Positions 1-64,000 of a stretch of 64,000 nucleotides of DNA are shown here, piece after piece (position 1 is the first letter of the stretch; every line of letters begins with the position of its first letter). The notes under the pieces were generated by a model. The model made no database searches. It saw only the letters and a list, made by a program, of their open reading frames with translations, and had not been told where the DNA came from. The translations under genes and the position numbers were made by a program. Source of the stretch: Mugil cephalus (Eukaryota; Chordata; Actinopteri; Mugiliformes; Mugilidae); the NCBI RefSeq assembly GCF_022458985.1, contig NC_061774.1:12390616-12454615 (forward strand), written 5' to 3'.

Positions 1-816
1 GAAGTAGTCAGTGTAGTCGTTCTCTTCACTAATTGGGATAGCTTTGCTTTAGGCAAAAAAAAGGACAACGTATTTGGATGAGACAGTATTAATGTCAAGT
101 TAAAAGCTGAAACTTTGCAGTAATCCCAGCTGTTTAAGCAGCTGTTGTTTAACAAAGTAGGAAGCCAAGTGGAATTGTATATTAGAAGAATTTTTTGAGT
201 ATGAGATCTGTGGAATTTATTTATAACAAATCTTAACATGTTTTAACCACTACAAGGTAATATTTTCAATACATATAACTGAGGTGGATAAATAGCTTAT
301 TAAAATGTACCCTAACACACAAAAAAGTACAGATGTAGGTTTTATGTGTTACAGTGTGAGAGAACATCAAATACTGTATTCAAGAAAGAAGCAGTACACT
401 CTTTATGATTAATCTTATCTTGGAATGTCTTATATGTATTTTTTCGAAATTGTAGTCATCAGACTGGTTTGATATTGACATGTTCACTCCACTGACTAAG
501 GCATACAGGGGGAACTTTAACACCAGGATATTTAAATTCCACTTTAATATAGACACAAACTGTATCTCAACCACAGTGTAGCCAATGGGAGAACTACAAA
601 CTCCAAAGACTGTAAACCATTAAGCATTCAGTCCAGACATTTCTGTATTTTTGCCATAGTCAGTTAAATCGCTACAAATCACACTAACCACACACCATAT
701 GAAGTAGAATGAAATTCAGTTAAATATAATTATTGTATATATGTTTAATTTGTGCTTTCTATGTGCAGATTTTAGTGCAGCTTAACTGCTAACTGCTGGT
801 CCACTATGTTCTCTTC
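1..816. other. Intergenic DNA past the last gamma exon
   Basis: No gene seen. The stretch from about 380 to 780 is clearly homologous to 10230-10670 and in part to 16740-17040 (shared TCTTATCTTGGAATGTCTTA and GTGCTTTCTATG), so it is the intergenic part of another copy of the A/B unit. A further B-type exon may lie just outside the window. Confidence 0.7.
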
Positions 817-837
817 TTCAGCACCACGGACAGCAGA
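817..837 (+). promoter_or_regulatory. RE1/NRSE (REST-binding consensus)
   Basis: Contains TTCAGCACCACGGACAGC and matches 18 of 21 positions of the RE1 consensus (TTCAGCACCACGGACAGC then GCC). It lies about 90 bp past the donor of exon 930-3305. REST represses neuronal genes in non-neuronal cells. Confidence 0.85.
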
Positions 838-929
838 AAGATTTGAATGGATAAAACTGCCTCAAAAGTTGACACTTGCATTATCTAGCAATGTAGGTAT
901 TTCATAAACATTAAGCAAAAATACCCTAC

Positions 930-3305
930 CTTTTCTTTGTTGGGTAAAGTCTGTGTCCTGGTAAAAGTGTCTCCTTCGTTAATACTGATAAGCTCACCAT
1001 CTACAGGTGGAAACGGTGCAGGGAAAACCACTACATCACTCTTCAGTGTGTCTGAGCTGAAACACACGTCGTACTGCTGAGTAGATTTAGAGTAAGACCA
1101 GCTCCCGTCAGGGTGGGTGGTGATCATGGGGGCGCTGTACCTGCTGAAACTGTCTGTCCTGTGGCATTTGACAGCTATTAAACTGATGAGGCTCAGCAGA
1201 AAGATCACCGACACTGAGACAATGGCGATGAGCAGATACAGGTTCAAGTCAGAGAAGTTGTCCTCCTTTATAGGCACATGTCTGAACTGAGTCTGGATGT
1301 CAGCAGTGCTTTCAACCACCACCACTTCAATAGACACAGTAGCTGACAGGGAGGGTTCTCCATTATCAGAGACCAGCACCACCAAGGGGTGAGTTTTCAG
1401 ATCATTGTCACTCATTCTCCTCTTAGTCCTGATCTCCCCGGTGCTGGTTCCGATCCTGAACAGGTTGTTTCCTTTGGGCTCAGACAGGTGATAAGAAAGC
1501 AGAGCATTGTATCCAGAGTCTGCATCTACAGCCCTGATCTTAGCTACAAAGTATCCAGCTTCAGCAGAATAGGGGATGCTCTCACTATTAACGGAACCGT
1601 GCTCAGAATAAGGTGCAAGAATCGAGGGACTATTGTCATTCTCATCCATAATAAAAACATTTACAGTCACGTTGCTACTGAGCGGAGGAACACCAGAGTC
1701 TGTGGCCTGAACTTTGAACTGAAACGTTGTTAATTCCTCATAATTAAAAGACTGCAGACTAATAATGTCGCCAGTCTCTGAGTTTATATTAATCATTGTA
1801 GATAGTGGCAATGAGTTACTGTTACTTTGTAAAAATGAATAGCTCACCTGACCATTTTGATCAATATCTGCATCCAGTGCTGACACAGTTTTTAGAACTG
1901 CTCCTACTGGACTATTTTCTTTCATATAGACATTAATGACATCTTCTGTAAATAGAGGTTTGTTATCATTCACATCAGAGACATGTACATTAATAATGCT
2001 GTTGCTGGATAGAGGAGGGCTGCCTTCATCAGAAGCAGTGATACTAATGTTGTATTGAGGTGAACTCTCTCTGTCGAGAGGACCGTCAACAACCAACGAG
2101 TAGTAATTCTTATAATTTGACTCTAATTTAAAAGGAACATTATTGGAAATCTTACAGTTCACCAGTCCATTTTTTCCTCCATCTTTATCAAACACTGAAA
2201 CAAGAGCAATTGCGGTGCCAATGGACGCGTCTTCTTTCACTGTGTTCAACAGAGATGTCACTGAAATTTCAGGTTCATTGTCATTAACGTCTAAAACTTC
2301 AATCAATAATTTTGCATGTGAAGTCATAGGAGAGGAGGCTCCATCACTGGCTTGTACTCTTATCTCAAATGCATTATTCTCTTCAAAGTCGATATTCTTT
2401 GTGTTTGTTACAGTCCCAGTATTTCTGTCTATAGCAAACAGATTAGTTTGTTTCCCCTGGTCTATTTCCATAAATGAATATGATATTTGTCCGTTTTGAC
2501 CTGCATCTAAATCGGTAGCATTCAGAGTTATTATTGATGTTCCAATCTTCACGTTCTCATACACACTGGTTTTGTAAAGTGTTTGACTAAAAACGGGAGT
2601 ATTGTCATTAACATCTAAAACATTGATTGTAATAGTCATACTGCCGGATTTAGCAGGTGTTCCTCCGTCAGTGGCGGTCAGGGTGAATTTTATCGCGGTC
2701 TGTTTTTCTCTGTCTAAAACTTTCTGAAGCACTAATTCGGGAGTTATACTATCTCCTTTATTTGTAGCCAGAGAAAAATGCTCATTTTGACTAAGCTTAT
2801 AGGTATTCACTGAATTCCTTCCAACGTCTGCATCGTGAGCTCGCTTTAATAAAAATTTAGTCCCTGCTGCTGTGCTTTCAGTAATGTTAATTGTCTGAGA
2901 CCTGCTGAGAAACGATGGGGAATTATCATTCACGTCCAATATAATAATTTCAATGCGGTACAATTTCAAAGGGTTGTTAATAACGGCTTCTATAGTAAGT
3001 GAGCATTTCTGTTCATCGCCACAGAGTTCCTCTCGATCTATTCTCTCATTAACGTAGAGGACGCCAGTCTTCAGATTTACCTCGAAATATTTTCTCTTCG
3101 ATCCGGCAACGATCTGAAACATGCGGTGCTCCAAATCCTGGACATTGATATTCAAATCTTTGGCGATATTTCCGACAACAGTCCCTGGATTTACCTCCTC
3201 TGAGATGGAATAAGAGAGCTGCCCTTGCGCCGATTCCCAGCAACAATCCAGCACCACGAAGAACAGATAAATCCACACTGAGCTGATTCTTTCCGGCAAA
3301 TTCAT
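930..3305 (-). CDS. Gamma-type clustered protocadherin variable exon (A subgroup), most 3' exon in window
   Basis: The exon encodes 792 residues and ends at a splice donor (exon end AAAGAAAAG, then gtaggg). The cell-surface protein has a signal peptide (about 1-28), six cadherin repeats (about 29-672), a membrane helix (about 688-712) and a 78-residue cytoplasmic stub ending TLPNKEK. EC1 has the Cx5C motif of clustered protocadherins (C95 and C101, CGDEQKC) and the repeats carry DRE and DVNDN calcium motifs. By family knowledge it mediates homophilic neuronal recognition, with EC1-EC4 binding in trans. If unspliced, the frame reads 15 codons into the intron and stops near 885. EC1 belongs to the A subgroup, together with the exons ending at 4231, 10818 and 17193. 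Gamma rather than alpha is inferred from its position downstream and the cytoplasmic sequence; the constant exons are not in the window. Confidence 0.93.
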
Positions 3306-3423
3306 AATTACGACGTGACGCTATGTTACAGCAGGTATGAGATGAATGAAAGAAATATTTCAAATAAATATGCCGGCATGTTCACAACCAAACAAGACAA
3401 CCATTCTTTGTCGACTGACCTCG

Positions 3424-3436
3424 CTTTGTGACAAAG
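3424..3436. promoter_or_regulatory. Inverted CTTTGT-N-ACAAAG element, gamma 5' region
   Basis: CTTTGTGACAAAG, a near-perfect palindrome lying between the CSE and the ATG of exon 930-3305. The half-site ACAAAG resembles SOX and TCF/LEF cores. Confidence 0.5.
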
Positions 3437-3498
3437 ACCGTTTATGCATCATCCGCTGAATCAGGGAGGAGCCGTTACCGAGCAGATCGTATAAATGT

Positions 3499-3526
3499 GA
3501 TGGTCTGCATCGTCCCCACGTGGACA
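3499..3526 (-). promoter_or_regulatory. Gamma promoter CSE for exon 930-3305
   Basis: The plus strand reads GATGGTCTGCATCGTCCCCA then CGTGGACA, a close match to the shared 28-nt element found 194-239 bp upstream of every gamma start. Read in the sense direction its CCACGTGGGGAC core resembles a CTCF site and contains a CACGTG E-box. A TATA-like tttatac follows immediately in the sense direction (3489-3496). Confidence 0.85.
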
Positions 3527-4230
3527 TAAGTCATAACTACATCCCCCACCAGATATAATACCGCCGCACTGTTAAATATTGTGCATTTTCTTCATTGCTT
3601 TTTATGTTTAAAAATAAATGGATTGCCTACACAAACGCTAAGAAACCAATCCCCCCACCGCACCGCCAAAGGTTAACAAAAATCACTTTAGTAGCTTGAA
3701 TTATAAGTAACTGAAGTATGGCGGATTAACATGTCTCCTTTCCATTTTTAAGTGATGAGAAATGTAACACTATTAAATCTCATGGGGTCACTGAAAAAGG
3801 CCAAGTGATCCTACGTGTAAAACATTGAGCTGCAATTATTACCTAAGCTGACATGTATTTGTATACATGCTATGCTTAAAAACAATTCTGTTTCGGTTTT
3901 GTGAGTTCATCACACATTGATAAGGTACAATTCAGAACCACGGACAGCAATGCTGGCTTTACAGCACTTATCAACAGTGCAAAGAAAATCAGAAAAGAAA
4001 ACAGTCCCTTGATTTAAACCAGACAGTCTGTGAGATCAGGATGCAAACTTGGTGATAGTCGTTCTATGAGAAATTATTTCATATATAGTTCAAAGGTAGA
4101 GTTGGTGCAATTTACAGTCAGCGATTCTTGACAATGACACAGCACAAACTCATTAAAGTATCTTAAATTAAACTATTTCTTAACTATTTTTCCTCATGAA
4201 CAATGTGCCAAAGTGTCTATTTCATCTTAC
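3527..4230. other. Intergenic DNA between gamma exons
   Basis: AT-rich; apart from the RE1 at 3931 I see nothing further. Confidence 0.6.
3931..3951 (+). promoter_or_regulatory. RE1/NRSE (REST-binding consensus)
   Basis: TTCAGAACCACGGACAGC, 17 of 21 positions, 280 bp past the donor of the frameshifted exon. Confidence 0.78.
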
Positions 4231-6605
4231 CTTCTCTTTGTTGGGTAAAGTCTGTGTCCTGGTAAAAGTGTCTCCTTCATTAATACTGATCAGTTCACCA
4301 TCTACGGGTGGAAACGGTGCAGGGAAAACCACTACATCACTCTTCAGTGTGTCTGAGCTGAAACACACGTCGTACTGCTGAGTAGATTTAGAGTAAGACC
4401 AGCTCCCGTCAGGGTGGGTGGTGATCATGGGGGCGCTGTACCTGCTGAAACTGTCTGTCCTGTGGCATTTGACAGCTATTAAACTGATGAGGCTCAGCAG
4501 AAAGATCACCGACACTGAGACAATGGCGATGAGCAGATACAGGTTCAAGTCAGAGAAGTTGTCCTCCTTTATAGGCACATGTCTGAACTGAGTCTGGATG
4601 TCAGCGTGCTTTCAACCACCACCACTTCAATAGACACAGTAGCTGACAGGGAGGGTTCTCCACTATCAGAGACCAGCACCACCAAGGGGTGAGTTTTCAG
4701 ATCATTGTCACTCATTCTCCTCTTAGTCCTGATCTCCCCGGTGCTGGTTCCGATCTTGAACAGGTTGTTTCCCTTGGGCTCAGACAGATGATAAGAAAGC
4801 AGAGCATTGTATCCAGAATCTGCATCTACAGACCTGATCTTTGCTACAAAGTATCCAGCTTCTGCAGAATAGGGGATGCTCTCACTGTTAACAGAGCCGT
4901 GCTCAGAATAAGGCGCAAGAATCGAGGGACTGTTGTCATTTTCATCCAGGATTAAAACATTTACAGTCACGTTGCTACTGAGCGGAGGAACACCAGAGTC
5001 TGTGGCCTGAACTTTGAACTGAAACGTTTTTAATTCCTCATAATTAAAAGACTGAAGGCCGACAATTTCTCCAGTCTCTGAGTTGATGTTAATCATTGTA
5101 GAAAGTGGCAATGAGTTACTGTTACTTTGTAAAAATGAATAGCTCACCTGACCATTTTGATCGATATCTGCATCCAGTGCTGACACAGTTTTAAGAACTG
5201 CTCCTACTGGACTATTTTCTTTCACATAGACATTAACGACATCTTCTGTAAATAGAGGTTTGTTATCATTCACATCAGAGACATGTACATTAATAATGCT
5301 GTTGCTGGATAGAGGTGGGTTGCCTTCATCAGTAGCAGTGATACTAATGTTGTATTGAGGTGAACTCTCTCTGTCGAGAGGACCGTCAACAACCAACGAG
5401 TAGTAATTCTTATAATTTGACTCTAATTTAAAAGGAACATTATTAGAAATCTTACAGTTCACCATCCCATTTTTTCCTCCATCTTTATCAGACACTGAAA
5501 CAAGAGCAATTGCGGTGCCAATGGACGCGTCTTCTTTCACTGTGTTCAACAGAGATGTCACTGAAATTTCAGGTTTATTGTCATTAACGTCTAAAACTTC
5601 AATCAATAATTTTGCATGTGAAGTCATAGGAGAGGAGGCTCCATCACTGGCTTGTACTCGAATCTCAAAAGCGTTATTCTCTTCAAAGTCGATATTCTTT
5701 TTACTTGTAACTGTCCCAGTTCTTTCATCTATAGCAAACAGATCAGTTTGTTTTCCCCGGCCGACTTCACTAAATGAAAATGACACGTGCCCATTTTGAC
5801 CTACATCTAAATCACTGGCATTTAATGTGATTATTGATGTACCTATTTTTGCATTCTCATGTACACTGGCCTTATACAGCGTCTGACTGAATACGGGAGG
5901 ATTGTCGTTAATATCTAACACATTTATTATTATCGTCATGCTGCCTGATTTAGCTGGTGTTCCTCCGTCAATAGCAGTGAGTGTTAGTCGAATCACTGAC
6001 TGTTTTTCTCTGTCCAAAACTTTCCGCAGGACTAATTCAGGAGTTACGCTCTCCCCTTTATGCGTTTCAAGATTGAAGTGATCATTTTGATTAAGCTTGT
6101 AAGTGCTTACAGCATTTTTACCGACGTCTGCGTCGTGTGCTGGGTGCAAGGGAAATTTTGCCCCTGCTGCTGTGTTTTCACTAATGTTGATTACCTGTGA
6201 CGTGCTGAGAAATGATGGGGAATTATCATTCACATCTAATATTGTTATTTCAATACGGTACAGTTTCAGTGGATTGTTAATTACTGCCTCGACGCTGAGA
6301 GAACATCTTGCTTCATCGCCGCAGAGTTCCTCTCGGTCTATTCTCTCATTAACGTAGAGGACTCCGGTCTTGAGATTTACCTCGAAATATTTTCTCTTTG
6401 ATCCAGCAACGATCTGAAACATCCGGGGCTCCAGGTCCTGGACATTAATGTTGAGATCTTTGGCGATATTTCCGACAACAGTCCCCAGATTTACCTCCTC
6501 TGAGACGGAGTAAGAGAGCTGCCCTTGCGCCGATTCCCAGAAACAATCAAGCAAAAAGATGACGAGATATATCCACATAGACCTCGCTCTGCCCGGTACA
6601 TTCAT
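4231..6605 (-). pseudogene. Frameshifted gamma-type protocadherin variable exon (A subgroup)
   Basis: This is a full-length relative of the neighbouring A-subgroup exons but is 2375 nt long where they are 2376. On the plus strand the siblings read gtcagcagtgc near 4601-4606; here it is gtcagcgtgc, so one base is missing. Translation runs correctly through signal peptide and EC1-EC6 (about 660 residues), then shifts after VVVEST and stops at 4569. The membrane helix and cytoplasmic stub are still intact in the original frame (4231-4578), and the donor (gaag then gtaaga) is preserved. If expressed, it would give a secreted ectodomain and a transcript open to nonsense-mediated decay. The promoter element at 6838-6865 is intact, so the loss looks recent. 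A sequencing or assembly error, or a segregating allele, is also possible. Confidence 0.85.
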
Positions 6606-6837
6606 AATTCCGCCCGTCCGGAGAAATCACATCGACAAAACAGTTCGGTAAGGTCACAAAGAAGAACTAAACCGTTGTCAGAAATTAAACGAGATCATTT
6701 CAAAATGCAAAGCAATAATCGCCGTCACGTCGTCCTCTTTCAGTCTCTCCGTCTCTTTGTTTCGAGCGTCTGAGAAACATCATCATCCCTTGAAATTGGG
6801 AGGAGCCGCAAACAAGTGAAAAGGGAAACGAAAAAGT

Positions 6838-6865
6838 GATGGTCTACAATGTCCCCACGTGGACA
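6838..6865 (-). promoter_or_regulatory. Gamma promoter CSE for the frameshifted exon
   Basis: The plus strand contains GGTCTACAATGTCCCCACGT, the consensus form, 233 bp upstream of the start at 6605. It is intact although the exon is frameshifted. A GGGAGGAGCC box (GC-box-like, CGGCTCCTCCC in sense) lies between it and the exon near 6799. Confidence 0.85.
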
Positions 6866-7309
6866 TTTGCTACAACTACACTCAGTATGACACAATATTT
6901 CCGCCGATGTATTTAAACAGATCCTAATAATGTAATAATTACTCTGTAAGATTTCCCACTGTTTATCATTTTTAAACAAGTTAGACCGACTGTGCTCAAA
7001 CGTCATAGACATTTTTAATTTCTTTACATCTGCACATCGAATCTCTTTAAAATTTGCACTAAAAATTGAGTAACCTGGCTCCCAATTAAAGTTCAATGAA
7101 ATACCCAATATCCTACTGACTATTTTCTACAGGTACTCCACGATGAGATCAGTGTAATGAATACATTTTTAAAAGTCAACTTAACCAATGTTAAAAATTA
7201 AATATATCATGATCATTGCTTTCTTTGTTAAAAATGTACAACAATGGATAGGATTTTGATGAATATACTAAAAATTTCCTCAGGAGGAACTCATATTCAC
7301 ACACTCAAG

Positions 7310-7330
7310 ATCAGAACCTTGGAAAGTTTA
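7310..7330 (+). promoter_or_regulatory. Decayed RE1-like element
   Basis: ATCAGAACCTTGGAAAG matches only 12 of 21 RE1 positions, but sits at the equivalent place past a B-type exon and is paralogous to 13871. It has probably lost REST binding. Confidence 0.4.
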
Positions 7331-7482
7331 AATAACAAAATGGCAACCAGGCTACTCCAAACATATTTGATTGTCATTTCAAGGATCACAACATCTTTTG
7401 ATTTCTTTTTTTTTTTCTTTTTTTTTCCCATGAGTTATAATATTTTGCTTTTTCAAAATAAGATACATGACTATGTTCTTAC

Positions 7483-9870
7483 CTTTTCTTTGTTGGGTAA
7501 GGTCTGTGTCCTGGTAAAAGTGTCTCCTCCATTAATACTGATCAGCTCACCATCTACAGGTGGAAACGGTGCAGGGAAAACCACTACATCACTCTTCAGT
7601 GTGTCTGAGCTGAAACACACGTCGTACTGCTGAGTAGATTTAGAGTAAGACCAGCTCCCGTCAGGGTGGGTGGTGATCATGGGGGCGCTGTACCTGCTGA
7701 AACTGTCTGTCCTGTGGCATTTAACAGCTATTAAACTGATGAGGCTCAGCAGAAAGATCACTGACACTGAGGCAATGGCGATGAGCAGATACAGGTTCAA
7801 GTCAGAGAAGTTGTCCTCCTTTATAGGCACATGTCTGAGCTGAGTCTGGATGTCAGCAGTGCTTTCAACCACCACCACTTCAATAGACACAGTAGCTGAC
7901 AGGGAGGGTTCTCCATTATCAGAGACCAGCACCACCAAGGGGTGAGTTTTCAGATCATTGTCACTCATTCTCCTCTTAGTCCTGATCTCCCCGGTGCTGG
8001 TTCCGATCCTGAACAGGTTGTTTCCTTTGGGCTCAGACAGGTGATAAGAAAGCAGAGCGTTGTATCCAGAGTCTGCATCTACAGCCCTGATCTTTGCTAC
8101 AAAATATCCAGCTTCAGCAGAATAGGGGATGTTCTCACTATTAACAGAGCCATGCTCAGAATAAGGTAGCAGAATAGAGGGATTGTTGTCATTTTCATCC
8201 AGGATAAAAACATTTACAGTCACATTGCTGCTGAGTGGAGGAACACCAGAGTCTGTGGCCTGAACTTTGAACTGAAACGTTTGTAACTCTTCATAGTTAA
8301 AAGACTGAAGACTGATGATGTCTCCCGTCTCTGAGTTTATATTAATCATTGTAGATAGTGGCATTGTGTTACTGTTATTTTCAACAATTGTGTACGTCAC
8401 TTGGGCATTTTGATCAATGTCTGCATCAAGTGCAGATACTCTTTTTATAACTGCTCCAATTGGACTGTTTTCCTTTAAATAAACATTAAATACAGAGTCT
8501 GAAAAACGAGGAGAATTGTCATTGACGTCAGAAACATGAACAGTAAGATCCCTGGTGCTTGTGAGAGCTGGTGTTCCATCATCTGTGGCTGTGATGGTGA
8601 CATTGTAATATGAATTTGTCTCTCTGTCTAGTTGCCCATGTACTACCAAAGAGTAATAATTTTTGTAGTTTGTTTCCAACTTAAAGGGACTTTCATTTTT
8701 AACACTACAATGCACTATTCCATTTCTGCCTCCATCTCTGTCAAGGACTGACACAAGTGCAATAGCAGTGCCTGTTTTGGCATCCTCTTTTACTGTGTTA
8801 CTCAGAGTTGTTACAGATATTTCAGGACTATTGTCATTTAAATCCACCACCTCTATTAGTACTTTACACTGTGCTGTCATTGGAGGAGAGCCTTTATCAG
8901 CAGCCTGAACTCGGATTTCGAAAGCAGGATGCTCTTCAAAGTCAATCTTACCTTTAACTGTCAATAATCCGGTCTGCTCATCAATTTGAAATATATTAAG
9001 AACATGGTCTTGATCTTTGCTGCTCAGTGAATACGTAATCTCCCCGTTTGGCCCTTCATCGTCGTCTGTTGCCGTTATTGTTATGACTGAACTACCAACC
9101 GGTGCGTTTTCACTAACGCTTGTTTTATACAAAGGTTTGGTAAATATCGGGACGTTATCATTATTGTCCAAGACATTGATTATTATCTGTGACGTTCCGG
9201 ACTTTGGAGGTGTTCCTCCATCCACTGCAGTCAGCGTGAGTTTTATTACAGGTTGTTTTTCTCGGTCTAACGGTTTCTGGAGGACTAATTCCGCAGACAC
9301 ACTTTCTCCTTTGTTCACTGATAATACAAAATTGTCATTAGTATTTAGCTTGTACGTACTGATGCCATTCTTTCCAACATCGGCATCATAGGCCGATAAC
9401 AGGAGGAATTTAGTCCCAGGTAACGTGCTTTCCGCTATATCGATATTCTGCGAATTGGTACTGAAAGACGGATAATTGTCATTAACATCTAGAATATTTA
9501 CTTCTAATCGATAAAGCTTTAACGGAGCGTTTATTACAGCCTCGACGTTCACTGTGCATTTCGTTGCCTTCGCACACAGCTCCTCTCGGTCTATTCTGTC
9601 ATTGACAAAGAGAACACCCGTCTTCAGATTTACCTCGAAATATTTTTTCTTTGATCCGGGAACGATTTGAAACATCCGAGACTCCAGCTCATGTACACCG
9701 AGGTTAAGGTCCTTTGCTATATTTCCTACAGAAGTCCCTGTATTTACTTCTTCGGATATGGAGTAGGAGAGCTGTCCAGACACCGCTTCCCAATAACAGT
9801 CCAGCAGCACAAATAGCACGTATGCCACCACAGAACTCCTCTTATTTGAAGACATAATCCGATCAGACAT
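7483..9870 (-). CDS. Gamma-type clustered protocadherin variable exon (B subgroup, copy 1)
   Basis: The 796-codon exon ends at a gtaaga donor. The first ATG gives [11 protein letters not shown]; the internal ATG (9855) would give a signal peptide closer in length to the other subgroups, so the start is uncertain by five codons. Six EC repeats are followed by a helix and the common TLPNKEK stub. EC1 ([20 protein letters not shown], Cx5C as CAKATKC) defines the B subgroup. It differs from the other B exon (14026-16413) at only about 16 residues across the whole protein, so the two probably have nearly the same binding specificity. The linker after EC2 reads DNNDN instead of DVNDN. The promoter element at 10072-10099 differs from that of A exons. 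Confidence 0.93.
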
Positions 9871-10071
9871 GAAAACAGCACGTAAACAGGTCCAAAAGAT
9901 GTCGAGTATTGATGGAAGCTATGCTCCCTTTTCATCTAAATTGTCCACAGTGCAGATCATCCCCTGGCTTTCTCTCTGTGCTTCTGCGTCCCTTTGTGTT
10001 AAAACCCGACAAGACATAATTACGTCTATATTCTGGGAGGGGCATCAGGATGTGATTTAAATATTCAGTTG

Positions 10072-10099
10072 AATGGTCTACATTGCCACCTTATGGCTT
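10072..10099 (-). promoter_or_regulatory. Gamma promoter CSE, B-type variant
   Basis: AATGGTCTACATTGCCACCT then TATGGCTT, 202 bp upstream of the start at 9870. The TGGTCTAC half is conserved, but the E-box half is replaced by GCCACCTTATGGC, whose reverse complement fits the CTCF core well (11 of 14 IUPAC positions). Confidence 0.8.
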
Positions 10100-10574
10100 T
10101 ATACACACATTACAATTCAAAGGATGGGAAAACAGAATTGTATCATGAAGACTACACAATAGTGCACAATATGTTTTACAATGTTATTTTAAAAATAATT
10201 ATCATGCAAATATCGGGTTGCTTTAATGGAAAAAAAAATATTAATCTTATCTTGGAATGTCTTATTATTATTATGTCTTATGTATTTTTCAAAACTGTAG
10301 TCATCAGACTTGTTTGCAATTGACATGTTTACTCCAGTGACTAGGGCATAGAGGGGGAACTTAACACCAGGATATTTAAATTCCACTTTAATATAGACAC
10401 AAACTGTATCTCAACAACAGTGTAGCCTAAGGGAGAACTACAAACTCCAAAGACTGCAAACCATTAAGCATTCAGTCCAAACATTTCTGTGTTTTTGCCA
10501 TAGTCAGGGAAATCGTTACAAATCACACTAACCACACACCATATGAAGTAGAATGAAATTGAATTATATCTGCG

Positions 10575-10576
<2 letters not shown>

Positions 10577-10633
<57 letters not shown>
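10577..10633. repeat. (TG)n microsatellite
   Basis: A 57-nt TG tract in the 3' flank of exon 10818-13193, next to the RE1 at 10706. The paralogous site at 17.0 kb has one too; the site at about 735 does not. Confidence 0.95.
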
Positions 10634-10635
<2 letters not shown>

Positions 10636-10705
10636 AATTTGTGCTTTCTATGCGCAGATTTCAGTGCAGCTCCACTACTAAGTGCTGACCCACTATGTTC
10701 TCTTC

Positions 10706-10726
10706 TTCAGCACCACGGACAGCAGC
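10706..10726 (+). promoter_or_regulatory. RE1/NRSE (REST-binding consensus)
   Basis: TTCAGCACCACGGACAGC and a final C; 19 of 21 positions. It lies about 90 bp past the donor at 10818. Confidence 0.87.
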
Positions 10727-10817
10727 AAGATTTGAATGGATAAAACTGCCTCAAAAGTTGACACTTGCATTATCTAGCAATGTTGTATTTTATGAACATT
10801 AAGCAAAAATGCCCTAC

Positions 10818-13193
10818 CTTTTCTTTGTTGGGTAAAGTCTGAGTCCTGGTAAAAGTGTCTCCTTCGTTAATACTAATCAGCTCACCATCTACAGGTGGAA
10901 ACGGTGCAGGGAAAACCACTACATCACTCTTCAGTGTGTCTGAGCTGAAACACACGTCGTACTGCTGAGTAGATTTAGAGTAAGACCAGCTCCCGTCAGG
11001 GTGGGTGGTGATCATGGGGGCGCTGTACCTGCTGAAACTGTCTGTCCTGTGGCATTTGACAGCTATTAAACTGATGAGGCTCAGCAGAAAGATCACCGAC
11101 ACTGAGGCAATGGCGATGAGCAGATAGAGGTTCAAGTCAGAGAAGTTGTCCTCCTTTATAGGCACATGTCTGAACTGAGTCTGGATGTCAGCAGTGCTTT
11201 CAACCACCACCACTTCAATAGACACAGTAGCTGACAGGGAGGGTTCTCCACTATCAGAAACCAGCACCACCAAGGGGTGAGTTTTAAGATCATTGTCACT
11301 CATTCTCCTCTTAGTCCTGATCTCCCCAGTGCTGGTTCCGATCCTGAACAGGTTGGTTCCTTTGGGCTCAGACAGATGATAAGAAAGCAGAGCATTGTAT
11401 CCAGAATCTGCATCTACAGCCCTGATCTTAGCTACAAAGTATCCAGCTTCTGCAGAATAGGGGATGTTCTCACTGTTAATGGAGCCGTGCTCAGAATAAG
11501 GTGCAAGAATCGAGGGACTGTTGTCATTTTCATCCAGGATTAAAACATTTACAGTCACGTTGCTACTGAGCGGAGGAACACCAGAGTCTGTGGCCTGAAC
11601 TTTGAACTGAAACGTTTTTAATTCCTCATAATTAAAAGACTGAAGGCCGACGATTTCTCCAGTCTCTGAGTTGATGTTAATCATTGTAGAAAGTGGCAAT
11701 GAGTTACTATTATTTTGTAAAAATGAATAGCTCACCTGACCATTTTGATCAATATCTGCATCCAGTGCTGACACAGTTTTTATAACTGCTCCTACTGGAC
11801 TATTTTCTTTCACATAGACATTAACGACCTCTTCTGTAAATAGAGGTTTGTTATCATTCACATCAGAGACATGTACATTAATAATGCTGTTGCTGGATAG
11901 AGGCGGACTTCCCTCATCTGTAGCAGTGATACTAATGTTGTATTGAGGTGAACTCTCTCTGTCGAGTGGACCGTCAACAATCAACGAGTAGTAATTCTTA
12001 TAATTTGACTCTAATTTAAAAGGAACATTATTAGAAATCTTACAGTTCACCAGTCCATTTTTTCCTCCATCTTTATCAGACACTGAAACAAGAGCAATTG
12101 CGGTGCCAATGGACGCGTCTTCTTTCACAGTGTTCAACAGAGATGTTACTGAAATTTCAGGTTTATTGTCATTAACGTCTAAAACTTCAATCAATAATTT
12201 TGCATGTGAAGTCATAGGAGACAAGGCTCCATCACTGGCTTGTACTCTTATCTCAAAAGCATTGTTCTCTTCAAAGTCGATATTCTTTTTACTTGTTACT
12301 GTCCCAGTTTTTTCATCTATAGCAAACAGATCAGTTTGTTTTCCCCGGCCGACTTTACTCAATGAATATGACACGTGTCCATTTTGACCTGCGTCTAAAT
12401 CACTTGCATTTAATGTGATTATTGATGTACCTATTTTTGCATTCTCATGTACACTGGCCTTATACAGCGTCTGACTGAATACGGGAGGATTGTCGTTAAT
12501 ATCTAACACATTTATTATTATCGTAATGCTGCCTGATTTAGCTGGTGTTCCTCCGTCAATAGCAGTAAGTGTGAGTCGAATCATTGACTGTTTTTCTCTG
12601 TCCAAAACTTTCCGCAGGACTAATTCAGGAGTTACAGTTTCTCCTCTTTGTGTTTCGAGAGAGAAATGATCATTTTGATTAAGCTTGTATGTATTTACAG
12701 TGTTTTTACCGACGTCTGCATCTTCAGCAGGATCCAGCGGAAATTTAGCCCCTGCTGCCGTGTTCTCAGTAATGTCAATTACTTGTGATGCGCTGAGAAA
12801 TGATGGGGAATTATCATTAACATCTAATACGACAATTTCAATACGGTACAGTTTCAGCGGATTATTAATTACTGCTTCGAGGCTGAGGGAACATTTTGCT
12901 TCATCGCCGCAGAGTTCCTCTCGATCTATTCTCTCACTAACGTAGAGGACTCCGGTCTTGAGATTTACCTCGAAATATTTTCTCTTTGATCCAGCAACGA
13001 TCTGAAACATGCGGGGCTCCAGGTCCTGTACATTGATGTTGAGATCTTTGGCGATATTTCCGACAACAGTCCCCAGATTTACCTCCTCTGAGACGGAGTA
13101 AGAGAGCTGCCCTTGCGCCGATTCCAAGCAACAATACAGCAAAAAAATGACGAGATATATCCACATAGACCTCGTTCTGCCCGGTACATTCAT
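10818..13193 (-). CDS. Gamma-type clustered protocadherin variable exon (A subgroup)
   Basis: The exon is 792 codons and ends at a gtaggg donor; unspliced, it reads on to a stop near 10770. The signal peptide ([14 protein letters not shown]...) and the 5' flank are nearly identical to those of the frameshifted exon at 4231-6605, its tandem duplicate about 6.6 kb away. Domain order is signal peptide, EC1-EC6, helix, stub. EC1 carries Cx5C as CGDEAKC. This exon retains the base missing from the 4231-6605 copy, so it shows the intact form of that lineage. An RE1 element lies about 90 bp beyond the donor (10706-10726), next to a TG microsatellite. The promoter element is at 13426-13453. Confidence 0.93.
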
Positions 13194-13425
13194 AATTCCG
13201 CCCGTCCGGAGAAATCACATCGACAAAACAGTTCGGTAAGGTCACAAAGAAGAACTGAACCGTTGTCAGAAATTACACGAGATCATTTCAAAATGCAAAG
13301 CAATAATCGCCGTCACGTCGTCCTCTTTCAGTCTCTCCGTCTCTTTGTTTCGAGCGTCTGAGAAACATCATCATCCTTTGGAATTGGGAGGAGCCGCAAG
13401 CCAGTGAAAAAGGAAACGAAAAAGT

Positions 13426-13453
13426 GATGGTCTACAATGTCCCCATGTGGACA
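13426..13453 (-). promoter_or_regulatory. Gamma promoter CSE for exon 10818-13193
   Basis: GGTCTACAATGTCCCCATGT follows GAT; it differs from the 6838 copy only by CATGTG for CACGTG. It lies 233 bp upstream of the start, the same spacing as its duplicate. Confidence 0.85.
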
Positions 13454-13870
13454 TTTTCTACAACTACACTCAGTATGACACTATTTCCTCCGATGAATTA
13501 AAACAGATCCCAATACAAAATAATGTAATAATTACTCTGCAAGATTTCCCACTATTTATCATTTTTCAACAAGTTAGACCGACTGTGCTCAAACGTCATA
13601 GACATGTTTAATTTCTTCACATCTACTCGTCGAATCTCTTTAAAATTAGACTTAAATAAAATACCCAATATCCTACTGATGATTTTCTACAGGTACCCCA
13701 CGATGAGATCGGTGTAATGAATACATTCTTAAAAATGAACTTAACCAATGTTAAAAATTAAATATATCATGATCATTGCTTTCATTGTTAAAAAGTGTAC
13801 AACAATAGATAAAACTTGGATGAATATGCTAACAATTTTCTCAGGGGAAACTCATGATCACACACTCAAG

Positions 13871-13891
13871 ATCAGAACCTTAGACAGTTTA
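13871..13891 (+). promoter_or_regulatory. Decayed RE1-like element
   Basis: ATCAGAACCTTAGACAG, 12 of 21 positions, the paralogue of the element at 7310, past the second B-type exon. Confidence 0.4.
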
Positions 13892-14025
13892 AATAAGGAG
13901 ATGGCAACCAGGCTACTCCAAACATATTTGATTGTCATGTCAAGTTAAACATCATGACATCTTTTGATTTTTTTTTTCCATGAGCTACAGCATTTTCAAA
14001 ATAAGATGCATGACTATGTTCTTAC

Positions 14026-16413
14026 CTTTTCTTTGTTAGGTAAAGTCTGTGTCCTGGTAAAAGTGTCTCCTTCGTTAATACTGATCAGCTCACCATCTAC
14101 AGGTGCAAACGGTGCAGGGAAAACCACTACATCACTCTTCAGTGTGTCTGAGCTGAAACACACGTCGTACTGCTGAGTAGATTTAGAGTAAGACCAGCTC
14201 CCGTCAGGGTGGGTGGTGATCATGGGGGCGCTGTACCTGCTGAAACTGTCTGTCCTGTGGCATTTGACAGCTATTAAACTGATGAGGCTCAGCAGAAAGA
14301 TCACTGACACTGAGACAATGGCGATGAGCAGATACAGGTTCAAGTCAGAGAAGTTGTCCTCCTTTATAGGCACATGTCTGAACTGAGTCTGGATGTCAGC
14401 AGTGCTTTCAACCACCACCACTTCAATAGACACAGTAGCTGACAGGGAGGGTTCTCCACTATCAGAAACCAGCACCACCAAGGGGTGAGTTTTCAGATCA
14501 TTGTCACTCATTCTCCTCTTAGTCCTGATCTCCCCGGTGCTGGTTCCGATCCTGAACAGGTTGTTTCCTTTGGGCTCAGACAGGTGATAAGAAAGCAGAG
14601 CATTGTATCCAGAGTCTGCATCTACAGCCCTGATCTTAGCTACAAAGTACCCAGCTTCAGCAGAATAGGGGATGTTCTCACTATTAACAGAGCCGTGCTC
14701 AGAATAAGGTTGCAGAATCGATGGATTGTTGTCATTTTCATCCAGGATAAAAACATTTACAGTCACGTTGCTGCTGAGTGGAGGAACACCAGAGTCTGTG
14801 GCCTGAACCTTAAACTGAAACGTTTGTAACTCTTCATAGTTAAAAGACTGAAGACTGATGATGTCTCCAGTCTCTGAGTTTATATTAATCATTGTAGATA
14901 GTGGCATTGTGTTACTGTTATTTTCGACAATTGTGTAGGTTACTTGGGCATTTTGATCAATATCTGCATCAAGTGCAGATACTCTTTTTATAACTGCTCC
15001 AATTGGACTGTTTTCCTTTAAATAAACATTAAATACAGAGTCTGAAAAACGAGGAGAATTGTCATTGACGTCAGAAACATGAACAGTAAGATCCCTGGTG
15101 CTTGTGAGAGCTGGTGTTCCATCATCTGTAGCTGTGATGGTGACATTGTAATATGAATTTGTCTCTCTGTCTAGTTGCCCATCTACTACCAACGAGTAAT
15201 AATTTTTGTAGTTTGTTTCCAACTTAAAGGGACTTTCATTTTTAACACTACAATGCACTATTCCATTTTTGCCTCCATCTCTGTCAAGGACTGACACGAG
15301 TGCAATAGCAGTGCCCGTTTTGGCATCCTCTTTTACTGTGTTACTCAGAGTTGTTACAGATATTTCAGGACTATTGTCATTTAAATCCACCACCTCTATT
15401 AGTACTTTGCACTGTGCTGTCATTGGAGGATAGCCTTTATCAGCAGCCTGAATTCGGATTTCGAAAGCAGGATGCTCTTCAAAGTCAATCTTACCTTTAA
15501 CTGTCAATAATCCGGTCTGCTCATCAATTTGAAATATATTAAGAACATGGTCTTGATCTTTGCTGCTCAGTGAATACGTAATCTCCCCGTTTGGCCCTTC
15601 ATCGTCGTCTGTTGCCGTTATTGTTATGACTGAACTACCAACCGGTGCGTTTTCACTAACGCTTGTTTTATACAAAGGTTTGGTAAATATCGGGACATTA
15701 TCATTAACATCTAAGACACTGATTATTATCTGTGATGTTCCGGACTTTGGAGGTGTTCCTCCATCCACTGCAGTCAGCGTGAGTTTTATTACAGGTTGTT
15801 TTTCTCGGTCTAACGGTTTCTGGAGGACTAGTTCCGCAGACACACTTTCTCCTTTGTTCACTGATAATACAAAATTGTCATTAGTATTTAGCTTGTACGT
15901 ACTGATGCCATTCTTTCCAACATCGGCATCATAGGCCGATAACAGGAGGAATTTAGTACCAGGTAACGTGGTTTCCGCTATGTCGATATTCTGCGAATTG
16001 GTACTGAAAGACGGATAATTGTCATTAACATCTAGAATATTTACTTCTAATCGATAAAGCTTTAACGGAGCGTTTATTACAGCTTCGACGTTCACTGTGC
16101 ATTTCGTTGCCTTCGCACACAGCTCCTCTCGGTCTATTCTGTCATTGACAAAGAGAACACCCGTCTTCAGATTTACCTCGAAATATTTTTTCTTTGATCC
16201 GAGAACGATTTGAAACATCCGAGAGTCCAGCTCATGTACACCGAGGTTTAGGTCCTTTGCTATATTTCCGACAGAAGTCCCCGTATTTACTTCTTCGGAT
16301 ATGGAGTAGGAGAGCTGTCCAGACACCGCTTCGAAATAAAAGTCCAGCAGCACAAATAGCACGTATGCCACCACAGAACTCCTCTTATTTGAAGACATAA
16401 TCCAATCAGACAT
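14026..16413 (-). CDS. Gamma-type clustered protocadherin variable exon (B subgroup, copy 2)
   Basis: This is the tandem duplicate of the exon at 7483-9870, exactly 6543 bp away at both ends, with 796 codons and a gtaaga donor. Visible differences from copy 1 include FYFEA for CYWEA in the signal region, a regular DVNDN in place of DNNDN after EC2, KGYPP for KGSPP in EC3, and APFAP for APFPP in the stub. Trans-binding repeats EC1-EC4 are almost unchanged, so redundancy with copy 1 is likely. The first ATG is used here; MSSNKR five codons later is an alternative. The promoter element at 16615-16642 contains GCCACCTTATGGC on the plus strand, a good CTCF-like core when read in the sense direction. 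Confidence 0.93.
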
Positions 16414-16614
16414 GAAACCAGCACGTAAACAGGTCCAAAAGATGTCGAGTATTGACGGAAGCTATGCTCCCTTTTCATCAAAATTGTCCACAGTGCAGAT
16501 CATCCCCCGGCTTTCTCTCTTTGCTTCTGCGTCCCTTTGTGTTAAAACCCGACAAGACATAATTACGTCTATATTCTGGGAGGGGCATCAGGACGTGATT
16601 TAAATATTCAGTTA

Positions 16615-16642
16615 TATGGTCTTCAGTGCCACCTTATGGCTT
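16615..16642 (-). promoter_or_regulatory. Gamma promoter CSE, B-type variant, second copy
   Basis: TATGGTCTTCAGTGCCACCT then TATGGCTT, 202 bp upstream of the start at 16413, the duplicate of the element at 10072. The CTCF-like GCCACCTTATGGC part is unchanged; the other half has two substitutions. Confidence 0.8.
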
Positions 16643-16920
16643 TATACACACATTACAATTCAAAGGATGGGAGAACTGTATCATGAAGACTACACAATAG
16701 TGCAGAATATGTTTTACATTGTTATTTTAAAAATAATTATCATGCAAATATTGGGTTGCTTAGGCAGAAACTGTATCTCAACAACAGTGTACTACAAACT
16801 ACAAACTCCAAAGACTGCAAACCATTAAGCATTCAGTCCAAACATTTCTCACTTCAGGGAAATTGCTACAAATCACACTAACCATACACCATATGAAGTA
16901 GAATGAAATTGAATTATATC

Positions 16921-16943
16921 TGTGTGTGTATATATATATATAC

Positions 16944-17008
<65 letters not shown>
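16921..17008. repeat. (TG)n(TA)n(TG)n microsatellite
   Basis: TG, then TA, then a long TG tract, at the same place relative to the exon and RE1 as the repeat at 10577. Confidence 0.95.
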
Positions 17009-17010
<2 letters not shown>

Positions 17011-17080
17011 AATTTGTGCTTTCTATGCACAGATTTCAGTGCAGCTCCACTACTAAGTGCTGATCCACTATGTTCTCTTC

Positions 17081-17101
17081 TTCAGCACCACGGACAGCAA
17101 C
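17081..17101 (+). promoter_or_regulatory. RE1/NRSE (REST-binding consensus)
   Basis: TTCAGCACCACGGACAGC, 19 of 21 positions, about 90 bp past the donor at 17193, after a TG microsatellite. Confidence 0.87.
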
Positions 17102-17192
17102 ACAATTTGAATGGATAAAACTGCCTCAAAAGTTGACACTTGCATTATCTAGCAATGTTGTATTTCATGAACATCAAGCAAAAATACCCTAC

Positions 17193-19568
17193 CTTTTCTT
17201 TGTTGGGTAAAGTCTGTGTCCTGGTAAAAGTGTCTCCTTCGTTAATACTGATCAGCTCACCATCTACAGGTGGAAATGGTGCAGGGAAAACCACTACATC
17301 ACTCTTCAGTGTGTCTGAGCTGAAACACACGTCGTACTGCTGAGTAGATTTAGAGTAAGACCAGCTCCCGTCAGGGTGGGTGGTGATCATGGGGGCGCTG
17401 TACCTGCTGAAACTGTCTGTCCTGTGGCATTTGACAGCAATTAAACTGATGAGGCTCAGCAGAAAGATCACTGACACTGAGACAATGGCGATGAGCAGAT
17501 ACAGGTTCAAGTCAGAGAAGTTGTCCTCCTTTATAGGCACATGTCTGAACTGAGTCTGGATGTCAGTAGTGCTTTCAACCACCACCACTTCAATAGACAC
17601 AGTAGCTGACAGGGAGGGTTCTCCACTATCAGAGACCAGCACCACCAAGGGGTGAGTTTTCAGATCATTGTCACTCATTCTCCTCTTAGTCCTGATCTCC
17701 CCGGTGCTGGTTCCAATCCTGAACAGGTTGTTTCCTTTGGGTTCAGACAGGTGATAAGAAAGCAGAGCGTTGTATCCAGCGTCTGCGTCCACAGCCCTGA
17801 TCTTAGCTACAAAGTATCCAGCTTCAGCAGAGTAGGGTATGCTCTCACTGTTAATGGAGCCGTGCTCAGAATAAGGTGCAAGAATCGAGGGGCTATTGTC
17901 ATTTTCATCCAGGATTAAAACATTTACAGTCACGTTGCTACTGAGCGGAGGAACACCTGAGTCTGTGGCCTGAACTTTGAACTGAAACGTTTTTAACTCC
18001 TCATAATTAAAAGACTGAAGGCCGACGATTTCTCCAGTCTCTGAGTTGATGTTAATCATTGTAGAAAGTGGCAATGAGTTACTATTATTTTGTAAAAATG
18101 AATAGCTCACCTGACCATTTTGATCAATATCTGCATCCAGTGCTGACACAGTTTTTATAACTGCTCCTACTGGACTATTTTCTTTCACATAGACATTAAC
18201 GACCTCTTCTGTAAATAGAGGTTTGTTATCATTCACATCAGAGACGTGTACATTAATAATGCTGTTGCTGGATAGAGGCGGACTTCCCTCATCTGTAGCA
18301 GTGATACTAATGTTGTATTGAGGTGAACTCTCTCTGTCGAGTGGACCGTCAACAATCAACGAGTAGTAATTCTTATAATTTGACTCTAATTTAAAAGGAA
18401 CATTATTAGAAATCTTACAGTTCACCAGTCCATTTTTTCCTCCATCTTTATCAGACACTGAAACAAGAGCAATTGCGGTGCCAAGGGATGCATCTTCTTT
18501 CACAGTGTTCAACAGAGATGTCACTGAAATTTCAGGTTTATTGTCATTAACGTCTAAAACTTCAATCAATAACTTTGCATGTGAGGTGAGGGGAGACAAA
18601 GCTCCATCACTGGCTTGTACTCTGATCTCAAAAGCATTGTTCTCTTCAAAGTCGATATTCTTTTTATTCGTTACTGTCCCAGTTTTTTCATCTATAGCAA
18701 ACAGATCAGTTTGTTTTCCTCGACCTAAGTTACTAAATGAATATGATACCTGTCCATTTTGACCTGCGTCTAAATCACTTGCATTTAATGTGATTATTGA
18801 TGTACCTATCTTTGCATTCTCATATATACTGGCTTTGTACAGCGTTTGACTGAATACAGGTGCGTTGTCATTAATATCCAACACATTTACTGTTATCGAC
18901 ATGCTGCCTGATTTAGCTGGTGTTCCTCCGTCAATAGCAGTAAGTGTTAGTTGAATCACTGACTGTTTTTCTCTGTCTAAAACTTTCTGAAGGACCAATT
19001 CGGGGGTTATACTCTCTCCTTTATGTGTAACCAGAGAAAAATGTTCATTTTGACTAAGCTTATAGGTATTAACAGTATTTTTACCGACGTCTGCATCATC
19101 TGCAGGATCTAGGGGAAATTTTGCGCCTGCCGCTGTATTCTCACCAATGTTCATTAATCGCGACGTGCTAAGAAATGATGGGGCATTATCATTCACATCT
19201 AGGATTATTATTTCAATACGGTACAGTTTCAGCGGATTATTAATTACTGCTTCGAGGCTGAGGGAACATTTTGCTTCATCGCCGCAGAGTTCCTCTCGAT
19301 CTATTCTCTCACTAACGTAGAGGACTCCGGTCTTGAGATTTACCTCGAAATATTTTCTCTTTGATCCAGCAACGATCTGAAACATGCGGGGCTCCAGGTC
19401 CTGTACATTGATGTTGAGATCTTTGGCGATATTTCCGACAACAGTCCCCAGATTTACCTCCTCTGAGACGGAGTAAGAGAGCTGCCCTAGCGCCGATTCC
19501 CAGCAACAATCCAGTAGCAATACGACGAGATATATCCACACAGAGATAGTTTTGCCTTGTTCAGTCAT
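17193..19568 (-). CDS. Gamma-type clustered protocadherin variable exon (A subgroup, third intact copy)
   Basis: The open frame extends upstream to 19802, but those 78 extra codons are not protein-like and overlap the promoter region. Starting at 19568 ([14 protein letters not shown]) gives 792 codons, the same as other A exons, and places the start 239 bp from the promoter element, in line with its relatives. The signal peptide is followed by EC1 with CGDEAKC, five more cadherin repeats, the helix and the TLPNKEK stub, ending at a gtaggg donor. EC1 and EC4-EC6 nearly match the exon at 10818-13193, while EC2-EC3 differ more, a pattern that would alter recognition specificity. The 3' flank has a TG microsatellite and an RE1 element at 17081-17101. 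Confidence 0.92.
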
Positions 19569-19806
19569 AATTCCACACGCCCGGAGAAAAAAATGCATAA
19601 AATACTTTTGATGAATGACGTTGTTTAAAAACAAATCTTCAAAGTAACCGGAGTGCAACGTTTTTATCATGTAAGTCCGCAACAGGGGAGTGATCGTCGT
19701 ACCATTCTCTTCTCTTTCGTCCTCTGACTCTCTTTGTCTACATCGACTGAGAAACATCATGTGAATCTGGGAGGAGCCGCGGTCCATCAGAGACGAAGTC
19801 AAATGT

Positions 19807-19834
19807 GATGGTCTACACTGTCCTCACGTGTTCT
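19807..19834 (-). promoter_or_regulatory. Gamma promoter CSE for exon 17193-19568
   Basis: GATGGTCTACACTGTCCTCA then CGTGTTCT. Its 239-bp distance to 19568 supports that start codon over the longer open frame, which would run to within a few bases of this element. Confidence 0.82.
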
Positions 19835-20617
19835 TTTGCCAGTACTACATTCAAGACCGCAATATTTCTATGTTAGGAAGTCCCGTCCAGACTTTTCATC
19901 TGAATAAGGGCATTCCAGTGCATGATGTCACAAGGACTCTACAAACTGTAAACATGTACGCTTCTTCCTTTTCGTAATGATATGAGTTATTATATGAATA
20001 AAGGAAATATAAAAATATGTTCATATTAATCCAATATGATATATAAAAATGATTCGGCTCCACTGAAAATATCAATATTGTACACAGATCATATTGTAAA
20101 ATATATTTTTTGCTGGAATCAAACTAGAAATTGTGCTTTTAAACATGTATCATAAAAATGAGAGTTACTCTGAACACATATTATAATGTATCACTGATAT
20201 ATCATTGACACTTTCTATGATAACTATTGCCAAGGCTGTGACTCAATATGCAGACTGACATGTTGTGAATACTTTGAATCTACATAAAGTTCTTATTCAT
20301 GACGATATTTGTCCTGTGATTTGGATATAAAATATAATCCGAATTGTGCTTTCAGCACCACGGATAGTGACAAAAAGATAAAACCCAAGCTCTCGGAGAT
20401 GAATGACTGAGGTCCCAAAACCACGTATATATTTACAGCATGGTAACAACAACAAACCAGTTGCTTTCAAATATTTCAAAGTTTATCTTGTGTGGCATGA
20501 CAATTTTAATGATACTTAACTAAACAGCAAAAATACAAAATCAGCACAAAAACATATAACTTACTTTTTTGAGAATAGTACCGCAAAAATAAATAAAAAT
20601 GTCTAATGTATTCTTAC
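19835..20617. other. Intergenic DNA between gamma exons
   Basis: Very AT-rich DNA with no coding signal; contains the RE1 at 20351. Confidence 0.6.
20351..20371 (+). promoter_or_regulatory. RE1/NRSE (REST-binding consensus)
   Basis: TTCAGCACCACGGATAGTG, 18 of 21 positions, about 250 bp past the donor at 20618. Confidence 0.82.
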
Positions 20618-22996
20618 CTTTTCTTTGTTTGGTAAAGTCTGTGTCCTGGTAAAAGTGTCTCCTTCATTAATACTGATCAGCTCACCATCTACAGGTGGAA
20701 ACGGTGCAGGGAAAACCACTACATCACTCTTCAGTGTGTCTGAGCTGAAACACACGTCGTACTGCTGAGTAGATTTAGAGTAAGACCAGCTCCCGTCAGG
20801 GTGGGTGGTGATCATGGGGGCGCTGTACCTGCTGAAACTGTCTGTCCTGTGGCATTTGACAGCTATTAAACTGATGAGGCTCAGCAGAAAGATCACTGAC
20901 ACTGAGACAATGGCGATGAGCAGATACAGGTTCAAGTCAGAGAAGTTGTCCTCCTTTATAGGCACATGTCTGAACTGAGTCTGGATGTCAGCAGTGCTTT
21001 CAACCACCACCACTTCAATAGACACAGTAGCTGACAGGGAGGGTTCTCCACTATCAGAGACCAGCACCACCAAGGGGTGAGTTTTCAGATCATTGTCACT
21101 CATTCTCCTCTTAGTCCTGATCTCCCCGGTGCTGGTTCCGATCCTGAACAGGTTGTTTCCTTTGGGCTCAGACAGGTGATAAGAAAGCAGAGCATTGTAT
21201 CCAGAGTCTACGTCTACAGCCCTGATCTTAGCTACAAAGTATCCAGCTTCAGCAGAATAGGGGATGTTCTCACTGTTAATGGAGCCGTGCTCAGAATAAG
21301 GCGCAAGAATAGTTGGGTTATTGTCATTTTCATCCAGAATAAAAATATTTACAGTCACGTTGCTGCTGAGTGGAGGAACACCAGAATCTGTGGCTTGAAC
21401 TTTGAACTGAAATGTTTTTAATTCCTCAAAGTTGAAAGACTGAAGACTGATAATGTCTCCAGTCTCTGAGTTGATGTTCACCATTGTAGACACTGGCAGG
21501 GAGTCACTGCTACTTTGTAAAAATGAATAGCTCACCTGACCATTTTTATCAACATCAGCATCAGATGCAGTCACAGTTTTAAGAACTGCTCCTACTGGAC
21601 TGTTCTCTTTTACATAAACATTAATAAGCGCCTCTGAGAAGTGAGGCTGGTTGTCATTGACATCAGAAACATGAACAGTAACTATGCTGGTGCTGGAGAG
21701 AGGTGGAGTCCCTTCATCAGTTGCCACTATAGTGACACTGTATTGTGTTTGACTCTCTCTATCAAGTGGGCCGTTCACTACTAAGGAGTAATAATTTTTA
21801 TAATTTGTGTCCAGCTTAAATGGGCTCTTATTTGCAATAACAGCTTTTACTGCCCCGTTTTTTCCACCATCTTTGTCCAGCACAGAGACCAGAGCAATAG
21901 CTGTTCCCACTTCAGCGTCCTCTCTCACTGTGTTTAATAGTGACGTGACGGTGATCTCGGGAGCATTGTCGTTCAGATCCACCACTTCTATCAACACTTT
22001 ACAATGAGCAGACATCGGAGGTTGACCCTTGTCACTAGCCTGAGCATGAATTTCAAAGGCAGGATTTTCCTCATAGTCGATCTTACCTTTGACTAAAATT
22101 GCACCCGTTTTAGAATCAATTTGGAATAAATCTAAAATCTGATCCTGGCCTTTCTTTCTTAAAGAGTATTCTATTTCACTGTTTAAACCCTCGTCTACGT
22201 CTGTCGCATTCAGCGTGATCACGGTAGATCCCAGTGGCAAGTTTTCAGGAATCTGAAGTTTGTACAAAGATCTACTGAAAACAGGATGGTTGTCATTAAT
22301 ATCTAAAACGGTAATAATTATTTGTGAGGTTCCTGATTTTGAAGGATTTCCTCCGTCTATTGCAGTCAGTGTGAGTTTTAACACAGAGTCATGCTCACGG
22401 TCTAACGCTTTCTGCAGCACTAACTCGGCAGACGCACTGTCTCCTCCTTTGTGAACCTCTAATGCAAAATAATCATTATTGTTAAGCTTGTATGTATTAA
22501 CGCCGTTCTTTCCAACATCCAAATCTGATGCTTCTATCAGTGCAAATTTTGCGCCCGGTAAAGTATTTTCTGGAACATCAATCGATTGTAGTTGCTCAGA
22601 GAAAATCGGCGCGTTGTCATTTACGTCTCTTATTGTTATCTCTAACCGATAAAGCTTTAGTGGATTGTTGATCACGGCCTCTAAATTGACCGTACATTTT
22701 GTTGCCTTTGCACAAAGCTCTTCTCGGTCTATTCTTTCATTGACATACAGAACGCCCGTTTTCAGATTCACATCGAAATATTTCTTCTTCGATCCGCTAA
22801 CGATCTGAAAGACACGAGACTCTAGATCCTGCACACTGAGATTCAGATCCTTGGCGATATTTCCCACAGCGGTACCCGGGTTTACCTCCTCTGAGACGGA
22901 ATACGAGAGCTGTCCAGACACCGCTTCCCAGCAGTAACTCAGCAGCACAACGGCAAAATGTATCCGAAAAGGGTGCGTTCCGCGTATGAGATACAT
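20618..22996 (-). CDS. Gamma-type clustered protocadherin variable exon (C subgroup)
   Basis: The frame opens at 23035 (MDYALCFF...), but the ATG at 22996 ([10 protein letters not shown]) gives 793 codons, identical to the next two upstream exons, and a start 233 bp from the promoter element; I therefore prefer it. A hydrophobic signal ending SYCWEAVSG precedes [12 protein letters not shown]1 has CAKATKC. EC1-EC2 are distinctive, but from about EC3 onward it is almost identical to the exon at 24435-26813, including shared stretches such as KKGQDQ and [10 protein letters not shown], which suggests gene conversion over the 3' two-thirds. The exon ends at a gtaaga donor after PNKEK; read-through stops near 20603. 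Confidence 0.92.
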
Positions 22997-23137
22997 GATT
23001 GAACCCAGACCAAAAAAACACAAAGCATAATCCAACTACGACCGTAAAATACTCGTTGTATAGTAAAATCATAAAGATCCACTTCCTTGCGTTTCTGTCA
23101 GACAGACGATTATGTGGTTCTGTCTTGGCCTTCGCCT

Positions 23138-23150
23138 CTTTGTAACAAAG
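23138..23150. promoter_or_regulatory. Inverted CTTTGT-N-ACAAAG element, gamma 5' region
   Basis: CTTTGTAACAAAG between the CSE (23229) and the start at 22996. Confidence 0.55.
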
Positions 23151-23228
23151 CCCCGAGAAACATCATCATCATCCTTTTCTTTTTTTTCTGGGAGGAGTCT
23201 CGTGTCTTCTGAAACATCGCCGAGATGT

Positions 23229-23256
23229 CATGGTCTATAGTGTCACCACGTGCCCA
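23229..23256 (-). promoter_or_regulatory. Gamma promoter CSE for exon 20618-22996
   Basis: CATGGTCTATAGTGTCACCA then CGTGCCCA, with the CACGTG core kept. It lies 233 bp from the ATG at 22996. Confidence 0.82.
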
Positions 23257-23999
23257 TGTGAATAAACTGCAGTTAACCTGGGCAGGAGGGACAAGTCAGC
23301 AACTAGACTTGTTTAAATGATGTGCTATGTCAGATATTTTTTGCGTTTCCCTTTATTTTGCAATGACATTTAGCAGGATTAATCACAGTACTCTTTCCTC
23401 CTTCCAATTTTTCTTCTATCTTGTTGTAGCTCTTTTTTTAAAACCCCTACAAATTTAACTTCACACGTTTCTGATATACATATGAAAAGCTACACAAGAC
23501 AGAAACTCCACATGCGTTATCTTTAAAACAATGCAACACACTATTAAAACGAAATGAAGATGACACTGTTTATCCAGCACAGGAAAAAAAATATATTTAC
23601 TTTTTCCCCCAAAACCAAAAAGGCGAAAGCTAATATGCGAATGTGAAAATTAGAACTTTCCCTACATTTGATTGAATTGGTTTTAGACTTGAATCCTTTG
23701 TCTTCAAATGTGAATAACTGACATAAAATCAGCATAAACATGGCAAGGGAAACATTAATCTTTTTTCTGTAATGCCTAAATGAATTCCTAGCGTCACACT
23801 CTCCAGACCTTACAAAACACTACAGACAACAGCATTCACATTCTATGTGAGAGGTCTGTTAATGGCATGCAGTAACATTATTCTGGCACATACAATATAA
23901 TTCAACATATATCTAAGACCACAAGGCAGAATTCTGAATAAAAAGAGCACATATTGCAAAAGGATTTCATTTCATTACAAGAACGGAAATATGGTGAGA

Positions 24000-24385
24000 G
24001 ACATCTCTCAATCCCCTCAACCCATGTTTCACAGTCCTCCCCTCCAGTATCGGATACAAACAAATAACTTGCTAAAGGACACTATATGTCAAGAGCTCCA
24101 TCCACACAGCCATATCTGCCCTGAACAACCTCAGCAGGAGGTAGAGGGTTTTCCACCATCATATCTCTCATGCAGCTGTTTGTGATATTGTGACTTGTGC
24201 TGGGTGTTATATGTTATATGCGCTGAATGTCATATGTGATTTTGTGTTGGGTGTGGGTGTTATATGCGCTGAACATTCTTATGTGCTTAAATGTTATATA
24301 TTCGATGTGTGCCATGCGTGCGAACTGTAAAGCAAATTTCCCCCCTGCAGACAATAAAGTATGACACTGAATCTGACTCTCAGGT
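24000..24385 (+). mobile_element. Decayed 3' end of a non-LTR retrotransposon
   Basis: The tail AATTTCCCCCCTGCAGACAA then TAAAGTATGACACTGAATCT resembles the end of fish LINEs of the L2/Rex type as I recall them. Upstream, YRIQTNNLLKD and, in another frame, AISALNN resemble the C-terminal reverse-transcriptase remnant such elements retain. It is on the plus strand, opposite to the genes. Boundaries are approximate. Confidence 0.5.
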
Positions 24386-24434
24386 CTTAAGAGTGAAAAT
24401 AACTTTAAGACATTGCTTTGTCGTATTGTCTTAC

Positions 24435-26813
24435 CTTTTCTTTGGTGGGTAAAGTCTGAGTCCTGGTAAAAGTGTCTCCTTCGTTAATACTGATTAGCTC
24501 ACCATCTACTGGTGGAAACGGTGCAGGGAAAACCACTACATCACTCTTCAGTGTGTCTGAGCTGAAACACACGTCATACTGCTGAGTAGATTTAGAGTAA
24601 GACCAGCTCCCGTCAGGGTGGGTGGTGATCATGGGGGCGCTGTACCTGCTGAAACTGTCTGTCCTGTGGCATTTGACAGCTATTAAACTGATGAGGCTCA
24701 GCAGAAAGATCACCGACACTGAGGCAATGGCGATGAGCAGATACAGGTTCAAGTCAGAGAAGTTATCCTCCTTTATAGGCACATGTCTGAACTGAGTCTG
24801 GATGTCAGCGGTGCTCTCAACCACCACCACTTCAATAGACACAGTCGCTGACAGGGAGGGTTCTCCATTATCAGACACCAGCACCACCAAGGGGTGAGTT
24901 TTCAGATCATTGTCACTCATTCTCCTCTTAGTCCTGATCTCCCCGGTGCTGGTTCCGATCCTGAACAGGTTGTTTCCTTTGTGCTCAGACAGGTGATAAG
25001 AAAGCAAAGCATTGTATCCAGAGTCTGCATCTACAGCCCTGATCTTAGCTACAAAGTATCCAGCTTCAGCAGAATAGGGGATACTCTCACTGTTAATGGA
25101 GCCATGCTCAGAATAAGGTGCAAGAATCGATGGATTGTTGTCATTTTCATCCAGGATAAAAACGTTAACAGTCACGTTGCTGCTGAGCGGAGGAACACCA
25201 GAGTCTGTGGCTTGAACTTTGAGCTGAAACGTTTTTAATTCCTCAAAGTTGAAAGACTGAAGACTGATAATGTCTCCAGTCTCCGAGTTGATGTTCACCA
25301 TTGTAGACACTGGCAGGGAGTCACTGCTACTTTGTAAAAATGAATAGCTCACTTGACCATTTTTATCAACATCAGCATCAGATGCAGTCACAGTTTTAAG
25401 AACTGCTCCTACTGGACTGTTCTCTTTTACATAAACATTAATAAGCGGCTCTGAGAAGTGAGGCTGGTTGTCATTGACGTCAGAAACATGAACAGTAACT
25501 ATGCTGGTGCTGGAGAGAGGTGGAGTCCCTTCATCAGTTGCCACTATAGTGACACTGTATTGTGTTTGACTCTCTCTATCAAGTGGGTCGTTCACTACTA
25601 AGGAGTAATAATTTTTATAATTTGTATCTAGTTTAAATGGGCTCTTATTTGCAATAACAGCTTTTACTGCCCCGTTTTTTCCACCATCTTTGTCCAGCAC
25701 AGAGACCAGAGCAATAGCTGTTCCTACTTCAGCGTCCTCTCTCACTGTGTTTAATAGTGACGTGACGGTGATCTCGGGAGCATTGTCGTTCAGATCCACC
25801 ACTTCTACCAGCACTTTACAATGAGCAGACATCGGAGGCTGACCCTTGTCACTAGCCTGAGCATGAATTTCAAAGGCAGGATTTTCCTCATAGTTGATCT
25901 TACCTTTGACTAAAATTGCACCCGTTTTAGAATCAATTTGGAATAAATCTAAAACTTGATCCTGACCTTTCTTTCTTAAAGAGTATTCTATTTCAGCATT
26001 TATCCCATCATCTGCGTCTGTCGCATTCAGAATTATAACTGTGTTACCTATTGCTAAATTTTCAGATATGCGTGCCTTGTATAAAGAACTACTGAAAACT
26101 GGAGCGTTGTCATTATTGTCTAATACATTAACGACAATTTGTGATGTCCCTGACTTCGGTGGGTTTCCTCCGTCGACAGCAGTCACTGTAAGTGTTATAG
26201 TAGGCTGTTTTTCCCTGTCCAGAGCTTTCTGAAGCACGAGCTCAGCAGATACGCTATCCCCTCCTTTGTGAACCTCTAAAGAAAAGAAATCATTTGAACT
26301 GAGCTTGTATGTACTAACATCATTCTTCCCAACATCGAGATCCGACGCCCCTATAAATCCGAATTTCCCCCCTGGTGCAGTACTTTCCGCAATGTTAATC
26401 GACTGCAAATTCTCGGGAAAATACGGGGCGTTGTCATTTATATCCACAACGTTTATCTCTAACCGATAAAGCTTTAGAGGGTTATTGATAACGGCCTCTA
26501 CGTTGACGGTGCACTTTGTCGCTTTTGCACAAAGCTCCTCGCGGTCGATTCTTTCACTGACATAAAGACTACCCGTTTTCAGATTTATATCGAAATATTT
26601 CCTCTTCGATCCGCTCACAATCTGAAACATGCGTGCCTCCAAATCCTGCACATTAAGGTTGAGATCTTTAGCGAGATTGCCCACAGAAGTCCCCGGGTTT
26701 ACCTCTTCAGATACCGAGTAAGAGAGCTGACCAGATACCGCTTCCCAGCAGCAATCCAAAAGGACCACGGCAATATAAATCCCCAAAGAACAGCGTATCC
26801 TCCGCGTCGACAT
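24435..26813 (-). CDS. Gamma-type clustered protocadherin variable exon (C subgroup)
   Basis: This 793-codon exon starts at [19 protein letters not shown], with EC1 (Cx5C as CAKATKC), EC2-EC6, helix and stub, and ends at a gtaaga donor. The stub ends TLPTKEK, where all other gamma exons here have TLPNKEK. EC3-EC6 match the exon at 20618-22996 almost residue for residue, whereas EC1-EC2 differ. After EC2 the calcium linker is DNNDN. No RE1 was seen in its 3' flank, which instead holds a decayed retroposon (about 24000-24385). The inverted CTTTGTAACAAAG element lies 5' of the start (26967-26979) and the promoter element at 27049-27076. Confidence 0.93.
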
Positions 26814-26966
26814 ATCTTTATCATGTGGAAAACGAGCGCATGGATTACCGTGTCCAAAATCCCATCTGATAATTCTGAATCAAAGAGAAGAGCCAGTATC
26901 CAGATTTGTTGTTTTGTAATGGGTAAAAGACAAAATGGTCCCACGTTTCATTCGCCGACTGCGTCC

Positions 26967-26979
26967 CTTTGTAACAAAG
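26967..26979. promoter_or_regulatory. Inverted CTTTGT-N-ACAAAG element, gamma 5' region
   Basis: CTTTGTAACAAAG, followed by a GAAATATCATCATCC stretch also seen downstream of the copy at 23138. Confidence 0.55.
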
Positions 26980-27048
26980 CCCTGAGAAATATCATCATCC
27001 ACTGAATCTGGGAGGAGTCTCAAACAACCACCAGGGACACCAAAATCC

Positions 27049-27076
27049 GACGGTCTACAATGTCCTCGTGTGGCCA
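27049..27076 (-). promoter_or_regulatory. Gamma promoter CSE for exon 24435-26813
   Basis: GACGGTCTACAATGTCCTCG then TGTGGCCA, 236 bp upstream of the start. The GGTCTACAATGTCC half is perfect; the E-box is lost (CGTGTG). Confidence 0.82.
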
Positions 27077-27316
27077 TCCGATATAACTACATTGACCACA
27101 AAGACATAAATCACCTCTTCCATCTGAACTCTAACTCAAACTAAGCAAACAAATAGACACAATTTAATGGTACTAACCACTGCCCAGTAATTTACGTGCT
27201 CAAATACACGCATATGTAAATATAAACAAACAACATTTAAATCGTGTTCTCTATTCTTCTTTAAGGTTGCTGGCATTTTAGCTTTGCACCCTTTAATCGA
27301 GGGCCCCGCATCTTGT

Positions 27317-27337
27317 TTCAGCACCATGGACAACGAC
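27317..27337 (+). promoter_or_regulatory. RE1/NRSE (REST-binding consensus)
   Basis: TTCAGCACCATGGACAACG, 18 of 21 positions, past the donor at 27506. Confidence 0.82.
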
Positions 27338-27505
27338 ATACACGTTTCTGTTCTGCTCTGGGAAGAGTGAATATTATCGGTTTGACTCCCTTTCAATACC
27401 CACTTTAAATATAACATATACATATAAATTCATATGTTAAATTAAACATACAGAAATTTAAATGGCATGTTTCTGTCACTGTTTTTGAAAGTAGGTTTGA
27501 CTTAC

Positions 27506-29884
27506 CTTCTCTTTGTTGGGTAAAGTCTGAGTCCTGGTAAAAGTGTCTCCTTCGTTAATACTGATCAGTTCACCATCTACAGGTGGAAACGGTGCAGGGA
27601 AAACCACTACATCACTCTTCAGTGTATCTGAGCTGAAACACACGTCGTACTGCTGAGTAGATTTAGAGTAAGACCAGCTCCCGTCAGGGTGGGTGGTGAT
27701 CATGGGGGCGCTGTACCTGCTGAAACTGTCTGTCCTGTGGCATTTGACAGCTATTAAACTGATGAGGCTCAGCAGAAAGATCACTGACACTGAGGCAATG
27801 GCGATGAGCAGATACAGGTTCAAGTCAGAGAAGTTATCCTCCTTTATAGGCACATGTCTGAACTGAGTCTGGATGTCAGCAGTGCTTTCAACCACCACCA
27901 CTTCAATAGACACAGTAGCTGACAGGGAGGGTTCTCCACTATCAGAAACCAGCACCACCAAGGGGTGAGTTTTCAGATCATTGTCACTCATTCTCCTCTT
28001 AGTCCTGATCTCCCCGGTGCTGGTTCCGATCCTGAACAGGTTGTTTCCTTTGGGCTCAGACAGGTGATAAGAAAGCAGAGCATTGTATCCAGAATCTGCA
28101 TCTACAGCCCTGATCTTAGCTACAAAGTACCCAGATTCAGCAGTATAGGGGATACTCTCACTGTTAACGGAGCCATGCTCAGAATAAGGCGCAAGAATAG
28201 TTGGATTATTATCATTTTCATCCAGGATTAAAACATTTACAGTCACATTGCTGCTGAGCGGAGGAACACCAGAGTCTGTGGCCTCAACTTTAAACTGAAA
28301 CGTTTTTAACTCCTCGAAGTTAAAAGACTGAAGGCTTATAATGTCTCCAGTCTCTGAATTGATGTTTACCATTGTAGACACTGGCACCGGGTTATTTTTA
28401 CTTTGTAAAAATGAATAACTCACTTGTCTGTTCTGGTCAATGTCAGCATCAGATGCAGTCACTGTTTTAATTACAGCTCCCACAGGACTATTCTCATTCA
28501 CGTACACATTTATGATAGGCTCTGGGAACAGAGGTGCGTTGTCATTGACATCAGAAACCTTTACAGAAACTACGCTGGTGCTAGACAGCGGCGGGCTACC
28601 TTTGTCATTAGCAATTATAGTGACGTTGTAGTTAGAGACACTTTCTCTGTCTAGTGGCCCATCAACTAGCAACGAATAATAGTTTTTATAATTTGTTTCG
28701 AGTTTGAATGGCACCTCATTTCTAATGTGTACGGTCACATCCCCATTTTTCCCACCATCCTTATCGAGCACTGACACTAGTGCGACGACTGTGCCTGTCT
28801 CAGCGTCCTCCCTCACCGTGTTGTGTAGTGACGTGACAGTTATCTCAGGAACGTTATCATTTTGGTCCCCCACTTCTACCAGCACCTTACAGTGAGCAGA
28901 CATCGGAGGCTGACCCTTGTCACTGGCCTCAACACGTATCTCAAAAGCCCTTCTCTCCTCAAAGTCGATATTGCCTTTTACTTTAATGACACCCGTCTGT
29001 GGTTCAATTTCAAAGATATCAAGTACGCGATCTTGATCCTTGCTCCTCAGCGAATACACAATCTCACCGTTTAGTCCCTCGTCTGCATCAGTGGCGTTTA
29101 CTGTGATTACTGCCGTGCCTGCAGGCGTGTTTTCGGGAATTTCTGTTTTGTACAGTGATTCACCGAAGATTGGAATGTTATCATTGATGTCTAATACATT
29201 TACAACGAGCTTCGAGGTACCTGATTTCGAAGGAGTTCCGCCATCTACAGCGGTCAGTGTCATGGTGATCACAGGCTGCTTTTCTCGGTCTAAAGCTTTC
29301 TGCAGCACCAGCTCAGCAGACACACTGTCACTTGCTTTGTGCACCGCCAAGGAAAAATGATCATTTTGGCTTAATTTGTACGTACTGACTCCGTTTCTCC
29401 CCACGTCTGTGTCCGTTGCTTCAGATAATGCGAACTTCACGCCTGGTAATGTATTTTCCGCGATATATAAATTTTGCAATTTTGTAGTAAATAAAGGGGC
29501 ATTGTCGTTTACATCTAAAATCTCTACATCAATGCGGTATAGTTTCAAAGGGTTGTTTATTACGGCTTCTACACTTACGGTGCATTTTAGTTCCTCTGAG
29601 CATAGCTCCTCTCTGTCTATTCTCTCACTGACAAACAGAACACCAGTCTTCAGATTTACATCGAAGAATTTTCTCTTTGATCCAGTGACGATCTGAAACA
29701 TGCGGGATCCCAACTCTTGAGAATTAACGTTTATATCCTTAGCGATGTTTCCAACGGGTGTCCCCGGGTTTACCTCCTCTGAGATTGAATAGGAGAGCTG
29801 CCCATCCACCGACTGCCAGTAACAATCCAGGAGAAAAAGCAATAGATATACTCCGAAATGACTCCATCTGCAAGGCGAAGCCAT
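27506..29884 (-). CDS. Gamma-type clustered protocadherin variable exon, first (most 5') exon of the gamma group
   Basis: The 793-codon exon starts at [19 protein letters not shown] and ends at a gtaaga donor. It is the most divergent gamma exon in EC1-EC4 (for example Cx5C as [19 protein letters not shown], and [14 protein letters not shown]), but returns to the common sequence from EC5 through helix and stub. It lies next to the 15-kb non-coding interval separating the two groups, so its promoter is the first one after that interval. It carries the upstream CTTTGTAACAAAG element (29999-30011), a looser promoter element (30082-30109) and an RE1 in the 3' flank (27317-27337). Confidence 0.93.
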
Positions 29885-29998
29885 TTCTACCCAATGTCAA
29901 CAAACTTCCAATCACACTCAGATACTTTGTGCTCTAAGAAAAATATCAGTTTGCTTCATAGTTGGATTATTCCGTGTCTGTTCCACCGTCCTCTCTGT

Positions 29999-30011
29999 CT
30001 TTGTAACAAAG
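29999..30011. promoter_or_regulatory. Inverted CTTTGT-N-ACAAAG element, gamma 5' region
   Basis: CTTTGTAACAAAG, 71 bp on the exon side of the CSE at 30082. Confidence 0.55.
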
Positions 30012-30081
30012 ACTGAGTAAATGTCCCCTATGCCTCAAAACGGGAGTGGCCTAGTTGTATTAACGAGCAGAGCTGTCTCTG

Positions 30082-30109
30082 GTGGATCAACAATGACGCC
30101 ACGTGGTGA
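30082..30109 (-). promoter_or_regulatory. Gamma promoter CSE for exon 27506-29884 (diverged)
   Basis: GTGGATCAACAATGACGCCA then CGTGGTGA, 198 bp upstream of the start. The CAATG and CCACGTGG parts are conserved but TGGTCTAC is not. This is the weakest gamma match; it is supported by position. Confidence 0.7.
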
Positions 30110-30232
30110 AAGAGGCAATATGCAGAGAGCAGTGGATACAAAGCATGTTGCTTCTTCAGCAACCTTGAGGCCACACCTAATATATTTGTTTTGTGTGCTC
30201 CTGAATAGCTTTACTGGAGCTGGAAATTATTG

Positions 30233-30253
30233 TCGTGCACCATGGACATCATG
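30233..30253 (+). promoter_or_regulatory. Weak RE1-like element upstream of the first gamma promoter
   Basis: TCGTGCACCATGGACATC, 13 of 21 positions. The central GCACCATGGACA is conserved, but both ends are degraded. It is on the plus strand like the others. Confidence 0.35.
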
Positions 30254-32219
30254 GTGTGAGTCCTGATGTGTGGCGTTGACTGTAACTTACCAGGTCATTT
30301 CCAAAACTGTCAATGCTTTAATTTATTTATTTGTAAATAGAAACATGTCAGCTGACTTGTCGTTATCAGACATTGCAACATTATCTTAGCCAATACTGTC
30401 ATAGCCTGTACCATCATGTAGAAAACTTTGAATTGCACCATGGTTCTGATAAATAGTCAGACTTTCTTTGCCTGTTTAGACTGCCATCTTGTGTCTTTTT
30501 TTGATCATGTATCTCTATGAGTACAAATATTGGATATGTGTATAAATGCAATAGAATCATGAGTACAGCCAAAAAGATGTGAATCTGGACAACACGTTTG
30601 CTTCCTACTGCAGCCCCATGAGTCCCTCCTCCTTTCCTCTTAGTTTCCCTCTGCCAGCCTGTGGCACAATACATGCATTAAATGAACCCTGGTTTGCTAA
30701 CCACACCCTGTAGTACATTGTGGTGTATTTTGGTGTATAGCAGTGTTACTCCACATTTCCACAGAGACCGTAGTCGTGAGCTTATCAACATTCCCTCATT
30801 TGTAATCCTGGGATTAATCCCTAGATTCAGAAACTCCTGTCCTATTTCTATTCTGTGGGAAACATGATTTCATTTGGAAATATTAATAACACAGCTCCAG
30901 TCATCTGCAAAATCCCCCGTTGCAATCATAATAATGGCTCAGAAAAAAAAGGATGCCCTGTCTGCTCAATTTCCTAATGTAAATAAGAGGAAACATGACG
31001 TGCAGTATGCAACACTGAATAAATTGCACATTATTTACATACATATGAGCACACACACACACTCACAAAGGCCACCTGGGCCCAACTGGACCCAGACAAT
31101 GATGAAATTCAATGATTCATACTTGATTTGTAGGTCACAGTCTTTAGTGCACCGACCTTACTGCACTCAAGTCTAGGTCTATCCTTCTCATCAGTTTACT
31201 GAGCACAATGTAGAGTAAATATCCCTTAGGACGCAAGTATTCTTCTTTGTGGCTGTTGACACTATTGACCTTTTTCACGCTTAATGATCAAAATGTTTAA
31301 TAAACACGTATCACTTTTAAGAGCTGATAAACAAAGGGATGCTGTCTACATAGGACTACAGATGGCACACATAACATGATTAATAGCAGAGAGTACTGAC
31401 TACTGACTAACATGAGGTCAAATTCAAGTATCACTGAGCATGCTCCATTAGGCCACATGAAGGAAACCCTGATTGTGTCATGGGGATGTAAAACATGGTG
31501 AACTGCAGTTATCTCTTATTCATGTGATATGTGTGGGAAGCCTCTGCAGAATGATCAATTAATCAATAAATATTTCCATAATACAGAAATCCTTTGCAAA
31601 CCCACAGGCAGGTGCTTTTGTGCTGCTTTAAATAGCTACATTCATGCTGCTTCAAAGGACCATAGTGTTTCAGTTTTTATTTTTCTCAAGGACATGATAA
31701 TTGAATGTGTTGAATAATTAATGGTGAATAAATAGCGGTTTAGAAAGATACACAATATTTACTCCCTGAACATTGGGAGTTGTGCATATTAAATACATGT
31801 GTGCCTATTAACTTGCTCCTGCATTTCACCTATTGCATGATACTGTTAAAGGAGAAACTGTAGGAAGCAGTAAGGGCAGTGTGATCTAAATGGCAGTCGT
31901 GGGTGAAAGGAGGAGGTGGGGGGCTGCAGAGCGGAAGCAGTCACCGGCAGCATTATAGGCGTGTTCACTGCATTATTAAAGGGCTATCACTACATCTACT
32001 CACAGAATTAGCTTCAGTATCTCCTTAAATGAATGATTTCTCGATATTCTTTGTGTAGCCATCGGTTGTGTGTGCGCTTGTGAGTGCGTGTGTATTATAA
32101 GGGTGTGTGCACTGTGCTATTTATTCGTGTGAGTGGATGGGGGGAAGGGTGCTATCTGAACATGCTCCAAGGCGAGTCCCCCCACCCCTGTTTCCTCTCT
32201 CCTTCTGCACAGCTCTCTC

Positions 32220-32233
32220 GTCTCCATAGTAAC
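32220..32233. promoter_or_regulatory. Candidate RFX X-box
   Basis: GTCTCCATAGTAAC fits the X-box pattern GTNNCC-N2-RGYAAC completely. It is in a GC-richer patch of the otherwise AT-rich gap. Confidence 0.4.
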
Positions 32234-32522
32234 GCCATCTTGAGCACAGACACGGATGCATATTAGCACACACACACCCACACTAATGCAGAAGCCTATT
32301 GGCTTATGTTTCATAGGATTGTATAAAAAGTAACACAAACCTACTTTAATTTTCTTTCTACTACTGCCTGCTTCTATGAAGTGAATGAATGTATCCAATC
32401 ATTTCATAGAGGCGGATGTAAAACACACACAAATCCATCTAAGTCCACCCTAACATAACAGCATAACAGGTCAGGCTGTCCAGGGTTGCAGTTGGGCTCC
32501 TCGTTCATTGGTAATGTAGAAC

Positions 32523-32551
32523 TGCAGCACCATATTCTCTATGACAGCAGT
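32523..32551 (+). promoter_or_regulatory. Candidate expanded-spacing RE1
   Basis: Left half TGCAGCACC and right half TGACAGC are separated by eight more bases than in a canonical RE1. Non-canonical REST sites with half-sites this far apart are known. Weak evidence. Confidence 0.3.
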
Positions 32552-32757
32552 TTGACAGCAGCTCCTGCTTCTCTTTCCACCCCCACAACCCCTGAGAGAT
32601 ACTGACCTTTGCAGTCAACCACACACAACCTACTGTACCCTCACATCCCCAGGACCCTAGGGAACCTCCCCACACACCCACAGTCTACTGCAGTCCACAC
32701 ATGTGACTAGATAGTGATACCATGGTGCTGTTTCTGTGTGGAGTGGATCTCATTACA

Positions 32758-32771
32758 ACACAAGAGGGCAC
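32758..32771 (+). promoter_or_regulatory. Candidate CTCF site in the alpha/gamma gap
   Basis: ACACAAGAGGGCAC matches 12 of 14 core CTCF positions, oriented toward the alpha promoters. Confidence 0.4.
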
Positions 32772-34767
32772 CCTACTCCTTGAGCATATTTCCTTCCTTT
32801 ATCAGTACCCAGTTTCCTTCACTACACCACGCTTATTGTTCAGATGTATTTCTTCCCTCTTTTCTCTATGTGTTTCGCTTTATTCAAAGCTCCACATTTT
32901 TTGTTGATTCCTCAGCAAAGCAGCTGCAGTATAGCTCATACAGCACTTGATCTTAGCACTTTGACTGAATACACACCTAAATACATTAGGACACTGATTA
33001 TCTGATAAGGTATTATGAGTATTACAATGTTGAGGTATAATTCAATAGAAATAGAACAAAGGGAAATTCAACTGCTGAATTGGAATCTAACTTTAGAAAC
33101 GTAAATTAAACTTAAAATCCAGAGGAATGTTGCTTCTTTACCATAGGCACACAAAGTATATATCTTTTAAAATAATTTTGAGACAGATAAATAGAAATAT
33201 ACAAGGAGCAAGGAGAGAAAGGGATTCTGGGAAAGACGAATCACTCCTGGTATCTTGTCCAACTACCACTTAATCATTTATTTCCAAATCTGCACTTGCC
33301 TCCACTGGTTTTTGAAGTAAGTAGGACAGGGGCGGGTCCAGGGAAACATGAGCCGGAACAAGATGAAAACCAGGACACAGCAATATGGAGCATACCCAAA
33401 CACACACACATGCACACACCCCTGAGAGGCACACCAACACAACACACAGGAACACAATGTTCACTCATTTGGAAAGTAATGGCACAATGCCCAAAAATCA
33501 CATAATTAGTTACTCTACTGTAAAACAACAGGCTGGAGAAACGGCGTGTCTTTGTTGTTATGTGAGCGTTCTGGTCGATGGTGCCACAAGCTGTCATTAC
33601 CCTCGTGACGTGATAGGAGTAGAATTTAAATTTAATTAATTAGATGTATACATAGCAAGTATTCATAAAAAATAATGCTGCAGTACAGTGTATTTTTTTC
33701 CTTACTAGGTTACTGACTGGCTGTTTAGTGTCTACCATTCATAAAACGTCCACACAGTCAGTGTGTGTTATCCAAACTGCTGTTATATGTGCAACATAAA
33801 CGGCAAATGTGTGCACTGATCTGTGTTTGTGTGATTTACACTGTTTGTGTGAGAGAGGTGTGAGAGTGAGGAATACAAAAGATGACACACAACCTATGCA
33901 TGATATTCATTCATATATAATCCATGCTGATTATCTGAAAATATAAATTAGAGGAATGTCCAACAAACCAGCAATCCAGCAAACACATCAAAGGTCAAAA
34001 AAAAAGGGATGTTGCCACTAAGCTTTGGCAACAGCAAAGGTAGCAAGGAACCTCATTGGTCAACTAGAATCAGTGTGACTGCAATGGACACTCTGATTGG
34101 CTCCATATAGTGCCTAGTGACAAAGGCAGCATCTGATAGATTTCTCCTTTCACAGGCACCACCCATGATTGATTCACTATTTCCCCTCTTGTATCTGTGG
34201 TGACGCAGATGCAGCTCCCGTCACTGCCCCCCCTTCAATTCCCCTCTACCACACCCCTCTTTATGAGCCCTGTGTACATATGCCAAGGACAGAGCTCTTA
34301 TTGTTCCCTAAAAGCAAGCATTAAAATGCAAATAACCTCAAAAATACACAACGTATCTGACTAAAATGCATTTATATCTCATATTATGCACATTCAACCG
34401 TTGCATTCAAACATCACAGCTTCTTCAACACTGTATCCCTATTATTCTCTATTTCTGCCTCTCAGTCACACACAGAAACACCCTGAACCAAACAATTTTT
34501 GCAGGGATTAAGAATAAATCTAGTCAGGCATGGATAACCTAGATTTGTCAATCAAACAGTTCAGTGGAGTAGAGAGTGTGTAATGTGTTTGGCTCAAATC
34601 AGACAGTGGGAAGTGGGACAGGACCTGCTATCTGAGAATCAATACTGACACAGAAACAATAAATATAGGAGTCAATACACTGCCACATACAGAGTTGGAC
34701 CATGCTAAATATTTGAATACATTGACCCAGACACACATAAGAAGTGGTGAGTAATTACCACTTTTAG

Positions 34768-34780
34768 CCACAAGGGGGAT
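34768..34780 (+). promoter_or_regulatory. Weak candidate CTCF site
   Basis: CCACAAGGGGGAT, 11 of 14 when extended by one base. Such a match can occur by chance in 15 kb. Confidence 0.25.
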
Positions 34781-36398
34781 CATTTTTATCATTTGCTTTG
34801 TTCTCCATTGCAGTTTCCACATGCACAGACAGAGACTGATGTCTGAGGCTGGCAAAGCTGTTAAGCTTTATATTAGATTAGCACACTCACACACTCCAAA
34901 AATTGTACCAGTGGTATAGATACATTGGCAGACTTGGTGTCTGCTACACACTTTCTTTACCTGCGGAAATTAAAATGTCAGCCGTCCCAGATGGGAAATG
35001 AGATGGTTGTACTGTATCTAGCAATGCCGGCAACGTTTCATTCAGCCTCATACATATCAAAACAAGGAGGGAAAAACAGGGTAAATCATTCTATCAGCAA
35101 GTGAAGATCCTGTAGACTATGTGATATCTAGTAGTATACAGCATTACAAAAGCATGACAGCAGCTATAAAGCATGGTTTATCCACACTTTATGTTTCCCA
35201 TGTTTCACCATATTATAAAAGTGCAGCTTTGTGTAATGTCTATTTTTACTGTCCTATTAGTCATGCAGTATGGAATATGCAGCAGGCCGTGCTGCATGTG
35301 AAATGCACTGCAGGTGCTGGCCTGCTGCGCTGAGGCATGGTCCATTTCTAGAAAGAAAAAAAAAAGATGAATGAATTATTGAGGAGAGTGCAGGCCTGCA
35401 GAGGCTCTGATGCTGGAAATGACTGCGATTATTTTGTAAGGTTGCTCCACTTTCCACAAGAAAAATGAAGAAGACTATTTATAAAATAATGACTCACCTA
35501 TCAATCATTTAAGATGGAGCTCTGACGCTGTCACTCTCTGAGAATAGCAAACACCCTCTTCCACTCTCATCAGCATCAAAACCTAAACAGCTACATGAGG
35601 CATCACTCCGGCATTTGTGGCAACAATAACTTTTGTTTTGTTTTGTGCTGTGGTAAGGTATTTAAGATGTAAGTGCAACATTTTGGTATGTGTGTGTACA
35701 CCCAGGCACCAACCTATTACTATCATTTATTACATATTACGCAAGCATAAATTTATTCAATTAATATCTAAGGCTTAATAATGAAATGTAAGTCTAACCT
35801 TCTTAATAGTTCAAACTATCTGACTAAATTCTATCTGTAATACACCCACTTTTTGAACCCGTAGTGCTATTCTGAGAGGGTTTTCAGTTGTTGTGTCTAC
35901 TGAACGTGTTTAAAGTTATTTTTGAATATACAGTATTTCTACACAGTCACAACAGCAACATAAACTAAAGCCTCCTACAGACTGTAAAGTTAAATAAGCG
36001 CCCCTCACACTTAGTTTAATTAGTTCTTTTTTATTATTATTATTTTATTTATTTTTTTATTATAGTGTGATTTCAACAACACAATTGCAGCGGTGACAGT
36101 GAACAGATGGGTGACACACACAAAGCCAAAGCAAATATATCATAATGTCACAAAGTGAAAAAAGTTATCCTGGCATTTAGGGATGAGTGACGTCCTAGCT
36201 TACAGTTTTGTTTCAAAGCTGCTCTTCTTGGCATCATTAAGGTGATTCCACCTAATCGCATTAACCAAGAACACCAGAGTACAGACAGTGGTGGCAGAAT
36301 GGAAAGAATGCTCAGACTATTTGAATCACCTGAAGGAACAGGGATAATGATTTGGAAAAATGTCCAATACCAACAGCAGGGTGCACAATTTGTTACTG

Positions 36399-36404
<6 letters not shown>

Positions 36405-36429
<25 letters not shown>
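36405..36429. repeat. (CA)n microsatellite
   Basis: About 12 CA units in the non-coding gap. Confidence 0.9.
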
Positions 36430-38418
36430 TATATATCCTTGTTCTGTAAGAAGTACCATCACCACAATCTACTACTAGCAAAGTGATTGCAGATTAAGAC
36501 AAACATTAGGCAGTAAACAGGAGCTTAGGGATCAATTACATACCAGTCTTATCGAAAAGACCCTGTTTACAGTGGTCTGTAAACAAGCACCACATACTCC
36601 TTGTTATGTTGGTATCATGTTCTGTTTAAAATCTTTGTTGTCTCTGTTGGCGCTCTTACTCACATTAAGCAGACTCACTTCATTATCTGTAATGTGATGC
36701 ATAGATTATCTAGCCCAGCATCTACAAATTAGTTTAGGTGTGTTTGGAAGTTTCAGTTTCACTTGATACCTGATCTTGCCATCAGCTATTAAGTCCTAGA
36801 AGACTAAGCACAGCAAAACATGATGTGACACACTCACAGGGACACACTGAGGCCTTGGCCTTTGGTCAGTAGCTGCTGCATATGGGAGTACAGAGATGTA
36901 CTGTACATGCACATACAAACACAAAACTATTACTATCACAATTAAAACAGCATAAAACACCCACAATACCTCACTCAAAATCAACATAAGTAATAAATCA
37001 TCACATTAAACATTTGTCATGTCTACTATTGATGAAGAGACAACTGAGAGAGTGATGGAAAACAAGTCCTCAGAGTAAGCATTGCGAATCATTCCTTAAA
37101 TGACACACAGACAATTGCAATGTTTGTCACATGTCCTCTTACAATGTAGTTTTTCTCCCCTCATCAACTCAGTTCAGGCTCTGGAAGTTTCAATATCTGG
37201 GTTCTGCAAAAATGTGTCCTTTGTTAGGGCTATATAGATACATATATTTCATTGAATTGAAATGCTGTATTGTTTCCTGTAAACAGCAGTAATTGTAGTC
37301 ATGATCGCCTTAATCATAATATTTGCAAGCCACACAAAAACATGTATGCATACATAACCAAACTGAGGCAATAATAATAGGCCTACTCTCTACTGTATTT
37401 CTACTCCACAAAGCTCCATCTTTAAATCAGTCCAAAATGATTCAGTGTAAAGCAACATACAAGGCAGAGCACACAAAATGCCATGTTTTTAAGTAAATAA
37501 TAAACGTTCGAGATTATATCGCAGACAAGGGCACAAGAGGGAAATATGCCTACCCTTATACAAATTCGGTATTTGTATTTTTTCACCTGATGTGAGAAGA
37601 AAACTCATTGTGGTGTTTTGCACATCAGACGTGTTTGTGTTATTGGCTAGAGTGTACTGTAATATTAACTAAAATAAATATCCTTACTCTAATCCCAACA
37701 AAATCAAGTAGTATTGGTAGTACATGGTAATTGGTATTTGTGATCCACACACACAAACCAAGATCAACAAAGATGAATCATGTAATTTTCATCTTTAGTT
37801 AGAATATGTTCAACATGAAGAAAAGTGAAAATATGTCATCACACGTGAGGAAAGTAGCCATTGCACAGTCTCTTATGAGTGCCTTATTATATATAAAACC
37901 ATAACTTTGCTTTCTGATTATTAATATGAAGTAGCCATTTGCGACTGCTTAAGCCAAGTCAACAAGAAACTGTTGTTTTCTATTCATACAGAACACATGA
38001 CGCAAAAACACAATAACAAAGGATAGACTCTGAAGCTTTTTGTTATTAGCTCCAGGCCAGAAGCAGGTGGAGAGCCAGACTGGATCTGCTCATGCTTTAC
38101 ATGTCCCTACTTATGTGAGTATCACAAGGCAGAGGTGAAGAGGTGGTTCCCTTCACACTCATATCTACTAACAGATGCAGTTGGTAAAGAAAAAAGAGGT
38201 AAGAGAAGAGAGAAGAGGCTGCTCCTGTGCTTAGAAGGGACTAGAATTTCTGATTTATGCTTTCATAAAGACTAACACTCTAAGTTATGTTTTACAACTG
38301 ACGTGAAAAACCAAACCAAAAAGAATAATGGCGTCAAATGAAAAAGAGAGGCAAAAAAGAACACGAGACAGTGTAAATCTGTCAGCCATTTTCTTGTTGC
38401 ATGTAGTTTCAAAAAGCG

Positions 38419-38432
38419 ACAGGAGGGGGCAT
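38419..38432 (+). promoter_or_regulatory. Weak candidate CTCF site
   Basis: ACAGGAGGGGGCAT, 11 of 14 core positions, plus orientation. Confidence 0.28.
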
Positions 38433-41400
38433 AAGAAAAAGCACCAGCCAGAGGAAATCAGGATGCGTAGGAGGAGAAGGACAAAAAAATCTGAAAGAAA
38501 ACATTCTTTGTGCAAGGATGAGAATGAAGAGATGTGAAGACAAAGACATGGATCCAAACAGAAATGGAAAGGAACTGGTAAAAGATGAAAATCAAAAGCA
38601 AAGCAGATAGGTTTGAGAAAAATTAGGTTGCGATGAGGAGAACAAAGGGAGGAGAAAGGGAGAGAGAAAGAGAGCCATCCAGTCGGTGGGAGGAGAGATG
38701 TGAGTCAGGCTTACAGCATTAACACTCATCATCCACACCCATGTCTCCTTGTTTTATTCACACACAGCACTCACTAGAGATGATGGCGGGAATATGGAAG
38801 CGAATTTACACATATCTACAGTAAGCACACAAACATATACAATAATGTGTGACTGCAGGGCGTCACACAACACTTCATCTGCCTAATATTATGTTAAACT
38901 AACAGGAGCACTAACTGTAAATGCCCACATTCCTGATTCTTCTTCTTTTTTTTTTTTTTTTAATATGACAGATGGTTCACCTAAAAATAACCCAGCAGAC
39001 CAACTTCACAAAATAAAACGCTACATGTGGGATGAGATGACTCACTCACTGTAGTCAAAGGACATTCAGTTAATTTTGAAAATAAGAAGAAGACATAAAA
39101 ATACTTGTTCACACTGTAGGTTTAATCACTGCTTAAATACATTTTTCTTTCTGTTTATACATAAAGACATATTAATGTCATGTGATTACACACACTTGAT
39201 ATCAGAACAGTGACTCCCTGTGCAGCCTTGCCTCACCACGGATATTGCTATATCATGTGTGCATGATGACACACTATATCAAAGATGGGGGAGAAATAAA
39301 TTTCAACCTCCAGGGAAAAAAAACAAGCTCTGCAGCTGGAGGGTCAGAGTCCTTTACTGTAAATGTAGTCCACGAAAACACACACAAGTTTTGGCAATGC
39401 AGCCATTTTTTTCAAGCAACTAAACAAGGAACATTCATAAGAATATGCTTGCTACAAATGCCAAGTATTTTGAAATGAAGTGGGGCCCTGTTGCTACAGT
39501 CTGGATCACATAAACAGCCAACACTGGAATGCATCCATGCATTGTCAGAAAACCCCCCACAACATACGCTATTAATCAGGGAAGTATTAGGCATTTGTGG
39601 TCATATACCTCATTTACCCAACAGTGAGCAGTGCAAGGATATTGCAGTAAGAAGGCAATCCTCTTATCAAAGATGTCCACTCTGGGGCTTAATAGTCACC
39701 CATTCAGGGATTCTTTCAATCATAGATCACATCCCCTAAATCTAGATCTCAGCCCTCTACCATTTGTTTAACTTGGCAACAGGGTAAAATTAAAGTGGAT
39801 TTTCAGCCAACTGTGTTTTCACTAGTTTTCATCATGGCTGTCTTGCATGTAACCTTGTGCTGACCCGTCAGTCAGTTCAATCCTCCAGACATACAGTGAT
39901 GACCTAAGTACAGCACCAGATGTTGTGGCTGTATGAACACGGATGCCAGCAAGAGTAGTGCAGACCTGCATCTGCTCTCATCTCTGTTGATTCAGAAAGA
40001 AAAAAAAAAAAAAGTAAACATTCCACACTGCTACTAAGCACTATTATTACATCAGACAGACATTAGTAGACCTATATGTTGTTCTGCATTGTTATTGTAT
40101 TTGTATTCTTATTAGCATTTTTGTTTAAATAAAAGGGAACAAATCATCATGTTACACTACACAGAGACAAGCTCTAATGCAGCACAAATTTAAAATGACA
40201 CATAAAAGTAGTGTGTCTTTTCATTAGTGTAATGTTGTAAGGGCTGATAGAAGTTGACCCCACTAACACACTGGAGAAAGTACTTTGCGGCAGAGTGGTT
40301 CTATAATGAGAGTGCGCAAGGTCCAACCTATAGGACTTGTCCACACAGCCACACAGAGTCAGTGGACTGAGAGGGAATGAAACTGAGGGCTTATATAAGC
40401 GAGTGGTGGATAGGAGAAAAGGTCAGACCCACTCACACAATGCCAGGCAGGAAAGGCTTAGGTGTGAGACAAGACAAAAAAAAAAAAAAACAACATCTTT
40501 TGCCATTTATTACAGTTTACAAACAACTCTTGTATGTCTCTTTATCAACAGAATAGAATGAGGTCTGACCAAGGAGTAGTACCTCATCAAAGCCACACAT
40601 GGCTCTCGACCAGTCTCGTCATGTGTAGGACAAAAGACAAGAGTGAAAGGAAATCTGCCAGGGTGCTTGGGCCCTCAGTCGTGTATGCTGCCTGCATTTT
40701 TTTTAGGCCACTGACTTGCCTTGTTAACCTGAGAGACTGGAAAATGTAGCACATCTACATGTTATTACAGCTTGACCAGAAGAAAAATAACCAGAAAAAC
40801 ATTACTTGTATAAAAATAATAAGTCCATTATTAAAAAAGATTCTCCTTACCTTGATACATTCAAGCTAACATAACAACAAGAAACATTTATTAAATACGT
40901 GTAAACGCACTGCACTGCTCTGGCTTGTGACATTCACAATAATGCCACTGACACAACACCAAAAGTTCACTGACAATACGGTAAGCTGCATACGTCTGAC
41001 TATCAACATCACAATGAAGACACCGGGATCACCAACAGCCAACACTGAACACAAGAAACGCGACAAAATCAAGAAAACAAAAACAATCATGCTGTTTATG
41101 GGTCTCAGTACAGCTGTTCAACTCGGTGACCAGCCAAAGTCAGAATATCATTTCAGTTCCTCAACAGAGACAAATCAGCTTCATTACTGTAGTTAAACAC
41201 AATTCTGCAGAAACATGCATCCAGTGTAAGTGACTGGTGATTTGGATATATATATCAATACACGGTGACAGAAAAAAAAAACTAATATTGGTCTACAGGG
41301 ACAAGTGCACTTATCATTTTTGTGGCAGTGACAGGTTTCTTTCAACACGATTTGTGTACTGTACCTGTGTGGGGGCTTGTGGGGAGTTAAGCTAAACAAA

Positions 41401-43914
41401 GCTATGTTGTTTCTTAAACAAATTCAACAAATAGTTGCAAGCCTACACTTTTACATGTTTGCCTTGTCTTATTTTGAATACACCGCTGAAGGAAAGTGAC
41501 ATATAACAGTATACTAACAGCACAAAATTACCTGAACAATCCAGCTTTTAGTTTATTTCATGCATATATCTGATTAGCTTGTTGAACAAATACACTCAGT
41601 AGTAAGGAAAAGTATCTAATAGTGAAGTAAAAAAGTGTATCTCATTGACTTTCAGTTACTTAAAGAAAGTTTGTGAATCAGTGAGAATGAGGCACATTCT
41701 GTAAAAAGAAACATGTTACACAATAGTATAATGAACAAGGGAGAGAGGTACAACTGAATTGCCTGTAGCCTACAATTAAATATCTAGTGAAGTAATATGT
41801 TGATTTTTATAAAGCTCATGGCACAAAAATCTATTTGGAAGAAACTCTGAAACACAATCTGTTGTCTCGTTCCCTGCTTTATACAGCCATCTTTATTCAG
41901 AGAAAGTGTTTCAAAATAAATAGGATTAGACATCTGTAAGCATGTGCGATGTGTTGCTGCATTTGTGTGAAGTGTGAACACAAACATAGTAGCTGTGTTT
42001 GTTGTATAGTGCTGTGTGTGTAAATTCGATTACCATCACTGCTGCTGACCCTAATGTGAGTGGCGCCATCCTCAAACAAAGCTGGAGCAGTACGAGCGAA
42101 TGTGTCCTACTGACACACAACGGCACATTCAGCATCCACAGCCACAACCCTACAGGCATGAGGCACAGCAGCATAGGGCCAGAGAGCATGTGGCCGAACG
42201 AGAGAGCAGCTAGACTGCAGAAAGAAAGTCTGAAAACCACAGAGAGATGGAGAAGGATAGCATATGAAGGAGGAAGCGAAGGGCAGACACATGAAAGCGG
42301 GAAAAGGAGGCCATGAGCGGGTGGGGGAGGGGATGGTTTGGAAGGGGGAAAAAAGCTGAGAGTAATATCAGTGTGGCAGGAAAGCAATAGTGAGGAGGAA
42401 AAAGGAAAAGCTGCAGAGCAGAGGAAGGATATTCAAAGCAGTCCATGATGCAGGTAGTAGTCCTATATGTCACAGTATCTTTTAGAAAAAGTCAAGGGTA
42501 TTAGCATTTAAAAAAAAAAAAAAAAGTGTGTAAACATAAAAAGTGTGGTTCAAAAAGTGGAGACATAAAAGATGGATGCAGAGAAAGCAAATGCAGAGAG
42601 TGAAGGAAGCAGCTTAAAAGTGGATAGCATTTTGCGCAAGTGATAAAATAATACAAATTCTCTCAAGTGCTGAAAAGCATGAAGCACTCCTGCTGTAACA
42701 GCTTGCCATCTTACTTCTCTCCCTGCTGCATGACAAGAATACATGCACCCACTAAACAAAGACAGCAAAGACAGACTTGCAAAGGTCATTATGATGTGAA
42801 TTATTTTTAGTGTAAACACTCGGCATGCAAATACAATTGCACTGATCTTCTGAACCAGCCAAGCAGGGACAAAGCCGCCGGAGCAAGCAGCCACACCCCC
42901 AACACAGAGCACACAGAGAAAATTTACCAGTAAAAATACTATGGTGCTGTTCTCAATATACAGGCAACCAGTTGTAAAGAGTAGAAGTATATTTTAATAT
43001 TACGGATCAGAGACAACCAAGGCTTCTGCATCACAATGGCCCTAGTTGTAATTCATTCTCTCCATTCCAGTGATATGTTTGCAGCAAAACACCACAGCAC
43101 TGGAATGATGATTCAGTAAGAGGCATGCGATCAGATCACATTTTAACAGGAGTCAGCCACCATGATCCACAGACATAACCGTGCACTTTGTTAGTTTTAA
43201 TGAGACATACTCATTTTTAATCACATCTTTTCCAGGCATCTGCTGTCCAGACACAGCTTAGCTCTGCTGCTGTACTACAACACACATGATGCCTTGTACA
43301 CTTTCCATCTCACAAAGATATGGACATAAAATATTCACACGCACACAGAGGCAGTTATTTTTGTCTATAACTGTCAGAAAGTGTGTTCTGCTCCATGTCT
43401 CTGAGCCGTTCTTTGAATTTGTTCTGATCTCTTTGTCCTCCTGGATCCATTCCCCACTCTTGCTTATTGCTTTCACAAATATACCACCAGCTTTCAGCTT
43501 AGACACATTTAATGACTGTTTAAAATAGGTTTCCCCTCACACATATTTTCTACGAAGGGAACTGAAGGTTGACCTAGTTGTTTGAGCGAAAAGATTATCT
43601 CCATACTATAAAATATCTAATTAGAAGCTCAACTATTTTCGTCGTCACTGTTGCTTCCATATCTGCACCATCTGTTGCCCGGTTTACAACTGAGATTTTC
43701 CCGACTTAATCCATGTGGTTCCGTCTAAATAAACCCATTTTCATTAAATATTGCGAGATCTATTGATGAGCTGTACAACAGCCACCTCCCCTCCCCCATC
43801 CTCTCCTGCTCTCTCTGTCTATCCCTCCCTTGTTCGTCCTCTTCCGGTGCTGTTGCTAAGACGCATGCTAGTCTGTGGAAACCAGTAGATTATGAGAGGT
43901 GGATCTCCCTGTGT

Positions 43915-43929
43915 GTTGCTATGGGCAAC
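43915..43929. promoter_or_regulatory. Candidate RFX X-box (palindrome)
   Basis: GTTGCTATGGGCAAC, an inverted repeat of GTTGC around five bases, close to the X-box GTTRCC-N-RGCAAC. A second GTTGCTAAG half-site lies about 65 bp away. The surrounding 43780-43990 is GC- and pyrimidine-rich compared with its neighbours. Confidence 0.38.
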
Positions 43930-45212
43930 ACACAGTGTTCGACAGAGAATCATCCCTGAAGTCTAGCATGCAGACCGTCGCACATGTGATGAAGTGTGAC
44001 CTATTTTTTAGTGAGTCAAAAAGGATCATGTGCTCAGATGCTTGTGTGTAGCACACCGCATACATGTGAACTGTATTTACTGTTTTACATCACTCTCTAG
44101 TATTTTTCAAGTAGAAAGCACAAGCTACAATATTACAAATACAAACAGCTTATTTTTCGGTCTCAATCCCTGCTGAAGTGTCCAAACCCCACCTGACTGG
44201 CTGCACATTGTGATTCACAGCACAGCCGCCTCAGGCTCTCTCTGCCCCTCTCTCTGCCTTAGCTCCAGCTATTCATGGGCCATTGAATCAGCTCAACTGC
44301 GTCAGAAAGCACAAACCTCAAGAAACTCTATCAGCCTCTGTCACTTCCCTTTCACACATCCAACAACCCTAACAGATAAGAAGAGGAATGCAAAACACAT
44401 GTATTATCTACACAAATGATACTAAGTAATGGGATGCATGTGTTGATAAGTGACTATATCAATATTATGGAGCTGAAAGAACATCTATGATGTGGAGGAT
44501 CCGGTGGGGTAGCTCAGATAGATGCACACTTCAACAGACTTCCCTGATGCTGCTTTTAGACTTAATGGTTTGAGTTAACCCAGGGGGACAGTGGTTGCTG
44601 CAAAAGCAATTAATGCAAAAAAGAACTTTAAATCTGGGTTCTTACATCACAAATCTGCTAAAGTAAAGAATTTATGATGTCTCAAAGTAAGTTTACAAAC
44701 CACACACAGCAATGCCTGGCCTGAAATAGACTACTACTACTACTAATTATTAACAGTTCTTCTGAAATGGTATAAAATATAACACATGCACAGAAGCAGG
44801 ACATTCAGCTAAAGATAAAATGGTGTCAGTGTTTTGTTGTAATGGTGAGTATTATGATTAATGTGATCAAGTAATATTTTACAGTAAAACACAGCATGGA
44901 AAAATTGTTTTGAGTGAAATATCTATCTTACTTTTGAGATAAGTGTGGTCAAGGATGCTGCAGCATCACAATACCAACACAGCACGCTAACTACAAATTA
45001 GTTTGTTCATCAGTTCGTTCATCAGTGAGCAAACTATTCAACATGAGAAGCAAACACACAACCACCTGAAAACAACTTGACTCAGCTGTTTCATCAACAT
45101 GCAACATCCTTATAAGGCGATTTTTTTCAAAATAGATTGTTGATGCACTTTTCAGTCAACAGTACCTGCAAGTCACCCATCACTAATATTCATGCCAGAA
45201 CTTCTCTCTTAC

Positions 45213-47564
<2,352 letters not shown>

Positions 47565-47793
47565 AGTCGATCAAAAAAAAAACTGAATTAAATGAAAAGG
47601 GAAGTCAGACATCAAACTTGCGCTCGCATCAACACACGTTTGACAAAATTTGTGGGCTTTTGGAATTAATGTTGAAGGCGTCAAGATGTATAGTCATCGA
47701 TGCGAAAACACAAACGCACCCTCCCCGTAATAGCGTCCAACTACACTGACGTACAGGATGTTGAACCAAGAGTCGTTCATGTTCACAAGCAGT

Positions 47794-47823
47794 GACACCA
47801 TCCGAGCAAACGTTATAACGCAC
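47794..47823 (-). promoter_or_regulatory. Alpha promoter CSE for exon 45213-47564 (diverged)
   Basis: The plus strand reads GACACCATCCGAGCAAACG, compared with GACACCATGCGAT in the other alpha promoters. It is 230 bp upstream of the start, inside the 416-bp gap between two exons. Confidence 0.65.
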
Positions 47824-47980
47824 ATACATTTCAGCGAAATACAAATATTAGAGGAAAGGGTCACTATTGTATTTAAACGTTTCTGTTTCCTGATAAGCCA
47901 AGATATAATTAAATTACTGGTAAGACGTGATCTTGACTGAAAAATGGACATGTGCTATATATCCCACAACTTTGTCTTAC

Positions 47981-50338
<2,358 letters not shown>

Positions 50339-50556
50339 GATGGACAGAAAACAAAATAATTCCAGGGTTTGTTATTGCGTGATTAAGAAACATCAGTTAG
50401 CCTCCACCCTTTTCAAACTGCGATCCATCGATAACACATCACGAGACAAAGACCTAGGTTCCCGTTCAAGCGTTTAACAAGAAAGCCGAAAATTCTGGGC
50501 TGGACCAAGTGTAGATCACGGGAAAAAAAACTCCACACACTATTTGCTGTTATGCC

Positions 50557-50586
50557 GACACCATGCGATCCACAGTGTTACTGCAG
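50557..50586 (-). promoter_or_regulatory. Alpha promoter CSE for exon 47981-50338
   Basis: GACACCATGCGATCCACAGT followed by GTTACTGCAG on the plus strand, 219 bp upstream of the start. In the sense direction the ATGGTGTC part resembles the AGGTGGC half of a CTCF site. Confidence 0.82.
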
Positions 50587-50615
50587 CACACTGTATTAAA
50601 CAAACAACAGCAACA

Positions 50616-50649
50616 AATAATAATAATAATAATAATAAATATATATATA
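50616..50649. repeat. (AAT)n/(AT)n microsatellite
   Basis: AAT repeats running into AT repeats, 44 bp from the RE1 at 50693. Confidence 0.9.
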
Positions 50650-50692
50650 GTTCGAAGCTTCAATTGAAACAGCTCTGTTATCTGTAACATTG

Positions 50693-50713
50693 TTCAGCAC
50701 CACAGACAGCGAC
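50693..50713 (+). promoter_or_regulatory. RE1/NRSE (REST-binding consensus)
   Basis: TTCAGCACCACAGACAGCG, 19 of 21 positions, in the alpha group, about 110 bp upstream of the CSE at 50557. Confidence 0.87.
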
Positions 50714-51718
50714 ACTTGCAACTGTAGCCGGGCGCCTTTTCATAAGTCAGACAGCAAACAATGTGACGCATTCCTAGAACTGTGTGAACACCCGCATTTA
50801 CGGCAGACGCTTGTGACTATCAAACAACAAACAGTGATATGTCTATGTAAAAACAAATGTGCATAATGTCAATGTGGCACCCGCGACGTTGTAGCGCAGC
50901 AGAGTTATTTATTATACTACGACGTGGTATTGCAGGCGATATATGATTATTTAACCCCTTTGTGTCGTATTTGAATGGGGGAAATCTGCCCTCTTTAAAC
51001 CCTAGTTATATTGCGATATGCGTTCTCACCAGTAGGTGGCATGTCAGCCTAGTCTAAAGTGGGAAGCACCCCAATCTAAACAACAAACGCGGTTAACCAT
51101 CCACCCTTGTCTTTATGTATATAAAGTGATTCATGACTGCAGATGAGGCAGATAACTTAATGAACTCTTGAATATTATGACGAGTGTAACATTGTCACAA
51201 AAGTTATTTTTGCATTGTATCCTTTATAGTAAAAGCAAGTCAGTCATAATGCAGAACCGACAGGGTAACCACAAGGGAATCCGTTATGCATCCAAGAATG
51301 ACTTATGAATATAAAATAGAAACTTGTGGAGCAGCTGGTTGGAACTTGCTCTCATTCATCAGCTAGAAACCATTAATATGCTACTTTAAATAAATAAATA
51401 AATAAAAAGCCACACTCAAAGAAGAATCTATTTTTCCAAACAAGCTGATCAACAGGTTTGTAGGTAATATGTACATCAATGCAAAGACTTTTGCAATAAC
51501 CATACAATAAAACTTTAAACCAACACATTAAATCAACCATCTCTTCAACACCCAACCTCCTCATTATCCAGTAATGAATATATGCTGTTAACTTGCACAC
51601 CTTGTCTATGTTGGGATACTGAACTGGTGGTGTGACTGAGTAGGTCACTTCATACACATATAGATTTAAAGGATCTGCCTCTATTGTGTCACTGTTATTT
51701 TTGCTGAAGTCATCTTAC
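50714..51718. other. Intergenic DNA between alpha exons
   Basis: No gene. Contains the strong CTCF motif at 51029 and an (AAAT)n run near 51390. Confidence 0.6.
51029..51042 (+). promoter_or_regulatory. Candidate CTCF site, opposite orientation to promoters
   Basis: CCAGTAGGTGGCAT matches 13 of 14 positions of the CTCF core CCASYAGRKGGCRS. It is in the intergenic region between two alpha exons and faces toward higher coordinates. Confidence 0.6.
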
Positions 51719-54076
<2,358 letters not shown>

Positions 54077-54277
54077 GATCAAAACAAAAGCAATCGGTTG
54101 CCCGCGTGATTAACAATGACGTCGCAAGCATTTAACCTAGCGGAGCCAGGCATGCATCTTATGTGGGTCCTTTCAAAGATGTTACAACTTCAACACGGTA
54201 TATATGAAGACGGCAGCCAGCCATTAAACGATTATGTCAGCAACGAACTGAGCGCGATGAGGAGGAGGAACTACAAT

Positions 54278-54292
54278 GCGATGACGACAAAC
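54278..54292 (-). promoter_or_regulatory. Alpha core-promoter element (TGACGAC)
   Basis: GCGATGACGACAAAC lies about 26 bp on the exon side of the CSE. The same 15-nt element recurs at 57228, 60283 and 63824 at similar spacing. The TGACG core is CREB/ATF-like, but a role in initiation is equally possible. Confidence 0.55.
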
Positions 54293-54318
54293 TGGGGACC
54301 TTATTTTGCAAACACACT

Positions 54319-54346
54319 GACACCATGCGATGTAGATGTTCACTAC
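54319..54346 (-). promoter_or_regulatory. Alpha promoter CSE for exon 51719-54076
   Basis: GACACCATGCGATGTAGATG then TTCACTAC, 243 bp upstream of the chosen start. Confidence 0.82.
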
Positions 54347-54665
54347 AACAACTCCCTTTGTAGAAATATTTAATATGTAGCATTATTACAATATTCTTAA
54401 TGTATTCATTTTTACTCTATCCGGAGAAGTTGTGGTGCAAAATGTTCGACACTGTAACAACTGCTACACATGAAACTAATTGTAATTGTATGTACAAGGA
54501 TACAAATAGGAATGACTACCAGTAAAATCAAAATTATCTAAATTCTCTCAGAAAACTGAAAGTTATCAGTTTAATATCAAGTGAGAAGGGAAGTGTGATT
54601 GATGAACAATTAAACAAATAATCTGGTAGTAAAACCAAGAAAATGTTTTCACAACAACCCCTTAC

Positions 54666-57023
<2,358 letters not shown>

Positions 57024-57227
57024 TGTTACAACGGAAATAATCAGCAATCATTCACGAAAGTAAAAAGGCATTGCAGAGATCCAATACGAGACGTTCTCTC
57101 GTGAGAATATTCCCGCTCTTACTACGACAGATCCGAGGAAAAACAGAGTATTTCCAAAAGCAGCCGTAATCTCAGAAACGACTGGTTGTACCGAACTGGT
57201 GGAGCTATCAAGAGGCTGAAGCAAAAC

Positions 57228-57242
57228 GCAGTGACGACCAGC
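57228..57242 (-). promoter_or_regulatory. Alpha core-promoter element (TGACGAC)
   Basis: GCAGTGACGACCAGC, about 30 bp on the exon side of the CSE at 57273. Confidence 0.55.
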
Positions 57243-57272
57243 TAATAAATTGCTCACTTCTTCCATTATACT

Positions 57273-57302
57273 GACACCATGCGATCTAAAACTTCACTGC
57301 AG
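57273..57302 (-). promoter_or_regulatory. Alpha promoter CSE for exon 54666-57023
   Basis: GACACCATGCGATCTAAAAC then TTCACTGCAG, 250 bp upstream of the MEQ start. Confidence 0.82.
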
Positions 57303-57608
57303 TCATTCAAATGCAGTAGTACATTAGATGAAGTAGAGGATGTATATGCGTGTTTACTTTTACTTGCTTGTGAGAACTACCCTAAAATTGAGGGGTGGGT
57401 AGAAATTAATGAGATAGCATAGTCGTTTTACAATTAGAGGATGAGGGGGGAAGATATGTTCAGTTGTTTTCCAAACATGTAGATTTTATGTGATTACTTA
57501 ATGTCAGAAAAAAAGGTATGAAAAAGTAACACTCATACGATGGAAGTAAATTATTACTCTTACTTATGACTCATTAACAAAGACTACAATCCAGAGCAAA
57601 CGAACGAG

Positions 57609-57629
57609 ATCAGAACCATGGACAGCGAT
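57609..57629 (+). promoter_or_regulatory. RE1-like element
   Basis: ATCAGAACCATGGACAGCG, 16 of 21 positions, about 85 bp past the donor at 57713. Confidence 0.68.
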
Positions 57630-57651
57630 TCCCTCTTTTTCCCAGCTACAG

Positions 57652-57699
57652 TTTTTTTTTTTTTTTTGTTGTTGTTGTTGTTGTTTTGTTTTGTTTTTC
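57652..57699. repeat. Poly-T / (GTT)n tract
   Basis: T-run followed by GTT and GTTTT repeats, directly beyond the splice donor of exon 57713-60070. On the sense strand it is A-rich. Confidence 0.9.
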
Positions 57700-57712
57700 A
57701 AATATATCTTAC

Positions 57713-60070
<2,358 letters not shown>

Positions 60071-60282
60071 GATCAAACTCGAAATCATCAGTTATACATC
60101 GCAAAACCAATACATATGGTGTAAAAACAGAATTCGCGACTTTGCTGATCGCAAATATTCCTTCTTCCACCTTCCCCCAGAAAAAACGTTAACAGCAAGG
60201 GTATTCACAACGTCGACAATAATAACAGACAATGCTGTGGTTATACTGAAACGAGAACGTTTTCGAGGGGTGGGACTAAAAT

Positions 60283-60297
60283 GCAATGACGACGAGC
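60283..60297 (-). promoter_or_regulatory. Alpha core-promoter element (TGACGAC)
   Basis: GCAATGACGACGAGC, 29 bp on the exon side of the CSE at 60327; identical to the copy at 63824. Confidence 0.58.
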
Positions 60298-60326
60298 CTT
60301 GTGCTGCTGACATTTGATAGTACACT

Positions 60327-60356
60327 GACACCATGCGACCTAATGTCTCGCTGCAT
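60327..60356 (-). promoter_or_regulatory. Alpha promoter CSE for exon 57713-60070
   Basis: GACACCATGCGACCTAATGT then CTCGCTGCAT, 257 bp upstream of the MEQ start; duplicated almost unchanged at 63868. Confidence 0.83.
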
Positions 60357-61266
60357 ACAAGACTGACGAAGTTTAATCACATTCATGGTAAATACTCAGC
60401 TGAATGCAGATTTCCAAGAATTCATAGCTTAGTTTTTGGAAATGGGGGAAGGTGATATACTCAGTAATAGACTGGACCTTAAATTGAGTGTTAAGTATTA
60501 ACCGAGCTGTTTTAAGCTTGTGGCCAAGGAGTGTATCATAGCCTACATTTAACAATTGCCCCTCACCTCCTTCCTTCCCACGACCATATGTAAGAGTAAA
60601 AACAAAAAGAAATGCATGATGGACATAGCAGGGACAGCAATACTGTTTTGCAAATGCAGCAAATTCAGCTATCTGAACATTGTTAGTTCTCATGTTCTGG
60701 GTTATTACATGAACATTAACTGCATGGTAATGACGTGACAAGCAGGTAACCTTGACTATCTTTTATTTTACTAAAACTATTCACTTATTGCCAAGATTTT
60801 AACATGAAAAGATGTTAAACAGTCAACCATTGAATAATAGTAAGTTTAATATTTAGAAAAGCTCTGTCTGTAATGTAATTCTGTTAAAACCAATGAACAC
60901 ATGCTGGGGAAAAAAGGATTAATTTGATCGAAACCATGGACAGCGACTGAGACCAATTGGCATTACATTTGTAGTTTGTTCACAATACACACCTCTGTGG
61001 ATAGTTTTTTGTTGTGAATCTTTAGTTTGATATGGTTTAGTCCTGTAAGAAGTTGTTTTTTTTCTGCTCATGCAATAGATGATTACAAGAGTTATAATTT
61101 GTTTCTTATAAAAAAAATATCAACACAAGTAAGTGAAGACATCTGCGATTGTTCATTTAAAATTGTGTTAGTTATCAGCATACCGGTTTTCCACAAACCA
61201 TAACCACTGAAATAGATGTGAAGTAATTCTTGTTAGGGAAAAAAGGGTTGTTTGAAGCTGTCTTAC
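60357..61266. other. Intergenic DNA between alpha exons
   Basis: No gene. About 90 bp next to the CSE are duplicated at 63898-64000. The rest is AT-rich and holds the RE1-like element at 60927. Confidence 0.6.
60927..60947 (+). promoter_or_regulatory. RE1-like element
   Basis: ATCGAAACCATGGACAGCG, 15 of 21 positions. The right half (ATGGACAGCG) is nearly perfect and the left half degraded. It lies past the donor at 61267. Confidence 0.6.
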
Positions 61267-63624
<2,358 letters not shown>

Positions 63625-63823
63625 GATCATTTCCGAAATCATCGTTTTTCCATCTCAACGCTACCACCTATGTTATAAAATTTGAATCCCCAGCTTTGGT
63701 AAACGAAAATCCTCCTCCTACAAAAGCCTTTAACAATCAGGGTATTTACAACGGCGACAATAAGAACAGACAATGCTGTGCTAATACTGAAAAGAAAATG
63801 TTGTCAAGAGGTGGGATCAAAAT

Positions 63824-63838
63824 GCAATGACGACGAGC
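63824..63838 (-). promoter_or_regulatory. Alpha core-promoter element (TGACGAC)
   Basis: GCAATGACGACGAGC, 29 bp on the exon side of the CSE at 63868. Confidence 0.58.
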
Positions 63839-63867
63839 TGTGTGCTGCTGACATTTGATAGTACACT

Positions 63868-63897
63868 GACACCATGCGACCGAATGTCTCGCTGCAT
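63868..63897 (-). promoter_or_regulatory. Alpha promoter CSE for exon 61267-63624
   Basis: GACACCATGCGACCGAATGT then CTCGCTGCAT, 244 bp upstream of the MEQ start; one base differs from the copy at 60327. Confidence 0.83.
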
Positions 63898-64000
63898 ACA
63901 AGACTGACGAAGTTTAACCACGTTCATGGTAAATATTTTTTACAGCTGAATGCGGATTTCTGAGAAATCATAGCAGAGTTTTTGGAATTGAGGGAAGGTG

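What the first reader, a model, noticed from the sequence alone, without database searches (positions are those of the whole stretch)
817..60947. RE1/REST elements repeated through the array, all in one orientation
Nine good-to-excellent RE1 matches (15-19 of 21 positions) at 817, 3931, 10706, 17081, 20351, 27317, 50693, 57609 and 60927, plus three weak ones, lie between exons. All are on the plus strand, antisense to the genes. They seem to have multiplied with the exon units. Multiple neuron-restrictive silencer elements in Pcdh clusters are, as I recall, already described; the strictly uniform orientation and unit-by-unit distribution here is the point of interest.
Basis: partly seen in the sequence, partly recalled or inferred. 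Interest (0 to 1): 0.72.

Follow-up and report, generated by a model that had tools for sequence, protein, structure and literature searches.

The report
REST silencer sites in protocadherin array
A probably fish cluster of neuronal adhesion genes carries well-formed binding sites for the neuron-gene repressor REST in most gaps between its exons, all facing the same way; such sites in these clusters are already described, and the shared orientation is what head-to-tail gene duplication would leave behind.

Summary
Eight RE1/NRSE sites lie within one mismatch of the core TCAGCACCnnGGACAG, all on the plus strand (shuffle expectation 0.07). The ninth, 60927, is mediocre (16.5 bits; simulations reach 22.8). 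Of 11 gapped half-site pairs above 17 bits, 8 have the canonical 2-bp spacer. The window holds 15 clustered-protocadherin variable exons, all on the minus strand, each ending in a splice donor. Eight of nine RE1s sit 83-319 nt past a donor, one 1005 nt past; none of the nine is in the 15-kb gap between exon subfamilies. CSE-like promoter elements face the other way. Copying with exon units is shown for three strong sites (817, 10706, 17081) and for the paralogous weak pair 7310/13871; the other six have unrelated flanks. So the nine amount to about seven lineages, and inheritance of orientation through head-to-tail duplication is the simplest account. Multiple NRSEs in Pcdh clusters are published (Tan et al. 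2010, not readable here; summarised in PMC3601302). A sound instance of a known arrangement; modest interest.

The parts
817..837 (+). RE1, 92 nt 3' of splice donor of exon e1
   Evidence: same flank lineage as 10706 and 17081
3931..3951 (+). RE1, 279 nt 3' of donor of e2, 626 nt upstream of ATG of e1
7310..7330 (+). weak, probably decayed RE1, 152 nt 3' of donor of e3
   Evidence: 12.3 bits, chance level alone; paralogous to 13871, the two differing in the right half
10706..10726 (+). RE1 (best score), 91 nt 3' of donor of e4
13871..13891 (+). weak, probably decayed RE1, 134 nt 3' of donor of e5
   Evidence: 10.3 bits, chance level alone
17081..17101 (+). RE1, 91 nt 3' of donor of e6
20351..20371 (+). 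RE1, 246 nt 3' of donor of e7, 783 nt upstream of ATG of e6 (19568)
27317..27337 (+). RE1, 168 nt 3' of donor of e9
50693..50713 (+). RE1, 355 nt upstream of ATG of e11, 1005 nt 3' of donor of e12
57609..57629 (+). RE1, 83 nt 3' of donor of e14
60927..60947 (+). weaker RE1 (16.5 bits), 319 nt 3' of donor of e15
   Evidence: not found by the stricter scans
885..29896 (-). nine variable exons e1-e9 (subfamily B), each ending in AAG|GTA(A/G)G
   Evidence: e1, e7 and e9 scanned against Pfam
45183..63654 (-). six variable exons e10-e15 (subfamily A), each ending in GAG|GTAAG
   Evidence: e10, e12 and e15 scanned against Pfam
29885..45212 (.). 15.3-kb spacer between the two exon subfamilies, with no RE1 above 15 bits (a weak one at 30233)
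   Evidence: recalled constant-exon motifs not found

Best explanation
These are canonical REST/NRSF binding sites (RE1/NRSE) in a clustered-protocadherin variable-exon array, probably of a fish. In non-neuronal cells and progenitors REST would bind them and, with its co-repressors, keep nearby variable-exon promoters off; most sites lie 83-319 nt past one variable exon's splice donor and 0.35-0.84 kb upstream of the next exon's start codon, beyond its CSE-like promoter element. Loss of REST in neurons would free the promoters for CTCF-dependent choice. The sites face one way because exon-plus-spacer units were duplicated and recombined head-to-tail in one orientation; some copies then decayed or were lost. 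Shown here: motif, spacer, enrichment, position, orientation, and duplication of one strong lineage and one weak pair. Inferred: REST binding, silencing, decay of the weak pair, and inherited orientation for the lineages whose flanks no longer align.
For: 8 sites against 0.07 expected; 9 against 0 by strand above 15 bits. Among half-site pairs with spacers 0-20, the 2-bp spacer gave 8 hits against 0.05 expected, all other spacers together 3 against about 1.9 (20 simulations), fitting the published canonical spacer of 2 bp (PMC8096226 passage). Zebrafish has 1,102 sites at the core stringency genome-wide (PMC3531662 passage); with a recalled genome of about 1.4 Gb that is about 0.05 per 64 kb. 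0 of 9 in the 15.3-kb spacer, 9 of 9 in 12.7 kb of short spacers (P 0.0008, or 0.004 for 7 lineages; post hoc). Across 7 lineages cores average 78% identity and flanks 24% (partly circular, since sites were chosen by motif). 817/10706/17081 share flanks, as do 7310/13871. Published: deleting NRSEs from Pcdh constructs shifted expression from neural to ubiquitous in transgenic Xenopus tadpoles (Tan et al. 2010 as summarised in PMC3601302, passage); [quoted passage not shown]
Against: No binding or expression data for this sequence; species not identified. Six of nine strong sites have no alignable flanks, so common descent is unproven for them. 4 of 15 exon 3' flanks have no site and 2 only weak ones. 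RE1 presence is not clearly clustered on the exon tree: 4 changes, 114 of 500 shuffles as low; strong/weak/none taken together, 15 of 200 as low. The matrices were hand-made.
Confidence: 0.85

Rival explanations
1. The orientation is itself selected: REST binds directionally, and its placement opposite to the gene-sense CSE/CTCF-like elements matters for blocking promoter-enhancer looping or for limiting read-through past the variable-exon donor.
For: About 7 flank-distinct lineages all on + (two-sided coin-flip P 0.016); CSE-like elements in the opposite orientation at 15 of 15 exons (no shuffle control); each NRSE is bound in only one orientation, and REST is reported to act by preventing CTCF binding (PMC8096226).
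Against: Duplication of same-orientation units gives the same pattern without selection; flank divergence does not prove independent origin. I recall that NRSEs silence in either orientation; a search for that wording returned no paper, so this is recall. Distance from the ATG varies, 355-839 nt (with the e6 start corrected).
Confidence: 0.08
2. The sites were spread by a transposable element carrying an RE1.
For: TE-spread RE1s are known in vertebrates (recalled, no call).
Against: Among 7 lineage representatives (21 pairs) 40-bp flanks average 24% identity, maximum 34%, about chance. The one ungapped flank above 45% outside the two copied groups is 57609 with weak 13871, 50% left and 30% right.
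Confidence: 0.02
3. The 21-mers are chance or serve another purpose, such as intronic splicing signals near the donors.
For: 8 of 9 lie within 319 nt of a splice donor.
Against: Occurrence far above chance with the two-half-site architecture; distance to the donor is not fixed (83-319, 1005) and 4 of 15 exons lack any copy.
Confidence: 0.05

Closest known systems
NRSEs scattered through the fugu Pcdh cluster (Tan et al. 2010, NAR 38:4985; not held, known here from citations and a review)
   Same: Multiple canonical NRSEs in a clustered Pcdh array; a review figure legend places the fugu sites in promoters, i.e. in non-coding DNA as here (PMC3601302 passage).
   Different: Here sites lie mostly in the donor-proximal part of the spacer (mean fraction 0.29 over 7 lineage representatives, P 0.03, post hoc). 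Whether that paper reports orientation is unknown to me.
Human PCDH alpha/gamma NRSEs, sites a, b and c (PMC8096226; introduction, section on the NRSE repertoire, and passages read)
   Same: Repeated, paralogous REST sites in clustered Pcdh genes; locations and orientations are drawn in its Figure 1B (legend read).
   Different: The human sites are inside the variable coding exons; the nine strong sites here are in non-coding spacers.
CSE / CTCF-binding sites of Pcdh promoters
   Same: Also one-orientation arrays repeated per exon: forward CBSs at promoters in human, gene-sense CSE-like elements here.
   Different: Another factor and motif; found for every exon at a nearly fixed -218 to -263, unlike the RE1s.

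Membership tests
canonical RE1/NRSE | left half TTCAGCACC, 2-bp spacer, right half GGACAGCGCC (recalled consensus) | tested here: met
   8 sites within 1 mismatch of the core, with the spacer control; 60927 fails that stringency (3 core mismatches by inspection)
canonical RE1/NRSE | bound by REST and silences in non-neuronal cells | not testable with these tools
   needs ChIP/CUT&RUN and reporters
clustered protocadherin locus | tandem large exons with cadherin repeats, transmembrane segment and a 3' splice donor | tested here: met
   15 exons; 6 of 15 scanned against Pfam, all 6 with cadherin repeats and Cadherin_C_2; 15 of 15 donors; best PDB sequence matches Pcdh-10, Pcdh gamma B4 and Pcdh alpha 7 for the two exons searched
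clustered protocadherin locus | per-exon promoter with CSE | tested here: inconclusive
   best gene-sense CTCF-like hit lies at -218 to -263 in 15 of 15 and beats the antisense best each time, but scores are 5.2-14.0 bits on a hand-made matrix, the best hit in a fixed interval was taken and no shuffle was run. In favour: ATGGTGTC at the same place in 6 of 6 subfamily-A exons and a trailing AGACC in 8 of 9 subfamily-B exons
clustered protocadherin locus | shared constant exons | tested here: inconclusive
   recalled constant-exon motifs not found in the window, apart from two poly-lysine low-complexity hits; the exons may lie beyond its left edge
TE-derived RE1 | shared repeat sequence around the sites | tested here: not met
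   flank identity averages 24% between lineages

The most novel reading that the evidence does not exclude
RE1 orientation opposite to the CSE/CTCF elements is a selected part of Pcdh promoter architecture, so that REST bound upstream of each CTCF site in a fixed polarity sets whether that promoter can enter the enhancer loop.
Probability: 0.07. Interest if true: 0.65.

Novelty: new member of a known kind. Interest (0 to 1): 0.24.

Why it matters
It adds a clear instance of likely REST control over clustered protocadherins, with duplication, probable decay and absence of sites within one array. If polarity were functional it would connect REST to the CTCF loop rules of promoter choice, but the data here are explained without that.

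Tried and rejected
Independent orientation as a nine-fold coincidence: rejected as a null, because three sites are copies of one and the units all face one way. TE spread: rejected on unrelated flanks. Non-canonical RE1s: 3 of 11 gapped hits had other spacers (10, 17, 3), about chance. RE1 presence following exon phylogeny (first 360 residues of each of 15 exons): not clearly clustered. Homology of 27317 with 7310/13871: e9 shares promoter-side spacer sequence with e3 and e5 but the RE1 regions do not align, so not claimed. Anchoring to the donor: post hoc, P 0.03, computed on 7 of the 9 strong sites (817 and 17081 left out as copies of the 10706 lineage). Searches used an inflated start for e6 (19823); from the methionines listed I took 19568, used (20351 is then 783, not 528, nt upstream). 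Papers: Tan et al. 2010 is not held (one search was a wrongly guessed DOI). Five library searches (one search listed 20 of 46 and one search listed 12 of 14 papers) showed me no paper on NRSE orientation in fish Pcdh clusters, judged by titles, abstracts and the passages I opened; that is no proof that none exists. The rest of the array in the window's own genome could not be examined.

Full report
Observation. The nine 21-mers are at the stated coordinates on the plus strand. A consensus scan with up to 3 mismatches returns 8, all plus, with 0.07 expected and 0 of 100 shuffles reaching 8; the 16-base core with one mismatch returns the same 8. A hand-built 21-position matrix gives 9 plus and 0 minus above 15 bits, with a mean of 0.25 over both strands in 60 simulations. 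The ninth, 60927, scores 16.5; the best simulated score was 22.8, so it rests on context. From 12 to 15 bits there are 1 plus and 8 minus hits; the 8 are one identical coding 21-mer in subfamily-B exons. Letting the half-site spacer vary from 0 to 20 gave 11 hits above 17 bits: 8 with the canonical spacer of 2, where 0.05 were expected, and 3 with others, where about 1.9 were expected.

Setting. Fifteen long minus-strand exons encode protocadherin ectodomains; six of them were scanned against Pfam and two against PDB sequences. Two subfamilies, e1-e9 and e10-e15, differ in their 3' ends, and each exon ends at a splice donor (15 of 15). Exon e2 lacks one base relative to e4, which shifts its frame. 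Recalled alpha and gamma constant-exon motifs were not found in the window, apart from two poly-lysine low-complexity hits. The species is not identified; short spacers and layout suggest a fish, which is inference.

Position. Eight of nine strong sites lie 83-319 nt past a splice donor, one (50693) 1005 nt past. They are 355-839 nt upstream of the next ATG in the eight cases where that exon is in the window (with the e6 start corrected). The best gene-sense CTCF-like hit before each ATG lies at -218 to -263 in 15 of 15 exons and beats the antisense best each time. The hit was taken as the best in a fixed interval without a shuffle control, so its weight rests on the shared sequence: ATGGTGTC in 6 of 6 subfamily-A exons and a trailing AGACC in 8 of 9 subfamily-B exons. 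The RE1s are all antisense to the genes and, in those eight cases, lie upstream of this element. None of the nine is in the 15.3-kb spacer between subfamilies; a weak match lies there at 30233.

Origin. Comparison of spacers with the RE1s masked shows spacers 1, 4 and 6 homologous around the RE1, and spacers 3 and 5 homologous throughout. Spacers 3/5 and 4/6 together suggest a two-unit tandem duplication, e3-e4 and e5-e6; the tree agrees for e3/e5 (100/100) but joins e4 with e2 (81/84) rather than with e6, so exon sequence has recombined as well. Spacer 1 matches the first 578 nt of spacer 4 past the donor and then stops matching, although 929 nt of spacer 1 are in the window; in that pair the RE1 goes with the 3' end of the exon. 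The weak sites of spacers 3 and 5 differ from each other in the right half; that they are decayed is inference. The remaining six strong sites have flanks at about chance identity. The nine therefore amount to about seven lineages. On the exon tree RE1 presence needs 4 changes, as low in 114 of 500 shuffles; the three labels strong, weak and none taken together are as low in 15 of 200.

Mechanism. The most likely reading is ordinary REST silencing of Pcdh promoters outside neurons. [quoted passage not shown] Uniform orientation follows from head-to-tail unit duplication, as it would for the CSE-like elements.

Comparison. Multiple NRSEs in Pcdh clusters are known for fugu, mouse and human. Human NRSEs of the alternate exons lie in coding sequence; here, as in the review's description of fugu, they are non-coding. 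I could not read Tan et al. 2010 and cannot say whether it reports orientation.

Verdict. Observation confirmed; interpretation partly supported; a good instance of a known regulatory arrangement.

Noticed in passing
4605 (exon e2, 4231-6605): Exon e2 lacks one base relative to paralogue e4, which shifts its frame near the membrane-proximal part: pseudogene, allele or assembly error.
   Followed up: partly
1428, 4728, 7981, 14524, 17691, 21116, 24933, 28004: An identical coding 21-mer on the minus strand, with an RE1-like left half and a poor right half, at 8 of 9 subfamily-B exons (e4 has a one-base variant at 11316); whether it corresponds to the exonic mammalian sites was not tested.
   Followed up: no
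32523-32551 and 32758-32772: In the 15-kb spacer, RE1-like half-sites with a 10-bp gap (about chance level) some 200 bp from the best CTCF-like match of the window, which faces opposite to the promoter elements (4% of 200 simulated spacers reach its score); a weak hint of an HS5-1-like enhancer.
   Followed up: partly
6606-17192: Spacers suggest a two-gene tandem duplication, e3-e4 and e5-e6, while the tree joins e4 with e2 (81/84): a mosaic history.
   Followed up: partly
10577-10633 and 16946-17008: Long TG repeats at the same place in the paralogous spacers of e4 and e6, absent as a long run in that of e1.
   Followed up: no
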